Positions 1-64,000 of a stretch of 64,000 nt of DNA are shown piece by piece (position 1 is the stretch's first letter; each line of letters opens with the position of its first letter). The stretch covers positions 1-64,000 of the forward strand of contig JAHDHH010000012.1 in NCBI GenBank assembly GCA_020631405.1, read 5' to 3'. A program made the position numbers and the translations under genes. This DNA is from Saprospiraceae bacterium (GTDB lineage Bacteria; Bacteroidota; Bacteroidia; Chitinophagales; Saprospiraceae). Under the pieces are notes generated by a model. It searched no databases. It saw nothing but the letters and a program-made list of their open reading frames with translations, and had not been told where the DNA came from.

Positions 1-3000
1 CATTATAGTTATCACCATCGTTACCTAAAATACCATCACAGTTACCATCATCCCAAACTCTTAGAATCACTACCATACTGTCTTGGTAAGAAATAGGATC
101 ACCATTAATACCTGTATAAGTATTACCAGCAGCTAAATCATCACAACAGAACTTAACAAAAGCACCACCGTCTGTATCATCGTCAAAATCATCATCATGT
201 CTGTCATTGTTGAAAGTAACATTGTTGTTATATCCGTCAATACCAACGTTTCCACATATAGGTGCTCCACTTGGTCTTCTTACTTCTAACTTGATTGGTC
301 CACAATCTCCATCATGTGATCCATTATCAATGCTATTCGTATATACTTGAGCATATCCACCAACGTCAGATCCACCACTTGTAAGGCTAACAACAATCTG
401 CTCCTTAGCAATTGCTACTGGAGGAGTATCATCTATTACATTAACCATCAACACACTTGAATTAGTGTTTCCACAACAATCAACAGTAGTATATGTGAAT
501 GGGTGTAAACCTTTAGGTGCACCGATTACCATATATGGAGCATTTCCGCTACCATCCATTGAAGTTACAGTTACTCCTGCAGGTCCTGAAACAGTATAAG
601 CTAAGTCTGGTCCTGAACAAGCATCAAATAAATGCTCTGGTGCAGGTAATACTCCACTAGCTACACATCCCCAAGGACTAACGCTAAGTTGAATAGGTGC
701 TCCAGCAGTAATTTCTGGTGCTACATCATCAACAGCTTTAATAATCTGGATAAATGTCGTAGGTGCTCCTCCTGTCTGGTCACACCAGTCAATTAAAGTC
801 CAAGTTCTGATAACTTTTAGGTTACCTGAACATTCTCCACCACATGCAGGGATAGCTGTATCACTGTATGATACAAATACACTACATACATTGTTATCAA
901 TTTTCTGATTGTGGTAAGTTCCATCACAACCTAATTGTGAGTAATACGGGTAAGCATACTCATATCCTTCGTTATTCTCAACGATAGAAGGTGAAGTAGG
1001 GTTACATGAAGAACCTCCTGCACTTTCATCATCTTCTGTTGTTGGATCATCAAAGTAAGCTGCAATATCTTCTGGAGAAGTTCCAGTTCCACATGGCAAG
1101 TCAACCTCAGCAAATGGAGTTAAAATAATTGTTCCTAATCCGTCAAGACCAACATTTTCTACTACGATGTTTTGTGTACATACAGAAGTATTTCCACTTG
1201 CATCAGTAGCTATCCACTGTCTTACCACATTTCCACCTGCACATCCGCTGTCAGAGAAAGAATCACTGAATTCGAATGTCACACCACAATTATCAAAAGT
1301 TGATGGTGGCACAGCTGGTGCATCATATGTTACTATAATACCTACAGAAATATTAGTGTAAACCTCACCAGCAAAACTGTTAGTGATATCTATCTGCCAG
1401 TCAGCAGTTGGGTCTTCACCGATAAAATCAGTCAAATCACCAAATCCTGGGCTACTGAATGTTCCTCCTGAAGTAAAATCAGGACAACCATTTCCAGCAG
1501 GCGCTTCATTATCTAAAACAAAGTTGATTAAGTTAGCCTCTCCACAGAAAGCAGGTCCCCAGTTAGGAGGTGTAATCAATACAGATGTACCAGTTGTTAA
1601 ATTAGTAATTGTTACAGCTAAATCATCTAAATCATTGTCTTGTCCGTTAGAGTTATCATCTTGGTATGTCAATGCAACATTCACATCAGAAATCACAGCT
1701 CCATCAGCTAATGCAACACTAACTACTTCTGTCAATACTGCACTTCCATCACTTGCTACACCTGGTACAAATACAGGAGCATTAGCTACCGCACCTGTCA
1801 ATGCAGGAGTAGGGTAAGCTATTACATCACCTGCAGCATACTCTATACAGCTAATAGTGATATCTCTACACTCTAATAACGGTCCTAATTTGTCTTCTAC
1901 TGTGAACGTACCCCAACAAGTATTTCCTTCTGGGCTTGTCACCATGTATGTGTGATCACCTAAGAAGCCACCTAAGTTAACAGGTACATCTGGATCAACA
2001 TCAAATGCTAAAGACTCAACATTGTTAGGTACTATTGTCACTACATAATCATCATAACATGCATAAGGTCCACCTTCTAAGAACATATCTGATGAGAACA
2101 AGATGCTACATGCATCATCAACTGAAATATTCACATGGTCGTTACATGCAAGCGATTGTACTGGCACAGTAGGAGCTATCACTTCTACATCGAATGTACA
2201 ATCAGAATCAGCTAAAAATCCTGCAGGCACTGTTACTGTCACTGTAGTAATTCCTACAGGGAACTCAGCACCTGAAACAAACTCAGCAGGCGATACAACT
2301 GGAACCAAAGGTCCAGTGATACTCAATGCCATATTAGATACAATAGTTGTTCCTGTGTTACCAGCAGAAAGACCAGTACCCTCATAATCACCATCAGATG
2401 TCTGATCGAATACCACTACATCTCCATCAACTACACCAGGTACTATTACAGACCCAGTTCCATTAGCTGTTACGTTTGTCACTACTGTACCATTTACAGT
2501 AACTACAAATGGATCCCAAAAATCACCAAATGAATCAGTATTCTGAAAATCATAGTCAAAAGTAAAGTCTGCTGTTCCAGCTCCGATTCCTGACATTACT
2601 ATAGTATTAGCAGAACTGTAAGCACCAACTCCTGCAGGTGCACCAGAACCATCTCCAGTCAAAGTAAATCCTGTAGCAGTTACACCTGTAATAGTAGCGT
2701 TTCCGTCACCATCAAATGTTCCAGCAGGAACTACACCAGGGAATGTAAATACACAGTCTCCAGTTAAGCCTATATCGTAAAAGACTACAGCTCCACAATC
2801 TCCTGAACCAATAACTTCTACTACATCATCAGGGCATACTAAATCACAACATGGGTCACATACATTCGCTATATCATCTACTACTACACCATTAAACTGT
2901 ACATCTGCTGTATATCCTACAGATACTTCATGGTAAAATGTAAATATAAACGTACCAGGAGCATCAGCTGTAACAGCTTGCAAACCAACAAGAGGAGTAG

Positions 3001-3904
3001 CAGTAGCAGGATCAACTGGAACACCAGTATAACCACCCACTATATCCAACATAAGGTCTGGCCCAGTACAAGTTGGACATGTTACAGTAATAGTCTCTTC
3101 TACATAAAGCACTTCATCAACTAGTCCATCACCATCTAAGTCATTTCCTAAATTATTAGGATTAGCGCAATCACAAGGGTCAAATACGTCCAATGTAACT
3201 GGAGGTAATATTAAATCAAAGCAACCACTTCCATCAAGAGGTGGAAAATCACCAGCAGCAGCTAAACCAACAGATGCTCCCGTGTCATCAAACACCTCGA
3301 AAGACACCTCACTAGCCCAATCTGGACCTCCTCCTGTACCTGCTCCGCCAGCTGAACCAGGGTAACAAATAGTTAATGACCCGTCCGTAGGGTATAAGAA
3401 AGATACTGTTCCAGTACCTTCGTAAATTGGATTAACAGCACCTGTAACAGCTCCGTTGATCACAATGTCAAGACCAGTTCCGTTATTGAATCCATCACCA
3501 AATGAATCTGCAAAGGTGATAGTATAAGTAGAAGTAGTTCCAGGTATTGAAGTGTCAACAGCTGGTGGAAATCCGTAACTAGAACCAGCAGCAAAACTTG
3601 CATTAGAACCAACAGCGTTGGCATCGCAATCATACAATGTCCATGCGATCTCGCCATCCCAAGCACCAGACACAGCTTCTATTATCGTAATAACATCACC
3701 AGTATTGACAGTAATAGCTTGAGATATTGCTAAACCTCCCGTAGAACTGACAGAACTAACAACAGTGCCATTAACATCTATATCAATGACAGCACCATTC
3801 ATACCATCGCCAAAAGAATCTTCTACGACAAGCGTATAGTCACACTGGGCACTCATTGCTATGATACCGCAGAAGAAGAATAAAATCGTAAATAAATTTT
3901 TCAT
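1..3904 (-). CDS. Giant secreted CUB-like/HYR-repeat surface protein, 3' end outside window
   Basis: The reading frame is open from the start codon at 3902-3904 to the window edge, at least 1301 codons, so the C-terminus and any sorting domain are missing. It begins with a clear signal peptide (MKNLFTILFFFCGIIAMSAQ). Two modules with the DSFGDGxNG motif follow (about residues 20-110 and 120-220), a type common in secreted Bacteroidota proteins and CUB-like, and a partial third copy lies further on. The rest consists of HYR/Ig-like repeats with paired cysteines and phrases such as DDTPPVA and FCCDD. The stretch near the window edge (LEVRRP, FVKFCCDD) strongly resembles a module in the giant protein at 17771-22822. 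It starts 18 bases after a small secreted protein gene, so the two are probably co-transcribed. An adhesive or matrix role at the cell surface, exported by T9SS, is inferred. Confidence 0.85.
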   Translation of the reverse strand, partial: MKNLFTILFFFCGIIAMSAQCDYTLVVEDSFGDGMNGAVIDIDVNGTVVSSVSSTGGLAISQAITVNTGDVITIIEAVSGAWDGEIAWTLYDCDANAVGSNASFAAGSSYGFPPAVDTSIPGTTSTYTITFADSFGDGFNNGTGLDIVINGAVTGAVNPIYEGTGTVSFLYPTDGSLTICYPGSAGGAGTGGGPDWASEVSFEVFDDTGASVGLAAAGDFPPLDGSGCFDLILPPVTLDVFDPCDCANPNNLGNDLDGDGLVDEVLYVEETITVTCPTCTGPDLMLDIVGGYTGVPVDPATATPLVGLQAVTADAPGTFIFTFYHEVSVGYTADVQFNGVVVDDIANVCDPCCDLVCPDDVVEVIGSGDCGAVVFYDIGLTGDCVFTFPGVVPAGTFDGDGNATITGVTATGFTLTGDGSGAPAGVGAYSSANTIVMSGIGAGTADFTFDYDFQNTDSFGDFWDPFVVTVNGTVVTNVTANGTGSVIVPGVVDGDVVVFDQTSDGDYEGTGLSAGNTGTTIVSNMALSITGPLVPVVSPAEFVSGAEFPVGITTVTVTVPAGFLADSDCTFDVEVIAPTVPVQSLACNDHVNISVDDACSILFSSDMFLEGGPYACYDDYVVTIVPNNVESLAFDVDPDVPVNLGGFLGDHTYMVTSPEGNTCWGTFTVEDKLGPLLECRDITISCIEYAAGDVIAYPTPALTGAVANAPVFVPGVASDGSAVLTEVVSVALADGAVISDVNVALTYQDDNSNGQDNDLDDLAVTITNLTTGTSVLITPPNWGPAFCGEANLINFVLDNEAPAGNGCPDFTSGGTFSSPGFGDLTDFIGEDPTADWQIDITNSFAGEVYTNISVGIIVTYDAPAVPPSTFDNCGVTFEFSDSFSDSGCAGGNVVRQWIATDASGNTSVCTQNIVVENVGLDGLGTIILTPFAEVDLPCGTGTSPEDIAAYFDDPTTEDDESAGGSSCNPTSPSIVENNEGYEYAYPYYSQLGCDGTYHNQKIDNNVCSVFVSYSDTAIPACGGECSGNLKVIRTWTLIDWCDQTGGAPTTFIQIIKAVDDVAPEITAGAPIQLSVSPWGCVASGVLPAPEHLFDACSGPDLAYTVSGPAGVTVTSMDGSGNAPYMVIGAPKGLHPFTYTTVDCCGNTNSSVLMVNVIDDTPPVAIAKEQIVVSLTSGGSDVGGYAQVYTNSIDNGSHDGDCGPIKLEVRRPSGAPICGNVGIDGYNNNVTFNNDRHDDDFDDDTDGGAFVKFCCDDLAAGNTYTGINGDPISYQDSMVVILRVWDDGNCDGILGNDGDNYN

Positions 3905-3911
3905 AAAATCG

Positions 3912-3917
3912 TCGGTT
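3912..3917 (-). promoter_or_regulatory. AACCGA leader motif before the giant HYR gene
   Basis: On the minus strand the 18-base spacer before the start codon reads AAGAAAACCGACGATTTT. The AACCGA core lies 7 bases before the ATG. It is one of six such leaders in the surface-protein region. Confidence 0.45.
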
Positions 3918-3922
3918 TTCTT

Positions 3923-4300
3923 TTAATTTCTTAATAATTGGTTGACTTCCTCAAACAAGGCATTGACGTCAACTGACGATGGCAACTTTGAGTTTGAAGA
4001 ATAATAATTAGCCAATTTTGGACTGACAGCAGCTATCGCATCACTAACTGATCTAGTTTTTAATGCCGCAGTCAACCTTTTAGCATAATTAACTTTAATC
4101 ATACTTGTGATATACAAGTCTGCACTATCGCCTTGATAGCCTTCCACATGAGTGGGGTTTGACTGTAGTTGTGTAGCTTCTTGCTTTAAAACAAGAGCAG
4201 CATCTCCACTAGCCATGTAACTCTGAGCCATAAGACTCGAATCAAATGAGAATGCACATAGCAAACATGCGATCATCACTAGATTTTTAAAACTTTTCAT
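3923..4300 (-). CDS. Small secreted protein of unknown function
   Basis: About 125 residues. I chose the ATG at 4300 because it starts a normal signal peptide (MKSFKNLVMIACLLCAFSF, then SSLMAQS); a longer frame reaches 4399 but its N-terminus is not signal-like. The mature part is hydrophilic and looks helical, with residues such as LKQEATQLQ and LFEEVNQLLRN at the C-terminus, and contains no cysteine and no domain I recognise. It lies 18 bases upstream of the giant HYR protein gene on the same strand, which suggests a helper or partner for that protein. Its leader carries the AACCGA motif. Function is unknown. Confidence 0.7.
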   Translation of the reverse strand: MKSFKNLVMIACLLCAFSFDSSLMAQSYMASGDAALVLKQEATQLQSNPTHVEGYQGDSADLYITSMIKVNYAKRLTAALKTRSVSDAIAAVSPKLANYYSSNSKLPSSVDVNALFEEVNQLLRN

Positions 4301-4312
4301 GAGATTGAGTTT

Positions 4313-4318
4313 TCGGTT
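4313..4318 (-). promoter_or_regulatory. AACCGA leader motif before the small secreted protein gene
   Basis: The minus strand reads TTTAACCGAAAACTCAATCTC directly before the ATG at 4300, so the core ends 12 bases before the start. A near-match to a -7 box, TAAATTTT, lies just upstream (4321-4328). Confidence 0.4.
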
Positions 4319-4750
4319 AAAAAATTTAGGTTTAAAAAATTTGATTATATCGATTCTAGCCAACCAAATAGTATTATGGCAATAACCCATGCTCATCATT
4401 ATGAGTGGGTAAACACCGCTTAGAATGCACTAGAACATTCAAATGACATTTCACTTGAAGCTTCCACGAACACTTTAAACTATTTGACCTGAATACGGCG
4501 GATATCGATTAGCCCATAAACAAAATCCAATATTCAGATCAAACCAAACTTGTAAAATATTGATACAACAGACAACTGGGTGAGTAAAAACGATGCAAAA
4601 TGATTTCGTCGACAGATTGAGGCATCGTATGTAAAGTGCCTATAGAAAGGCACTTGAAATGGTTCTTTAAAAACTCAGTTGGCTATGTGTATACAATTAT
4701 ACGCTGGAACAAATACATGTTAATTCGCATCAACAGCACTTATTCAGCAA

Positions 4751-4758
4751 CAAATATA
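4751..4758 (-). promoter_or_regulatory. Candidate minus-strand -7 box TATATTTG
   Basis: It matches the Bacteroidota -7 consensus TAnnTTTG exactly. Downstream it reads TTGCTGAATAAG, very close to the sequence after the peroxidase-like gene promoter (TTCTCTGAATAAG). No clear -33 TTG was seen. It could drive the gene at 4300 through a long leader, or a small RNA. Confidence 0.35.
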
Positions 4759-4865
4759 ACTATAGAACTTTAAAATAAAATTATTTAGAGAGAAAAAATA
4801 TTTATAATAAAAACTTTTATATGTAACTATGCATCTACATCAACCATATACTTCTAAATACCTAA

Positions 4866-4873
4866 AACATTTG
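4866..4873 (+). promoter_or_regulatory. Candidate -7 box AACATTTG, almost leaderless
   Basis: This is a partial TAnnTTTG match whose TTTG ends 5 bases before the ATG at 4879. Transcription would start at or very near the start codon. The same arrangement precedes the genes at 40152 and 43482. Confidence 0.35.
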
Positions 4874-4878
4874 CAGTC

Positions 4879-7800
4879 ATGCAACACAAACTAATTATAC
4901 TCCATATTATATGTATGATTTTACTAAGTTGTGCAGAAGCACCAGAGACCAATACTACAAGACCCACGTCAAACCACTCTGCATCAGAACACCTATTCAA
5001 GATACACAATAGATCAGCTACTGGTATCTCTATAGTGAATACCATCAAAGAGTCCCCAGAGCTCAATGTTGAAAAAGATAATTCAGTGATCCAGGGTGCA
5101 GGAGTTGGCATCATCAATCTTAACAATGATGACCTCCCAGATCTAGTAGTAAACTACAATATGGTTCCTAACCAATTGTATGTCAATAAAGGAAATTTTA
5201 AGTTTGAGAATGTGACACTGCAATCAAAACTCAAAGCCACCAATGGATGGTCCACTGGCGTTACTATTGTGGATATAGATGGCGACAATGACGATGACAT
5301 CTATATTACTAATGGACTTCACTTGGATAGTAAGAGGAGAAAAAACAATCTCTATATCAATGATGGTAATGGAGTATTCAACGAGGAAGCAAGTCAACAC
5401 AATCTAGATGACGATGGCTATGGTGTGATGAGCTATTTTTTTGACTACGACAATGATGGCGACCTAGATGTACTGATATTAAACCAACCGCCTAGTCATA
5501 TGACCTTAAAGAAAGCCAGAAAATCAAACGATGCAGCTCTCTACTCTAACAAACTCCTAAGGAATGATGGAGGTGACTTCGTCGATATAACCCAACAATC
5601 TGGTATAGAGAGTTTCAACTACTCACTCAGTGCTATTACCTTCGACTATAATGAAGATGGCTTTATGGACATATTTATAGCCAATGACTACTTCGAACCA
5701 GATCAGCTATTTATCAATAACGGTAAGGGCAAATTTGTGGATATAGCTCTTAATGTCTTTCATCATACTAGTAACTTTAGTATGGGTTCTGACCTTGGTG
5801 ACATTGACAACGATGGACTCCTGGATATATTTGTTGCAGATATGGTAGCAGAAGATAACTACCGTCAAAAGACAAACATGAGCGGGATGAATCCGGAATT
5901 GTTCTGGAGCAATGTAGCAAAGGGCTTTAACCATCAATATATGTTCAATACATTGCACCTCAACAACCAGTTAGGCTCATACAGTGAGATAGCGCAGATG
6001 GCCAATGTTGCAATGACGGACTGGAGTTGGACTCCTCTATTTATTGACTTTAATTTAGACGGGTATAAGGATCTAATAGTGACTAACGGAACTTTGAGAG
6101 AAATTAGAAACAAAGACCATAATAACTATAGGAAATCCGTAGAGGATAGTCTATTTCGGACTACTGGCAATGCAAGGATTTCGTCAAAGCAATTGTACGA
6201 GATATCAACAAAAGCACCTCAACAAAAGCTAAGCAACAAACTATTCTTGAACAATGGTGATCTCACCTTTGAGAAAGTCGATGACCAATGGGGTCTCAAC
6301 CAAAAGACTATTACTCAGGCTGCTGCCTATGCCGACTTTGACAATGATGGAGATCTCGACATAGTCATGAGTAGCAACATCAAGGGTATAGACATCTTGC
6401 AGTCCCTAGCCGTAGAGAAGCAAGTAGGGAATTACCTGAATATCATACTTGAGGGTAAGGAAAAGAATACCAAAGCAATAAATGCTCAGGTGAGCATAGA
6501 ATATGCTAATGGACTTACGCAGGTACAGAATTTTTCTCCTTATCGTGGCTATATTAGCTCTAACCAAGGCATCATTCAATTTGGACTAGGTGATGTCTCT
6601 ATGGTAGATAAGGTTTTGGTCACATTTGTGGGTGGGAATACCGTAAGTATCAACAACGTAAAAGCTAATCAGACCATAACGATTCAAGAAGAAGATGGTA
6701 AGGACTTTCAACCAGATAAATCACCTGAAACCCTACTGTCCTATTATAACGGAAAAGTGAGACTAGAGCACAAAGAGAATGCTTATGACGACTACGAACA
6801 CGAGATACTAATACCGTATAAAATGTCAAGTCTTGGACCAACAATGGCTGTTGGAGATGTCAATGGAGACAAGAATGATGACATCTTTTTTGGAGGATCA
6901 GCAGGTACCAATGCTATACTTTTGTTTGGCACAAGCAATGGAACAATCATCAATAGTAACAATACCTGTTTTTCAAGTGCTTTTAATGCTGAAGACAGTT
7001 GCTCTGAATTTTTTGATTGTGATGGAGATGGGGATTTGGACTTATACGTCTGCGGCGGAAGCAATGAATTTGAAGTGGGTCATGACAATTATATTGATAG
7101 GCTCTATATCAATAATGGGGACGGCATGTTTGTACAAAGTACAAATATGCCGAAGACTAAAGAAAGCACTCATACGGTACTACCCTTTGACTATGATGAT
7201 GACGGCGACCTAGACCTCTTTGTTGGTGGTCGCCAAGTCCCGCGTCAATATGGAGCATCTGCAAATAGCTATCTCTACACCAATGATGGCTCAGGCAGCT
7301 TTATGGATTCATCTCAAGACTTAGCTCCTGATTTTACCAACTTAGGGATGGTAACAGATGCCACCTATGCAGATATTACTCAAGATGGCAAGCCAGAATT
7401 AGTAATTAGTGGAGAGTGGATGCCTTTAACTGCCTTCAGTTGGAACAATAGTCAATTAGAGAAAGTAGAACTCTCTACTCTAGAGAATACCCACGGCCTT
7501 TGGAATGCTATCGAAGTTGTGGATATTAACAATGACGGATATAATGATATCATTGGTGCAAATCTCGGGTTAAACAACAAGTACAAAGCTAGTGAGGAGA
7601 ATCCTTTCAAAATCTACGTTGACGACTTCGATGCTAATGGATCTAACGACGTCTACTTAGGCTACTATAACAATGATGGAGTGTGCTATCCTGTGAGGGG
7701 TAGACAATGCTCTTCAGAGCAAATGCCATTTGTGAAAAAGAAATTTGAAAATTATAATGAATTTGCCTTGGCTTCGATAGACGATGTTCTCAAAGGCAAG

Positions 7801-8205
7801 AAATCTGAGAAGACAATCTCGAAAAGAGCAAATACGTTTGCACATACGGTATACTTTGGAAACGAGTCTGGTGGTTTTACAGGCAAGCCTCTACCCAATA
7901 GTGCCCAAAGGTCAATTGGAAAGGATATTCTTATCACAAATCTAGATAAAGATCCAGAAAACGAAATCTACTTAATCGGCAATTATTACGACCGAGAAGT
8001 AGAGACTACACGAAGTGATGCTGGCATTGGTTGCATTATCAATGTAGCTGAGGACATGACTTACTCAATGCCAAGTCCATTAGAAATAGGTGCCTTGGCT
8101 AAGAGAGATGCTAGAGTTGTAAAAGCAATGCAATTAGGAGGAAATGATATCATTGCTGTTGCTAACAATAACTTCAAACTACAATTTTTTAAGGCAAATA
8201 ATTAA
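4879..8205 (+). CDS. FG-GAP/VCBS-repeat surface lipoprotein with ASPIC/UnbV domain (CRTAC1-like)
   Basis: 1108 residues. A lipoprotein signal ends in a lipobox (MILLSC, lipidated Cys about residue 18). The body is two runs of FG-GAP/VCBS repeats, recognised by many calcium-binding loops of the type DxDxDGxxD (IVDIDGDNDDDIYI, FDNDGDLDIVMS, DCDGDGDLDLYV). An ASPIC/UnbV-like segment sits between them (near NYLNIILEGKEKNTKAIN to FSPYRGYISSNQGIIQFGLG). Such proteins form calcium-bound beta-propellers on the outer membrane and are taken to bind glycans or proteins; no enzyme activity is implied. It is a full-length paralog of the protein at 9497-12769, sharing the segment PVRGRQCSSEQMPF. The two flank a sulfotransferase gene. 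The substrate is unknown. Confidence 0.88.
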   Translation: MQHKLIILHIICMILLSCAEAPETNTTRPTSNHSASEHLFKIHNRSATGISIVNTIKESPELNVEKDNSVIQGAGVGIINLNNDDLPDLVVNYNMVPNQLYVNKGNFKFENVTLQSKLKATNGWSTGVTIVDIDGDNDDDIYITNGLHLDSKRRKNNLYINDGNGVFNEEASQHNLDDDGYGVMSYFFDYDNDGDLDVLILNQPPSHMTLKKARKSNDAALYSNKLLRNDGGDFVDITQQSGIESFNYSLSAITFDYNEDGFMDIFIANDYFEPDQLFINNGKGKFVDIALNVFHHTSNFSMGSDLGDIDNDGLLDIFVADMVAEDNYRQKTNMSGMNPELFWSNVAKGFNHQYMFNTLHLNNQLGSYSEIAQMANVAMTDWSWTPLFIDFNLDGYKDLIVTNGTLREIRNKDHNNYRKSVEDSLFRTTGNARISSKQLYEISTKAPQQKLSNKLFLNNGDLTFEKVDDQWGLNQKTITQAAAYADFDNDGDLDIVMSSNIKGIDILQSLAVEKQVGNYLNIILEGKEKNTKAINAQVSIEYANGLTQVQNFSPYRGYISSNQGIIQFGLGDVSMVDKVLVTFVGGNTVSINNVKANQTITIQEEDGKDFQPDKSPETLLSYYNGKVRLEHKENAYDDYEHEILIPYKMSSLGPTMAVGDVNGDKNDDIFFGGSAGTNAILLFGTSNGTIINSNNTCFSSAFNAEDSCSEFFDCDGDGDLDLYVCGGSNEFEVGHDNYIDRLYINNGDGMFVQSTNMPKTKESTHTVLPFDYDDDGDLDLFVGGRQVPRQYGASANSYLYTNDGSGSFMDSSQDLAPDFTNLGMVTDATYADITQDGKPELVISGEWMPLTAFSWNNSQLEKVELSTLENTHGLWNAIEVVDINNDGYNDIIGANLGLNNKYKASEENPFKIYVDDFDANGSNDVYLGYYNNDGVCYPVRGRQCSSEQMPFVKKKFENYNEFALASIDDVLKGKKSEKTISKRANTFAHTVYFGNESGGFTGKPLPNSAQRSIGKDILITNLDKDPENEIYLIGNYYDREVETTRSDAGIGCIINVAEDMTYSMPSPLEIGALAKRDARVVKAMQLGGNDIIAVANNNFKLQFFKANN

Positions 8206-8300
8206 GGTCAACTCATAAGATATGGAAAGGCTATATAGCAGAATATCACAAGAATATAGTCCTAATTCAATGTGTTACATTGGGATGCAAACTAGAATAT

Positions 8301-9362
8301 CTACTTGCCAAATATTCTTTTTAAAATACTCTTCTTCTTGCTCTGGAATTGCAGTATAGGAACTATTTGCTTTGTTTGAATAGAGACCTCTTTTATAATA
8401 ATCTCTGTAATGCTTTTAGTAGTGTCGAGAGGAGACTCATTCGACTGATTATCATCTAACAACTTATACAGGTCTTCGCTACTCACAGAATTTAACAAAG
8501 ACCTAATCAAGATTTGGTTGAAATTCATAACATACTCTACCCCATCGCTTGTGTTATTCTTCAAGTATTGACTAATTGAGATAAGACTTTTTCTATTAAT
8601 TCTTATGAAATTGGAAGTAGGAATGTAAAGATCCAATAAGGTAAATCTTTCTGTGTACTTAAGAACATAATCATATTTATCTTTTATTATAGTATACCTA
8701 GAATTACCAACACCTAAGCCTTCAAATCTTTTCTTATAATACAGATATAATTCTAAGTCCAATGTGTTGTTTTTTTGGATTAACTCTTTGATTTCGTCGT
8801 TTACATCTTCTATTTGTGGTCTATTTAGCGTCACTCTTTTAGCTCTTATGGTTTTCTTCATCCTTACGTTCAATACTTTTCCCATGTAGGCTAAAGACTT
8901 TTCGAACTCTTCAAAAATGCAAACTTTCATATCTAAATCGTCTATTGTCTTAATCACATGATTTAAATCTGCATTACAAATTGGTTTCTCTGCGTAATAT
9001 CTGCGTCCTAATAGGAAGTTGATGGTAGCATTCTGAGTTTGCGAATTTTTGATATAAGATTCTAATGACTTGGGTTTTCTCTTGATTAAACTAAAATACT
9101 CAGGTCTATCTTTAATAAAATAGTATTCAGAAATTACTTTATCAACAGGATGCCTCAGCATCGTATATATTAAATAGTTTTTATAATGCCCGAAGTGTTT
9201 AGGGTCAAATATATCTCCGCTTTCAGAATACTTTGATTGGTGGTTCAAATGCCTATAATTCTCCCTATCCCTATTCTTTATCCATTCAGAATTACAAACA
9301 GCAGAATATAGTGTAGTCCCTCCAGTTTTTGGAATATGTATGAACAATGTGTTGTCTTTCAT
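8301..9362 (-). CDS. Sulfotransferase family 2-like protein
   Basis: 353 residues, no signal peptide, so cytoplasmic. The N-terminus FIHIPKTGGTTL is the PAPS 5'-phosphosulfate loop of carbohydrate sulfotransferases of the heparan-sulfate 2-O type, and MLRHPVDKVISEYYF matches the 3'-phosphate-binding segment. These enzymes move sulfate from PAPS to a hydroxyl group of a sugar. The C-terminal third (from about residue 230) is lysine-rich and not recognised. It lies convergent to one FG-GAP lipoprotein gene and downstream of the other, which hints at sulfation of a surface glycan. The ATG at 9362 is preceded by TAAATTTT and only six further bases, so the message may have almost no leader. The acceptor is unknown. 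Confidence 0.75.
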   Translation of the reverse strand: MKDNTLFIHIPKTGGTTLYSAVCNSEWIKNRDRENYRHLNHQSKYSESGDIFDPKHFGHYKNYLIYTMLRHPVDKVISEYYFIKDRPEYFSLIKRKPKSLESYIKNSQTQNATINFLLGRRYYAEKPICNADLNHVIKTIDDLDMKVCIFEEFEKSLAYMGKVLNVRMKKTIRAKRVTLNRPQIEDVNDEIKELIQKNNTLDLELYLYYKKRFEGLGVGNSRYTIIKDKYDYVLKYTERFTLLDLYIPTSNFIRINRKSLISISQYLKNNTSDGVEYVMNFNQILIRSLLNSVSSEDLYKLLDDNQSNESPLDTTKSITEIIIKEVSIQTKQIVPILQFQSKKKSILKRIFGK

Positions 9363-9496
9363 TAATCGAAAATTTACTTAATCAAGAATAAAAAATAGCT
9401 CCTTAATGTACAGACAGTATTTTCAATAAATCTAACTAATCTACTTTATTAAAATACCTCAATCAAAAGAATCAAATATTTATTGTCTATTGTTAG

Positions 9497-12400
9497 TTAA
9501 TTGATTTTATAAATGATCGGGAAGTCACTATTCTGAGAAACAACAACAGCTAAACCATCCTTGATTGTTATTAATTCAGCATTTCTCATGTCACCATTAA
9601 TGTTAAAATTACTCTGAGCATAGGATGCAGTCTCAAAACCTCCTGCTTGATTGTTAATCAGGATACAACCCCTGCCTGCATCTAGTCTTGGAGTCTCTAT
9701 TTCCATATCGTAGAGGTTGCCAGTAAGTATGAGGTCTTGATAGCCATCCTTATTCACATCATGGCTTACAATTCCGTAGACAGGAAAAGTCTGAGCTTCT
9801 TTTGGCAATGCTACTCTTGTGAAGTTGCCTTGACCATTGTTAATGAATACAGAAGTCTCAAAAGTCTTGGCATCAAGATTAAGAGAGTTACTTACTTTTT
9901 CCTTTCCTAAAATATTGTAGATGTCAGCTGATGCGAATGCTTCATAACTCTCAAACTTATCTTCAATAAATGGCATTTGCTCACTAGAGCACTGACGACC
10001 TCTAACTGGGACTTCTTTGCCTTTGTACTGTTTAGAAAGCACCACATCACAAGAACCGTTGTTGTCAAAATCAGCAGCATAGAGTTTTAATGGCTTATTA
10101 GCAGATGCCTTGAATTTTGAATTCAATCCTAGATTTCCTGCTACAATATCCAAGTCCCCATCATTATCTACATCTACCTGCTCCAAAGCAAACCATAACC
10201 CGGAATGCTCCTCTAAGCCCGAATTCTTTGCTTTTAACTTTCCATCTTGGTTTTCAAATAATTGCAACCCACCCCACTCTACAGCTCTTACAAGGTCATT
10301 GTCACCATCTTGATCGAAATCAATAAGCAACATGTCGTTGATTAGATTAGGCATCGCGAATGACGAATCGACCATTAATTTATTCGAAGAAAGAATTCCA
10401 TTATCATTTTCTAGTAAGACACTCTCGTGGGCATAAGGATATTTATTCATTTGGTGTCGACCACTCACTAGGACATCTTGGTCACCATCACCATCAATAT
10501 CTTCAGCAGTGACATCCATACCAACAAATGACAAGTTTGTCAAATTCTGATTTGACTTTGAAAAACTGCCCCTTCCATCATTAATATACAGTCTATCCTG
10601 CAGAGCCTTATTGTTTTTGGATAGTTCATTACCTCCACTTACTACATAGAGATCAAGATCGCCATCTCCGTCTACATCGAAGAAGTGAGACTTCATATCT
10701 TCACTTAATTTATCTCTCTCAAATACGTCTTCGGAACTAGGTCTCCATTCTGATGCACTAGATTGAATATATAACTTGGAGGCATAACCTGATGAACCAC
10801 CAACAAACACATCATCTAACCCATCTCCATTGACATCCCCAGTGGATACAAAAGGACCTAGAGTCGATTGCTTGTACGGAAGCAGAACCTCTTTATTAAA
10901 GTCATCATAGGCATTTTCAATATGAGCTGACATATTATGCTTGATCTTTGTGAGGTATGAATCTGCTATTTCCTTTCTGTTTGTTGATATCTTATTTGTT
11001 TTTGTAGCTTTCAATTTCAATACTTGGTTGACAGATGGGCTCAATATAGTTTGACTAGATTGATTAGGCCAAGTAATCACAATTGAATCAATGGTCTCAG
11101 CAACTCCTAGTCCAAAATGGACTTGATCCTCTACCTTAGATTGATAACCTCTAACAGGGTAATATTCTTGAAACTGCATATTGTCCTGAGTATAAACGTA
11201 GACCTTAGTACCAAGTGAATTCACTTTATTTTCGAAATCTATCCGTATGTAATTACTCTGACTATTGTTTCTGTAGACATAAGCCTTTTCATCTATGTTA
11301 TTAGTCACAATATCAAGGTCTCCATCATTGTCAAGGTCAGCGTAGATTGCCCCATGGGTAAATCCTGCATTGTCTAGACCCCACTCAGTTGAAGTATCTG
11401 TAAATCTTGCAAACCCTTCATTGTTGTAAGCTAGGTTCTTGGTTCTATAAGATGGGATTTGGTCATAGAGATCTTGTCTCATTGAGTTAGGCACATTACC
11501 ATTATTCTGAGCTTTAATCTTCTTCATTTTGATTTGAAAATCATTGTCTCTGTGGCAAGTCTTGTAACCATTAGTTACAAAGTAGTCTTTGTCTCCATCG
11601 TTATCTAAGTCAGCGAATAATGAAGTCCAACTCCACTCGGTTTGTTGGATGCCATATATACCTGAAAGGTTGGAGAACTCTCCATTACCATTGTTGTATT
11701 GGAGGGCATTGAACATATGCTGTCTCTGGTGGCCCATAATATTGGTAGTGTACTCAAAAAATGCTAGATTCATAGGTGCCATCAAAGTCTTACCTAAAAA
11801 GTGATCCTTAGAAGCCATATCTACCACTGCTATTTCTGCTAAGCCATCATTAGTTATATCTGCTATATCCACACCCATTGAGAACCATGAGGTGTGATTT
11901 GTTCTTTTAGCAATTTCATCCTTGAATGTTCCATTCTTCTGGTTAATCCACATAATATCAGGAGCAGAATAGTCATTTGCTACATAGATATCCGGCCAGC
12001 AATCTTGATTAATATCACTCACACAGACACCAAGTCCATAACCATGCTTTAGAATTCCTGCCTGCTTCGAGACATCTACAAATCTGCCATTGATGTTGGC
12101 AAACAAACAAGAAGACGAACCTGCGAGTACTTTCTCATCTTTGATTTGTTCATTGACCTGCGTTAAATCTACTCTTGCAAATTTGGACTCATTGATAATA
12201 TAACAATCAAGTCTACCATCTCTGTTATAATCAAAAAATACTGCTTGTGTGCTTAATCTGTCATCATCCAGCCCATATTGCTTAGCACTTTCTGTAAATG
12301 TCAGATCTTTGTTGTTGATAAATAGCAGATTTCGCCTTTTTCCTTCTGTGGCATCTGGGCCAGCCCTACAGATATAAATGTCTTGAAACCCGTCATTATT

Positions 12401-12769
12401 AACATCAACGATATTGACTCCAGTTGACCAACCGTCAAACTCGTCGAAATTGGCATTACTCGAAATATCCTCAAACTTGAAGTTGCCTTTGTTGAGATAT
12501 ATCTTGTCTGGGCCCATATTGGCAGTAAAGACTAAATCAGTCAGTCCATCATTGTTCAGATCTCCTGCTGCGACACCTGCCCCATTATTGAAATAATCAT
12601 AAGAGAGGATATTGAAACCGGAATTGACATCATCATCTAGCTTGTTGCTAAAATCAATTCCTGTCTTATTCGATGACAATTGAGTGAATAATTTATCTGC
12701 CGTTGCTGTATCTGAATCACAAGAGCAAAAAACAATAGTAAAACATAGTATTATTAATATATACCTCAT
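9497..12769 (-). CDS. FG-GAP/VCBS-repeat surface lipoprotein with ASPIC/UnbV domain (CRTAC1-like)
   Basis: 1090 residues with a lipoprotein signal (MRYILIILCFTIVFCSC, lipidated Cys near residue 17). Many DxNxDGxxD calcium loops (GDLNNDGLTDLVF, DLDNDGDKDYFVTN, DVDGDGDLDLYVVSG) form two FG-GAP blocks. The ASPIC/UnbV segment lies between them (NNSQSNYIRIDFENKVNS, GTKVYVY, QVHFGLG). It is a paralog of the protein at 4879-8205 over its whole length, including PVRGRQCSSEQMPF near the C-terminus. It sits just after a strong terminator, so it has its own transcript, and its leader carries the AACCGA motif. An outer-membrane binding role is inferred from the family. Confidence 0.88.
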   Translation of the reverse strand: MRYILIILCFTIVFCSCDSDTATADKLFTQLSSNKTGIDFSNKLDDDVNSGFNILSYDYFNNGAGVAAGDLNNDGLTDLVFTANMGPDKIYLNKGNFKFEDISSNANFDEFDGWSTGVNIVDVNNDGFQDIYICRAGPDATEGKRRNLLFINNKDLTFTESAKQYGLDDDRLSTQAVFFDYNRDGRLDCYIINESKFARVDLTQVNEQIKDEKVLAGSSSCLFANINGRFVDVSKQAGILKHGYGLGVCVSDINQDCWPDIYVANDYSAPDIMWINQKNGTFKDEIAKRTNHTSWFSMGVDIADITNDGLAEIAVVDMASKDHFLGKTLMAPMNLAFFEYTTNIMGHQRQHMFNALQYNNGNGEFSNLSGIYGIQQTEWSWTSLFADLDNDGDKDYFVTNGYKTCHRDNDFQIKMKKIKAQNNGNVPNSMRQDLYDQIPSYRTKNLAYNNEGFARFTDTSTEWGLDNAGFTHGAIYADLDNDGDLDIVTNNIDEKAYVYRNNSQSNYIRIDFENKVNSLGTKVYVYTQDNMQFQEYYPVRGYQSKVEDQVHFGLGVAETIDSIVITWPNQSSQTILSPSVNQVLKLKATKTNKISTNRKEIADSYLTKIKHNMSAHIENAYDDFNKEVLLPYKQSTLGPFVSTGDVNGDGLDDVFVGGSSGYASKLYIQSSASEWRPSSEDVFERDKLSEDMKSHFFDVDGDGDLDLYVVSGGNELSKNNKALQDRLYINDGRGSFSKSNQNLTNLSFVGMDVTAEDIDGDGDQDVLVSGRHQMNKYPYAHESVLLENDNGILSSNKLMVDSSFAMPNLINDMLLIDFDQDGDNDLVRAVEWGGLQLFENQDGKLKAKNSGLEEHSGLWFALEQVDVDNDGDLDIVAGNLGLNSKFKASANKPLKLYAADFDNNGSCDVVLSKQYKGKEVPVRGRQCSSEQMPFIEDKFESYEAFASADIYNILGKEKVSNSLNLDAKTFETSVFINNGQGNFTRVALPKEAQTFPVYGIVSHDVNKDGYQDLILTGNLYDMEIETPRLDAGRGCILINNQAGGFETASYAQSNFNINGDMRNAELITIKDGLAVVVSQNSDFPIIYKIN

Positions 12770-12788
12770 CCTCTGGTTGGATAATTTA

Positions 12789-12794
12789 TCGGTT
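12789..12794 (-). promoter_or_regulatory. AACCGA leader motif before the FG-GAP lipoprotein gene
   Basis: The minus strand reads ATAAAAACCGATAAATTATCC, then ten more bases to the ATG at 12769; the core ends 19 bases before the start. Near the ATG stands CCAGAGG, one of the few purine-rich stretches resembling a ribosome binding site in this window. Confidence 0.45.
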
Positions 12795-12819
12795 TTTATA
12801 ATTAAATCAATATAAAACT

Positions 12820-12853
12820 AAAGCGGCGCTACTTAAAAAAGTAGCGCCGCTTT
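12820..12853 (-). terminator. Intrinsic terminator after the PorP/SprF-like gene
   Basis: A perfect 13-bp stem (AAAGCGGCGCTAC pairing with GTAGCGCCGCTTT) with an 8-base loop lies 40 bases after the stop at 12893. The GC-rich core stands out in AT-rich DNA. It separates the SprB-like/PorP pair from the FG-GAP gene. Confidence 0.85.
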
Positions 12854-12892
12854 ACATATTTTTTATTGCTATATTTAATCTATTCCAATATG

Positions 12893-13861
12893 TTACTTCT
12901 CTATCATTGGATTTTTGACTACTGGCATATCTTTTCTTCCTACGTCGAACCTAACTGATAGCTCATGAGATCCATTGTTATAAGATTGGAATTCATGCCT
13001 CGAAATATTGTATGAGTAGAAGAAGTTAAAGGCATTGACTCTTGCTCCGATAAGGAAGCCAAGTCTCTCGTCAGCCCCTACTGTATAGGTAACACCACCA
13101 GTAAGCTTCTCATCTAAGAACTTAGCAAGTACGTTGATATCTACATGTATCGGGACGTATCTTAGGTTCTTCACCACTATTGATGGCTCTGCTACTATAT
13201 CATACTCTCTAGAATCAAATCTATATCCTAACTGTAGCATATAACCAAATGTACTTTCAGCTGCATCGCCATTTCCAGCATCAAGCATCGAGCTCACTAG
13301 GCCAGGAAATGTCAAGCCATAGATGAATTTGTCAGCATATACCCCTTGGATACCAGCTGAGACATCGAAGAAGTTCTCTCCATCTAACCTACTTAATAAG
13401 AGTACATCTGTACCATCAACTGTTTCTTCGTTGAGTATGCCTGCATCTACACCATGGTTGATGAATTCGGTACTGATACCAATTCCCATTTTGTTAATGT
13501 CAGTATGTAGTGAATAGGATAGTCCTAACTGACCCTTGAGAGTCTGTAAGGCGCCATTGTTGTCAGATAATACCATGACTCCTAGACCTAGTCTATTGCC
13601 AATTGGACCATCATACCTAGCACTGAATGACTTTGGTGCTCCTGGAAAACTAGCCCACTTGTTTCTATAGTTAAAGAGTAATCTATGGTAATCAGCCTGA
13701 CCTATTGCTCCAGGATTGACTAATACTGGATTAAGGTGTCCTTGAGTTGTGATGTACCTTTCGTCAAAGTACCTCGCTTGACCATTAGACTGCGTAGCAA
13801 TGCTCAACATCACCACAATCATTGCTAGTGGCAACAACCTTGGAATAAATTTTATGTTCAT
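12893..13861 (-). CDS. PorP/SprF family outer-membrane protein of the type IX secretion system
   Basis: About 323 residues from the ATG at 13861; earlier ATGs at 13870 and 13906 are possible, but this one starts a clean signal peptide (MNIKFIPRLLPLAMIVVMLS, cleaved near SNGQA). The mature N-terminus (QARYFDERYITTQGHLNPVLVNPGAIG) is the hallmark of PorP/SprF proteins, followed by a predicted beta-barrel (FLIGARVNAFNFFYSYNISRH). Family members are partners for T9SS cargo with type B C-terminal domains and attach to the cargo during export. Here the gene follows, after a short spacer, the type B protein at 13914-17576, the usual pairing of SprF with SprB. A strong terminator closes the two-gene unit. 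Confidence 0.88.
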   Translation of the reverse strand: MNIKFIPRLLPLAMIVVMLSIATQSNGQARYFDERYITTQGHLNPVLVNPGAIGQADYHRLLFNYRNKWASFPGAPKSFSARYDGPIGNRLGLGVMVLSDNNGALQTLKGQLGLSYSLHTDINKMGIGISTEFINHGVDAGILNEETVDGTDVLLLSRLDGENFFDVSAGIQGVYADKFIYGLTFPGLVSSMLDAGNGDAAESTFGYMLQLGYRFDSREYDIVAEPSIVVKNLRYVPIHVDINVLAKFLDEKLTGGVTYTVGADERLGFLIGARVNAFNFFYSYNISRHEFQSYNNGSHELSVRFDVGRKDMPVVKNPMIEK

Positions 13862-13913
13862 TTTTATCATTGTAAGTCTATTTAAGTTATTGATATTGAG
13901 GATCAATATGCTT

Positions 13914-16900
13914 TTATCTTAATAGTGTTGTTGTTCCTTTAAATATTCTTCTGTCGCCATTGTCAAAGCTTGCTTCTAATACCCAGAAGTACGTGCCTTC
14001 TCCTAATTCGTCACCATCAGAATCAAGTCCATTCCACTGTTGGTCATAGCTGCTTGTGCTAAATATCTGCCTTCCCCATCTATCGTACATACCTACATTA
14101 TGACTCTCTAAGTCATTCAAGCAAGTAATCTCAAAGACATCATTAACTCCGTCATTATTGGGTGTGATAATAGCATCTCCTTGATAGCACGTACCTTCAG
14201 TTTCGCAGGTTACTTCTAATTCACTAAGGATGACTTCACATTCATTAGCATCACTAACTTCTACCGAGTAGAGTCCTTCTGAAAGATTGGTCACAGTTGT
14301 TGTAGAACCCACATTTGGTGTCCACTCAATCGTGTAATCTCCTACTCCACCTTCTACAAATATGCTCAGAGCTCCATTGTCCATTCCTGCATCACATGGC
14401 ACCATTTGGTCTAGCTCAAGTGTAAGTACTGGTGGCTCTGTGACTTCTATGTCTGTAGGCCAAGTAAATGTAGCATCAAACTCGTCTACTGCAGAAAAAC
14501 TATATGTTCCTGGGCATATTCCCGTAATTGGCAATTCAGTATACGTAGTTGCCTGTCCAGATGTAGTTTCTGTCAATGTAATTGTAATACTACCTCCAAC
14601 AGATTGTGTGCCATCTATGACACCATCACAAGTACCAAAACATGATACTCCAAAGCCAGCAAATCCACTTTCTGAAACTACTTCGATATTATCAAGGATA
14701 AGGCTAGAGCCTATAGTCTCGCAGAAAGTAGCCTCACACCCTTCAGAGTCAGATACAGTTACACAATATTCTCCTGGACATAGGTTCAATATATCTTCTG
14801 AAGTCTCATCATTGCTCCAATCAAAGCTAAACCCACCATTACCGCCACTGACATTGATATCTATCAATCCTTGGCAGAATGTATCATCTAAATTGTTCAA
14901 TTCAATAACTATTACTTCTGGTTCTGTCACAGAAAACTGCTGTGAGTCAGAACTACCATTAGCATCAGTAACTATCAATGTATAGTCTCCTGCTTCTAAT
15001 GCTAAACCATCAATTGATGCACAATCAACAGTCTGTCCATTCAATGTACATTCATGTCCATTTGCCGATGGACAACCTCCTATGACATTGACTCCTGGAA
15101 GACCTCCATCATTACCTCCATTACAAGTTACGCTGTTAGGCATTAGAGTTCCTACTATTTCTACATCGGTAAGTACTGTGGTAATTTCGAAAGGTATTGA
15201 GACATCTGTATTTACTCCATCAGAAATCACAAGTACATGACTTCCCTCTGGCAACATATCTAGAGAGCCATTACAAGCTACTGGAGTACCATTAAGAGTA
15301 CAAGTATAAGTACCATTGGTTGGACACCCTCCAGAGAGAGAATATGCTATTGATCCAGTAGTATTGTTACAATCAATATTGGTAGGTTGCCCTACTAGTG
15401 CTGCGGATATTGGCGTCACAGTATTAGTGATCGTCCATGACATCACATCAGAACACCCAGTGCTTGTATCAGTTACTGTCACAGTATAGTTACCTGGATT
15501 CAACCCAGTTCTATTAGGTAGTGTCTTGATACTGATATCTGACCAACAGTATTCTAGATTTGTATTACTTCCTGATACCGTTGTTGATATGCTTCCTGCA
15601 TTATCACAATCTACATTTGATGAAGTACCATTGACACTAATGTCAGATACTGATCCAACAGCTACACTTGTGCTTGCAGTACATCCGCCACCATCAGTTA
15701 CAACTACTGTATAATTACCTGCTGGTACATTTGTTGGATTTGCACCACTTAGTCCTCCTGACCAATTATAGCTTGGATTACCCGTAGCACCTAGCACTGT
15801 AGTTGTAATATTACCACCACTAGTACAGGTTGCTGATGTTGAACTAGCCGAAATTGAAATAGCAGTACTAGGTTGTGTGATTTGTATACATTCTGTTGCC
15901 GTACACATTGTAGGGCTAGAGTCTGTCACAGTCACACAGTATGTACCTGCCGCCAAATTTTGAATTAGACAATTGCCTCCAGTATTTACTTGAACACCAT
16001 TAATGTTTTCCCACAAACATGAGTATGGCGCTGTGCCACCACTGCTAGTAAGGATTACTGATCCATTGCTTTCACCGAAGCAAGATACTGGTGTAAGTTC
16101 TGTACTAATAGCAATTGTAACATCATTACAATCTACAGGTCCAGAACAATCTACAGTCACTGTAGCATTGCTAGTAGAAAAAGGCACTTCTACGATTCCT
16201 CCATCATATTCTGCTGCAATTTCGATATCAGGATTACCTACAATGTCCAAGACATGGTCAAATGTCTGTCCTTCAGCAGCTCCACTACAATCCACATCGA
16301 TGTCAAAGCATATTTCAAAGATCACTGACCCATCAGCGATAGTCTGACCACCACCCGAGGCAGAAGACCATGACACGTTACATACATTACCTAATTGATT
16401 GATATGAGAATTCATGTTCACACCTATATCAGTGTTGAGATTCTGCACATTCGTGAATGTAAATATGTCATCATCCCACTCAAGGGTAAATTGCATTGTA
16501 GTAATATTGATAAAATTATTCACATAAACTGGGAAACAGGCTTGCTGTCCATCAGTAACAGTGACGTCATCTATATTCAATGAAAATTCTGGTACTATCT
16601 CTTCTACCACAGTAACACTACCGTTATTGAGGCATAAGTCTAGAGATTGTCCACCTCCTATCACTTCTAACGTAATATTTCCAATATCTTGAAACTCAAG
16701 CGAAGAAACATCGCCAATATTACCGATTGTATTAAATGTTAGTTTGAGTACTTGTGTTCCATCTGGTACTGTGGTAGGGTCAAACACCCATAAGAATGAA
16801 AGATCACCAGGTGAAGACTCTGCAACTCCTTGGCTACCCATTGGTAGGTTAGTAAATTCAAACCCTGTAAACTCTAATACACTTGGATCATAGATTAGAC

Positions 16901-17576
16901 CTCCTTGAAAACTCTCTACATCTACAAACCCATCTGCTGTTATAAAGGCACAGACTGAGTTGTTCTCTACTCCTTGTTCTGCACTTGCTGTAAATTCGAA
17001 ATCGCAGGTAGGTTCTCCATCACAATTACCTGCTATCTGAAATGGCAAGGAATCTGCGGATGCACCTAAGTTACTGTCGATAGCAAAATCAAAGTTGGCA
17101 TATACCTCTATTTCCCCAAATGGTGGATTGTCACCAAGTGTCAATGCTGTCTCGGCACATTCTAGACCTATTGCATTGAAGCAGATAGTAAAGAAAGCCG
17201 ACCCATCAGGAAGTGTTGTTACATCCAATCCATTTTCCCAAGATACTGCTAGTTGACCATCTGGGTATTGTGCTGGCTGACCATTCACGGTGATGATATT
17301 GCCTGGGTAGTTGATACTTGACAAGTTGAAAGTTGAACTTGAGGTATTTAACCCAGGTGCAAAGTTGGTGATTGTATCAAATTCTAACACTGTAGAATCC
17401 CAATACAACCAAAATTGCAAACTGTTGATATCAACAAAGTTGTCAACTGTTACATTGACATTGACTTTTGAACCTGCGGCAGGCGTCGTATCTGCTGACT
17501 CAAACGACACCCCAAGCTGAGCTTGAGCTGAAAATGTAAGAGTCAAAAGCAAAATGGTATTTATAATATATTTCAT
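13914..17576 (-). CDS. Secreted cohesin-like/SprB-repeat protein with type B T9SS C-terminal domain
   Basis: 1220 residues with a signal peptide (MKYIINTILLLTLTFSAQAQ). Residues about 20-185, 190-325 and 330-475 are three cohesin-like beta-sandwiches, each with the pattern VxVxxFxxIxxxQFxLxWDxxxxxF and an ending such as DGSVIFEICF. Residues about 485-1110 are SprB-type repeats (PVSCFGESNGSVILTSSGG, AGTYCVTVTD and variants). Residues about 1130-1220 form a gliding-motility-associated type B sorting domain (ITPNNDGVNDVFEI, YDRWGRQIF, GTYFWVLE). The neighbouring PorP/SprF-like gene fits its export and anchoring. SprB proteins are mobile adhesins in gliding Bacteroidota; whether this one moves cells is unknown. 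The cohesin-like modules may bind the dockerin-like module of the neighbouring protein at 17771-22822. Confidence 0.88.
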   Translation of the reverse strand: MKYIINTILLLTLTFSAQAQLGVSFESADTTPAAGSKVNVNVTVDNFVDINSLQFWLYWDSTVLEFDTITNFAPGLNTSSSTFNLSSINYPGNIITVNGQPAQYPDGQLAVSWENGLDVTTLPDGSAFFTICFNAIGLECAETALTLGDNPPFGEIEVYANFDFAIDSNLGASADSLPFQIAGNCDGEPTCDFEFTASAEQGVENNSVCAFITADGFVDVESFQGGLIYDPSVLEFTGFEFTNLPMGSQGVAESSPGDLSFLWVFDPTTVPDGTQVLKLTFNTIGNIGDVSSLEFQDIGNITLEVIGGGQSLDLCLNNGSVTVVEEIVPEFSLNIDDVTVTDGQQACFPVYVNNFINITTMQFTLEWDDDIFTFTNVQNLNTDIGVNMNSHINQLGNVCNVSWSSASGGGQTIADGSVIFEICFDIDVDCSGAAEGQTFDHVLDIVGNPDIEIAAEYDGGIVEVPFSTSNATVTVDCSGPVDCNDVTIAISTELTPVSCFGESNGSVILTSSGGTAPYSCLWENINGVQVNTGGNCLIQNLAAGTYCVTVTDSSPTMCTATECIQITQPSTAISISASSTSATCTSGGNITTTVLGATGNPSYNWSGGLSGANPTNVPAGNYTVVVTDGGGCTASTSVAVGSVSDISVNGTSSNVDCDNAGSISTTVSGSNTNLEYCWSDISIKTLPNRTGLNPGNYTVTVTDTSTGCSDVMSWTITNTVTPISAALVGQPTNIDCNNTTGSIAYSLSGGCPTNGTYTCTLNGTPVACNGSLDMLPEGSHVLVISDGVNTDVSIPFEITTVLTDVEIVGTLMPNSVTCNGGNDGGLPGVNVIGGCPSANGHECTLNGQTVDCASIDGLALEAGDYTLIVTDANGSSDSQQFSVTEPEVIVIELNNLDDTFCQGLIDINVSGGNGGFSFDWSNDETSEDILNLCPGEYCVTVSDSEGCEATFCETIGSSLILDNIEVVSESGFAGFGVSCFGTCDGVIDGTQSVGGSITITLTETTSGQATTYTELPITGICPGTYSFSAVDEFDATFTWPTDIEVTEPPVLTLELDQMVPCDAGMDNGALSIFVEGGVGDYTIEWTPNVGSTTTVTNLSEGLYSVEVSDANECEVILSELEVTCETEGTCYQGDAIITPNNDGVNDVFEITCLNDLESHNVGMYDRWGRQIFSTSSYDQQWNGLDSDGDELGEGTYFWVLEASFDNGDRRIFKGTTTLLR

Positions 17577-17594
17577 AGTGGTATTGTACTAAAT

Positions 17595-17614
17595 CACTTT
17601 AAAGTGCAAAGTTA
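17595..17614 (-). promoter_or_regulatory. Promoter -7 box TAACTTTG followed by a 12-bp palindrome
   Basis: TAACTTTG (17607-17614 on minus) fits TAnnTTTG exactly. The next 12 bases, CACTTTAAAGTG (17595-17606), are a perfect palindrome at the expected transcription start of the SprB-like gene, either an operator or a hairpin at the 5' end of the message. No clear -33 element was seen. Confidence 0.55.
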
Positions 17615-17698
17615 ATATATATAAATTTTTATTATATAATAATTATCAGTTAAGTAAGACTAACTTGCAAGACTATTATCATAAACGTTTAATGACAC

Positions 17699-17746
17699 AA
17701 AAAAGCACCTTTACTTGATTCGTTTAAAAGAAGTAAAGGCACTTTT
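17699..17746 (-). terminator. Intrinsic terminator after the giant HYR/dockerin-like gene
   Basis: On minus, AAAAGTGCCTTTACTT pairs with AAGTAAAGGTGCTTTT apart from a 2x2 mismatch, followed by TTTTTTG. It lies 25 bases after the stop at 17771 and before the promoter of the next gene. Confidence 0.7.
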
Positions 17747-17770
17747 CATGTAACTAATTATTAATGTCGT

Positions 17771-20700
17771 CTAGTCAAGTAATATCATTTTTCTAGTTTC
17801 CATGTTACCATCAAAGTGAAGTCTATAATAAACTACACCCGCAGCTGGTAGCATAGAAGCATCTATTGTTGCGGTATTTAATCCTTGCTCGAATCCTTTG
17901 TTCAAGCTATATAGGATTCTCCCATTGATATCCATCACTTCTAGTGTCGCAAATCCCGCTTTCGGAATACTGAACCCTATCGATGTAGATGTTGCAAATG
18001 GGTTAGGTACATTTTGATAAAGAGCAAATTCCGAACCAACTTTTACATTCTCGATATTTATATCAAGTATTTCGAAGTTAGTATCATATGCTTCTGCTCT
18101 AATTAAGTCTCCAAGTTGAGGAGTCATATCTGCTGTAGCCTGTATAGTAAATAACACAGATCCTTCTGATAACGCTACACCGTTGATGTTATCATAACTC
18201 AGTGCAAACGAATTATCATCTATCACAACCATGTTTTGATTGAAGTCTAACTCACCTCTTGAGATCGTCTTGATACCATCTACGTAGAGTTGGAATTGAG
18301 CTCCAGTCAATGTAACGTCAGATTTAGCTATCACTTGGTATATCCCAGCTTCTACTTCCTTTACTTCTAAGTCTAGCGATTGCTTGTCTCTGCTATCTAC
18401 TGCTTCTGTTGTATGACCATTGATCGTTACAGATCCGTTGACATCTCCTACTTTGACTCCAACCCAATTGACACTCATTTGGTCTTCTAACATATCTGCT
18501 ATTAAGATATCTTCAGCTATTGGCCAAGGATGTGTAACATCAGCATATTGCTTGTTTGCGTCAACAAATCTCCAGCTCTTGTTATTAGGGTATACATCAT
18601 GTACATGAAGTATCAACTTCCTAATATCAACCATATCTGCTGCAGTGATTGATTCACTACCATTAGCATCTGCTGCGATGATTTTGTAAGGACTATCTAG
18701 CGTCTCAAGATTCAGTATATGTCTCTGGATTAATACTAAATCCAATGTAGAGATACCATTTCTAGGATCATCGTCATAGTCTGCTGTCAAGTGATAGTCT
18801 TCTAGTGACAGTAAGTCTTCGAAAGCATAGTAACCATCTACTAGTGTACTCTGATAAGCCATAGTATTGTCAGCCATGTGCTCTAGAGCTACACTTACTT
18901 CATCAATTGCTTGACTATTCTCTGTTCCTACGGTACCAGCAATCATTACTCTTCCTGCAGAGTTACATGCTCCATTATTCGCTTGAATTGTCACAGTAGT
19001 AGTGCAGAAATCTCTATTTCCTGATTCATCTTCGATGTAGATTGTTACTGTGTTTTCACCTAAGTCATCACAAGTGAATGTCATATTAGAATCACCATTA
19101 GCAAAAGTGAAAACTAAGTCTTCCTCAGCTGTACATTCATCTGTACTGTTCAGGTCTAAGTCACTAGCCCATATCTCTACAGAAAAAGCTCCAGGTAGAA
19201 TAGCTGTAGTGATTCCACCTTTACAATATGGCACTGGTGCTGTACAGTCATTTACTGTAAAGTTAAACACATCAGTACTTGTGATATCACATGCTCCGAT
19301 TACCGTCCATGTAATTCTATAAGACCCTGCGCCTAATGTTCTTGTCACGCTTGTACCACTATCTGATGCTACTTGTACACCCGAACTAATATTAGTCAAT
19401 GTGTAAGTATATCTACTTGATCCAGTTATTGGATTATCAGTACATGCATCTTTTGCTGCAGTGCTTAATGCTATAGCCATAGAACAAGTATTGGCTGGAG
19501 TACAGAATTCAATTCCTGAACCTCCTGATTGGTAATCTTCATCTCCTTGGCTGCCGAAGCTAGCAGTAGAGCTTGTAAAGATTGGAGAATCGTTATTATC
19601 AAGTTTGATTACTTGAGTATTAGTATAGATTCCCTGTGGATTCTGATCTGTAGTACTGTATAAGCACCAGTCAATCACTGTCCATGTTCTTACTATTTTG
19701 AAACAAGCATCTTCTACATCTGAGAATACTTGGTCTGTATATGTGTATGCAAGCATACGACATCCAGGAGCATCTTCGATTGATACATTTGTTCCTTTGT
19801 ACTTAGGATAGTCATTATAACCATCTGGGTCTGCATCAGTTTCTATACAACCAGTTTCATTAAGTCTATCACTAGGCCATACGATATTACATGCTGCATC
19901 GTCTGGGTCTGTACATGCAGACAAGTCAATGACATTGGTCACCTCAATAAATTGTGTACACCCAACTAGTTGTATCTCTGCGTTATCTTGCAAGATGAAC
20001 CAGTTTCTTCTAATAGTTCCTGTCTCAAAATCTCCACATGCTACTAAAGCACTTGTATCATCCTTTGAATAAGGCTCGAATGTACCACTACATGGGCCTT
20101 CATACGTCACCACTGGAGCTTCTGTATTATAATTGTCTAGGTTTGTTAAGTTAGCATATGCTTCACAAGTCATGTCATAGTTTGTCACTGATGGGCATGT
20201 TGTTGTGTATGACTCACCAAATATTTGCGGTCTTACAATGACTGTACAAATTGAGCTATTATTATTAGAATCTGTAACTCTAAGTTCTACTTCTATATCT
20301 TGACCTCTATCATCACAACAAAACTGTACAAACTCTCCAAATTGTTGGTCGTTAGTCTCTGAAAACTCACTACAAGCATCAGCGTTTGGTCTTCTTACCT
20401 CATAAGTTAATTCATCATCACAATAATCATATGACCCATCATCAAGCGACTCTGCATATACTCTACCCCATCCATTTTCATTAATGGTCACTCCTGTGAA
20501 TTCATCACAGACTGCTACTGGAGGAGTATTATCAATGATATCAACCTCTACAGTGATTGAAGCTTCTTCTAAGCCATTGTAAGTAGGGAAGTAAGTTGAA
20601 TTCCCACACTCATCAGCCACTAGGAACTTAATCCAAACTCTGGGTCCTTCCATGTCGAAAAATTGGAATACACCATCTCCCATCGGCATAACTTTATCTG

Positions 20701-22822
20701 TATCACCACTGTAAATGAACGGAGTCGAATCGTCTGGCTCTGATCCATCAGGGTTAGCTTCCTTAAACCCAACATCCAAAATCACTTTTCCTGAACAGTC
20801 GGTTAAAAATCCTCCTAACCCTGTAGTCTTTGTTATATCACCACCTAAATCTATAACATCATATGAAGTCTCGCTAAAGAAATCTAGCTTAAAATCTGCA
20901 GAGCAACTATAGTTTGAAGGTGTAACGGAAGTTGTTATTTCGTCGTACTGTGTACTTACAACAGGGGCAACTTTATCTTTACTACTTATCGTCTGAGTAA
21001 ACTCTACAACCTCAGCATTACACCAATCATAGATGTAATACGTTCTGATTATCTTAAAGTTAGCTCCACAATCTTGTATAAAAGTATCTTCATAGCTCAC
21101 ATTGAACTTGCAAACATTGTCAATATTCATTGGAAAAATCGGAAGACCGCCTATAGTTGGAACTCCAGCTAATGTATTTTCACCAGGTAACAGTTCACTA
21201 GTAAATGTAGTGTCAGCCAAATTGACGTAATCAAGTCCGCAATCAAAAACTCCAGATATAACATCATCTTGTGATGCGTCAATAACAACATTATCTGGCA
21301 TTACTACATCTGCAAGGTCTCCTTTCTCATAAGAGATGACAAATGAACATGATGTGGTATTACCTGAACCGTCTACAGCTTCCCAAGTAATAAGTCTCTG
21401 CATAGTGTAATCACTATCATCAGGTCTACAGTCATATTCTAAAAAGTCATCACCAGTAATTGATATGGTAGTGTTATTACAGTTATCTCCATCATAGCTT
21501 GTAGCCAAAGCTGATTGAACTGACACCGAGAAGTCTACAGACTCAACAACAGCATTCACTGCTCCTGTATTAGTGATATTAACCACCCAATCACCGCTGA
21601 CAAATGCATCGTTAGCAACTGTTAGGTTAAAATCTGAAGTATTAAAACAGTTAAACAATGGTCCTGTAGTTGTACCTACTATTGATCCTGCTGGATCTGT
21701 TATAGTTATAGCTAAGTCACTAAGCGATCCTGAGCTGAGTGTCGGACAAACGCTTACTCCAGTAATCAACTCAAATCCATATGCTCCATTTACAGCTGAG
21801 ACCGAGAAGTCAGTTGCTGTAGATGGAAGGATAATTTCAGCTAAATCACTTTCAGATTCGTAAGTTGTAGTTCCTGACTCATTAAGTAGCATAGCTTGAG
21901 TTAAATCTTCTATGCATAATAATGTAAAGTCAGGTGGACATACAATCTGAGTAGGCACCTTATCCTCTATGACCACGGCCGCCCAACAGCTGTTAGCTGT
22001 TTCAATATTAACTTGTTCTCCGCTATATATTGGATTAAAAGAAAAGTTAGATATTGCTAAACTGACTACCTCATCTGTGTTATTAGATGCAACTCTAAAA
22101 CAAAATGTATTGCCTTCAACAAGATTCAAATCCACTACGCTTCCTGAATCAGTGTTCCCTGTAGTTGCTAAATCGGTTACATCACCGTTAATTGTGTATG
22201 ACGGCGTGTCATCATTAAAACTACCAGAAGGCAAACCTCCAAATTCAGTTATAGCTGACCAATCAAATGATAGTGTACCATCTTGATAGATGTCAATACA
22301 TATTTCATCATATGTTACTCCTGTACCATCACTAGAAGCAGTCAATGTTATATCACAGTCATCAGCGAACGTGATACTTCCATCTGTTGCACTAGACAAT
22401 AGTACATCCAGATTGCTAGACCACAAGAGATCATCAAAGTTCTCATCGAAACAAGTCAATGCTGAACTTTCTACATAAATCTCTACACCCACAGTCCTTC
22501 CTATGTAGTCAGAACCGACTATTGGGTGAATTAAGTCATTACCTACTGTGGTTGTACGACCAATTTCTATATCGTTTTCATCAAATAAAACAATATAATA
22601 ATCGCATAATGAAGCATCATCATGACCTTCCAATATGATATCGGGTGTAATTGTCGCTTCGCATTGGAAATCCAATGAAACCTGGACTAAATTGTTACAT
22701 GCCAAAGGACAATCTTGAGCTTTAGCAGTGTTTGTAAACATTACAACTAACAATAGTGACCAGAAAGAGGTTCTTGTTGCGATTCGCTGTAAAATTTTGT
22801 AAGTGTTGTTAACCATTCTCAT
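17771..22822 (-). CDS. Giant secreted HYR protein with dockerin-like and cohesin-like modules and type A T9SS sorting domain
   Basis: 1683 residues; a signal peptide ends near TNTAKAQ. Most of the protein is Cys-rich HYR/Ig-like repeats (DNTPPVAVCDEFTGVTINE, EVRRPNAD, FVQFCCDDRGQ), plus P-domain-like segments (residues about 330-430, ITDPAGSIVG, GDWVVNITNTG). From about residue 1293 there is a carboxypeptidase-regulatory-like fold, then dockerin-like calcium loops (DPRNGISTLDLVLIQRHIL and DANGSESITAADMVDIRKLI, about 1348-1408; a third loop GDVNGSV near 1460), then a cohesin-like beta-sandwich (about 1480-1590), and finally a type A sorting domain (PNPFATSTSIGFSI, MDINGRILYS, KMILLD). It should be exported by T9SS and held at the surface. 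It shares an HYR module with the truncated protein at the window start. Confidence 0.87.
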   Translation of the reverse strand: MRMVNNTYKILQRIATRTSFWSLLLVVMFTNTAKAQDCPLACNNLVQVSLDFQCEATITPDIILEGHDDASLCDYYIVLFDENDIEIGRTTTVGNDLIHPIVGSDYIGRTVGVEIYVESSALTCFDENFDDLLWSSNLDVLLSSATDGSITFADDCDITLTASSDGTGVTYDEICIDIYQDGTLSFDWSAITEFGGLPSGSFNDDTPSYTINGDVTDLATTGNTDSGSVVDLNLVEGNTFCFRVASNNTDEVVSLAISNFSFNPIYSGEQVNIETANSCWAAVVIEDKVPTQIVCPPDFTLLCIEDLTQAMLLNESGTTTYESESDLAEIILPSTATDFSVSAVNGAYGFELITGVSVCPTLSSGSLSDLAITITDPAGSIVGTTTGPLFNCFNTSDFNLTVANDAFVSGDWVVNITNTGAVNAVVESVDFSVSVQSALATSYDGDNCNNTTISITGDDFLEYDCRPDDSDYTMQRLITWEAVDGSGNTTSCSFVISYEKGDLADVVMPDNVVIDASQDDVISGVFDCGLDYVNLADTTFTSELLPGENTLAGVPTIGGLPIFPMNIDNVCKFNVSYEDTFIQDCGANFKIIRTYYIYDWCNAEVVEFTQTISSKDKVAPVVSTQYDEITTSVTPSNYSCSADFKLDFFSETSYDVIDLGGDITKTTGLGGFLTDCSGKVILDVGFKEANPDGSEPDDSTPFIYSGDTDKVMPMGDGVFQFFDMEGPRVWIKFLVADECGNSTYFPTYNGLEEASITVEVDIIDNTPPVAVCDEFTGVTINENGWGRVYAESLDDGSYDYCDDELTYEVRRPNADACSEFSETNDQQFGEFVQFCCDDRGQDIEVELRVTDSNNNSSICTVIVRPQIFGESYTTTCPSVTNYDMTCEAYANLTNLDNYNTEAPVVTYEGPCSGTFEPYSKDDTSALVACGDFETGTIRRNWFILQDNAEIQLVGCTQFIEVTNVIDLSACTDPDDAACNIVWPSDRLNETGCIETDADPDGYNDYPKYKGTNVSIEDAPGCRMLAYTYTDQVFSDVEDACFKIVRTWTVIDWCLYSTTDQNPQGIYTNTQVIKLDNNDSPIFTSSTASFGSQGDEDYQSGGSGIEFCTPANTCSMAIALSTAAKDACTDNPITGSSRYTYTLTNISSGVQVASDSGTSVTRTLGAGSYRITWTVIGACDITSTDVFNFTVNDCTAPVPYCKGGITTAILPGAFSVEIWASDLDLNSTDECTAEEDLVFTFANGDSNMTFTCDDLGENTVTIYIEDESGNRDFCTTTVTIQANNGACNSAGRVMIAGTVGTENSQAIDEVSVALEHMADNTMAYQSTLVDGYYAFEDLLSLEDYHLTADYDDDPRNGISTLDLVLIQRHILNLETLDSPYKIIAADANGSESITAADMVDIRKLILHVHDVYPNNKSWRFVDANKQYADVTHPWPIAEDILIADMLEDQMSVNWVGVKVGDVNGSVTINGHTTEAVDSRDKQSLDLEVKEVEAGIYQVIAKSDVTLTGAQFQLYVDGIKTISRGELDFNQNMVVIDDNSFALSYDNINGVALSEGSVLFTIQATADMTPQLGDLIRAEAYDTNFEILDINIENVKVGSEFALYQNVPNPFATSTSIGFSIPKAGFATLEVMDINGRILYSLNKGFEQGLNTATIDASMLPAAGVVYYRLHFDGNMETRKMILLD

Positions 22823-22832
22823 TTGTAAAAAT

Positions 22833-22838
22833 CGGTTT
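22833..22838 (-). promoter_or_regulatory. AACCGA leader motif before the giant HYR/dockerin-like gene
   Basis: The minus strand reads TTTTACAATACACAAACCGA, then TTTTTACAA and a few bases to the start. The upstream TTTTACAA is also found, at almost the same distance, before the motif of the response regulator gene. Confidence 0.5.
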
Positions 22839-22906
22839 GTGTATTGTAAAATCTCGTTACTTATTTCTAATAATTGTTACTCTTAATTTTGGTCAGATTA
22901 GAGTAA

Positions 22907-22923
22907 AGCATTTGGGGAATGCT
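22907..22923 (-). terminator. Weak hairpin directly after the response regulator gene
   Basis: AGCATT and AATGCT form a perfect 6-bp stem around a 5-base loop one base after the stop codon. There is only a short T run, so termination is probably partial. Confidence 0.3.
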
Positions 22924-22924
22924 A

Positions 22925-23593
22925 TTATTTAACAAGTGAATTCTCAAAAGCAAATTTGATCAAATTGACAGTATTCCTTACTCCCAATTTTCTCATGATA
23001 TTCTTTCGATGGACTCCTACTGTTTGGTCACTAATGAATAGCTCAACAGCAATTTCCTTATTATTCTTAGCTTGTGTAATAAGGCTTAAGACCTCATGCT
23101 CTCGCTTGGTGAGTTTCCTCTTTATCAAGAATCTGTCCTCAAACTTTGTCTTAGCCTTACTGTTGATTTTAAATCCACTTGGTGGTGTGATGTGTACGTC
23201 TGGGCCCAAATATGTTCTCTCATTAAATATATTATTTAGGGCAGCGAATAAATCTTCTCTTTTGTGAGACTTTAGTAAGTAACCGTCTGCTCCCCCTTTC
23301 ATAGACTCTTTGACGAATTTATGATCGTTGTAAGTGGTCAATACCAAAATCTTGATATCCTTAGAAATTTTTCTAATTCTTGGGATTAGATCTATACCGT
23401 CCATTCCTGACAAGTTTAGATCCATAATCAGTAAGTCTATCTCCATAGTACTAATAATAGAGATGACCTGGTCAGATGAATCCACATGTGAGAGCATGTT
23501 CAATTCATAAGCCGGATAGTTCGAAAGAATCGTTTTGATTCCTTCACAAAACAGATTTTGCTTATCTGCTATTAGTGTATTTACTGTAAGCAT
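22925..23593 (-). CDS. LuxR/NarL-type response regulator, orphan
   Basis: 222 residues. The N-terminal receiver has the phospho-acceptor Asp in LLIMDLNLSGMDG (residue about 57), the Thr/Lys switch in ILVLTTYND and the conserved Lys in GYLLKSHKRED. The C-terminal LuxR helix-turn-helix reads LTKREHEVLSLI, NKEIAVELFISDQTVGVHRKN. Such proteins bind DNA as dimers after phosphorylation. No histidine kinase is encoded nearby, so the partner is elsewhere. It lies between the peroxidase-like gene and the giant HYR gene on the same strand and carries the same AACCGA leader motif as both, so it may control, or be controlled with, this surface-protein set. Confidence 0.9.
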   Translation of the reverse strand: MLTVNTLIADKQNLFCEGIKTILSNYPAYELNMLSHVDSSDQVISIISTMEIDLLIMDLNLSGMDGIDLIPRIRKISKDIKILVLTTYNDHKFVKESMKGGADGYLLKSHKREDLFAALNNIFNERTYLGPDVHITPPSGFKINSKAKTKFEDRFLIKRKLTKREHEVLSLITQAKNNKEIAVELFISDQTVGVHRKNIMRKLGVRNTVNLIKFAFENSLVK

Positions 23594-23602
23594 TTAGTTT
23601 GG

Positions 23603-23608
23603 TCGGTT
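23603..23608 (-). promoter_or_regulatory. AACCGA leader motif before the response regulator gene
   Basis: The minus strand reads TTTTACAACTTTAACCGACC, then AAACTAA and the ATG at 23593. It shares both TTTTACAA and AACCGA with the leader of the next gene at 22822. Confidence 0.5.
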
Positions 23609-23701
23609 AAAGTTGTAAAATTCGCAATCTACTTCGTGTAAAGTCGTGTGTCACTAGGTAAAGAGCAAATGATATGCCAAACTCAGCCGTCCATTTTGTT
23701 A

Positions 23702-23736
23702 TGATAACACATATTTTTGAGCATCATATGTTATCA
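23702..23736. promoter_or_regulatory. Inverted repeat TGATAACA/TGTTATCA upstream of the response regulator
   Basis: Two perfect 8-base arms are separated by 19 bases, in the 236-base gap between the peroxidase-like gene and the regulator gene. There is no T tract, so an operator or an mRNA hairpin is more likely than a terminator. Confidence 0.35.
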
Positions 23737-23829
23737 GGCCTAACTAATTGCAAATCAATGAATTAGACCCATTTTAGGTGCAAATAAATAAATAAGAAAT
23801 TAATTGATAATAAGAAGCCTATTTAGGGG

Positions 23830-25743
23830 CTATTCTACTACAAATGGGACTACATTTGAGTATTGCTTAGACTTTATTAGAAGTGAGTAATAGCCTCTTT
23901 GAATGCCATAATTTTGCAAGTATAGGTTCACATAATTATTGCCTGAACGAAGTTCTGATGTCTCAGAATACAGCTCTCTTCCAAATAAATCAACAACCAC
24001 TAACTCAACCTCTCCTTCATAGTCAGAGTAGATAAGAGTTTTGATATTACCATCAAGAGATGGGTTTGGATAAACCTTTGTATTAAGGTGTATTTTAGTT
24101 AAATCTGGTGGCTGAACAGTGGACTCAGCTAAGAATACATTTTGTTGTATCAATGTTATTGATGTATTTCTTAGGATGATATCTCTAAGTGTTGTTTGTT
24201 TGATTTGATAGATATCAAAAGCATTGAATACATCTGTATCATTCTCATAATAAAATCTATCTCCATCTCTCAGCCTTCTAAACTGCTTTTCTAGGATGTT
24301 GATGATGAGTTCACCCATCGTTGCATTAGATGTCTTCTTCTCGGCCAACAATCCTACCCAAAGATCAATATTCTCAATGGAACCGTATAACGTTTCTAGA
24401 GTTTCGGCTACCTCAGCATCTCCAGTAAGAGTATTGTAATTAGTAAAGCCTGGAAGTCCAATATTTCTCCTTACAGAGTTGTATCCCATCAACCCTCTAT
24501 CTCTACCATTGAATATGACTTGAGCAATCAAATCTTTCGAAGACTGTGTCTCGCTAAAATCAAAATTTCTAAGATTCGTTGAAGCCTTGGTATCAAAGCT
24601 TTGTTGTACTTGAGTAGCTAGACCCTTAATATAAGGCTCTATTCCTATTGTTGCGCTTGAGTTCTTCGGATCATAATAAAACTCCTCTCCAACCGCAAGG
24701 TTACCACTACTGATTACATCTCCAGTATTATCAAGTCTAAGAATATCTTGACCCATTAGGGTGTTTTCAAATACAATTCCAGCAGCAGAAAATTCATTTG
24801 ATATAGTGACATCCATGTCAGGGTCATAGCTAGAATACTCCTCTAACAAAATTCCAAGGGATGGTAACCAATCATCGAAAGTTATCTTTTGGATATAGGC
24901 ACCAACCATCTTTCTTGCTCGCTGATAAATTCTTTCATCATCCCAGTTTGGATATCTCAATGCAAACTCATCGCAAAGTCTATTATGCTCTCTAACGAAC
25001 AATGTATGCAATGAAATCAATAATGGATTCTTATTTGATCTTTCGTCTCCTGCAACATAGTATTTAGTACTGATGTCATCAATGTGCTTCATTTCTGGAG
25101 CTTCAGCATCAATCTGAGAGTTATAATCTCCACCTACTGTATTCCAAGGAAGAAAGTTGCCTCCCGGGGCAGTTTTTAGTTTTCCATTCTCAAATGTCCT
25201 CAACCATGCAGCTCTTTCCTCATCTGACCCATAGACACCTGACCCATCTAACCATGTTGACACATGATTCAAAAATTCTCTTGGGTTGTCTATATCAGTT
25301 CCAGTTGATTCATCATATTTATTTCTAAAGAACTGCATTTCTGTTTCGTCCACAAAGAAATCATCCCCTGCAGGCACAGAAACCATCATAAATTCTTCTG
25401 GGTTATAATGTAAGTAATCTACATCATGACAAACAAACTGTCCGAAAGCCCATACAAAGTCGCTTAAGTTAGATTGATCGTAGAGTTCTGTAGTTTGATT
25501 GAATAAGGTGTTACTGATATCTCTGACATTTGGCAACTCATTATTTACTTGCCCTATCCCGTCAGCATAGTTTATTTCGTTTGTAAGTCTTCCGTACTGA
25601 GTATAAGAAGAACCCATTTGTAAGGCACTAAGATTATTTCTTGAGCCGTCGAACGTCCTGTTTTCTTGTGCAGACAACCAAACCGCCTGAGAGACGATAA
25701 ATAGTGCCATGCACAGCTTCATCATATTTCTATACCACTGCAT
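23830..25743 (-). CDS. Secreted animal-type heme peroxidase-like protein with altered heme pocket and T9SS tail
   Basis: 637 residues; the signal peptide ends near WLSAQ (a start at 25722 or 25725 is also possible). The animal heme peroxidase fold is clear: distal pair H106-D107 (FVCHDVDY), calcium/fold motif LDGSGVYGSDEERAAWLR, catalytic Arg235, and SLHTLFVREHNRLCDE with ARKMVGAYIQKITFDDWLP. The proximal heme histidine, normally in an RFGH or RYGH context, is replaced: SAAGIVFENTLMG has Asn327. The Asn that normally supports that His is Val409 (VIFNGRDRGL), and the Glu that usually follows the catalytic Arg is Lys238. The C-terminus (about 560-637) is a type A sorting domain (VYPNPSLDGNIKTLI, DLFGRELYS). 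So it is surface-bound or secreted, but normal peroxidase activity is doubtful. Confidence 0.87.
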   Translation of the reverse strand: MQWYRNMMKLCMALFIVSQAVWLSAQENRTFDGSRNNLSALQMGSSYTQYGRLTNEINYADGIGQVNNELPNVRDISNTLFNQTTELYDQSNLSDFVWAFGQFVCHDVDYLHYNPEEFMMVSVPAGDDFFVDETEMQFFRNKYDESTGTDIDNPREFLNHVSTWLDGSGVYGSDEERAAWLRTFENGKLKTAPGGNFLPWNTVGGDYNSQIDAEAPEMKHIDDISTKYYVAGDERSNKNPLLISLHTLFVREHNRLCDEFALRYPNWDDERIYQRARKMVGAYIQKITFDDWLPSLGILLEEYSSYDPDMDVTISNEFSAAGIVFENTLMGQDILRLDNTGDVISSGNLAVGEEFYYDPKNSSATIGIEPYIKGLATQVQQSFDTKASTNLRNFDFSETQSSKDLIAQVIFNGRDRGLMGYNSVRRNIGLPGFTNYNTLTGDAEVAETLETLYGSIENIDLWVGLLAEKKTSNATMGELIINILEKQFRRLRDGDRFYYENDTDVFNAFDIYQIKQTTLRDIILRNTSITLIQQNVFLAESTVQPPDLTKIHLNTKVYPNPSLDGNIKTLIYSDYEGEVELVVVDLFGRELYSETSELRSGNNYVNLYLQNYGIQRGYYSLLIKSKQYSNVVPFVVE

Positions 25744-25777
25744 CGGTTCAGATGTTAGTTTATACCCACGAGATTAG

Positions 25778-25783
25778 TCGGTT
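25778..25783 (-). promoter_or_regulatory. AACCGA leader motif in the peroxidase-like gene
   Basis: The minus strand reads GAATAAGAAACCGACTAATC about 10 bases after the expected transcription start. A second copy (25743-25748) overlaps the start codon as GAACCGATG. Confidence 0.45.
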
Positions 25784-25797
25784 TCTTATTCAGAGAA

Positions 25798-25825
25798 CAA
25801 ATATAGCAAAATAATCTCTTTACAA
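25798..25825 (-). promoter_or_regulatory. Promoter of the peroxidase-like gene
   Basis: On minus, TTG (25823-25825), a 17-base spacer and TATATTTG (25798-25805) match the Bacteroidota -33/-7 consensus well. The leader would be about 50 bases long. Confidence 0.65.
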
Positions 25826-26188
25826 TAAGGGTAAATTAATATTATTCCTTGACATTGAATTCGACACTAATTTCAAGCTGAAATTTGGTGTCAAAATTTA
25901 ACAATTGTTTTCTTCAACTCAGGAAGGCATAGCGTATATTTCAGCAAATATATAACATATTTATTTAAAGTGTAAATAATTTGCAATCAATGTGATACGA
26001 ATTGACTATATGACTTTCATAGCAAACCTAGATACTCCAATACCTGACAAATATTATAGCTTAGCAAAATATAACTGTCTGTAAAATACTCTAAGAATTA
26101 TGTGAGTTTTTGCCCCTAACAAACTGACTATCAAGTGTCAAAAAATTGAACAAATTAATATCTGTTTATCGATCAGAAAAACAGACAG

Positions 26189-26209
26189 TATGTTAAAAAT
26201 TTTAACATA
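26189..26209. promoter_or_regulatory. Perfect palindrome with TATGTTAAAA arms
   Basis: Arms TATGTTAAAA and TTTTAACATA flank a single central A. It lies about 104 bases upstream of the -7 box of the metalloprotease gene and is a good candidate for a dimeric regulator site. Confidence 0.45.
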
Positions 26210-26312
26210 AACAATAACTGCATTTGCAATTTATCGAATCACTCAAAGGTCATTTATGTCTTCTACACTATATCTGTATACTAACTAATCTACTAAAAAT
26301 CTGTATTTATAT

Positions 26313-26342
26313 TACATTTGCTAGTGTGTGAAGACCACACTA
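26313..26342 (+). promoter_or_regulatory. Promoter -7 box TACATTTG followed by a 5' hairpin
   Basis: TACATTTG (26313-26320) fits TAnnTTTG. One base later TAGTGTG (26322-26328) and CACACTA (26336-26342) form a perfect 7-bp stem at the expected 5' end of the transcript, 43 bases before the ATG. Confidence 0.5.
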
Positions 26343-26385
26343 TCTAAAACAATATAATTGAACCCTGCGAATCAAAAACTTTAAG

Positions 26386-29300
26386 ATGAAGCACATTTCT
26401 ACATTATCTTTTCTATTACTAACCCTCCTTGGCTATTCTCAAGCTGACTGGTCAGTGATCAACGAATCCAATTTAGATGCCTCCATAGTTGGTGAAAGAG
26501 AAGTCATACCAAGTCAATATCTCGTAACTACTGTTGACCAAGCATCAATTAAGAAAAAACTCAAAAAGTCTAGTATTGATAACAGGCAAAATGAGACTTC
26601 TGGAAGTCAATTAATCTCTCTTCCTTTACCAACAGGTGAGTTACATGAGTTCTACGTGTACAATTCACCAGTATTTCATCCAGACCTCACTGCCAAGTAC
26701 CCACACATCTCGACATATAGAGCTGTCTCAAGTACTAATCACTTGATATCGGCTAGACTCGGCATTACAGGTAAAGGACTACATGCTACTATTAGACACC
26801 CTGATGGAGAGGTTTACATTGACCCATATGGAAGCGAATCTGACGAGTACTACATTAGTTATTTCACTAGAGACTTTGAAGCTCCGGCATCTTATCCAAA
26901 ATCTGCTTGTGGTGTAGAATACAACCCGAATGACATGATTGAGCATTTTGGTACTCATGAGTTGCAAAAAGTGGGAACTGCTTCATTTCTCAAAAAATAT
27001 AGATTTGCCCTGGCTTGTACTGGAGAATGGGGCCAAAACTTTGGAAGTAAGGCAGCTGTCCTAGATCAAATGGCAATAGCGCTTAATAGAATCAACGAAT
27101 CATTAGAAAATGAGGCTTCAATTTTCTTCGAACTTATAGGTAATAACGATGAAATCATCTTTCTAGACCCTGTAACTGACCCCTACTCTATCGTAGCTAA
27201 TAATGAAGACGGGGTACACCCTGGAAGGCAAGTGCTAGCTCAAAATACTGGCGTAATTAACGCTAATGTAGGCGCAGGCAACTATGATGTAGGACATGTG
27301 TTTACAAGGTCGTGTACTGATGGCATTGCAGGTGTAGCAGCACTTGCTTCTGTCTGCACTGATAATAAGGGTGCAGGCATCAGTTGTGTAGGAGGTGCAA
27401 ATTTGGTAAACTTTATGGTATCTACCACACTACATGAAATTGGACATCAATTCGGCGCTAGCCACACATGGAGTAATTGCGGAGGTAATGCAGAAGATCA
27501 AATAGCTCCTGGCACTGCGATGGAGCCCGGTAGTGGGACGACATTTATGTCTTATGCAGGAGTCTGTGGCGGCAATACTAATATTGCAGGGACTAATGAT
27601 GCTTACTTTCATGTAGCATCATTACAACAGATGTATAATCTTCTAGAAAATGGGAATGGATCACTTTGTGGAGAAGATGTAGACGTAGGTAATACTGCAC
27701 CTGAATCATTGCATGAATATGAGGATGGTTTTAGCATTCCTATATTCACTCCGTTCGAATTGACAGGGTCAGGGTTTGATATGGAAGGAGACTCTCTTAC
27801 TTATTGTTGGGAACAAATGAATACGGGACCAATTTCACCTGTAGGAAGCCCTCTAGGAGATGCACCTGCTTTTAGGTCATTCCCACCAAGATCAGAGCCT
27901 ACTAGGGTATTTCCAAGGCTCGCCAACCTTCTTGTGAATAGTTTTGACAATACAGAAGTATTACAGACTGAAGAAAGAAATTATACATTCTATTTGACAG
28001 TAAGAGATAACCATCCAGGTGGAGGTACTGCAGATTGGTCTATAGTTAACTTCAAATCATCGAACACTGCTGGACCATTCTTCGTGATGTCTCCTAACAA
28101 CAATGAACAACTAGTTGCAGGACAACCATTCTCCATTACTTGGGATGTGGCCAATACAGATAAAGCACCAGTAAACTGTGCAAATGTAGACATCTTCTTA
28201 TCGGATGACGGTGGTGAGAACTTTGACATTATACTAGCATGTAATACTGCTAACGATGGTGAAGAGACAGTAATCATTCCTAACAATGTGACAACTGAAG
28301 GAAGAATAAAAATCAAAGCATCTAATAATATCTTTTTTGATATTTCAAACTTCAACTTTGACATCAACGAAGCGATAGAACCATCATTCTACTTTGGGTT
28401 ATCGCAATACAAAGCAGAGATCTGCACACCAGATGTTATAAACGTAGATATCAATACGGAATCATTAGCAGGATTTGCCAATGATGTTACACTCTCTGTA
28501 GAAACTGACCTTCCTGAATCTACAATAATCTCATTTAGTAATGATGTAATATCAGGAGGTGTAGGCTCATCAGCATTATCATTGGATTTTGCTAATGTCA
28601 ATGCGACGGGTGATTACTTCGTCAACGTCATTGGGACATCAGAAGGTGCTCCAACTCTAATGCAAACAATTACACTGTCTGTAACTAGTACTGGATTTGA
28701 TGACTTTACATTAGTCTCTCCAATGGATGGAGTAAGTGGAGTTTCAGAATTGCCAACATTTGAATGGACGGAAGCAATCAATGGTGAAACTTATACCATT
28801 GAATATGGCACCAATCCAGCACTTGGCTCAACAGGTACAATAGTAAGCGACATTACAGGCTCGACATTTATACCAGATGTGAGTCTAGAAAAAAACACCG
28901 TCTACTACTGGAAAGTCTATGTAGAAAACAAATGTGCAGATGCTGTATCTGGGCTTAATGCATTTGCTACTGAGGCACTCAGTTGTCTTGCTCAGAATGC
29001 TGAGGACCTCCCTGCTAACATATCTGCCTCTGGATCGCCAACTATCAATAGCGAAATTGCTATATCTGGATCAGGTCAAGTTACAGACGTCAATGTGAAA
29101 AACGTAGCAGGAAGTCACCAAAATGTACAAAACCTGACCATGACCCTTGTCAGTCCTAAGGGAACTAGAGCTATGCTTGTAGATAGGAAGTGTAACTTCC
29201 AGCAAGACTTCAATTGTGGCTTTGATGACTCTGCTGCTAGTGAGGTAAATTGTCCATTATCACAAGGCTTAACCTATTTACCTGCAGAACCACTAAGTAT

Positions 29301-30033
29301 CTTTAATGGTGAGGAGATTGATGGGATTTGGACATTGGAGATAAAGGACAACTCATCTGGAGATGGTGGACAGTTCAATGGCTTCGAATTAGAAATTTGT
29401 TCGAATGCTACACTTGAAGGTCCGCAGCTTATAAACAATGAAACATTGGGAGTGCCTACTGCTGGTGCTAATAGAATCAATAGTGACCTTCTTCTTACCG
29501 AAGATTCAAACAACACAGCTAGTGAATTAGTCTACACTATTATAGAATTACCTTTATATGGCACTATGACGGCAAGTGGTAGTGAAGTTGTGGTAGGATC
29601 GACATTTACTCAGCAAGATATTGATGACAAGAAAGTCAGATATCAACATGACGGTGGAACGGAAACTGAAGACAGCTTCTTCTTTACTGTAGTTGATGGT
29701 GAAGGAGGATGGATTACATTGACAGAATATAGCATCCAAATAGGAGACTTTACATCTGGCATCGCTGAAGATGATTTTGATTACTTTAGTATGAATGTCT
29801 ATCCTAATCCAGCCAGTGATAGATTGACTTTAGATATCAATACTGAATTACAAGGTATTTACACCATAGAAATCTCTGACATTACTGGTAAACAGGTGTA
29901 TACAAATAGTGTGTCAGTCAATGACAGACTACTTCACTCTGTTGATGTCTCTCAATATTCAGAAGGAATGTTCATCGTGAAATTAGCGAATGGTAAACAC
30001 CAGATGATACAATTGACTACTATACAAAGATAA
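26386..30033 (+). CDS. Secreted metzincin (reprolysin-like) zinc metalloprotease with P-domain and T9SS tail
   Basis: 1215 residues. Signal peptide MKHISTLSFLLLTLLGYSQA; a propeptide of about 180 residues; then the catalytic domain (about 205-430) with the zinc site HEIGHQFGASH near residue 350 and a Met-turn FMSYAG. Next come a PKD/Ig-like region (about 445-670), a fibronectin III-like domain (about 780-865, PTFEWTEAINGETYTIEYG), a P-domain (about 870-1010, TMTLVSPKGTRAML, DGIWTLEIKDNSSGDGG), a cadherin-like segment (about 1015-1125) and a type A sorting domain (VYPNPASDRLTLDI, ISDITGKQVY). It should cut proteins outside the cell, attached to the surface or released. It is the first of two tandem paralogs and has its own promoter and terminator. 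Confidence 0.92.
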   Translation: MKHISTLSFLLLTLLGYSQADWSVINESNLDASIVGEREVIPSQYLVTTVDQASIKKKLKKSSIDNRQNETSGSQLISLPLPTGELHEFYVYNSPVFHPDLTAKYPHISTYRAVSSTNHLISARLGITGKGLHATIRHPDGEVYIDPYGSESDEYYISYFTRDFEAPASYPKSACGVEYNPNDMIEHFGTHELQKVGTASFLKKYRFALACTGEWGQNFGSKAAVLDQMAIALNRINESLENEASIFFELIGNNDEIIFLDPVTDPYSIVANNEDGVHPGRQVLAQNTGVINANVGAGNYDVGHVFTRSCTDGIAGVAALASVCTDNKGAGISCVGGANLVNFMVSTTLHEIGHQFGASHTWSNCGGNAEDQIAPGTAMEPGSGTTFMSYAGVCGGNTNIAGTNDAYFHVASLQQMYNLLENGNGSLCGEDVDVGNTAPESLHEYEDGFSIPIFTPFELTGSGFDMEGDSLTYCWEQMNTGPISPVGSPLGDAPAFRSFPPRSEPTRVFPRLANLLVNSFDNTEVLQTEERNYTFYLTVRDNHPGGGTADWSIVNFKSSNTAGPFFVMSPNNNEQLVAGQPFSITWDVANTDKAPVNCANVDIFLSDDGGENFDIILACNTANDGEETVIIPNNVTTEGRIKIKASNNIFFDISNFNFDINEAIEPSFYFGLSQYKAEICTPDVINVDINTESLAGFANDVTLSVETDLPESTIISFSNDVISGGVGSSALSLDFANVNATGDYFVNVIGTSEGAPTLMQTITLSVTSTGFDDFTLVSPMDGVSGVSELPTFEWTEAINGETYTIEYGTNPALGSTGTIVSDITGSTFIPDVSLEKNTVYYWKVYVENKCADAVSGLNAFATEALSCLAQNAEDLPANISASGSPTINSEIAISGSGQVTDVNVKNVAGSHQNVQNLTMTLVSPKGTRAMLVDRKCNFQQDFNCGFDDSAASEVNCPLSQGLTYLPAEPLSIFNGEEIDGIWTLEIKDNSSGDGGQFNGFELEICSNATLEGPQLINNETLGVPTAGANRINSDLLLTEDSNNTASELVYTIIELPLYGTMTASGSEVVVGSTFTQQDIDDKKVRYQHDGGTETEDSFFFTVVDGEGGWITLTEYSIQIGDFTSGIAEDDFDYFSMNVYPNPASDRLTLDINTELQGIYTIEISDITGKQVYTNSVSVNDRLLHSVDVSQYSEGMFIVKLANGKHQMIQLTTIQR

Positions 30034-30075
30034 GCTTAGAAGACTAAAACCATTCAAGGTGTTATATTATAAGAG

Positions 30076-30114
30076 GAGGCTTGCAAAGTGAATTTTGCAA
30101 GCCTCTTTCCTTTT
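30076..30114 (+). terminator. Intrinsic terminator after the first metalloprotease gene
   Basis: A perfect 12-bp stem (GAGGCTTGCAAA with TTTGCAAGCCTC) followed by TTTCCTTTT, 43 bases after the stop. Confidence 0.85.
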
Positions 30115-30134
30115 CTACCACTTGCAAATGCTTG

Positions 30135-30169
30135 TAAGCAGACATTATTCATAGAAAATTGTCTGTTTA
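30135..30169. promoter_or_regulatory. Inverted repeat TAAGCAGACA/TGTCTGTTTA upstream of the second metalloprotease gene
   Basis: Ten-base arms with one G-T wobble, spaced by 15 bases, about 150 bases before the ATG at 30316. The CAGACA/TGTCTG half-sites also occur as an inverted pair upstream of the paralogous gene at 26386. Confidence 0.35.
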
Positions 30170-30282
30170 CATACTTTGTTAGTCGAAATAAGGTGTCTAC
30201 TTCCACTATTTACAATAGCTTTATGAATCAAAGAAAGTGAAGGAGTGGCAGGTGTAGTGTATATAATCTCCTTTACCTAAAC

Positions 30283-30290
30283 TATCTTCG
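30283..30290 (+). promoter_or_regulatory. Candidate -7 box TATCTTCG
   Basis: Seven of eight bases match TATCTTTG, the form used repeatedly in this window. It is 25 bases before the ATG at 30316. Confidence 0.35.
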
Positions 30291-30315
30291 ATTATTCTAT
30301 AAAACGTAATCCATT

Positions 30316-33300
30316 ATGAGAATCAAATACTTTTCTTTCCTTATTCTATTCACAACGTTTTCGTTTACAGCCTTTTCACAATCAACTTGGACAATAGTTA
30401 ATGCTAATGCCATTGACCAAAATGCCTATGGCGAACGGACTATAGTCCCAAATGCCTATGTGACTGCAAGCCTAGATTTGAACAAATTCAGCAAGTCCCT
30501 GAAAAAGTCAGCTAATGACATGAGAAACAATGACTTGAATACTCAAACTATAGAATTGCCACTTCCGGATGGGACGCTTCATACCTTCAGTGTATGGTAC
30601 TCCCCAGTTATGCATCCAAATCTTGCAGCAAAGTATCCTTCACTCAAGTCTTATAGAATACTCTCAACAACCGACAAGTACATGGCAGGAAGAATCAGTG
30701 CAGAAGGTTCGAATTATAGAATTAGTCTTAGACATAAGCAAGGAGAAATATATATAGATCCATTTGCTTCAAATAGTAACGATCTCTACATTTCCTACTT
30801 TACTAAAGACCACCAAGCACCAGCAGACTATCCAACAGGGGCATGCGGTGTAGATTTTGAACCAAGTGATGTAAAAGAGTACTTCGCATCTTCAAGTCTC
30901 AATAAGTCGAATGAAGATTCTTACTTGAAAAAATACCGATTTGCCCTTGCGTGTACCGGCGAATGGGGACAAAACTTTAGTTCAGTTGAACAGGTGCTTG
31001 GTAGGATGGTCACAGCAACAAATAGAATTAATCTCTCTTTAGAAAACGAAGCGTCAGTATTCTTCGAGATGGTCGAAAACAACGATGAATTAATCTTTAT
31101 GGACCCTAATTCGGATCCGTATACCATTAGCAATAGCCCAGCAGAGCATGCAGGAAGAGAAGTCCTAGGACAGAATACAACAGTAATCAACCAAGTCATT
31201 GGAGGAAGCAACTATGACGTAGGTCATGTTTTTACTCGTTCATGTACTGATGGTATTGCAGGTGTGGCATCACTTGGCTCTGTATGCACTTCAGGTGGCA
31301 AAGGCTCAGGCTTAAGCTGTGTAGGTGGTGCTGACATAGTCAACTTTATGGTGCAGACTACACTCCATGAACTTGGTCATCAGTTTGGAGCAAGTCACTC
31401 ATGGAGTAACTGTAGCGACAATGTGAATGAAAATCTATCAGCAGGAACTGCATACGAACCAGGAAGTGGGTCTACGTTCATGTCTTATGCAGGATCATGT
31501 AGCCAAACTAATAATGTTCAGAATTCAGCAGATCCATATTTTCACATTGCTTCAATGATGCAGATGTACAGCCTAATTTCTGGTGGAAATGGCAATCTCT
31601 GTGGTGAGGACATCGATGTTGGCAATACTAGACCAGTAGTAACATTGGATTATCCTAATGATTTTGCAATACCGGTATATACGCCTTTTGAGCTAACAGG
31701 AGAGGCATATGACAATGAAGATGATCCATTGACTTACTGCTGGGAACAACACAACAAAGGACCCATCTCTATTATGGGAAATCCTCAAGGCAATGCACCT
31801 GCATTCAGGTCATTTTCTCCAGAAGAGTCAAATACTAGAGTTTTCCCAAAAATGTATAAGATCTTAGGTAATGTAACAGAGAAATCTGAAGTATTACAGA
31901 CTGTAGGTAGAGACTTTGAATTTTTCTTCACGGCAAGAGATAACCATCCTGGCGGAGGTACAGCTGCTTGGGACAAAGTCAATTTTAGGTCAGTAAGCAC
32001 TGCTGGACCTTTCTTTGTAACTGCACCTAACATTGATGAACAATTAGTGATAGGCGAGGAATTTTCGTTTCAATGGGAAGTAGCTAATACCGATGTCAGT
32101 CCAGTGAATTGTAAAGGTGTCGACATCATCCTCTCCACCAATGGAGGTAGTGACTTTGATATCATTCTTGCAGAAAATGTAGAGAATGACGGAGAGCATA
32201 CCCTAGTGGTGCCTAATTATCCAACTAATGCAGGAAGAATAAAGATCAAAGCATCAGAAAACATCTTCTTCGATGTTAGCAATTTCAACTTTGACATCAA
32301 TCCACCAACTCAGCCTTCATTTTACTTTGCTATGTCAGAGTTTAAAGTCGATGTTTGTGCCCCAGAGGTTTTAGTATTGGATATTTCAACAGAGTCATTC
32401 CTAGACTTTAGTAATGACCTCAGTTTTGAATTAGATACTGACTTACCTGAAGAGACTATCATTTCCTTATCAGAAACTTCATTGACACCAGGACAAGTGA
32501 ATCCTACCTTAACCTTGGATTTCTCCAATGTCAATGCAACTGGAAATTATACCTTGGACATCATTGGCTCAGCTGTTGATGCAGATACACTTATTCAGAC
32601 TTTACAAGTAACCTTGACTAGTGGCAACTTTGATGACTTGGCCTTGATCAGTCCAAACCCTGATGTGAGTGGCATTTCAGAGTTACCAACCTTCGAATGG
32701 GCTAATACGCTAAATGCTGAATCCTATACGCTAGAATATGGCCTCAATCCTGCACTAGGCGAAACAGGCACAATAGTACAAGGACTGACTAATCCTAATT
32801 ATACACCTAGTATCAACCTTGAAAAAAACTCACTCTATTACTGGAGAGTATATGCAGAAAACAAATGTGCAAATGACATTACTAAGATTCAAATGTTTGC
32901 AACGGAGTCTTTGAGCTGTCGTTCAGCTGAAGCTGAAGACCTCCCAATAGTAATATCTCAATCAAGTACCCCAACTATAGAAAGTGCTTTGTTTTTTAGT
33001 GGTGCTGGACAAGTAACAGATATCAATGTGAGCAATATAGAGGGGAAGCATGAAAATGTAAAAAACCTCAGAATGACATTAATCAGTCCAAAAGGTACTG
33101 ATGTAATTTTGATAGAAGGTGAATGTGCATTTAATCAAGATTTTAATTGTGGATTTGACGACGCGGCAAGTGGAGAACCTATATGCCCACTAACTCAAGG
33201 GCTTAAATACTTGCCTGTTGAACCACTTAGTGAATTCAATGGCGAAGACATCTTAGGTGATTGGATCCTAAGGGTGGAAGATACACAGACTGGTGATGGT

Positions 33301-33966
33301 GGAAGGCTAAATTCGTTCTCTCTAGAGGTATGCTCTAATGCAGTGCTTGAAGGTCCAGAGATCGTTACTAATGAGAAATTAGGCGTACCTACCAATGGCG
33401 CTAATAGACTAAATGCAGACCTACTTTTAACTATCGATGGTAACAATACCGCAGAAGAACTTATCTACACAGTAGTCGTCCTTCCTCTACATGGAAGCAT
33501 GACCGTCAGTGGCGAGCCCGTAGTCATTGGTACGACATTCAGCCAGCAGGATATTGCTGACAACAAAGTCAGATACCAGCATGGATCAAATTCAGAGACA
33601 ACTGACAGTTTCTTCTTTACAGTAATAGATGGAGAAGGAGGATGGATCAACCTAACAGAATATGTCATAGACATTGGCGATTTTGCATCTAGCACAACTG
33701 ATACTGAATTTGACTATTTCAGTATGGATGTCTACCCTAACCCTGCTAATACTCAGATGACCATCAATATCAATACTGAAGTAGCAGGAGACTATCAGAT
33801 AGCAATCTATGATATTACTGGCAAACAAGTGCATAGCAATACTCAATATGTAGTGGATAATCTAGCGTACAGTTTGGATGCCACACAGTTTGCAGAAGGG
33901 ATGCTGATTGTCAAACTTCAAAACAACAAACACCAAGTCATTTCGCTGACTACTATCCAGAGATAA
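30316..33966 (+). CDS. Secreted metzincin (reprolysin-like) zinc metalloprotease with P-domain and T9SS tail, second copy
   Basis: 1216 residues, with the same order of parts as the gene before it: signal peptide (FLILFTTFSFTAFSQ), propeptide, catalytic domain with HELGHQFGASH near residue 352 and Met-turn FMSYAG, PKD/Ig-like region, fibronectin III-like domain, P-domain (MTLISPKGTDVILI, GDWILRVEDTQTGDGG), cadherin-like segment and type A sorting domain (VYPNPANTQMTINI, IYDITGKQVH, MLIVKLQ). All zinc ligands are intact, so both copies should be active. The two genes clearly arose by tandem duplication but have diverged along their length, which suggests different targets rather than a dose effect. 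Confidence 0.92.
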   Translation: MRIKYFSFLILFTTFSFTAFSQSTWTIVNANAIDQNAYGERTIVPNAYVTASLDLNKFSKSLKKSANDMRNNDLNTQTIELPLPDGTLHTFSVWYSPVMHPNLAAKYPSLKSYRILSTTDKYMAGRISAEGSNYRISLRHKQGEIYIDPFASNSNDLYISYFTKDHQAPADYPTGACGVDFEPSDVKEYFASSSLNKSNEDSYLKKYRFALACTGEWGQNFSSVEQVLGRMVTATNRINLSLENEASVFFEMVENNDELIFMDPNSDPYTISNSPAEHAGREVLGQNTTVINQVIGGSNYDVGHVFTRSCTDGIAGVASLGSVCTSGGKGSGLSCVGGADIVNFMVQTTLHELGHQFGASHSWSNCSDNVNENLSAGTAYEPGSGSTFMSYAGSCSQTNNVQNSADPYFHIASMMQMYSLISGGNGNLCGEDIDVGNTRPVVTLDYPNDFAIPVYTPFELTGEAYDNEDDPLTYCWEQHNKGPISIMGNPQGNAPAFRSFSPEESNTRVFPKMYKILGNVTEKSEVLQTVGRDFEFFFTARDNHPGGGTAAWDKVNFRSVSTAGPFFVTAPNIDEQLVIGEEFSFQWEVANTDVSPVNCKGVDIILSTNGGSDFDIILAENVENDGEHTLVVPNYPTNAGRIKIKASENIFFDVSNFNFDINPPTQPSFYFAMSEFKVDVCAPEVLVLDISTESFLDFSNDLSFELDTDLPEETIISLSETSLTPGQVNPTLTLDFSNVNATGNYTLDIIGSAVDADTLIQTLQVTLTSGNFDDLALISPNPDVSGISELPTFEWANTLNAESYTLEYGLNPALGETGTIVQGLTNPNYTPSINLEKNSLYYWRVYAENKCANDITKIQMFATESLSCRSAEAEDLPIVISQSSTPTIESALFFSGAGQVTDINVSNIEGKHENVKNLRMTLISPKGTDVILIEGECAFNQDFNCGFDDAASGEPICPLTQGLKYLPVEPLSEFNGEDILGDWILRVEDTQTGDGGRLNSFSLEVCSNAVLEGPEIVTNEKLGVPTNGANRLNADLLLTIDGNNTAEELIYTVVVLPLHGSMTVSGEPVVIGTTFSQQDIADNKVRYQHGSNSETTDSFFFTVIDGEGGWINLTEYVIDIGDFASSTTDTEFDYFSMDVYPNPANTQMTININTEVAGDYQIAIYDITGKQVHSNTQYVVDNLAYSLDATQFAEGMLIVKLQNNKHQVISLTTIQR

Positions 33967-33992
33967 CAAGAATACAATTCTTATTGGAAGAG

Positions 33993-34026
33993 GCTGTCTC
34001 AACAAGTATGAGGCAGCTTTTTTTTT
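33993..34026 (+). terminator. Intrinsic terminator after the second metalloprotease gene
   Basis: GCTGTCTCA pairs with TGAGGCAGC (one G-T wobble), then nine T residues. It separates the secreted protease from sbcD. Confidence 0.9.
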
Positions 34027-34047
34027 GTCTACCTTTATTGATTCATT

Positions 34048-35271
34048 ATGAAGATTCTACACACTGCAGATTGGCACATTGGAAAAGTATTGCACAAGCA
34101 TTCACTAGAGGATGAAATGCAGCTATTTTTTGAATGGTTACTTGATACCATCGAAGCCGAGAAAGTAGATCTACTTCTAGTATCTGGAGATATTTTTGAT
34201 ATTGCTAATCCCTCAGCCAATGATAGAAAGACCTACTACCAGGTATTGACAAAGCTGGCAGCAATGCAAATACGAGTAATTATTACAGGTGGTAATCATG
34301 ACTCTATCGGAGTATTGAATGCTCCTAAGGAAATACTCAACGCTATCAACATAGATGTCGTTGGCGGTGCTACCCAGCCTATCACTGACGAATTAATACT
34401 ACTTGAACATGAACCTGATGGCCAGTCACTAGTTGTTGCAGCTGTACCTTTCTTGCGAGACAAGGACTTGAGGAGCTTGAGTACAGACAAAGCATTTGAC
34501 TCCCGTACTCAGGCAATCAGAGCAGGGATTACAGCTCACTACAAGACACTCCATGAGGCAAGTAATTCCTTATACCAAGGCATACCAACTCTAGCCATGG
34601 GTCATCTCTTTGCCATAGGCTCACTCACTAGCGAAAGCGAACGAGATATTCATATAGGCAATGCCGCTGCCATTAGCTCTGAGGCATTTGGTACTCTATT
34701 TGGCTATGTTGCCCTTGGCCATATTCATAGACCGCAAGTAATAGGCAACAACCCTTTAGTCAGGTATTCTGGATCTCCCATCCCTCTGAGCTTTTCAGAA
34801 AAGAAAGATACCAAGAGTGTAGTCATCGTCGAACTCAAGAATAACACTTTCGAAGAGCCAAGAGTCATACCTGTACCCAAAGCAAGGGAATTGAAAAAAA
34901 TCAGCGGAAGTTATGAGGAAGTAGAAGCAAAATTGAAAGTATATTCACCTGATTTCCCTCTCCCCTCATTCGTCGAACTAGAAGTCAAGGAAGATGCCTT
35001 TAGTAATCTAATCTTGTCAAATTTAGAATCACTCACAGAGCAATATCGTCAAGATTCAACATTCAAAATCCTAAAAAGTAGGCCAATATTCAAGACAGGG
35101 GTCAAGGATACTTCTGATCTATTTGTCGCAGGTGAGAACATAGAAGATCTGTCACCTATCGATGTCTTCAAGAAGCGAATCGAATCTGAAGAAATTACCG
35201 CAGATCAGACTTCCCAACTCTTAAATGCATTCACAGAGCTCTTAGAAATAGTACAAACTGAGTCGATATGA
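34048..35271 (+). CDS. sbcD: Exonuclease subunit SbcD (Mre11-like)
   Basis: 407 residues, the usual SbcD length. The metallophosphoesterase motifs are complete: ILHTADWHIGK (metal-binding Asp/His), SGDIFDIANPS, TGGNHDS, and GHIHRPQ. SbcD is the nuclease part of the SbcCD complex, which opens hairpins and trims DNA ends in an ATP- and manganese-dependent way. Its stop overlaps the start of sbcC in ATGA, so the subunits are translationally coupled. Confidence 0.95.
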   Translation: MKILHTADWHIGKVLHKHSLEDEMQLFFEWLLDTIEAEKVDLLLVSGDIFDIANPSANDRKTYYQVLTKLAAMQIRVIITGGNHDSIGVLNAPKEILNAINIDVVGGATQPITDELILLEHEPDGQSLVVAAVPFLRDKDLRSLSTDKAFDSRTQAIRAGITAHYKTLHEASNSLYQGIPTLAMGHLFAIGSLTSESERDIHIGNAAAISSEAFGTLFGYVALGHIHRPQVIGNNPLVRYSGSPIPLSFSEKKDTKSVVIVELKNNTFEEPRVIPVPKARELKKISGSYEEVEAKLKVYSPDFPLPSFVELEVKEDAFSNLILSNLESLTEQYRQDSTFKILKSRPIFKTGVKDTSDLFVAGENIEDLSPIDVFKKRIESEEITADQTSQLLNAFTELLEIVQTESI

Positions 35272-38200
35272 GGATCATAGAGCTGAGTTTTACAAATATC
35301 AACAACCTGAAGGGGGGACCGCATCGCATTTCATTCGAAGAAGGTCACTTGAGTACGGCAGGTATCTTTGCTATTGTTGGGCCAACTGGGTCTGGCAAGT
35401 CCACGATCTTAGATGTCATCACTCTAGCCCTCTTTAATCAAATTCCTAGGTTTGGCAAGTCGATATCTAAGTCAGAACTCACCTCTCTAGGCTCAGTCAT
35501 CACCCACCATACCGACCAAGCTAGTGCCTCTATCACTTATGAAGTGAATAATGCTCGCTATACCTCTACCTGGTCTATTGCCAAAAATAGAAATGGCAAA
35601 CTAAAGGACTATGAAATGACCATAGCCAATGGAATTGGCGAATATCTTGATCTAAAAAAATCAGAAGTACCTGGAAAAAACGAACAACTCATTGGGCTGA
35701 AATATGAACAGTTTCTGAAATCAATCATTCTCTCTCAAGGAGAATTTTCGCGGTTTCTCAAAGCCAAGAAAAATGAAAGAGGCGAACTCTTAGAAAACTT
35801 AACAGGGACTAGTATTTATAGGAAGCTAGGTAAGGCAGCCTATGAAAAATGCAAGGTGCTAGAAGGAGAACTCAAACAAAAAAGTGATACTCTAACATTA
35901 GTCTCACTACTGTCAGATGAGGAAATCACTCAGATTACTCTAGAACTCAGCACAGCAGAAAAACAAAAAGTAGAGTTGGACAACTCAATTGAGCAGTTAA
36001 GAGGCCTATCTCAAATCAAGTTAGAAATCCAAAAAGCTCAAGAAGGCATTCAAGTTAAGGTAAATGAAGAAAAGCAACTAGAAACTGAGCTTCAACGCTT
36101 CGAGCCAGAATTGAATAAACTTGCAATTCACGAAAGGCTAAACCCAATCAGAGAACCACTCACTCTATATAAGTCAGCACAACACAATGTCCAAGAGACA
36201 TCCAAGAACCTAGAACGCTACAATATTGCATTAACCAAAGCTAACGAACAGTTCTCAGCTGCGATCCAACAGATGTCAGCACTGACACAACAATCCGTAA
36301 CTGCAGAGACCTTCAACCCAGTCATGCTTGCCTTTGAAAAAAACGTCAGCAAACTTGATGAAGAGTTGAAATACTTAATCTCAAAAGGTCAGGACATTAG
36401 GAAGGATATCGATAGCAAACTTTTGAGCTATAGGATAACACTCCAGAATGCAGTGAGTCCAACAAAGGCTACTGAGGAATTGCACAGCAAAAGGAATTTG
36501 CTACTTAATCAACTATCGACTGCAAGTATTGCGATCGATTCTGACCCTACATTATTAAGCGAATCTATTCAGTTAATAAGAGTAGCTATAGATATTCTCA
36601 GACAGTATATCAGCCTATCTGACCAAGTCAGCAAACTCAAAGAAGACCAAGGCATCTTGAATAGACAACTTACTGATGCAGAACACGAAGTCAAAAGGCT
36701 AAATCCACTCATCGAAAAGAGTAAGCAACTCATCAGTACACTGCAAGACAATGAGTCAAACTTACTTAAGCGAAAAGACGATGCATTGAAGATTGCCAGC
36801 CTTGAGGAACAACGAGCACAACTCGTCTCTGGAGAACCCTGCCCTCTTTGTGGGTCGGCAGAGCATCCATATTCTGAACATTTAGAGGCAGCTACTGTCG
36901 ATAAGATTCTTCTAGAAATAGAGTCTAATAAAGCCAAGCTATCTCAAGAGACAAGTGAGTGTGCTCAGCTCAACGATGCCTTCATCAAGGCCAACAACAC
37001 CATTGTTATAACCAAAGGTCAGCTAGCCAAAGTCCTAGAAGAGCAAACTAGACTCAACGGCTTACTAGCTGATGTCACTAGCTCATGGACTGGCAAACCG
37101 TTCAATGCACAGAGCAATTCACTTGAACTCCAGCAACACTACACTCAACAACTCAAGCAAGAGGAAGTAGCACTGCTGGCCTTACAACAACTCAAGGTGG
37201 TGGACCAACTCATCCACTCGTATGATCAGTTAGGTATTGTCTCAGGCGATTACAAGAGTAAACAACAAGAACGAACACAAATCTATCCTGGCAAAGATCC
37301 TACCGCAGAATCAAATGCCATTCAAAATGCATTTCAAGCTGCCAAGACAAGTAAGGATGAAAATCAGAAGGCTATTGAAATGGAATCTCAAGACTTAGTT
37401 AGAGCAAAACAGATGGCGGAGGAAGCTGGTCAAGCTATCAAACCGAAGTTAGTTGAACTAGGCTTTACTGCTATTGATGAACTCCAAGCACAGATTCTGA
37501 CACCTATACAGTATCAAACAATCACAAATAATAAAGAAGCTTTTGCCAGACGCCAAACAAGTATCGCTACAGAACTCCAAGGACTGAGGCATATACTTGA
37601 AGTAAATACTACGTTAGATAAGCACCCAGAAACTACACTACTAGATATCAACACTGAGCTCCTACAGAAAAAACAGCAGTTAGATGTACTGGGTAATACA
37701 ATCGGCAGCAATACTGAAAAGCTCAAGCAAGATAAGGCGCAGAGAGAAAACCAATCAGAGTTAAGAAATCAAATCACCGCCCTTCAAAAGGAATTGGAGA
37801 AGTGGAGCTTACTCAAACTCTTTATTGGAGATGCAACAGGCAATAGCTTTGCAAACTTTGCCCAAGGTCTAACGCTTCAGAATCTTATTGTCTATACTAA
37901 TAAGAGACTAGAACACCTCACAGATCGCTTTTTGATAGACAAGCCAAAGGGCGATGGTCTCCTCCAAGTAGTAGATAAGTATCAAGGCAATATATTGAGA
38001 TCAGTAAGCACTCTTTCAGGAGGAGAGACCTTCCTACTTAGTTTGGCTCTGGCTCTGAGCCTCTCAGATATGGCATCAAAGAATGTCTCCTTAGAGAGCC
38101 TATTTATTGACGAGGGATTTGGCACGTTGGACCAAGAAACACTTGATGTTGCACTGGACACTTTGGAAAAGCTACAATCAGAAAGTCAAAAAACTGTCGG

Positions 38201-38300
38201 GGTGATCTCCCACGTAGAAGCGCTTAAAGAAAGAATCAACGTACAGATCAAATTAGAAAAGAATGCCCAAGGCTACTCTACCCTATCTATAGTAGGATAA
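35268..38300 (+). CDS. sbcC: Exonuclease subunit SbcC (Rad50-like ATPase)
   Basis: 1010 residues. The N-terminal ATPase half has Walker A GPTGSGKST (about residue 39) and the Q-loop region ILSQGEFSRFLKA. Two long coiled coils flank the zinc hook CPLC (about residue 525). The C-terminal half has the ABC signature LSGGETFLLSLALAL and Walker B LFIDEGFGTLD. Together with SbcD it forms the Mre11-Rad50-type complex that processes DNA ends and palindromes. It ends 7 bases from the convergent zinc-finger gene. Confidence 0.95.
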   Translation: MRIIELSFTNINNLKGGPHRISFEEGHLSTAGIFAIVGPTGSGKSTILDVITLALFNQIPRFGKSISKSELTSLGSVITHHTDQASASITYEVNNARYTSTWSIAKNRNGKLKDYEMTIANGIGEYLDLKKSEVPGKNEQLIGLKYEQFLKSIILSQGEFSRFLKAKKNERGELLENLTGTSIYRKLGKAAYEKCKVLEGELKQKSDTLTLVSLLSDEEITQITLELSTAEKQKVELDNSIEQLRGLSQIKLEIQKAQEGIQVKVNEEKQLETELQRFEPELNKLAIHERLNPIREPLTLYKSAQHNVQETSKNLERYNIALTKANEQFSAAIQQMSALTQQSVTAETFNPVMLAFEKNVSKLDEELKYLISKGQDIRKDIDSKLLSYRITLQNAVSPTKATEELHSKRNLLLNQLSTASIAIDSDPTLLSESIQLIRVAIDILRQYISLSDQVSKLKEDQGILNRQLTDAEHEVKRLNPLIEKSKQLISTLQDNESNLLKRKDDALKIASLEEQRAQLVSGEPCPLCGSAEHPYSEHLEAATVDKILLEIESNKAKLSQETSECAQLNDAFIKANNTIVITKGQLAKVLEEQTRLNGLLADVTSSWTGKPFNAQSNSLELQQHYTQQLKQEEVALLALQQLKVVDQLIHSYDQLGIVSGDYKSKQQERTQIYPGKDPTAESNAIQNAFQAAKTSKDENQKAIEMESQDLVRAKQMAEEAGQAIKPKLVELGFTAIDELQAQILTPIQYQTITNNKEAFARRQTSIATELQGLRHILEVNTTLDKHPETTLLDINTELLQKKQQLDVLGNTIGSNTEKLKQDKAQRENQSELRNQITALQKELEKWSLLKLFIGDATGNSFANFAQGLTLQNLIVYTNKRLEHLTDRFLIDKPKGDGLLQVVDKYQGNILRSVSTLSGGETFLLSLALALSLSDMASKNVSLESLFIDEGFGTLDQETLDVALDTLEKLQSESQKTVGVISHVEALKERINVQIKLEKNAQGYSTLSIVG

Positions 38301-38307
38301 CTAATAG

Positions 38308-38643
38308 CTACCTACCAGCACACCTTACACACTTAGTACTTTCTGGCATATACATGAGTCTTCCTGCTTGAATCATGTTATTACAAATACTACATGAACC
38401 AAACCCAGGTTCGTCGATTCTAGTAATAGCCAATTTAAGTTTACTCAGTTTGGATTTCTTATTCCTAAGAGACACCTCCATGACTGCTTTGTTATTAATG
38501 GCATCCATCCTACTAATTCTACCAAGCGAATTTTCAGGCTTGACGGGTTCGGTCATTGCCTCAGTATCTTTGACATCTTGCTCATATTTGAGAATCTGTT
38601 CTGTGATTTTCTGCCTAAGTATTTCTCTATCTTTATCTGTCAT
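38308..38643 (-). CDS. DksA/TraR-type C4 zinc-finger protein
   Basis: About 111 residues from the ATG at 38643; an in-frame ATG at 38664 would add seven residues. The N-terminal half is charged and helical (KDREILRQKITEQILKYEQDV), as in the coiled-coil tip of DksA-like proteins. The C-terminal half carries the zinc site CSICNNMI-x14-KCVRCAGR (four cysteines). Such proteins reach into the RNA polymerase secondary channel and change its activity, in DksA with ppGpp. The acidic DxxDA tip of true DksA is not visible, so a different role is possible. It is followed upstream by a class III aminotransferase gene on the same strand. Confidence 0.75.
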   Translation of the reverse strand: MTDKDREILRQKITEQILKYEQDVKDTEAMTEPVKPENSLGRISRMDAINNKAVMEVSLRNKKSKLSKLKLAITRIDEPGFGSCSICNNMIQAGRLMYMPESTKCVRCAGR

Positions 38644-38685
38644 GGCTATACTAGTTTGAACCATTTGGTCATGGTTAAAGATACG

Positions 38686-39891
38686 CTATTTCTGGTACCT
38701 TGCCTCAGCAAAATCCAAGGCAGCTACTAGTCTGTCCATCCCTTCAGCAAGGACATCGTCCTCAATGACCAAGGGTGGTGCTACTCTAAATGACTTGTCA
38801 TTAAACAAAAAGTAATCCACTAACACTCCAAGATCGATAGCCTTGCTTACTACATGTTTGAGGTACTTCTTTCTTGTTACTTCTACTGCCAACATAAGTC
38901 CACTTGATCTGACTTCTGATACAATATTGTGCCCTGACAACCTACTCTTGATATATGCTTCTTTTGAAGAAACATGGTCAATGATCTCATTATTCAGAAG
39001 GTAGTTAAGGCTAGCATTTGCAGCAGCACAAGAGAGTGGATGACCTCCAAATGTGGTAATATGACCTAGGGCTGGATTCTTAATGAATGCCGACAATAGT
39101 TGTTGTGATGATACTATCCCACTGAGTGGAAGACCACCTCCCATGGCCTTGCCTATACAGAATATATCTGGTGTTACTCCATACTTCTGGTGGGCAAACA
39201 GCTGGCCAGTACGTCCAAATCCAGTCTGTATCTCATCTAATACGAACAAAGCACCTACTTCTTTGCACCTTGCCTCTACTTTACGGAGATAGTCATTTTG
39301 TGGAGGATTGATCCCTGACTCTGCTTGGACAGGTTCAATAATGACACCAGCTGTATGGCTTGTAATCCTATTGAGATCAGCATCAATATTGTAATTAATG
39401 TGCTTGACTCCTGGCACTAATGGGGCAAAGTGCATCGCATACTCATGATCACTACGCAGACTCTCCGCTCCTTGTGTGCTGCCATGGTAGGCATTGCGAC
39501 ATGCCACTATCTCAAACCTATTCGTCACCTTTCGACATAGTTTCATAGCTGCTTCTATAGCCTCACTTCCAGTCAACAGGTAGTAAAGTGAATTGTATTG
39601 CTCAGGCAATTGACTGAGTAATAATTTCGCAAAAGCTACTTGAGGCTCTTGAATATGCTCTCCATACACCATGGTGTGTAAGTGCTTACTGGCTTGATCC
39701 TGTATCGCCTTGATCACAGCTGGGTTAGAGTGTCCTAAAGAACTCACTGAGATACCACTATTCAGATCAATATATTGTCTTCCATCAACGGTATAGACAT
39801 AGCAATCTTGGGCATGATCCACAGCAAGCATCATAGACCACTCACTAGTCTGTCCTACGTTTTGCTTATATATTTCTCTTAATGAAGGCAT
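38686..39891 (-). CDS. Class III PLP-dependent aminotransferase
   Basis: About 401 residues from the ATG at 39891 (MPSLREIYKQNVGQT); an ATG at 39924 would add 11. Features of the ornithine/acetylornithine/GABA aminotransferase family: YLLTGSEAIEAAMKL (phosphate binding), NAYHGSTQGA, VIIEPVQAESGI, LDEIQTGFGRTG (Asp holding the PLP nitrogen) and the PLP lysine in FCIGKAMGGGLPLSG, then TTFGGHPLSCAAA. It moves an amino group between an amine or amino acid and a keto acid; the exact substrate cannot be told from the sequence. It lies upstream of the DksA-like gene with a short gap and is transcribed divergently from the thioredoxin-like pair. Confidence 0.88.
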   Translation of the reverse strand: MPSLREIYKQNVGQTSEWSMMLAVDHAQDCYVYTVDGRQYIDLNSGISVSSLGHSNPAVIKAIQDQASKHLHTMVYGEHIQEPQVAFAKLLLSQLPEQYNSLYYLLTGSEAIEAAMKLCRKVTNRFEIVACRNAYHGSTQGAESLRSDHEYAMHFAPLVPGVKHINYNIDADLNRITSHTAGVIIEPVQAESGINPPQNDYLRKVEARCKEVGALFVLDEIQTGFGRTGQLFAHQKYGVTPDIFCIGKAMGGGLPLSGIVSSQQLLSAFIKNPALGHITTFGGHPLSCAAANASLNYLLNNEIIDHVSSKEAYIKSRLSGHNIVSEVRSSGLMLAVEVTRKKYLKHVVSKAIDLGVLVDYFLFNDKSFRVAPPLVIEDDVLAEGMDRLVAALDFAEARYQK

Positions 39892-40139
39892 AATTGTATT
39901 TGTATACAAAGATAGTTGAGCCAAGGTTCTTCACAAGTCTATACTGCACTACTTAAAATTGTTAGTGTTTAGTTAAAGTGTTAACCATGTATTCTAATAT
40001 GTAAAGTATTGGAGTTAAATTTATGTTGCAATCTCATGACAAGCATACGTCCCAGTATGCAATCCAAGTTATATAGCTTTATTATTATTTACGTGCCAGT
40101 AGTTAATGAGTATATTTACTTATTGCTTATTTTGCCCCA

Positions 40140-40147
40140 AACATTTG
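40140..40147 (+). promoter_or_regulatory. Candidate -7 box AACATTTG, almost leaderless
   Basis: The TTTG ends 4 bases before the ATG at 40152. The same AACATTTG precedes the gene at 4879. If used, the message would start at the start codon. Confidence 0.3.
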
Positions 40148-40151
40148 AATT

Positions 40152-41324
40152 ATGAAATTGATACATCTTGCTTGCTTACTTCTATGGTTCACCACAACAA
40201 CCCTTGCTGAAGGCATTGAGTTTTTTGATGGTACCTGGGAAGAAGCATTAGCTAAAGCTGAGGCCGAAGAAAAACTCATCTTTGTTGACGCTTATGCTAA
40301 ATGGTGTGGACCATGCAAAAAGATGGCTGCCTCAACATTTAAGGATGCTTCCGTAGCAGAACTATTTAATCAGAACTTTATCAGTATGAAGATAGACATG
40401 GAAGAGTCTATGGGTAGGACCTTTGGCCAGACTTATTCTGTATCAGCCTATCCTACACTATTCTTTATTATGCCCAATGGCGAAGTCGCTAAGAAATCAG
40501 TTGGATTCAAAGATGTTGCAAAGCTGACTAACTTAGGAAATAGTGTCCTAGGCAGTGCCGATTTTAGCAGTAAGTATAAAGCAAAATATGACGAAGGCAG
40601 TAGAGATTTTGAAACAGTGATGGATTATGTCAAATCACTGAACAAGGCAGGAAAGCCAAGTCTCAAAATAGCAAATGACTATCTGTTAAGTGACCATTGC
40701 ATGACTGCTCAACAGTATGATCAATTTATTTTCGAAGCAGTAAGTGAGGCTGACTCCAAGCTCTTTGACCTTTGTATAGATAATAAGAGTAGTCTTGTAA
40801 GTACGTTTGGACAAGAGGCCTATGAAGACAAATTACTGAAAGCTGCTCAAAAGACCACTCGAAAAGCCATTGACAATGAATATAGCGAGTTGATTGATGA
40901 AGCCGTGACAAAGCTCAAACCTATCAACAAGTCTCTTTCTGAACAATATAGAATTGAGTCCTACCTTGAATATACAGCATCTTACAAGGATTGGGAAAAC
41001 TATCAGAAGTACTACAAGACTTATGACAAGAAGTATACAAAGAACAATCCAGAGGCAAGCAAGAGGTTAGTTGCACTTACAAGTAAGCATTTCGAAGACA
41101 AGGCCGATGGCCAAAACATGATTATCAGTAACTTAAGTAAAATCGTAGAAGCTGAGCCTACAGAAAAAGGATACCTACACCTGATCCAGACATTGCATCA
41201 GTATGGTAAAACAGATGAGGCAATCAACGTAGGTAATGATGCAATTTCGATTCTTAAAGCTAAGGATATAGCAACAAAGAAACTAGAAGGATTCATTAAA
41301 TACTTACAAAACAGCAAGCAATAG
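40152..41324 (+). CDS. Exported thioredoxin-fold protein, CGPC active site
   Basis: 390 residues with a signal peptide (MKLIHLACLLLWFTTTTLAEG). Residues about 22-150 are a thioredoxin-like domain of the thioredoxin_7/DUF255 kind: FFDGTWEEALAKAEAEEKLIFVD precedes AKWCGPCKKM, and the cis-proline is in VSAYPTLFFI. The remaining 240 residues are helical and lysine-rich, possibly TPR-like (EKGYLHLIQTLHQYGKTDEAI). It probably reduces or shuffles disulfides in the periplasm. Many secreted proteins in this window are cysteine-rich, so clients are near at hand, though this is inference. The next gene, 11 bases on, is a paralog. Confidence 0.82.
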   Translation: MKLIHLACLLLWFTTTTLAEGIEFFDGTWEEALAKAEAEEKLIFVDAYAKWCGPCKKMAASTFKDASVAELFNQNFISMKIDMEESMGRTFGQTYSVSAYPTLFFIMPNGEVAKKSVGFKDVAKLTNLGNSVLGSADFSSKYKAKYDEGSRDFETVMDYVKSLNKAGKPSLKIANDYLLSDHCMTAQQYDQFIFEAVSEADSKLFDLCIDNKSSLVSTFGQEAYEDKLLKAAQKTTRKAIDNEYSELIDEAVTKLKPINKSLSEQYRIESYLEYTASYKDWENYQKYYKTYDKKYTKNNPEASKRLVALTSKHFEDKADGQNMIISNLSKIVEAEPTEKGYLHLIQTLHQYGKTDEAINVGNDAISILKAKDIATKKLEGFIKYLQNSKQ

Positions 41325-41335
41325 GTTCCTTGTAA

Positions 41336-42643
41336 ATGGGCAGATTATTCCTTACATATCTCATTCTTCTAACTTGTCTAAATTGTGTCTTTAGTCAAAC
41401 TAAATATGGCGTAGTAAAATTTCACCATATTGATGTAGCTGAGGCTGTAACTATGGCTGAAGCAGAGGGTAAGAAAATATTCATAGATACCTATGCTCCA
41501 TGGTGTATTCCATGTAAAAAAATGGACCCTATATTCAGAGATAGAGATGTGGCTGCATATTTCAACGAACACTTTATCAATGTCAAGGTCAATATGGACC
41601 GCCACCTCGGCAAAGATATTGCGGCTAGATACCATGTGGCATTTTTACCCACCCTATTATTTGTGGAGCCTAATGGCAAACTAAGACTATCCGTGGATAG
41701 AGTGGTAACTAAGCAAGAGTTACTCGCTTTTGCAAAAGCAGCTCTCAAGAAGCCTGAGTATAGGCCAATAGCTCAAGTTAAGCAACCACAAAAGACTAAT
41801 ACAGGAACAGTCACTCGTCAACCAACTCGTAAAGAGGTTGCAACCACAGTGAAAAAGACCAATAAGGCTACTACTGAATCGCCTGAGCCAGAAGAAAAAA
41901 TCTTAATGGTGTTCGACGAAGACAAGCAAAGTAGCGACCCTCAACAGTACTTTCAAGAAGCGTACTTTAGAATGCAGCTGATGGATGGCTCCCATTGGGA
42001 AAGCGCTAGGGCCTATCTGGCGACTCAGAAGGATTGGACTACTGAAAAAAATATGCGATTCATCTTTGACTTTGTCAAGTCGACTCAAACGCCAGAATTT
42101 GACTTTATCATCGCCAATAGAAAGCGATTTAATGATGTATTTGATGAGTTTCAGATAGATAGAACAGTGGAAATACTCGTCTATACTCGACTCAACCAAG
42201 GCTACCCTAGGCCAGAATTAGACGAAGCGATTGAATTATTTAAACATGTCAAAGTCGTCAATCCAGAACTCAGAGCATACAAGTATATCATCAAACGAAA
42301 AATTGATGAGCAAGATGATGAAGACATCCTCACTTACATCGAAAACTACTTGAGAATAGATGGATACACCGACAGTAAAATGCTCAACTTGTATGGCATT
42401 TATGCAGCTAATACTACTGCAAAGAGAAAAGACTTAATCGTCGCAAAAAAGTATGTAGAAAAGGCGCTTGAGCAACATCCTGAAAATCCTAGCTACCATA
42501 TGACTTTGGCTAAAATCTACTATAGATTAGAGAGCAAAGTGAAGGCAACAATGCATGCTAAGAAGACCTTAGAATTGTCATCTAATCAACCACAGCTAAG
42601 TGAAGAATCATCTTTACTCCTAGAAAAGATTAAGACATTGTAA
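41336..42643 (+). CDS. Exported thioredoxin-fold protein with TPR-like tail, CIPC active site
   Basis: 435 residues; a signal peptide ends near NCVFSQ. The thioredoxin-like domain (about 25-135) has the same lead-in (VAEAVTMAEAEGKKIFIDTYAPWC) and active site WCIPCKKM, with the cis-proline in HVAFLPTLLFV. A Thr/Lys-rich linker (about 145-185) leads to a helical C-terminal half that looks TPR-like (AKKYVEKALEQHPENPSYHMTLAKIYYRL). It is co-transcribed with its paralog. The CIPC in place of CGPC predicts a different redox potential. Its stop is directly next to the stop of the convergent gene. Confidence 0.82.
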   Translation: MGRLFLTYLILLTCLNCVFSQTKYGVVKFHHIDVAEAVTMAEAEGKKIFIDTYAPWCIPCKKMDPIFRDRDVAAYFNEHFINVKVNMDRHLGKDIAARYHVAFLPTLLFVEPNGKLRLSVDRVVTKQELLAFAKAALKKPEYRPIAQVKQPQKTNTGTVTRQPTRKEVATTVKKTNKATTESPEPEEKILMVFDEDKQSSDPQQYFQEAYFRMQLMDGSHWESARAYLATQKDWTTEKNMRFIFDFVKSTQTPEFDFIIANRKRFNDVFDEFQIDRTVEILVYTRLNQGYPRPELDEAIELFKHVKVVNPELRAYKYIIKRKIDEQDDEDILTYIENYLRIDGYTDSKMLNLYGIYAANTTAKRKDLIVAKKYVEKALEQHPENPSYHMTLAKIYYRLESKVKATMHAKKTLELSSNQPQLSEESSLLLEKIKTL

Positions 42644-43378
42644 CTATTGCAGTGTGAAGGTATTCACATCATAATCGATAGACTCAATACTATTACCACC
42701 TTTAACATTTGAGATTGCCATTGTCATCAGCGAACTTACGTGGGTAGTGGACAGCATAGCACCATCAATAGACTTCCATCCTGACCAATCAGTATACAAT
42801 CCCTTGATCGGTAAGATCCCTACATACATCCTCCAAGCGATCGGTCTATAAGACTCGTCAAGCAGCCAGACATAAGTATCTCCAGGGGTTACCCCACCTG
42901 AACCGTATGTGATCTTCAACCCGTGTGGAGCTTCATCAGTTTGGACTACCTCTCTACTAACACCTTCGTCGTAGACTTTAAATGGGGCAAACATCCAAAA
43001 AGAATCATTACACCAGATAGACCAAGCTTTATCTACAGCTTTCTGATATTCTTCGCCAGTAAGCTTTACACCATCCTTGTAGGCTACCCCGCTTACACTA
43101 TCCAAGTCTAACCTAACTTCATAACCCTTCCATTGTATATTAGCTATGTTAGCAGCCTTGTTCCACTTGTAATGGTGCTCACCCCTAAAGAATGTCCACT
43201 GGAGGTAGTTTAGAGTATCCCAAGCATCTACATTGAGGTTTTTGAGCATCAAATCAGCAAGGGCATCTGCGTCTTGATCTACGGTTGGTGGCATTTTCTT
43301 ACTCAAAGCCACACCACATCCAATAGTTGACATCATGACGAATACTAAGAGTATCCCTATCCATTTTAATATTTTCAT
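42644..43378 (-). CDS. Probable lipoprotein of unknown function
   Basis: 244 residues. The N-terminus MKILKWIGILLVFVMMSTIGCG ends in a lipobox-like STIGC, with the Cys at residue 21. The mature part is a soluble beta-rich protein with many Trp and Tyr (YLQWTFFRGEHHYKWNK, SIWCNDSFWMFAPFKVYDEG, TYVWLLDESYRPIAWRMYVG). The repeated YxVxLDLDSxxG and SYRPIAWRM strands suggest a lipid- or hydrophobe-binding sheet, but I do not recognise the family. It is divergent from the LysE-type gene and tail-to-tail with the thioredoxin pair, with no base between the stops. Confidence 0.72.
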   Translation of the reverse strand: MKILKWIGILLVFVMMSTIGCGVALSKKMPPTVDQDADALADLMLKNLNVDAWDTLNYLQWTFFRGEHHYKWNKAANIANIQWKGYEVRLDLDSVSGVAYKDGVKLTGEEYQKAVDKAWSIWCNDSFWMFAPFKVYDEGVSREVVQTDEAPHGLKITYGSGGVTPGDTYVWLLDESYRPIAWRMYVGILPIKGLYTDWSGWKSIDGAMLSTTHVSSLMTMAISNVKGGNSIESIDYDVNTFTLQ

Positions 43379-43468
43379 AGCTATGTGTTATTGAGTCGAA
43401 ACACCCGAAGGTTAGAATTGTTTTGTCTTTATTTAATACTAGTAGGGACAAGATAATACTAATCTGCA

Positions 43469-43476
43469 TACATTTG
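43469..43476 (+). promoter_or_regulatory. Promoter -7 box TACATTTG, almost leaderless
   Basis: An exact TAnnTTTG match whose TTTG ends 5 bases before the ATG at 43482, so transcription should begin at or within a base or two of the start codon. No good -33 element was found. Confidence 0.45.
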
Positions 43477-43481
43477 CAACA

Positions 43482-44099
43482 ATGCAATATTTCCTCGAAG
43501 GATTAGCTTTTGGGTTATTCTTAGCTTTAGCAGTTGGGCCCATATTTATTGTCATCACTCAGACCTCTATAGAAAAGGGCTGGAAGGCAGGCATGGCAGT
43601 TGGATTAGGTATATGGACCAGTGACATGATCTATATTGCCTGCTCCTACAAATTTGTCAAATCTCTTGAACATACATTCAATGATCCAGTATTCAAATTT
43701 TGGGCAGGTATCATTGGCGGAGGTGTATTGATACTCTTTGGTATTTACATGATTGCTAAGCAAAAAACATTGAAGCTTGAAACAGTAGAACTGAGTGCCA
43801 AGAACTTTTTTCAGTTTTTTACTAGAGGATTTGCTGTGAATACACTCAACCCATTCACTCCAATATTTTGGTTAGGAGTAATCTCTACCAATGTGGTGGC
43901 TAGGGCTATGACACTGCCTCAGACATTCATCCTTATGGGTACCATCATGCTTGTGATAATGACCACAGATACTGCTAAAGTATTCCTAGCTCAAGCTATT
44001 AGGTCTAAACTTAACAATACTCATATGCACTACATCAGTGTCATTTCAGGCTCGTTCCTGCTAATAATTGGACTCATTATGTTGATTAATGTCTTTTAA
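43482..44099 (+). CDS. LysE/RhtB-family amino-acid exporter
   Basis: 205 residues, about six membrane helices, with the family N-terminus FGLFLALAVGPIFIVITQTSIEKGWKAGMAVGLGIWTSD. Members export amino acids or small amines. The central helix holds the usual NPFTPIFWLG motif. Its 3' end overlaps by 4 bases the 3' end of the tail-specific protease gene on the other strand. The substrate cannot be told. Confidence 0.85.
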   Translation: MQYFLEGLAFGLFLALAVGPIFIVITQTSIEKGWKAGMAVGLGIWTSDMIYIACSYKFVKSLEHTFNDPVFKFWAGIIGGGVLILFGIYMIAKQKTLKLETVELSAKNFFQFFTRGFAVNTLNPFTPIFWLGVISTNVVARAMTLPQTFILMGTIMLVIMTTDTAKVFLAQAIRSKLNNTHMHYISVISGSFLLIIGLIMLINVF

Positions 44100-46192
44100 G
44101 ACTTAGTCATAATGATATCTTTCATTATGTACAGTGCTTCTTCTAAGTAAATGTCCTTTTGGATATTTTCAAGCCAATCATCATTCCGTGCCTTACGCGA
44201 TTCGTCTGAATTAATGAGAGCAGTATCGACTTCTAGATTTTCTATAGATAGGCAGTCCACATTCTGATCAATCACATCATCATAGAGTTTTGATTCTAAC
44301 TCTCTTTGATCAAGTTGCTTTCTATATGTGTCTAAGTTGAGTGAGACCTCTTCTTCATCTCTATAGCTCTTGATTCTTTGTGCTTGCTCTTCAATGACTT
44401 TGAATGATGGGTTTTCTCTTACCCTCTCCTCACTACTTGTGCTCAATGCCTCTTTATCTTTCACTATATAGACATCTTGCTTGTAGCTAAGTGGGTCTAT
44501 CTGTGTCCATGGCAATGCATTGTCATATTCTTTCTCTCCAGAATCAATATAAGTATAGGTGTCTGGTAGGACAATATCTGGAGTAACACCCTCTAACTGA
44601 GTACTTCCTCCATTGATTCTATAGAATTTTTGATTTGTCAACTTGATTTGCCCTAGAGGCTTCATGTCATCCATGCCTTGGATATACTGATCTAAGTTCT
44701 GAAATCTCTGCACTGTACCTTTTCCAAAGGTAGATGTACTTCCTACGATGACTGCCCTGTCATAATCCTGAAGTGCTGCAGCAAGTATCTCTGATGCAGA
44801 TGCACTGAATTGATTAACCAATACGATCAAAGGTCCATCATATTTCACCCCTGCATCTCTGTCATCGTAGACTTGTGGTCTTCTCTCTTTAGACTTCACT
44901 TGTACTATTGGACCATTCTCGATAAATAAGCCTGACATTGTTATGACATCTTGTAGAGACCCTCCACCGTTATTTCTCAGGTCAAGGATGAGCCCGTTGA
45001 TGTTTTCAGTATTTAGTTTATCTATTTCCTTAGCTACATCCACAGCACAGCTACTGCCTTCTTTTCCTTCGAACGAGCTGTAGAATTTTGGTAACTTGAT
45101 ATATCCAATATTCTCAATCATGTCAGGAATACCGACTTTAAGACTTCTAGCAAATCCCTCATCTAAGATTACCTCGTCTCTCTCTATGCTCACATCTAAG
45201 AATGTCCCATTTCTCTTTACCTTAAGAATTACTATCGTACCCTTATCTCCTCTAATCTTAGCTACTACATCGTCAAGTCTCATTCCTGTAATATCTACTG
45301 GCTCTTCACCGTCTTGAGTAACCGCTACTATCAGGTCATTGACTTCTAGTTCTTTCCCTTTCCAAGCTGGTCCACCGGGCACTATTGAGACTACCTTAGT
45401 ATATTCTCCATCCTCCGACAATCTTGCACCTATTCCTTCTAGTTTACCACCCATTCTGATATCAAAGTCTTCCTTTTCTTTTGGGTTGTAATAATCACTA
45501 TGCGGGTCAAAGACATGCATGATGGCATTGACATAGTTCTCAAATCTATCTGATCGTCTAATCTTGTCCAAACGCTTATACCAGTTGTCAAAATTTTTCT
45601 TTGTATCTGCAACTGCATCTGCCTTAATCTCTTCAAGTGTCTTTAGCTCTGTCAATGTAGTATCTTTCTCCTGCTCTTCTAACTTTTGATCTATCTTATT
45701 GATAATGTCAAGTGTGAGCGACTTTCTCCAATACTCTCTTAACTCTGTCTCATCACTAGCAAACTCTCTATCCTCACTACTCGTATTGAATGTCTCAGTA
45801 GAATACAGGTCAATATCTTGATCTAATACCTCTTCATAAATACTTTGAGACCTTGTAATAGCAACAGTAATTAGATCCAAACTCGTATCAAAAAACTCTA
45901 AGCTTCTATTCTGAATTTCATCATCGATAGCAGTTTTATATGTTGCTAGTTTGTCTACTTCAGGCTGAATGAGAAATCGCTTAGCTGGGTCAATTGATTT
46001 AATATAATTGTCATAGACCTTTAGAGAAAATTCATCATTTATCTCTTTCGGGCTAAAGTGAAGTACGTCTAGATATTTAAGCACTGCCTCAATAATAGCA
46101 CTCTCCTTTTCCTTTGGATTATGGTCTACAGCTGCAGCACTGAAATACACCACTCCAATTACTAAAATTCCTAAAATTATATTTCTCAACAT
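44096..46192 (-). CDS. Tail-specific (Prc/Tsp) periplasmic protease, family S41
   Basis: 698 residues. N-terminal signal or anchor (NIILGILVIGVVYFSAAAV), an N-terminal helical TSP domain (about 30-230), a PDZ domain (about 250-330, GKLEGIGARLSEDGEYTKVVSIVPGGPAWKGKELEVNDLIVAV in two parts), then the S41 catalytic core with Ser in NQFSASASEILAAALQDY and Lys in TFGKGTVQRF, and a charged C-terminal domain. Prc-type proteases cut proteins from their C-terminus in the periplasm, in quality control and envelope maturation. Bacteroidota often have several copies. A near -7 box, TATCTTTA, lies at 46236-46243. Confidence 0.92.
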   Translation of the reverse strand: MLRNIILGILVIGVVYFSAAAVDHNPKEKESAIIEAVLKYLDVLHFSPKEINDEFSLKVYDNYIKSIDPAKRFLIQPEVDKLATYKTAIDDEIQNRSLEFFDTSLDLITVAITRSQSIYEEVLDQDIDLYSTETFNTSSEDREFASDETELREYWRKSLTLDIINKIDQKLEEQEKDTTLTELKTLEEIKADAVADTKKNFDNWYKRLDKIRRSDRFENYVNAIMHVFDPHSDYYNPKEKEDFDIRMGGKLEGIGARLSEDGEYTKVVSIVPGGPAWKGKELEVNDLIVAVTQDGEEPVDITGMRLDDVVAKIRGDKGTIVILKVKRNGTFLDVSIERDEVILDEGFARSLKVGIPDMIENIGYIKLPKFYSSFEGKEGSSCAVDVAKEIDKLNTENINGLILDLRNNGGGSLQDVITMSGLFIENGPIVQVKSKERRPQVYDDRDAGVKYDGPLIVLVNQFSASASEILAAALQDYDRAVIVGSTSTFGKGTVQRFQNLDQYIQGMDDMKPLGQIKLTNQKFYRINGGSTQLEGVTPDIVLPDTYTYIDSGEKEYDNALPWTQIDPLSYKQDVYIVKDKEALSTSSEERVRENPSFKVIEEQAQRIKSYRDEEEVSLNLDTYRKQLDQRELESKLYDDVIDQNVDCLSIENLEVDTALINSDESRKARNDDWLENIQKDIYLEEALYIMKDIIMTKS

Positions 46193-46332
46193 GTTGAAAT
46201 TTGAATCAAAAAAGCAATTTATAATATTGTAACACTAAAGATATACCTCTAGCAGATAATCAATATCCTATTTAACGACATAATAACACATCTCGTTCAA
46301 ACCAAATATAAGTAATTAGGCAAATACTTTAG

Positions 46333-47298
46333 TTATAGTAGTCCTTCTCTCAAAAAATCATGGAGGTGGATCATACCCTCATATTTGCCTTCATTTACTA
46401 TAGGTACTTGATTGATACTAGCTGATTGTGCTAAACCTAGTGCTTCAACTGCAAGTGATTTGACTGCAATAGACTTAGGGTTTGCTGTCATGATATCAAC
46501 AGCTTTTGCATTATTCCAATTTTTATTCCCTTGTATCATACGCCTTAAGTCTCCATCCGTGATGATTCCTATTAGCGTGCCCTGGTCATCAACAACAGCT
46601 GTAGCTCCGAGTCTGTGCCTTGATATTTCTAAAATGACTGCTTCAATATTCTGACTAGGGTTAACTTGTGGTTTACCATTGTTTTGATATAAGTCCTCCA
46701 CTGTCATAAACAGTCGCTTGCCTAGGCTTCCTCCTGGATGATACTTTGCAAACTCTTCTTTCGAAAATCCTCTCAACTCTAATAAGGTGATAGCTAGCGC
46801 ATCTCCCATTGCAATCTGTGCAATTGTGCTACTTGTAGGTGCTAACATATTAGGGTCAGCTTCTTGTTCGACTGGGACGAAAAGTATATAATCCGAATAC
46901 TTACCCAGCGTAGAAGTACGGTTTGAAACCATCGCCACCATGGTGTTGCCATATGTTCTGACCAGTGATGCCAAGGCTACAATCTCTGAGGTTTCTCCAC
47001 TTTTCGAAATAATCATGACAATATCGTCAGTCCTTATTATCCCAGAATCTCCGTGTATAGCATCTGCCGCATGGAGAAAAATAGAAGGTGTACCAGTCGA
47101 GTTTAAGGTTGCAACAATTTTTTGAGCTACTATTGCACTCTTACCTATTCCGCATATTATAAGTCTCTGATTAAATTTCTGAATAAGATGTACCACTTCC
47201 ACAAAACTCTCGTCAAAAGACATAGCTAGCTTGCTCAAGGTATCACATTCTATCTGTACTACCTTTTTTGCAATTGATTTGATATCTTTTTTCAACAT
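46333..47298 (-). CDS. kdsD: KpsF/GutQ-type arabinose-5-phosphate isomerase
   Basis: About 321 residues from the ATG at 47298 (MLKKDIKSIAKKVV); the frame continues to 47379, but that extension is not family-like. A SIS sugar-phosphate domain (about 40-190) has GIGKSAIVAQKIVATLNSTG and HGDSGIIRTDD, and MISKSGETSEIV. Two CBS domains follow (about 205-321, GIITDGDLRRMIQ). The enzyme makes D-arabinose 5-phosphate from D-ribulose 5-phosphate, the first step to KDO for lipopolysaccharide. It is divergent from recQ. The symbol is by family; no other KDO genes are in the window. Confidence 0.88.
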   Translation of the reverse strand: MLKKDIKSIAKKVVQIECDTLSKLAMSFDESFVEVVHLIQKFNQRLIICGIGKSAIVAQKIVATLNSTGTPSIFLHAADAIHGDSGIIRTDDIVMIISKSGETSEIVALASLVRTYGNTMVAMVSNRTSTLGKYSDYILFVPVEQEADPNMLAPTSSTIAQIAMGDALAITLLELRGFSKEEFAKYHPGGSLGKRLFMTVEDLYQNNGKPQVNPSQNIEAVILEISRHRLGATAVVDDQGTLIGIITDGDLRRMIQGNKNWNNAKAVDIMTANPKSIAVKSLAVEALGLAQSASINQVPIVNEGKYEGMIHLHDFLREGLL

Positions 47299-47445
47299 TT
47301 TAGGAATAAGTTTTGTATTTTCATAACAATGAAACAATTGAACATTATCGGACTGTACTAAAGTGGATAATCGTAACAAATATTGTCATTCAATAGGCTA
47401 TAATGTAACTATTTGTAGCAAAATTAATTTTTTTCAATTTAGAAC

Positions 47446-49665
47446 ATGGACAGCGTAACAGCAACCAAGCATAACAACGCTTCAGATTTACATAAAAATT
47501 TGGACCACTTTTTTGGCTTTAAAGGATTTAAGGACAATCAAGAACTCATCATACAGTCTATCTTGGATGGTAGAGATACGTTCGTGATCATGCCAACAGG
47601 TGGAGGTAAGTCAATGTGCTACCAACTACCAGCCCTTATGTCCGAAGGGACAGCCATCATTATCTCGCCTTTGATCGCCTTGATGAAGAATCAAGTGGAT
47701 GCTTTGAGGGGATATAGTTCTGAAGACAATGTGGCTCACTTCCTCAATTCTTCTTTGAAAAAATCTGAAATCCAAACTGTAAAAGCAGACATCGTTTCTG
47801 GGAAAACTAAGCTTCTCTATGTAGCACCTGAAACTCTAGTAAAAGAAGAAAACATTGCTTTTTTCAAAAGTGTAAAACTGTCCTTTGTAGCAGTAGATGA
47901 GGCTCATTGTATCTCTGAGTGGGGTCATGACTTCAGACCAGAATATAGAAAGATTAGAGCCATGGTCAATAATATAGATGGTAACATCCCAATTATTGCC
48001 TTGACAGCTACTGCCACGCCTAAGGTCCAATCCGACATCGTCAAGAATCTCAACTTAAAAGATGTGAACAAGTTCGTCTCCTCATTTAATCGAGACAACC
48101 TGTTCTACGAAGTCAGACCAAAGAGGAACAAGAAGTCGGCTATTACCGAAATAGTTAAATTCATCAAGTCTCATCAGGGCAAGTCAGGCATCATCTATGT
48201 TCAATCTAGAAAGTCAACTGAAGAAATTGCCGAGGTACTCCAAGTCAATGGAATCAAAGCCTCGCCTTATCATGCGGGACTAGATGGGAAAGTGAGAAAT
48301 GCAGCACAGGACAACTTCTTGATGGAAGTGATAGATGTCATAGTTGCTACCATAGCCTTTGGTATGGGAATTGACAAGCCAGATGTGAGGTTTGTGATTC
48401 ATTATGATATTCCAAAGAGTATAGAGAACTATTACCAGGAGACTGGAAGAGGTGGTAGAGATGGCATGGAAGGTAAGTGCTTAGCTTTTTTTGATTTTAA
48501 AGATGTCCAAAAACTAGAAAAATTCCTGAAGGACAAGTCTGTATCAGAGCGAGAACTCAGCCTACAACTCATGGATGAGGTGATGGGATATAGTGAGACT
48601 GGAGATTGCAGAAGAAAGTACCTCCTGCACTACTTTGGAGAGGATTATGATGATGTCAATTGCAATAGCATGTGTGACAACTGTAAGACTCCAAAACCGA
48701 AGGTCACAATCAATGAAGAAATGGTGACTGCTCTCAAGGCTATCATGCAACTCAAAGAAAACTATGGTATAAAAGTCATCGTTGACTTTCTGCAAGGCAT
48801 TAAGAATAAAGACATCAGAGAACAGAACTTTGACAAGCTTTCCTATTTTTCAAAAGGGAAGGGCAAGGATCCGATCTTTTGGTTCAGTGTGGTAAGAAAA
48901 GCTATGCTTATTGGGTTCGTCGATAAGGTTATAGAGCAATACGGAGTCTTAAAACTTTCTAAACTAGGTCATGCCTACTTAGAAAAGCCCCATGATATCA
49001 TCCTCCCAATTAATCGTGACTACGAGGATACTCCTGGCAATGCGGTAGTTGATACTGGAGGCGGCGGTGCCTTAGATAATACATTGCTCAAAATGCTTAA
49101 GGAGCTAAGAGCCAAAGAAGCTAAGCGTCTCAATATCCAACCATGGGTGATTTTCTTAGAACCAGCACTCAATGATATGGCTACCTTCTACCCTATTAGC
49201 AGGGAAGATATGGAGAATATCAGTGGTGTGTCAAAGGGCAAGGCAATCAAGTACGGCGACCCATTCATCAACCTGATTCAAGACTACGTCGAGGCTAACA
49301 ATATCGATAGGCCAGCAGATATGGTCATCAAGCAAGTAGCTGACAAGTCAAAGGCCAAGGTTGCAATCATCCAAGGCATAGACAGGAAGATGCCACTTGA
49401 AGACATTGCCAATAGAGCCAACCTAGACCTAGGCGAACTACTCACTGAGATGAATATGATTGTAACATCAGGGACTAAACTAGACCTGGATTACTACATA
49501 GAAGATAACTATGACGAAGAGGTAGTAGACGAAATCTACGAATACTTTGACAGCGCTGATACTGAGTCAGTAGAGGCTGCATTCAAAGAACTTGAAGAAG
49601 ATGATATCACAATGGAAGAAATCCAAGTGGTAAGACTAAAATATTTATCTGAGTTTGCAAACTAA
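47446..49665 (+). CDS. recQ: ATP-dependent DNA helicase RecQ
   Basis: 739 residues. Helicase motifs are complete: FKDNQELIIQSILDGRDTFVIMPTGGGKSMCYQLP in two motifs (motif 0 and Walker A), DEAHCISEWGHDFRPEY, ALTATATP, and QETGRGGRDG (motif VI). The zinc-binding domain uses CRRKYLLHYFGE and CNSMCDNC. Winged-helix and HRDC-like regions follow, then an acidic C-terminal extension of about 80 residues. RecQ unwinds DNA for recombination and fork repair. aroQ starts 3 bases after its stop, so the two are co-transcribed. Confidence 0.96.
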   Translation: MDSVTATKHNNASDLHKNLDHFFGFKGFKDNQELIIQSILDGRDTFVIMPTGGGKSMCYQLPALMSEGTAIIISPLIALMKNQVDALRGYSSEDNVAHFLNSSLKKSEIQTVKADIVSGKTKLLYVAPETLVKEENIAFFKSVKLSFVAVDEAHCISEWGHDFRPEYRKIRAMVNNIDGNIPIIALTATATPKVQSDIVKNLNLKDVNKFVSSFNRDNLFYEVRPKRNKKSAITEIVKFIKSHQGKSGIIYVQSRKSTEEIAEVLQVNGIKASPYHAGLDGKVRNAAQDNFLMEVIDVIVATIAFGMGIDKPDVRFVIHYDIPKSIENYYQETGRGGRDGMEGKCLAFFDFKDVQKLEKFLKDKSVSERELSLQLMDEVMGYSETGDCRRKYLLHYFGEDYDDVNCNSMCDNCKTPKPKVTINEEMVTALKAIMQLKENYGIKVIVDFLQGIKNKDIREQNFDKLSYFSKGKGKDPIFWFSVVRKAMLIGFVDKVIEQYGVLKLSKLGHAYLEKPHDIILPINRDYEDTPGNAVVDTGGGGALDNTLLKMLKELRAKEAKRLNIQPWVIFLEPALNDMATFYPISREDMENISGVSKGKAIKYGDPFINLIQDYVEANNIDRPADMVIKQVADKSKAKVAIIQGIDRKMPLEDIANRANLDLGELLTEMNMIVTSGTKLDLDYYIEDNYDEEVVDEIYEYFDSADTESVEAAFKELEEDDITMEEIQVVRLKYLSEFAN

Positions 49666-49668
49666 ATT

Positions 49669-50103
49669 ATGCAGGTAGTAATCATCAATGGTCCTAACCT
49701 CAACTTGCTTGGCAAAAGAAATACCAAGGTCTATGGTAATCAGACCTTTGAGTCTTACTTTTTGAAGTTAACAGAGCATTTTGCTGATAAAGAGGTTGAC
49801 TTAGTCTACTTCCAAAGTAATCACGAAGGGTACTTGATTGACAAACTACATGAGGTAGGCTATGATGCAGACACTGGCATTATTCTCAATGCAGGAGGAT
49901 ATACACATACTAGTATTGCGCTTAGAGATGCTGTTGAAGCAATAAGCAACCCAGTCATAGAAGTCCATGTCTCAGACATTCATCAACGAGAGTTATTTCG
50001 AGCGATGAGTTACTTGACGGATGTCTGCCATCAAAGCATAATTGGCAAGGGACTACCAGGATATCGAGAGGCAGTTGACCTATTACTTAATCTTGCCAAG
50101 TAA
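49669..50103 (+). CDS. aroQ: Type II 3-dehydroquinate dehydratase
   Basis: 144 residues, the normal length. Motifs: NGPNLNLLGKRNTKVYGNQTF (catalytic Arg and Tyr), FQSNHEGYLIDKLHE, ILNAGGYTHTSIALRDA and VIEVHVSDIHQRE (catalytic His). It removes water from 3-dehydroquinate to form 3-dehydroshikimate in the shikimate pathway. The gene follows recQ directly, and its last 21 bases overlap the 3' end of rnpA on the other strand. Confidence 0.95.
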   Translation: MQVVIINGPNLNLLGKRNTKVYGNQTFESYFLKLTEHFADKEVDLVYFQSNHEGYLIDKLHEVGYDADTGIILNAGGYTHTSIALRDAVEAISNPVIEVHVSDIHQRELFRAMSYLTDVCHQSIIGKGLPGYREAVDLLLNLAK

Positions 50104-50457
50104 GGCTACTACTCTTTTTTCTAGATCTGTATGCGAAAGCTCAACATCTGCGATGTATGAGATGATAAAGTGGAGAGTTTTGCCTTCTTCTTTAGGGACA
50201 AGGTCTTGATGTACTCTGAATGCTTCCTTGAGTACTCTTTTCTTTCTATTACGATCTACGGCTTTTTTCCATAGTCGCTTTGGCGCTACGAAGGCTACCT
50301 TCCAAGGAGCTGGATCAGTAGCGTCGATATCTATATAATTGTAATTGACCCGAATTGGGTCTTTGAATGCTTTTTTACCATTCTCAAAGACATGCTTGAT
50401 TTTCTGAGAACTCTTAAGTCTTTTATTAGCCCCAAGTGTATACCTAGCTGCACCCAT
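50083..50457 (-). CDS. rnpA: Ribonuclease P protein component
   Basis: 124 residues from the ATG at 50457; a TTG nine bases upstream is less likely. The family signature is GANKRLKSSQKIKHVFENGKK at the N-terminus (two parts) and the RNA-binding motif VDRNRKKRVLKEAFR. It helps the catalytic RNA cut the 5' leader from tRNA precursors. It sits 69 bases after rpmH as is usual, but yidD/yidC do not follow; instead it converges on aroQ with a 21-base overlap. Confidence 0.95.
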   Translation of the reverse strand: MGAARYTLGANKRLKSSQKIKHVFENGKKAFKDPIRVNYNYIDIDATDPAPWKVAFVAPKRLWKKAVDRNRKKRVLKEAFRVHQDLVPKEEGKTLHFIISYIADVELSHTDLEKRVVALLGKIK

Positions 50458-50526
50458 TAGAAACAATCTGAGAGTGTTAAATCAGTAAGAGAGAATGATG
50501 AAGTAGAATGTAAAGCTGGGTTACTA

Positions 50527-50682
50527 CTACTTAACATGAGTAGTATCAGACACAGTAAGTTTAGCTCTACCTTTAGCTCTTCTTCTAGCTAAAAGTTTTC
50601 TTCCATTCTTACTTGCCATTCTAGATCTAAAACCGTGCTTATTTTTTCTTTTTCTTTTGGACGGCTGATATGTACGTTTCAT
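50527..50682 (-). CDS. rpmH: 50S ribosomal protein L34
   Basis: 51 residues: [20 protein letters not shown], then [21 protein letters not shown] and a short tail ending THVK. This is the canonical L34 sequence with a typical extra tail of about six residues. It is upstream of rnpA on the same strand, the classic pair, and about 9 kb from dnaA, which in many bacteria lies next to it. A strong promoter lies 45 bases upstream. Confidence 0.97.
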
Positions 50683-50726
50683 GATAGTCGAATTATAGTT
50701 TGTACAACCCTTTCAATTTGGGTCTG

Positions 50727-50758
50727 CAAAAGTAATACTTATTATGAATAATTTGCAA
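50727..50758 (-). promoter_or_regulatory. rpmH-rnpA promoter
   Basis: On minus, TTG (50756-50758), a 21-base spacer and TACTTTTG (50727-50734), an exact TAnnTTTG match, followed by CAGACCC. The leader would be about 40 bases. Confidence 0.65.
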
Positions 50759-50764
50759 TAATTG

Positions 50765-52465
50765 TTAACTATTCATTGAAATCATAAATTCATCATTGGT
50801 CTTAGTGCTTCTCAAATGATTCTTTATGAAGTTCATTGCCTCATCTGGCTTCATATCACCAAGATGCTTTCTGAGTACGAACATTCTACTAAGAGTCGCC
50901 TCATCATAAAGCAATTCTTCTCTCCTCGTACTTGATCTGACTAGGTCTATTGCTGGATACATTCTCTTATTAGCGAGTGATCTATCTAATTGTAACTCCA
51001 TGTTACCTGTACCTTTGAACTCTTCGAAGATGACTTCATCCATCTTAGAGCCAGTATCAGTAAGTGCAGTTGCTAGGATAGTCAATGATCCTCCATTTTC
51101 TATATTTCTTGCAGCACCAAAGAATTTCTTAGGCTTTTGCAGTGCATTAGCTTCAACACCACCAGACAATACCTTACCTGATGAAGGTGCTACAGTATTG
51201 TATGCTCTAGCAAGTCTAGTAATAGAGTCAAGTAATATCACTACATCGTGTCCACACTCTACCAATCGCTTCGCTTTCTCAATAACAATATTAGCTACTC
51301 TTACGTGATTCTCTGCTGGCATGTCAAATGTTGAAGCTATAACTTCAGCATTGACACTTCTTGCCATGTCAGTCACCTCTTCTGGTCTCTCATCTATTAA
51401 GAGTACTATCATATAACACTCTGGGTGATTAGTCGCAATTGCATTAGCTACATCCTTAAGTAAGAATGTCTTACCTGTCTTAGGTTGCGCCACTATCAAT
51501 CCTCTCTGTCCTTTACCAATTGGGGAGAACAACTCAATCATTCTATTTCCATAATCCTTACCTGCTGGATGTGTAAGCAAGTTGAATTTTTCTTCTGGGA
51601 ACAATGGTGTCAAATAATCAAATGGCACTCTTTCTCTAATCTTAGCTGCATCCAATCCATTGATACTTGACACTCTAAGTAAGGCAAAATACTTCTCTCC
51701 TTCTTTTGGAGGTCTAATTGCACCTTTTACAGTATCTCCTGTTTTCAGACCAAATAACTTAACCTGTGAAGGTGATACATAAATATCATCTGGGGAAGTC
51801 AAATAATTATAGTCACCAGATCTTAGGAAGCCGTAACCATCTGCCATCATCTCGAGGACACCTACACCTTCAATAATACCTTCTAGGTCTACATTGAATA
51901 TTGGCTCTTTCTTTTCTTCTTTTACTCTGTTGTTTCTATTGTCTTGGTGCTTAGGTTTGTTGTCTCTATTATCTCGATCTCTATTGTCCTGAGCACCACC
52001 CTTCTTGTCTACATTCTTGATCTCTCCACCTTCTACTTCTCGTCTACTACTATAATCTCTACTCTTCTTTTTAGGAGCATGTTCTTTTTGGTCTTTTTGG
52101 ACATCCGTTGCTTTTGGTGCTTCTTGAGCCTCCTTGCTTGGTTTAGCATCCTTATTAGACCTAGTGTCTTTTACTACTTTTTCCTTAGGTGCCTCCTTAC
52201 TCTCAGCCTTAGGCGGCTTCGGAGTTCTAGGAGTCCTTGGTGCTCTAGGCTTTGGCTCAGGCTTGGCTGGCTTTTCCTTCGTTGGCTCAGGAGCTGCCTT
52301 ACTCTCTACCTTTGGCATATCAGTGCCAAGTACCGCTTGTTGGTCAAGAATTTTGTAAATCAGATCTTGCTTAGCAAGTCTTTTGTAGCTTTTTACACCA
52401 ATTTTTTCTGCTAAGTCCTTCAATTCAGGAACCAGCATGTCGTTAAGTTGTAGGATATCGTACAT
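50765..52465 (-). CDS. rho: Transcription termination factor Rho with long disordered insertion
   Basis: 566 residues. The N-terminal Rho_N helices (about 1-42, [22 protein letters not shown]) are followed by a Lys/Pro/Glu/Asp-rich low-complexity insertion (about 50-190), then the cold-shock RNA-binding domain (about 195-270, [19 protein letters not shown]) and the ATPase core with Walker [27 protein letters not shown] and the arginine-finger region [15 protein letters not shown]. Rho threads along nascent RNA and stops RNA polymerase. Long disordered insertions here are known in Bacteroidota. It has its own promoter, divergent from serS. Confidence 0.96.
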
Positions 52466-52546
52466 CGTTGAAAAATAGTATTATACAGAAAGTATTTAGA
52501 AGGAAACCTCCAAATGAATTAGGAAATTATGAGGGAAAATTTGAAT

Positions 52547-52566
52547 GTACTCTAAGGCTAGAGTGC
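52547..52566 (-). promoter_or_regulatory. Hairpin in the rho leader
   Basis: ACTCTA and TAGAGT form a perfect 6-bp stem with a GCCT tetraloop (minus strand) close to the 5' end of a leader of about 105 bases. rho leaders often take part in autoregulation; that is inference here. Confidence 0.3.
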
Positions 52567-52575
52567 TATCGGCAA

Positions 52576-52604
52576 CAAATATATGTTTAAAAATTGGTAA
52601 GCAA
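52576..52604 (-). promoter_or_regulatory. rho promoter
   Basis: On minus, TTG (52602-52604), an 18-base spacer and TATATTTG (52576-52583), an excellent Bacteroidota consensus match. It overlaps face to face with the serS promoter. Confidence 0.7.
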
Positions 52605-52609
52605 TAGTC

Positions 52610-52617
52610 TATCTTTG
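52610..52617 (+). promoter_or_regulatory. serS promoter -7 box TATCTTTG
   Basis: An exact TAnnTTTG match 29 bases before the serS ATG. It lies within a few bases of the -33 element of the divergent rho promoter, so the two promoters may compete. Confidence 0.55.
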
Positions 52618-52646
52618 GCTTTTATTTAATAAATACTGTTTTTTAC

Positions 52647-53924
52647 ATGTTAGAAGTTAAGAATATTCGTGAAAATATTGACACGATAAAGCACAGACTA
52701 AAGAAAAGAGGAATGAGTGATGATGCCCTCCTCATTCTTGATGAAATTATTGTCATTGATGACAAAAGAAAACAATCACAGACTTCTAACGACGCTATCC
52801 TTTCTCAAGTCAAAAGTCTATCTGGTCAAATAGGATCACTCTACAAGTCTGGCAATAGAGAGGAAGCAGATCAACTTAAGACCCAGGTCACTGCTCTAAA
52901 AGAAGAAGGTAGCAAGTATGAGCAAGAGCTGAAGGATGCAGAAGAAGCACTCTATCAAGCACTCTTAACTGTACCTAATGTACCACACGACTCTGTCCCA
53001 GCTGGACAGACTGAAGATGACAATGAAGTTCACAAACCTTGGCACACTGACCTACCCACTCTGGAGCACAACCTACCGCATTGGGAACTAGGAAGTAAGT
53101 ATAACATCCTAGACTTCGAACTAGGCAACAAAATAACCGGTGCCGGCTTTCCAGTATTTAGAGGCAAGGGGTCAAGATTACAAAGGGCCTTGATCAATTT
53201 CTTCTTGGACGAGGCTACAGCAGCAGGGTATGAAGAAATAGTACCACCTCTCCTAGTGAATGAAGACACAGCTCGGGGCACAGGACAGCTACCAGACAAA
53301 GAAGGACAGATGTACTATATGGAGAGAGACAATCTCTATCTTATCCCTACGGCTGAAGTACCAGTGACTAATATTGTCAGAGGTAACCTTATGACAGAGG
53401 ATCAATTTCCAGTGAAGTTTACAGCCTATACTCCTTGTTTTAGGCGAGAAGCTGGGTCTTATGGTGCAGATGTCAAAGGACTAAATAGAGTACATCAATT
53501 CGACAAAATAGAAATCATCCAAATTCAACACCCAGATAAGTCCTATGAAACACTACAGCAAATGGTGGATCATGTAGAAAGTCTTCTCGTGAAATTGGAA
53601 CTCCCATACCGTATTCTTCGTTTATGTGGTGGAGACCTTGGGTTTACATCTGCTTTGACCTTTGATTTTGAAGTCTATGCTGCAGCTCAAAAGAAATGGT
53701 TAGAAGTAAGCTCTGTTTCGAATTTCGAAACATTTCAGAGTAACAGATTAAAACTGAGGTACAAAGATCAATCCGGCAAAAAGCACTTGGCTCACACATT
53801 GAATGGTAGTGCATTAGCTTTAGCTCGTATCATTGCTGCAATTCTTGAAAACAATCAAGTAGCAGATGGCATTAGAGTACCTACGGTGCTACAAAGCTAT
53901 ACTGGATTTGAATTTATTAACTAA
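52647..53924 (+). CDS. serS: Seryl-tRNA synthetase
   Basis: 425 residues, the normal length. N-terminal coiled-coil arm (about 30-105) that grips the tRNA long arm, then the class II catalytic core: motif 1 around GSRLQRALINFFLDEA, motif 2 TPCFRREAGSYGADVKGLNR, and motif 3 NGSALALARIIAAILEN. It charges tRNA-Ser. It may be followed in one operon by the membrane zinc peptidase gene (18 bases) and frr. Confidence 0.97.
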   Translation: MLEVKNIRENIDTIKHRLKKRGMSDDALLILDEIIVIDDKRKQSQTSNDAILSQVKSLSGQIGSLYKSGNREEADQLKTQVTALKEEGSKYEQELKDAEEALYQALLTVPNVPHDSVPAGQTEDDNEVHKPWHTDLPTLEHNLPHWELGSKYNILDFELGNKITGAGFPVFRGKGSRLQRALINFFLDEATAAGYEEIVPPLLVNEDTARGTGQLPDKEGQMYYMERDNLYLIPTAEVPVTNIVRGNLMTEDQFPVKFTAYTPCFRREAGSYGADVKGLNRVHQFDKIEIIQIQHPDKSYETLQQMVDHVESLLVKLELPYRILRLCGGDLGFTSALTFDFEVYAAAQKKWLEVSSVSNFETFQSNRLKLRYKDQSGKKHLAHTLNGSALALARIIAAILENNQVADGIRVPTVLQSYTGFEFIN

Positions 53925-53942
53925 CACAAAAACTTATTAAAT

Positions 53943-54644
53943 ATGTCAATCGGATATATGGTTATTGTTGGAATATTCAGCTTAGTTGGATGGCTTGTCA
54001 GCAATAGACTAAAATCAAAATTTACACATTACAGTAGAAAACCAATCACTGGAAATATGTCAGGAGCTGAGGTTGCTCAGAAAATGCTCAGTCACTTTGG
54101 CATCCATGATGTCAAAATAGTCCAAGGGCAGGGAACCCTGACTGACCACTACAACCCATTGTCAAAGACAATTAGCTTGAGTCCAGAAGTATATCAAGGA
54201 AGAAGTATAGCCTCTGCAGCAGTATCAGCTCACGAATGTGGTCATGCTGTTCAACATGCTCAGGCATATAGTATGCTCAAGCTCAGATCAACATTGGTCC
54301 CTGTTGTCAACTTTTCATCTAAGATGCAGCAATACCTCTTCATGGGTATGATGGTAGGTATGGGTGCTATGGGCATGTCATCAGGTATTGGCCAACTCTT
54401 AATGTTAGTCTTAACTGTTACCTTTGGGATGACTGCGCTGTTTAGCCTGGTTACACTTCCAGTAGAATTTGACGCTAGCAAGAGAGCACTGTTGTGGTTA
54501 GATGAGTCAGGAGTTGTGCAGGGAGAACAATATGACGGAGCAAAAGATGCCTTAACTTGGGCTGCTATGACGTACATTGTTGCTGCATTATCAGCATTGG
54601 TGATGTTTTTATATTTCTTTTTCCGCATGATGGGAAATGACTAA
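53943..54644 (+). CDS. YugP-type membrane zinc metallopeptidase
   Basis: 233 residues. An N-terminal membrane helix, then the zinc site HECGHAVQH (HExxH) near residue 98, preceded by LSPEVYQGRSIASAAVSA; three more hydrophobic segments follow. This is the arrangement of the neutral zinc metallopeptidase_2 (YugP) family. The NPLSKTISL strand before the motif is also typical. Targets are not known. It sits between serS and frr with short gaps of 18 and 23 bases. Confidence 0.9.
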   Translation: MSIGYMVIVGIFSLVGWLVSNRLKSKFTHYSRKPITGNMSGAEVAQKMLSHFGIHDVKIVQGQGTLTDHYNPLSKTISLSPEVYQGRSIASAAVSAHECGHAVQHAQAYSMLKLRSTLVPVVNFSSKMQQYLFMGMMVGMGAMGMSSGIGQLLMLVLTVTFGMTALFSLVTLPVEFDASKRALLWLDESGVVQGEQYDGAKDALTWAAMTYIVAALSALVMFLYFFFRMMGND

Positions 54645-54667
54645 AAAAGAATTTTGAATTTACAAAT

Positions 54668-55225
54668 ATGGATATAGAAAATTTAGTACAGGTGGGACAA
54701 GGCACTATGAGTAAGGCTGTAGACCACCTAAAAGAAGAACTAGTAAAAATCAGAGCTGGAAAAGCAACCCCAGCAATTCTTAATGGAATCAAGGCAGACT
54801 ACTACGGGACTCCTACTGATATTTCCAAAATTGCAAATATCAGTGTAACTGATTCTAAGACGCTAAGTATACAGCCTTGGGAAAAGAGTATGCTTGCGGT
54901 AATTGAAAGAGCGATATTTGAAGCTAACATTGGGCTTACGCCAATGAATGATGGTGAAAATATCAGGATTACCATACCACCATTGACTGAGGATAGGAGA
55001 AAGCTATTAGTGAAGCAAGCAAAGTCAGCTGGTGAAGACACCAAGGTCAGCTTAAGAAACGATAGACAAAAGTTGATGTCATTTGTCAAGAAGGAAGTCA
55101 AAGATGGCTATCCTGAGGACTTAGGCAAGAAACTTGAAGCTAGCATTCAAAAAATGACTACAGACTTTGGAGCTAAAATTGACGATATAGTCAATGCTAA
55201 GGAAAAAGAGATTATGACTGTTTAA
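54668..55225 (+). CDS. frr: Ribosome recycling factor
   Basis: 185 residues, standard length. Family motifs: LVKIRAGKATPAILNGI, YYGTPTDISKIANISV, IQPWEKSMLAVIERAI, NDGENIRITIPPLTEDRRK and KEKEIMTV at the end. With EF-G it splits the ribosome after termination. Usually paired with pyrH, which is absent here. A terminator follows. Confidence 0.97.
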   Translation: MDIENLVQVGQGTMSKAVDHLKEELVKIRAGKATPAILNGIKADYYGTPTDISKIANISVTDSKTLSIQPWEKSMLAVIERAIFEANIGLTPMNDGENIRITIPPLTEDRRKLLVKQAKSAGEDTKVSLRNDRQKLMSFVKKEVKDGYPEDLGKKLEASIQKMTTDFGAKIDDIVNAKEKEIMTV

Positions 55226-55260
55226 CGTCCAAATCCCTTGTCAAAGCAATAAAAACATGA

Positions 55261-55290
55261 AGAGATCAAGTAATTTTGGTCTCTTTTTTT
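55261..55290 (+). terminator. Intrinsic terminator after frr
   Basis: AGAGATCA pairs with TGGTCTCT (one G-T wobble) over an 8-base loop, followed by TTTTTTT. It touches the stop of the convergent membrane-protein gene and may serve both. Confidence 0.75.
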
Positions 55291-56698
55291 ATTGTTCAAA
55301 CAGGATGCACTCGATGCCTAGACTTGACCATCTCTTACTCTGTTTCCAATTTGCTTGTAAGTATTGAAAATCAATTTCTGTGAAGTCGTTCATGACGTTA
55401 CTATAGATAACATACCTATTCTCACTCAAGTCGAGTGTTGAGTAGCTACAGTTGTTCTCTCGTAGGTTTCGATAGTCAACATTCCCTCGCAAGGGAAAGA
55501 GTGTACCTACCTCACTGCAGCTAATCTGTGAGTCACTGATGTACTCATCCACTTGCTCGAAGAGGTCAAGCACAGGAAGGTATCTAAGACTTGCATCCCA
55601 ACCTTGAGACACGAATGGAGGATAGAGGAAAAGGTGGCCGATCAATTGACTTACAATAAACCCACCGAAGACTAGCTGCTTACCTGTATTAGAGAGGCAA
55701 GCTATATTCGCCACTAATAATACAATACATAGGAGAATCAAAAGTAGTACTGGCAAGTAATATCTATGGGCTGTCAAGCTAACGAATGGTGCGGTTAGTA
55801 ATACAAATCCTAGTAAAAACAATAAGGCCAACTGGATTTCCTGTTTACTCAACAATGCTTTTGCGTTGGACTTCCATCCAATATACACCAATAACGCTAC
55901 CCACCACACTACCCTTCCAAAGTCGAGCAATCGCCAACATATCAGACCGACATTATACGCTACCATCTTCAAACTAGTCAACGTTAGACTGGCCTTCCAA
56001 GGAGAATCGTCATGGACTCCAACCCACTCCGCATCTATATAATGTAAAACATAGTACATACCTGTAATACACAACGCAGGCAAACTAGCCAATACAACCT
56101 TGACAACTCGTTTGCTGGAGTACATTGCATAACACATCAACAAGCCACAACAGTACATTCCTCTGATACTAATCAAGCACAATCCAATACTTCCGATGAC
56201 TATAAACAAGTGTTTTGTAGACAGGATACTATAGATCAAGACAAAGAGAAAAGCTACTAACACTACGTCAGGAGATACCAAAGAGCACTGACTTACAAGG
56301 GTAGGATCTAGGGTGACCATAGCGATTCCCAAGAGTGGCACCTTGCTATCTTCAACTTGGAGGATGGCTATCACCTTTTTCAAAAAGACAAGAAAAACAA
56401 TGACAAATGGCAACATTGCGACGTGAGAAACTACCAAAGTCTTTCCAAATAAGGTCCAACAACAAGCAAGATAGTAGCCAAATGCAGGAATATGTCCACT
56501 ATTAAACTCATCTGGCAGAAACTCCCACCTCAAATCATTGCTATAGTAGAAATGAGCATGCTTAGAGCCAAGCTGAATAGTATCCCAAAAAAACTGGTTG
56601 TTCATGAAGAAGAGACACATCAACACATAGACACAAGCATAGACTAGATAAGAGTTGGCTTGGAATTTGGTTAATATCTTGTGGCTGTAAGTGTTCAT
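55289..56698 (-). CDS. Multi-spanning GT-C/ArnT-like glycosyltransferase family membrane protein
   Basis: About 469 residues from the ATG at 56698; the frame reaches 56737. About eleven hydrophobic helices. The first periplasmic loop has FWDTIQLGSKHAHFYYSND and GHIPAFGYYLACCWTLFGKT, which fits GT-C enzymes of the dolichyl-phosphate-mannose/ArnT kind, where an Asp in that loop is catalytic. The C-terminal soluble domain (about 390-469, LFEQVDEYISDSQISCSEVGTLFPLRG) is not recognised. It would move a sugar from a lipid carrier to an acceptor outside the membrane. The family call is by architecture only. Confidence 0.7.
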   Translation of the reverse strand: MNTYSHKILTKFQANSYLVYACVYVLMCLFFMNNQFFWDTIQLGSKHAHFYYSNDLRWEFLPDEFNSGHIPAFGYYLACCWTLFGKTLVVSHVAMLPFVIVFLVFLKKVIAILQVEDSKVPLLGIAMVTLDPTLVSQCSLVSPDVVLVAFLFVLIYSILSTKHLFIVIGSIGLCLISIRGMYCCGLLMCYAMYSSKRVVKVVLASLPALCITGMYYVLHYIDAEWVGVHDDSPWKASLTLTSLKMVAYNVGLICWRLLDFGRVVWWVALLVYIGWKSNAKALLSKQEIQLALLFLLGFVLLTAPFVSLTAHRYYLPVLLLILLCIVLLVANIACLSNTGKQLVFGGFIVSQLIGHLFLYPPFVSQGWDASLRYLPVLDLFEQVDEYISDSQISCSEVGTLFPLRGNVDYRNLRENNCSYSTLDLSENRYVIYSNVMNDFTEIDFQYLQANWKQSKRWSSLGIECILFEQ

Positions 56699-56776
56699 AC
56701 TCTGGATAAACCTAGTGAGAGAATAATAAAAAACCAATTTTTATTGACCAATCATCAATTTTATTTTTGTAAATAC

Positions 56777-56805
56777 TATCTTTGCAGTCCTTTTTGAAAA
56801 AGACT
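56777..56805 (+). promoter_or_regulatory. rplY promoter with 5' hairpin
   Basis: TATCTTTG (56777-56784) is an exact -7 match. Directly after it, AGTCCTTTT and AAAAGACT (56786-56805) can pair with one mismatch, so the message should begin with a hairpin, 16 bases before the ATG. Confidence 0.5.
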
Positions 56806-56821
56806 TAAAATAAGTTCTACC

Positions 56822-57430
56822 ATGCAAGTAATAAATGTAGAAGCACAAGAAAGAAACAATTTTGGTAAATCATCTAATAAGCAACTGAGAAAGAATGGAA
56901 GAATTCCAGCAGTTATTTATTCTAAAGATGGTGTAAAGCACTGCAGTGTAACTCATGCAGATGTGAAGCATCTTGTTTACACTCCAGATTTCAAATTAGT
57001 TGAGATCAGTGTAGGAAGTGGTGCAGCAAAATGTACATTAAAAGACATCCAGTTTCACCCAGTGACTGATGCCATTGAACACATGGACTTTTTAGAGCTT
57101 ATTGATGGACATCCAGTAAAAGTGGAAGTTCCAGTTAAGTTCAAAGGTGTTTCTCCAGGTGTATTAGCTGGGGGTAAGCTTATGCAATCACTCAGAAAAG
57201 TGAAGATCAAGTGTATTCCATCTGCAATCGTTGACCAATTATACGTTGATATTTCTAACCTAGAATTAGGGGCTGCAGTAAGGATTAGAGATATTGAATT
57301 TCCTGAAGGTGTAGAAGTCATGAGTGAGGGAGCAACTCCGGTTGCTACAGTAGAGGTACCTAGAGCTCTTAAGAGTGCTGCAGCAAAAGAAGGACCAGCT
57401 GCAGGAGGTGAAGCTCCAGCTGCAGAATAA
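56822..57430 (+). CDS. rplY: 50S ribosomal protein L25/general stress protein Ctc
   Basis: 202 residues: the long TL5/Ctc form. The L25 core (ERNNFGKSSNKQLRKNGRIPAVIYSKDG in two parts, about 1-90) binds 5S rRNA. The C-terminal beta domain (about 95-185, PVKVEVPVKFKGVSPGV, LMQSLRKVKIKC) and an Ala/Pro/Glu tail follow. Its own promoter is strong. pth, often next to it, is absent; an NlpC/P60 gene follows. Confidence 0.95.
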   Translation: MQVINVEAQERNNFGKSSNKQLRKNGRIPAVIYSKDGVKHCSVTHADVKHLVYTPDFKLVEISVGSGAAKCTLKDIQFHPVTDAIEHMDFLELIDGHPVKVEVPVKFKGVSPGVLAGGKLMQSLRKVKIKCIPSAIVDQLYVDISNLELGAAVRIRDIEFPEGVEVMSEGATPVATVEVPRALKSAAAKEGPAAGGEAPAAE

Positions 57431-57477
57431 AACACACTATGGAATAGTTATTGATACATTACTATTAAATGTAATGT

Positions 57478-57957
57478 ATGAATCTGTTTTCTATTTTAAT
57501 CGTAATATCTACCTTAACCACTAGTACTCCGTATACGCCTGTACATGACGTAGTTAGTACAACTACTTGTGTTGACAAGCAAAAGAAGAAAAGAAGACAA
57601 ATCACAGAGTATGCTTTGTCTTTCATAGGTACTGCTTATAACTCGAAGAGATATAGTAGTTCTGGCTTCGATTGTTCTGGTTATGTACAGCATGTGTATG
57701 CTCAGCATGGCATCGCCCTCTCGAGATCGAGTAAGAGCATTGCGACCCAAGGCAGAAAAAAAAGAAAGCCTGAGTCAGGTGATCTTGCCTTCTTTAAAAG
57801 TAACAATAGGGTTAACCATGTTGGAATAGTACTGAGAACAGATAAAAAAGGTATTCATGTGATACATTCCACAAGTTCGAAAGGTGTAGTTGTGACTTGT
57901 ATAGAAGAATCTGACTATTGGAAGAGTAAGTTTGCCTTTGTAAAAGATGTATTATAA
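57478..57957 (+). CDS. NlpC/P60 (C40) cell-wall hydrolase
   Basis: 159 residues with a short N-terminal export signal (MNLFSILIVISTLTTS). The catalytic Cys is in GFDCSGYVQHVYAQHG, the His in VNHVGIVL, and the third residue in IHVIHSTSSKG. It should cut peptide bonds in peptidoglycan stems. There is no SH3 or LysM targeting domain. It lies 47 bases after rplY and 99 bases before adk. Confidence 0.9.
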   Translation: MNLFSILIVISTLTTSTPYTPVHDVVSTTTCVDKQKKKRRQITEYALSFIGTAYNSKRYSSSGFDCSGYVQHVYAQHGIALSRSSKSIATQGRKKRKPESGDLAFFKSNNRVNHVGIVLRTDKKGIHVIHSTSSKGVVVTCIEESDYWKSKFAFVKDVL

Positions 57958-58056
57958 TAAGCAATACAACAAGTGGAAACTTAATTTGACCTTTAAAAGT
58001 TAATTTGAATGTGGATATTAAATTTAATAAAAAGAATATTCGGTAAGAACACATCT

Positions 58057-58632
58057 ATGATACAACTCATATTATTCGGACCTCCAGGATCGGGAAAAGG
58101 AACACAAGCTAAATTTTTGGTAGAGTCTTATGGACTAATTCATATCAGTACTGGAGATTTGTTTCGCTATGAGATGGGAAATGATACCCCACTAGGAAAA
58201 GAAGCTAAGTCATATATCTCCAAAGGAGAATTAGTGCCTGATAGTGTAACTATTGGAATGCTTAAAAATAAAGTGAACCAACACCCTGATGCAAAGGGAT
58301 TTATTTATGACGGGTTTCCTCGTACTATACCGCAAGCTGAGGCTCTTGACGAGTTTTTAGCGAGCAATGGGAGCAGCATCACTAGCTTACTCTCACTTAC
58401 AGTAGGTGACGAAGAAATCGTACATAGAATAAAGCAAAGAGGACAGACATCTGGAAGAGCAGATGACCTTAATGAGGACATTATCCGAAATAGGATAGCG
58501 GTCTACAAAGAGAATACCGCAGAAGTATTCGACTATTACAATGCTAAAGGTAAGGCACTCCCTATCGATGGTATGGGAACAATAGACGATATAGCTGCAA
58601 GACTTAAAGATGCTGTAGGTAACAGTATCTAA
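58057..58632 (+). CDS. adk: Adenylate kinase
   Basis: 191 residues from the ATG at 58057, which gives the standard start [19 protein letters not shown] (P-loop). The frame extends upstream to 58009, but those 16 residues (WILNLIKRIFGK) are not part of the family. Other motifs: [23 protein letters not shown], and a short LID ([13 protein letters not shown]), so this is a short-LID form without zinc. It balances ATP, ADP and AMP. obgE starts 10 bases downstream. Confidence 0.96.
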
Positions 58633-58642
58633 AACCACAACT

Positions 58643-59641
58643 ATGTCAGATCAGAGTTTTATTGACTACGTAAAGATACACTGTAAGTCAGGCAATGGAG
58701 GCTCTGGATCAGCTCACTTCTATAGAGATAAGTGGACCACTACTGGAGGACCGGATGGTGGAGATGGAGGTAGAGGAGGTAGTATCATCCTAAGAGGCAA
58801 CAAGCAGATGTGGACACTACTGCCTCTCAAATATAGAAAACATATTAAGGCTGGACACGGAGGAGATGGCGGAGGTAGTCGATCTACTGGAGCCTTCGGA
58901 GAAGATATCATCCTAGATGTCCCCATAGGTACAATAGCTAAAGATGTGGAAACAGGGACTGTTCACTTTGAGATTAGCGAAGACGGACAAGAAGAGGTAC
59001 TAGTCAAAGGTGGTAGAGGTGGCTTAGGTAATGCTCACTTTAAGACATCAACTAATCAGTCACCTAGATATAGCCAAACAGGGACACCAGGTAGAGAGAC
59101 TTGGAAGATTCTAGAATTAAAGGTACTAGCAGATGTAGGATTAGTGGGATTTCCAAATGCTGGTAAGTCTACCCTACTGTCAAGTATCACTGCGGCAAAA
59201 CCTAAAATTGGGGCTTATCCATTTACAACACTAGTACCTAATCTAGGCATAGTATCTTACAGGGACCATCTATCATTTGTCATGGCTGACATTCCTGGAA
59301 TTATTGAGAATGCTCACAAAGGCAAGGGACTAGGTATTCGCTTTCTAAAACACATAGAACGAAATGCTGCACTCCTATTCTTAATCCCGGCAGACACCGA
59401 CAATATCCTGAAAGAGTACAATATTCTCCTCAATGAACTTGGGGCTTTCAACCCAGAACTCCTGCATAAGAAGAGAATACTCGCAATATCTAAGTCTGAC
59501 ATCATTGATGACGAACTAAAGCAGCTTATTGAAGCAGAGCTTGATTTAGATATACCTTATCTATTCATCTCCTCAGTCAGCACAGCTGGATTGACTGAAC
59601 TCAAAGATCTAATCTGGAAGAATCTTGATATGGATAAATAG
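58643..59641 (+). CDS. obgE: Obg-family GTPase
   Basis: 332 residues. The N-terminal Obg fold is glycine-rich ([29 protein letters not shown]). The GTPase domain has [12 protein letters not shown], the switch I threonines in [16 protein letters not shown] and ISKSD. The protein helps mature the 50S subunit and links ribosome assembly to growth control. The C-terminal OCT domain of some homologs is absent, as is common. It is coupled to adk and converges on dnaA. Confidence 0.96.
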
Positions 59642-59704
59642 TTTAGGCTATTTTACTAGACAAGTCCAAAAAATTCAAATATCTCTAATTGCTTAAAACA
59701 ACAA

Positions 59705-59728
59705 AGGAGGCACCTAAAGGCACCTCCT
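59705..59728. terminator. Hairpin between convergent obgE and dnaA
   Basis: AGGAGG and CCTCCT pair, with CC/GG closing a small loop after a CA/CA mismatch. T runs are weak on both sides, but its place between two convergent genes suits a two-way terminator. Confidence 0.5.
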
Positions 59729-59759
59729 AGTCTTATATTGTTATAATCTTGGTTATCTA

Positions 59760-61157
59760 CTAATAACCTGAGCCAATGCTCATCTGTACTTTTCTTTCTA
59801 TTTCTACTACTTGGTTCTTGAAGCCCTCGTCTGTATCCATCATATCTTTTACAGCTCTCAAAGAATAGATTACTGTAGAGTGATCCTTTCCTCCGAAATC
59901 ATCACCAATACTCTTCAAAGACTTATTAGTGAACGCCTTAGCTAGATACATAGATAACTGCCTTGCGATGACTACTTCACGCTTTCTTGTAGAAGACTGC
60001 ATTTTCTCAACTGTCACTTTAAAGTGATCAGCAACTAACTTCTTAATTTTCTCAAGTGCTACCTCCTTGTTAGATGACACCACGTACTTATTGATGATAT
60101 TTCTAGCTAGGTCAATGTCTATTTCTTTAAGATTGAGAGTTGCTTGCGCAATCAATGATATCATGACTCCTTCTAACTCCCTAATGTTGTCCACTACATT
60201 GTGACAGACATATTCTAAGACTTCTTGAGGTACTTGCTCTATCTCTCCTTCTAATTTGTCCTTGATGATAGCCATCCTAGTCTCAAACCCAGGAGGTTGG
60301 ATATCCGCAGACAATCCCCACTTGAATCTAGAAATCAATCGATCTTCCATTTTATCTAAATCAATAGGAGCTCGATCTGAAGTTAAGATGATCTGCTTCC
60401 CATTCTGATGCAGTCTATTAAAGAGGTTGAACAGAATCTCTTGAGTCTTTGCTCTTCCAGAAAGGAATTGCACATCATCAAGTATGAGTGTATCGACATG
60501 TTGATAGTAAGAAACAAGATCTGCTATTGTATTCTTTTGAATAGCATTGATGATCTGGTTAGTAAATCTATCAGTAGTGATATATAATACATTGTTTTCA
60601 GGGTGAGCCTTGACGATTTCATTACCTATCGCATGAATCAAGTGAGTCTTCCCTATTCCTACTCCTCCGTAGACGAATAGTGGATTGAATGCAGTAGCAC
60701 CTGGAGCATTGGCTATTGCCTTTCCTGCTGACCTTGCTAGTCTATTGCTGTCACCTTCTATGAATTTATCAAATGTATATTTGGCATTTAGATTAGAATC
60801 AATCTTGACCTTCTTGATTCCAGGAATGACAAAAGGATTCTTAATATCCTTAGATTCTATTTGCTTTGTTTGCTTCTCTGTACTATTGGAAAATTGATTC
60901 TTATTATCTATGAGGATAAGATACTCTAGTCTTGCCTTTGTTCCTAATTCAGAAATAATACAATTTCTTAGGAGTCCTATGTAATGCTCTTCCAACCACT
61001 CGTAGAAAAACTTATTAGGGACTTGTATAGTCAGAATATCGTTTTCAAGCTTAATTGGTTTAATGGGTTCAAACCAAGTTTTAAACTTTCTATCATTTAT
61101 GTTCTGCCGTATGTAATTGAGACAACTGTCCCAAACCATGACATGTTTGCTGGTCAT
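59760..61157 (-). CDS. dnaA: Chromosomal replication initiator DnaA
   Basis: 465 residues. Domain I (about 1-80, WFEPIKPIKLENDILTI), a short linker, the AAA+ domain (about 115-335) with Walker A GGVGIGKTHLIHA and Walker B TLILDDVQFLSG, and the domain IV helix-turn-helix with the signature GGKDHSTVIYS. It opens the origin and loads the helicase. The neighbours (obgE and a split nucleotidase) are not the dnaN/recF set. The 287-base upstream gap shows no cluster of TTATCCACA boxes. Confidence 0.97.
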   Translation of the reverse strand: MTSKHVMVWDSCLNYIRQNINDRKFKTWFEPIKPIKLENDILTIQVPNKFFYEWLEEHYIGLLRNCIISELGTKARLEYLILIDNKNQFSNSTEKQTKQIESKDIKNPFVIPGIKKVKIDSNLNAKYTFDKFIEGDSNRLARSAGKAIANAPGATAFNPLFVYGGVGIGKTHLIHAIGNEIVKAHPENNVLYITTDRFTNQIINAIQKNTIADLVSYYQHVDTLILDDVQFLSGRAKTQEILFNLFNRLHQNGKQIILTSDRAPIDLDKMEDRLISRFKWGLSADIQPPGFETRMAIIKDKLEGEIEQVPQEVLEYVCHNVVDNIRELEGVMISLIAQATLNLKEIDIDLARNIINKYVVSSNKEVALEKIKKLVADHFKVTVEKMQSSTRKREVVIARQLSMYLAKAFTNKSLKSIGDDFGGKDHSTVIYSLRAVKDMMDTDEGFKNQVVEIERKVQMSIGSGY

Positions 61158-61444
61158 ATGTTTCTCTTAGGTCGATTAAAAAAATACTAATCAAACTCAC
61201 TCATCCTCTCAAAATTCAAAATAATCCAGGGTACGGAAATTTTGTAATGTTTAAAACCAACTATGGGATTGTGGTAATTCGGTAATGTAAAAATGTCCTA
61301 AATAAATCGAAAGAAAAACAATTTGATCGCTTTTTTTTTGCTTAAAATATTCGATTGTAAGAATTGAATATATCAAAAATTACATAATGTGTAAGCTAAT
61401 GATATCAGGCTATTTTTTACATAAAAAAAATAAATATGTGATTA

Positions 61445-62359
61445 TTAGACTAAAAGATTTTTACATGTCTGACATTTTGTTTTCTTGTTATTCTCAAAGT
61501 ACAAATCCACCCTCCCAAGTAGCATGCCACCCCAACCTGCTTGATTGATAAAAACGGGTTTGCCAGACTTATTCTCTTTTTTACTTAATGTTTTGAGGAA
61601 GGTATGCGTATGCCCGCCAAGTATCAAATCTATGCTATCAGTAGCTTCCGCTAAGATTACATCACTCACTCGGTCTTCATCATACCTGTACCCTAGGTGA
61701 GAAAGGCAGATGACATAGTCACAACCATAATCTCCTTTAAGCATTGTTGCTGTTTTCTGAGCTACACCAATAGGGTCTTCATACTGTACTCCCTTACACA
61801 TCGCATCTGCTACCAGACCATCTAACTCTATACCAAGTCCAAAAATACCAATCTTTATTCCAGCTTGCTCCTTGATCACAAAGGGCTTTATGTAGTCTGA
61901 CAAGGCAGTATCCTCCACTCGATAATTACTCACCACGAAGTCAAAGTTGGCATGAGGCATTTGCTTGACAAAGCCATCTATACCTGCATCAAAATCATGG
62001 TTGCCCATGGTAGCCACGTCATACTGCATTTCTGACATTAGCTTAAATTCAAGCTCTCCACCAAAAAAATTGAAATAGGGAGTACCTTGAAAAATATCAC
62101 CACTATCAAGTAGGAGGACATTCTCTTCTTGAGCTCTGATACCCGCTATCATCTCTGCACGTCTAGCAGCTCCACCCTTCCCTTGGTTTCTGCCACCATC
62201 CATTGGAAAGGGCTCAATCCTACTATGGACATCATTGGTATGCAGTATAGTGATCTTTGTCACTTCTCCTGTGTCAAACAGCTGAAATGGAAAGGCTCCA
62301 GTCGAGAGTAACAACCCTGAAGAGCTCATTGCCTTTAAAAATTGACGTCTATTCTGCAT
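61445..62359 (-). CDS. 5'-nucleotidase-type metallophosphoesterase, catalytic domain as a separate protein
   Basis: 304 residues. The N-terminus (MQNRRQFLKAMSSSGLLLSTGAF) looks like a Tat or Sec signal with RRQFLK. The two-metal site is complete: LHTNDVHSRIEP, DSGDIFQGTPYF, MGNHDFDAG, LSHLGYR and LGGHTHTF. UshA-like nucleotidases join this domain to a C-terminal substrate domain; here that domain is encoded by the next gene upstream (62362-63099), 2 bases away. Probably a periplasmic nucleotide or sugar-nucleotide hydrolase. The end CQTCKNLLV is unusual, with a CxxC pair. Confidence 0.92.
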   Translation of the reverse strand: MQNRRQFLKAMSSSGLLLSTGAFPFQLFDTGEVTKITILHTNDVHSRIEPFPMDGGRNQGKGGAARRAEMIAGIRAQEENVLLLDSGDIFQGTPYFNFFGGELEFKLMSEMQYDVATMGNHDFDAGIDGFVKQMPHANFDFVVSNYRVEDTALSDYIKPFVIKEQAGIKIGIFGLGIELDGLVADAMCKGVQYEDPIGVAQKTATMLKGDYGCDYVICLSHLGYRYDEDRVSDVILAEATDSIDLILGGHTHTFLKTLSKKENKSGKPVFINQAGWGGMLLGRVDLYFENNKKTKCQTCKNLLV

Positions 62360-62361
62360 GC

Positions 62362-63099
62362 TTACTTCTTGTGTATTCTAACTTCTGAATTATGTACTAG
62401 TTCTTGACCTTTCTCACTCCACTCCTCAATCCCTTCGATGAACACTTCTCGTATAAATAACCCAGTATTGTCCTGGACTAAATCTTTGAGAAAGTGACAC
62501 TTGTCACCGCCATTGGCTACATAGTCTGTCATGACGACATGGTATGTCTTGCTGAGGTCAAGGGCTTCTTCATTCACTAAGATATTGGTAGCTTTTGATT
62601 CTACTATATCCATCGTCAAACCAAAGCTAACTGGCCACCCGCCGTACTCAGCAATTCTGTTACAAAGTGCTACAACTGATGGTCCTGGCATCTCAAGTAT
62701 GACCATGGTATTGTCAAATGGCATCAATTCGAATATCTTGCCCTTGGTGATTTCGCCTCGTGGGATAGAGGGTATCCTTAGTCCGCCATAATTATTTATG
62801 GCAAAGGCTATGTCGTGATCAGTATACTTCTCTGCTTGTATATGGAGTAAGTCAGAAAAGAAATTGCCCATAGAAGAATTCAGTTTCCCTTTAACTAGGT
62901 CTTCTCCAGCAATGCCAATTACTTCGTTCATCTCCTTATCTAGTTCGATCTTATAAGGTTGGATCATCTCGGTGATTGCAGAATCAAATTGCACTGTACT
63001 GTCCAACTGTATGTTGGTATTCTGTACATCAGCTACATGATTTATAGTTTTACAACTGGCTAATCCCGCCAGGAATAGTATCAAAGTATATATTCTCAT
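62362..63099 (-). CDS. 5'-nucleotidase C-terminal (substrate-binding) domain lipoprotein
   Basis: 245 residues with a lipoprotein signal (LILFLAGLASC, Cys at residue 16). The body matches the 5_nucleotid_C domain: NSSMGNFFSDLLHIQAEKY, AFAINNYGGLRIPSIPRGEI, FELMPFDNTMVILEMPG and TDYVANGGDKCHFL. In UshA this domain closes over the catalytic domain and binds the base. The catalytic partner is the next gene, so the enzyme likely works as two polypeptides. It overlaps the small membrane-protein gene upstream by 4 bases. Confidence 0.9.
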   Translation of the reverse strand: MRIYTLILFLAGLASCKTINHVADVQNTNIQLDSTVQFDSAITEMIQPYKIELDKEMNEVIGIAGEDLVKGKLNSSMGNFFSDLLHIQAEKYTDHDIAFAINNYGGLRIPSIPRGEITKGKIFELMPFDNTMVILEMPGPSVVALCNRIAEYGGWPVSFGLTMDIVESKATNILVNEEALDLSKTYHVVMTDYVANGGDKCHFLKDLVQDNTGLFIREVFIEGIEEWSEKGQELVHNSEVRIHKK

Positions 63100-63617
63100 C
63101 CTAGTAGTGATCTGGTTTCTTCTCTGATTGCTGTTTTCGCTATTTCTAGACTTGTAGTTGCAGCTTGTCTCTCTTTCTGAATTGTATCAACAAAGACAGC
63201 CGAAGTGTAATCACCTGTTTGCTGAGATGCTGTCGTTGTGATTAATGCTAAGACATTATCCTTGGATTGGGTGATGATCTGCCACAGACTATCGCTGACG
63301 TAGAGCTGTTGGGCTAGGTTGTGCTCAAATTCTTTTTGAATACTGACCAACATAGCTTTAGAAAGGTGTTCGCCAGTAATTTCTGGAGTATACAACCTGA
63401 ATAATAAATTATTGACGTCTATTCTCTCACAAAACAACATCAACCTCTCATAGGCCTGCAATTTAAGTGGCAACTTAGTCTCCGCCATGTCCTTTCCATA
63501 CTCTAATGCTGCAAGCGAATATTTAGCATCCAGAAACTTCTTCAAAATAAAATATGCAGTTGCTAACACCACTACAGAGGGTAATACGTACTTTAAAATT
63601 TCTAAAATATCACTCAT
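63096..63617 (-). CDS. Membrane-anchored protein of unknown function
   Basis: 173 residues. One N-terminal membrane helix (YVLPSVVVLATAYFILKKF) and a charged, helical soluble domain (KLPLKLQAYERLMLFCERI, ISKAM-like stretches, EFEHNLAQQLYVSDSLWQII). The pattern resembles a conserved Bacteroidota family without known function. It overlaps the nucleotidase lipoprotein gene in ATGA and so belongs to the same operon. I do not assign a role. Confidence 0.8.
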   Translation of the reverse strand: MSDILEILKYVLPSVVVLATAYFILKKFLDAKYSLAALEYGKDMAETKLPLKLQAYERLMLFCERIDVNNLLFRLYTPEITGEHLSKAMLVSIQKEFEHNLAQQLYVSDSLWQIITQSKDNVLALITTTASQQTGDYTSAVFVDTIQKERQAATTSLEIAKTAIREETRSLLG

Positions 63618-63740
63618 AATTTAATAAATCTTAGACTGCACAAAGTACAGTGTTTAAAAATAAGGAATAATAAAACGCTTTTCTTTAATAAGATTATATT
63701 TAGGTTAAACTATAGTTAAACAGAAAAGTAAAGTAAATGC

Positions 63741-63748
63741 TATCTTTG
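63741..63748 (+). promoter_or_regulatory. Promoter -7 box TATCTTTG of the OmpH-like gene
   Basis: An exact TAnnTTTG match 62 bases before the ATG at 63811. No clear -33 TTG was found; GTTAAAC lies at the right distance. Confidence 0.5.
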
Positions 63749-63810
63749 CCGCCTTTGTTATTAAGCTGTACATTTAAACTTAGATAATTACATTAAACCT
63801 ATATTTCAAG

Positions 63811-64000
63811 ATGAGAATTCATACAATTAAATCAATCTGCCTTTGCTTTGTCTTGGCATTCGCTATACAAACTGTTTCTGCTCAAAAATTTGGGTACGTC
63901 AATTCTACTCAAATCCTTGCTGAACACCCAGATATCAAAGCTGCTGACACCGAACTAGAAGCCTACCAAAAGCAATTGATTGCAAAAGGTGAGCAAATGG
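63811..64000 (+). CDS. OmpH/Skp-family periplasmic chaperone, 3' end outside window
   Basis: Only the first 63 codons are present. Signal peptide MRIHTIKSICLCFVLAFAIQ ending at TVSAQ, then the family start QKFGYVNSTQILAEHPDIKA and the beginning of the long helix (ELEAYQKQLIAKGEQM). Skp/OmpH trimers hold unfolded outer-membrane proteins; Bacteroidota often have two such genes in a row with bamA, which may follow outside the window. Confidence 0.88.
   Translation, partial: MRIHTIKSICLCFVLAFAIQTVSAQKFGYVNSTQILAEHPDIKAADTELEAYQKQLIAKGEQM

Follow-up and report, generated by a model that had tools for sequence, protein, structure and literature searches.

AACCGA sites in the surface-region leaders

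The window, by which we mean the entire 64,000-nucleotide stretch of Saprospiraceae DNA analysed here, harbors a surface region in which the hexamer AACCGA recurs shortly before start codons. The following genes and features bear on the analysis, the small RNAs sRNA1 and sRNA2 being described further below:

3912..3917, minus strand: AACCGA copy within the 18 nt that separate HYR1 (gene 2-3904) from the gene before it
3923..4300, minus strand: small secreted protein gene without a Pfam match, predicted sRNA2 target
4294..4380, minus strand: 87-nt leader of the small protein gene
4298..4330, minus strand: part of the small-protein leader, start codon included, that is predicted to pair with sRNA2 (from the sRNA2 pairing computation)
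12789..12794, minus strand: AACCGA 19 nt before the start of an FG-GAP lipoprotein gene
17771..22822, minus strand: gene for the giant HYR/T9SS surface protein HYR2, predicted sRNA1 target
22823..22859, minus strand: stretch of the HYR2 leader (-37 to -1) predicted to pair with sRNA1, containing AACCGA 22832-22837
22925..23593, minus strand: NarL/LuxR-type response regulator gene (Pfam: Response_reg and GerE), primary predicted sRNA1 target
23584..23626, minus strand: stretch of the regulator mRNA (-33 to +10) predicted to pair with sRNA1, containing AACCGA 23603-23608 and CGAATTTTACA
23665..23679, minus strand: regulator-gene promoter of the sigma-54 type, TGGCATATCATTTGC, conserved in G000-G003, G020, G022, G005 and other genomes
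23702..23736, minus strand: TGATAACATATG...ATATGTGTTATCA, an inverted repeat located upstream of that promoter and conserved in part among sister species
25743..25783, minus strand: two AACCGA copies in the leader of a peroxidase gene

On the minus strand, AACCGA is located at 3912-3917, 4313-4318, 12789-12794, 22832-22837, 23603-23608, 25743-25748 and 25778-25783. The hexamer is present at every site listed in the sequence-only reading of this DNA, although the site placed there at 22833-22838 should read 22832-22837. It is not enriched in the window as a whole (14 copies; expected: 10.75), and no genome-wide enrichment before starts was found that would mark it as a general Bacteroidota leader motif. 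In six of the twelve surface-region genes, however, it falls within the 40 nt preceding the start, as against 0/269 comparison leaders sampled from ~340 kb of this genome, the starts of which were taken from a simple ORF caller. No other hexamer in the twelve leaders comes close to AACCGA (p: ~2e-12), and in none of 3000 random twelve-gene sets did any hexamer attain as little as 5e-6. The proposals that the motif clusters before surface-region starts beyond chance, and that it is missing before housekeeping starts, are thus borne out. The complement TCGGTT occurs in 0/12 of these leaders, AACCGA being found in the sense direction only and always within ~20 nt of the AUG, and identical copies are located inside 30-45 nt operon gaps of the relatives G164 and G095. 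The motif furthermore co-occurs with sigma-54 promoters (Fisher p: 2.7e-4). An additional motif noted earlier as common to the HYR2 and regulator leaders was recovered as TTTTACAA-N2..10-AACCGA, which is found at these two sites only in the genome. The leaders are unstructured, with no RNA structure detected in them (z: -0.14), and an Rfam search of the window gave no match.

Enrichment in T9SS cargo had been put forward as a check, but AACCGA does not mark such cargo in general, being missing from the majority of the other HYR giants in this genome. An association with all T9SS cargo or with every HYR giant was rejected, the element being present in 3/~12 additional giants or genes partnered with them.

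Two predicted tandem small RNA genes of the Saprospiraceae

Two intergenic sRNA genes complementary to several of these leaders were detected computationally. The first, sRNA1, is ~65 nt in length and consists of GUGUAAGUUUUGGUUAUUAAAUUGUAAAAUUCGUUUU followed by a terminator, while sRNA2 consists of AUAUGAGUUUUGGUUAUUAAAUUGAGUAAU followed by a terminator. They display the features of trans-encoded base-pairing sRNAs, namely their own promoter, a Rho-independent terminator and a conserved seed complementary to translation initiation regions. Across 17 sRNA1 sequences the seed is invariant and the terminator stem covaries. A promoter precedes 68/70 distinct sRNA1 loci (TAnnTTTG-type: 51; sigma-54: 17) and a T-run is present at 67/70. 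At E<=0.1 the sRNA1 covariance model has matches in 93 of the 298 relatives, the three sister species all being among them (E: 1e-8 to 5e-14), while some genomes with the leader motif, such as G068, G095 and G043, gave no match under strict filters and in incomplete assemblies. The sRNA1 seed pattern, sought across 84,980 GTDB genomes, was found on 59 contigs, the titles of which name Saprospiraceae, Chitinophagales, Saprospirales, unclassified Bacteroidetes and the genera Portibacter and Aureispira. Portibacter marinus, Portibacter lacus and Aureispira CCB-QB1 are cultured relatives with the loci. Neither sRNA has a match in Rfam.

All 38 sRNA2 loci have a sigma-54 promoter and stand in tandem with sRNA1, with 118-284 bp between this promoter and sRNA1, and the sRNA2 terminator also covaries. 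The pair is located after a giant gene in each of the three sister species. An sRNA2 model built without the window's genome matches that genome at positions 1-48 of contig C54 (52.4 bits; E: 2e-9), where the match is cut by the contig end. C54 thus begins inside sRNA2, and the ortholog of the giant gene that precedes the sRNAs ends 94 nt from the C54 start. A covariance-model search did not find sRNA1 in the assembly of this genome, from which it was presumably lost in the gap at the C54 end. Pairing with sRNA1 in the window's genome was accordingly computed with the sRNA1 of sister species G002.

Recurrent members of a family-wide box B plus box A pattern, which shows a weak overall excess, are the antisense of sRNA1. 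A search of six genomes for long antisense matches to the small-protein leader (20 nt; <=3 mismatches) returned mainly the leaders themselves and scattered three-mismatch matches; it missed the sRNAs because their complementarity spans 11-19 nt or is interrupted. A 16S rRNA, sought for pairing with the leaders, was not found in the assembly.

Predicted pairing with the target leaders

The regulator leader pairs with sRNA1 at -28.7 kcal/mol, a value attained by 0/300 shuffled sRNAs, and ranks first among 376 leaders of this genome. The regulator targets of G001, G002, G022 and G157 give a mean pairing z of -4.7, while those of G147, G098, G005 and G019 show little pairing. In G002 the hexamer is lost from the regulator leader and the pairing is kept. 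In G003, sRNA1 and the regulator leader have changed jointly with pairing maintained: this leader scores -22.8 with its cognate sRNA1 versus -15.4 with the sRNA of the other species, the reverse holding for the other three, although the random-variant control for this co-variation is modest (67/3000). In the regulator gene, ~50 nt separate the sigma-54 element from the AACCGA downstream of it, and the inverted repeat above that promoter is a candidate activator site.

The HYR2 leader ranks third of 376 for sRNA1 (-22.9 kcal/mol with the G002 sRNA1; 4/300 shuffles as good). Its AACCGA is kept 8-10 nt before the ATG in seven genomes of four genera. Pairing is weak outside the genus (z: -0.2 to -1.1 in G147, G157 and G022), and the HYR2 leader of G003 has not co-evolved with the sRNA1 of that species.

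For sRNA2, the small-protein leader ranks fourth of 376 (-20.3 kcal/mol; 1/200 shuffles), with another small-protein gene of this genome ranking first. Within the pairing site, AACCGA 4313-4318 contributes AACC, a bulged G and AAAACTCA. Small-protein and HYR1 leaders pair with sRNA2 in all 16 genomes tested (z: -3 to -8), and the 87-nt leader retains 89-97% identity in three sister species where the coding sequence diverges. By pairing computation, sRNA1 and sRNA2 have reciprocal target specificity. The three remaining sites lack pairing support and are poorly or partially conserved: in this genome AACCGA precedes HYR1 (3904), where sister species G001 and G003 have AACCAA, the FG-GAP site is not conserved in G002, and only the upstream peroxidase copy is kept, in G002 alone.

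Conservation of the hexamer in orthologs, by which the sequence-only reading proposed to judge the motif, holds at HYR2, but not at the LuxR-type gene of G002, and is variable elsewhere. The hexamer is not itself the unit of selection, since the G002 regulator leader has AATTGA and yet a stronger predicted pairing.

Interpretation and comparison with known systems

The earlier preference for an RNA-level signal over a DNA operator was right in kind, given that the motif is sense-only, close to the AUG and copied in the operon gaps of relatives, that in the regulator it lies downstream of a conserved sigma-54 promoter, and that there is complementarity to two sRNAs. The protein translational regulator then envisaged is less convincing, and the trans factor is likely a pair of sRNAs. 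We consider it very probable that those AACCGA copies that are best conserved belong to antisense target sites of two tandem, trans-encoded Saprospiraceae sRNAs. The sRNA1 transcript would pair with the regulator mRNA from the ribosome-binding region through the start codon, and also with the HYR2 leader, and the sigma-54-transcribed sRNA2 with the small-protein leader and start codon and, in relatives, with HYR1 mRNAs. A common sRNA core, UUGGUU, would account for AACCRA in the target mRNAs, since U can pair with either A or G. A duplex over the start region would be expected to prevent 30S binding, and translational repression of the surface proteins and the regulator is therefore the most likely effect of the sRNAs, whose expression, binding and direction of effect are here inferred from sequence.

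A protein translational regulator binding AACCRA, for instance an RRM protein like RbpB, with the intergenic RNAs serving another role, would suit the unstructured leaders, the sense-only orientation and the single RRM_1 protein encoded in the genome. We regard it as unlikely, as a single-stranded protein site predicts neither long complementarity to two sRNA genes with different target sets, nor the G003 co-variation, nor the persistence of pairing in G002 where the hexamer is gone, and such an RRM protein could instead assist the sRNAs. Local autoregulation, with AACCGA as a DNA operator for the neighboring LuxR-type regulator, draws on the position of that gene within the cluster, its own motif and the co-occurrence with sigma-54 promoters. 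It is very unlikely in view of the fixed orientation and proximity to the AUG, the copies in operon gaps, the position downstream of the sigma-54 element and the lack of a fixed half-site arrangement.

Initiation in Flavobacterium johnsoniae benefits from adenines at positions -14 to -11 (PMC6847099), and the element might accordingly be no regulatory site but a strong A-rich/S1-type ribosome-binding context of non-Shine-Dalgarno Bacteroidota. This appears scarcely credible for an element that is limited to a few surface genes and the regulator, is absent from ordinary leaders and matches sRNA seeds over 20-40 nt. Chance, with the hexamer picked after looking, gains something from the three unsupported sites among six, but has a negligible probability against 0/3000 random gene sets and conservation across genera, and is already refuted for the LuxR-type, HYR2 and small-protein sites.

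Beyond antisense targeting by the two sRNAs, a Saprospiraceae-specific switch that divides the giant-adhesin programme, perhaps with an RRM partner and in a host without Shine-Dalgarno pairing, is conceivable, at somewhat below even chances in our estimation. The sRNAs would share an ancestor; a mostly constitutive sRNA1 would silence the sigma-54-transcribed regulator and HYR2, and a sigma-54-controlled sRNA2 the small protein/HYR1 operon, such that sigma-54 activity would decide which surface coat is translated. Saprospiraceae are common, mostly uncultured bacteria of wastewater and marine habitats, and to our knowledge few regulators of giant T9SS surface proteins have been described. The sRNA pair offers a directly testable post-transcriptional control point for these proteins, while target-sRNA co-variation may provide a route from leader motifs alone to further Bacteroidota sRNAs. 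A limited literature search turned up no sRNAs of Saprospiraceae.

The closest parallel, in the same phylum, is the FopS/GibS and RbpB system of Bacteroides thetaiotaomicron, in which multicopy intergenic sRNAs, built of a 5' seed that is single-stranded and a terminator hairpin, pair at the start codon of SusC surface-protein mRNAs and block initiation (PMC11697453). The present sRNAs are likewise intergenic and multicopy, with a single-stranded 5' seed, a terminator hairpin and predicted start-codon pairing, and an RRM protein is also encoded in the window's genome. The seeds differ, however, the sRNAs form a tandem pair with one member under sigma-54, and pairing is predicted with the mRNAs of giant T9SS/HYR proteins, of a small secreted protein and of a response regulator. 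None of the Bacteroides sRNA families in Rfam (FopS/GibS, BTnc201, rteR) exceeded its gathering cut-off (best: rteR, 16.1 bits versus 72; BTnc201, 14.8 versus 105). The Qrr sRNAs of Vibrio (e.g. PMC8043402) occur in several copies under sigma-54 promoters and pair with the start region of the master regulator LuxR, which is TetR-type. Several copies, predicted start-region pairing with a regulator called LuxR and sigma-54 promoters (sRNA2: 38/38; sRNA1: 17/70) recur here as a resemblance only, as there is no sequence relation or match to the Rfam Qrr model, the target is a NarL/GerE response regulator and the sRNA1 promoter is vegetative-type in most genomes. With the leader motifs of the CsrA/Rsm type, AACCGA shares the character of a short repeated RNA motif by the start codons of a regulon, but it is not ANGGA, does not lie in hairpin loops and has a complementary RNA as its probable partner.

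Placement and conservation of AACCGA

The hexamer AACCGA precedes the starts of six surface-region genes on the minus strand of the window, among them:

start at 3904: giant HYR gene HYR1
3923-4300, minus strand: small secreted protein gene
start at 22822: HYR2, encoding a giant HYR/T9SS surface protein
22925-23593, minus strand: NarL/LuxR-type response regulator gene

All AACCGA sites reported in the sequence-only reading are present, one coordinate having slipped by a single base (true position 22832-22837). Over the whole window AACCGA occurs 14 times versus 10.75 expected, which is no excess, while it is found ≤40 nt before the start in 6/12 surface-region leaders. None of 269 leaders on other contigs of the same genome carries it, and no hexamer of comparable strength was found in any random 12-leader set. 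The notable feature of AACCGA is its position, rather than its overall count.

At HYR2, AACCGA is retained across seven genomes from four genera, 8-10 nt ahead of the ATG. In the regulator leader it is retained in the sister species G001 and G003, but not in G002, the closest species, which has AATTGA. The FG-GAP lipoprotein site is missing from G002, which is the only species to retain AACCGA at the peroxidase site. At the small secreted protein gene (4300) sister species carry AACCCA or AACTAA at the hexamer position, the rest of the 87-nt leader being 89-97% identical among them, and at HYR1 they have AACCAA or no counterpart. The AACCGA hexamer alone is therefore not the conserved unit.

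The window's peroxidase leader also contains AACCGACTAATCTC followed by GTG GGT ATA AAC TAA (25755-25784, minus strand), a four-codon reading frame with the counterpart GTG GGT ATT AAC TAA in G002, which may represent either a leader peptide or the relic of an older gene start.

A family-wide leader element and two predicted small RNA genes

The element AACCRA-N-ATCTCATGA was found in 59/150 family genomes, its matches across the 150 being ~5x more numerous than those of a reversed control. Matches at real starts are located almost exclusively in the leaders of HYR giants or the adjoining small secreted protein. In G164 and G095, AACCAAAACTCAATCT(C/T)ATG is identical at the small-protein gene and at the giant after it, the latter copy falling in an operon gap of 30-45 nt. 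Another box, GAATTTTACA, is enriched alongside the first, being present in 8/47 genes that have the first box versus 5/641 (Fisher p 2.6e-7), and lies within the first codons in relatives of other genera. Together, these observations indicate an RNA-level signal, as favoured in the sequence-only reading. In HYR2 of other genera (starts L163, L096, L090 and L202), GAATTTTACA occupies codons 4-7, encoding NFT, whereas in the window's genus it is in the untranslated leader. The small secreted proteins form a fast-evolving family of 115-150 aa, often encoded directly ahead of a giant HYR gene (window 3923-4300, L163, L165, L172, L173, L188 and others); the window's copy has no Pfam match.

Searching for stretches that contain both boxes recovered leaders and a recurrent intergenic sequence, the opposite strand of which constitutes a complete predicted small RNA gene, sRNA1, comprising a promoter, GUGUAAGUUUUGGUUA-linker-AAUUGUAAAAUUCGUUUU, a GC-rich hairpin showing covariation and a T-run. 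Its promoters are TAnnTTTG-type in 51/70 loci and sigma-54 in 17/70, with both types in none. At E≤0.1 the covariance model matches 93/298 relatives, the three sister species among them; a few of the weakest of these matches are leader antisense (e.g. G059, G159). No match was found at Rfam cut-offs. The seed is present on 59 contigs from 84,980 GTDB genomes, titled Saprospiraceae, Chitinophagales, Saprospirales or unclassified Bacteroidetes, along with Portibacter and Aureispira. Three to four tandem sRNA1 copies, mostly with a sigma-54 promoter, occur within ~600 bp at L355 (G119:C24) and L356 (G019:C26). A menaquinone biosynthesis gene (PF02621) adjoins sRNA1 in 34/92 locus records, some being duplicates (e.g. 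L345-L348, L351), showing conserved synteny. Half-sites ACATATTAC..TAATATGT are located upstream of 22/51 vegetative-type and 0/17 sigma-54-type sRNA1 promoters.

The predicted sRNA2 gene comprises a sigma-54 promoter, observed at each of the 38 loci found, AUAUGAGUUUUGGUUAUUAAAUUGAGUAAU and a covarying terminator. In the sister species, 206-231 bp separate it from sRNA1 wherever matches to the two genes were obtained, and the pair lies downstream of a giant gene, at a distance of ~300 nt; the ortholog of this giant gene in the window's genome is at the end of contig C54. This contig starts within sRNA2 (52.4 bits; E=2e-9; 5′ end cut), and a covariance-model search of the assembly did not find sRNA1. 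As the giant-gene ortholog and the cut sRNA2 stand at the C54 end, sRNA1 presumably lies within an assembly gap.

Predicted targets of the small RNAs

Pairing of sRNA1 in the window's genome was predicted with the G002 sRNA1 against 376 leaders. The regulator ranked first (-28.7 kcal/mol; positions -33 to +10; 0/300 shuffled sRNAs as good) and HYR2 third (-22.9; 4/300 shuffles). The regulator is also a strong predicted target in G001, G002, G022 and G157 (mean z -4.7), and is not one in G147, G098, G005 and G019. Pairing of sRNA2 with the small-protein and HYR1 leaders is predicted in the 16 genomes examined, with z of -3 to -8; in the window's genome it ranks another small-protein gene, on contig C69, first and the window's own copy fourth. 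Each small RNA pairs poorly with the targets of the other. Both A and G of AACCRA can pair with the sRNA U, and at 4313 the G forms a bulge (AACC-G-AAAACTCA). The AACCGA copies before HYR1 (3904), the FG-GAP lipoprotein and the peroxidase gave no pairing above shuffled controls with either small RNA. Outside the sRNA2 site, the upstream half of the small-protein leader (GCCATAATACTATTTGGTTGGCTARAATCGAT; 4348-4380, minus strand) is near-invariant in four sister species, and is possibly a promoter or second regulatory site.

In G003 the regulator leader has CGAAUUUUUAG in place of CGAAUUUUACA, and sRNA1 has CUAAAAAUUCG in place of UGUAAAAUUCG. This leader scores -22.8 with its cognate sRNA1 versus -15.4 with other species' sRNA, and the other three regulator leaders favour their own sRNA1 type (-28.7 vs -17.6, -24.1 vs -21.1 and -31.3 vs -19.7). 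Despite the loss of AACCGA in G002, no pairing is stronger than that of its regulator leader (-31.3). No comparable co-evolution with sRNA1 is seen in the HYR2 leader of G003, and the regulator thus seems to be the chief sRNA1 target.

Proposed mechanism and comparison with known systems

A conserved sigma-54 promoter precedes the regulator gene, as it does sRNA2, and from this shared feature we speculate that sigma-54 may set the balance. An inverted repeat ahead of the regulator promoter (23702-23736, minus strand) is a candidate enhancer-binding-protein site; similar half-sites are found upstream of many sRNA1 promoters. The only RRM_1 protein found in the genome, L235 (G000:C69:25233-25442), is possibly comparable to the RNA-binding protein RbpB.

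The predicted duplexes extend over either the start codon or the preceding 30 nt. Initiation in Bacteroidota relies on the start-proximal region without Shine-Dalgarno pairing (PMC6847099), and the FopS sRNAs of Bacteroides pair in the start region, blocking susC translation (PMC11697453). Given this precedent and the coverage of the initiation region by the duplexes, pairing of the small RNAs would likewise repress translation of their targets.
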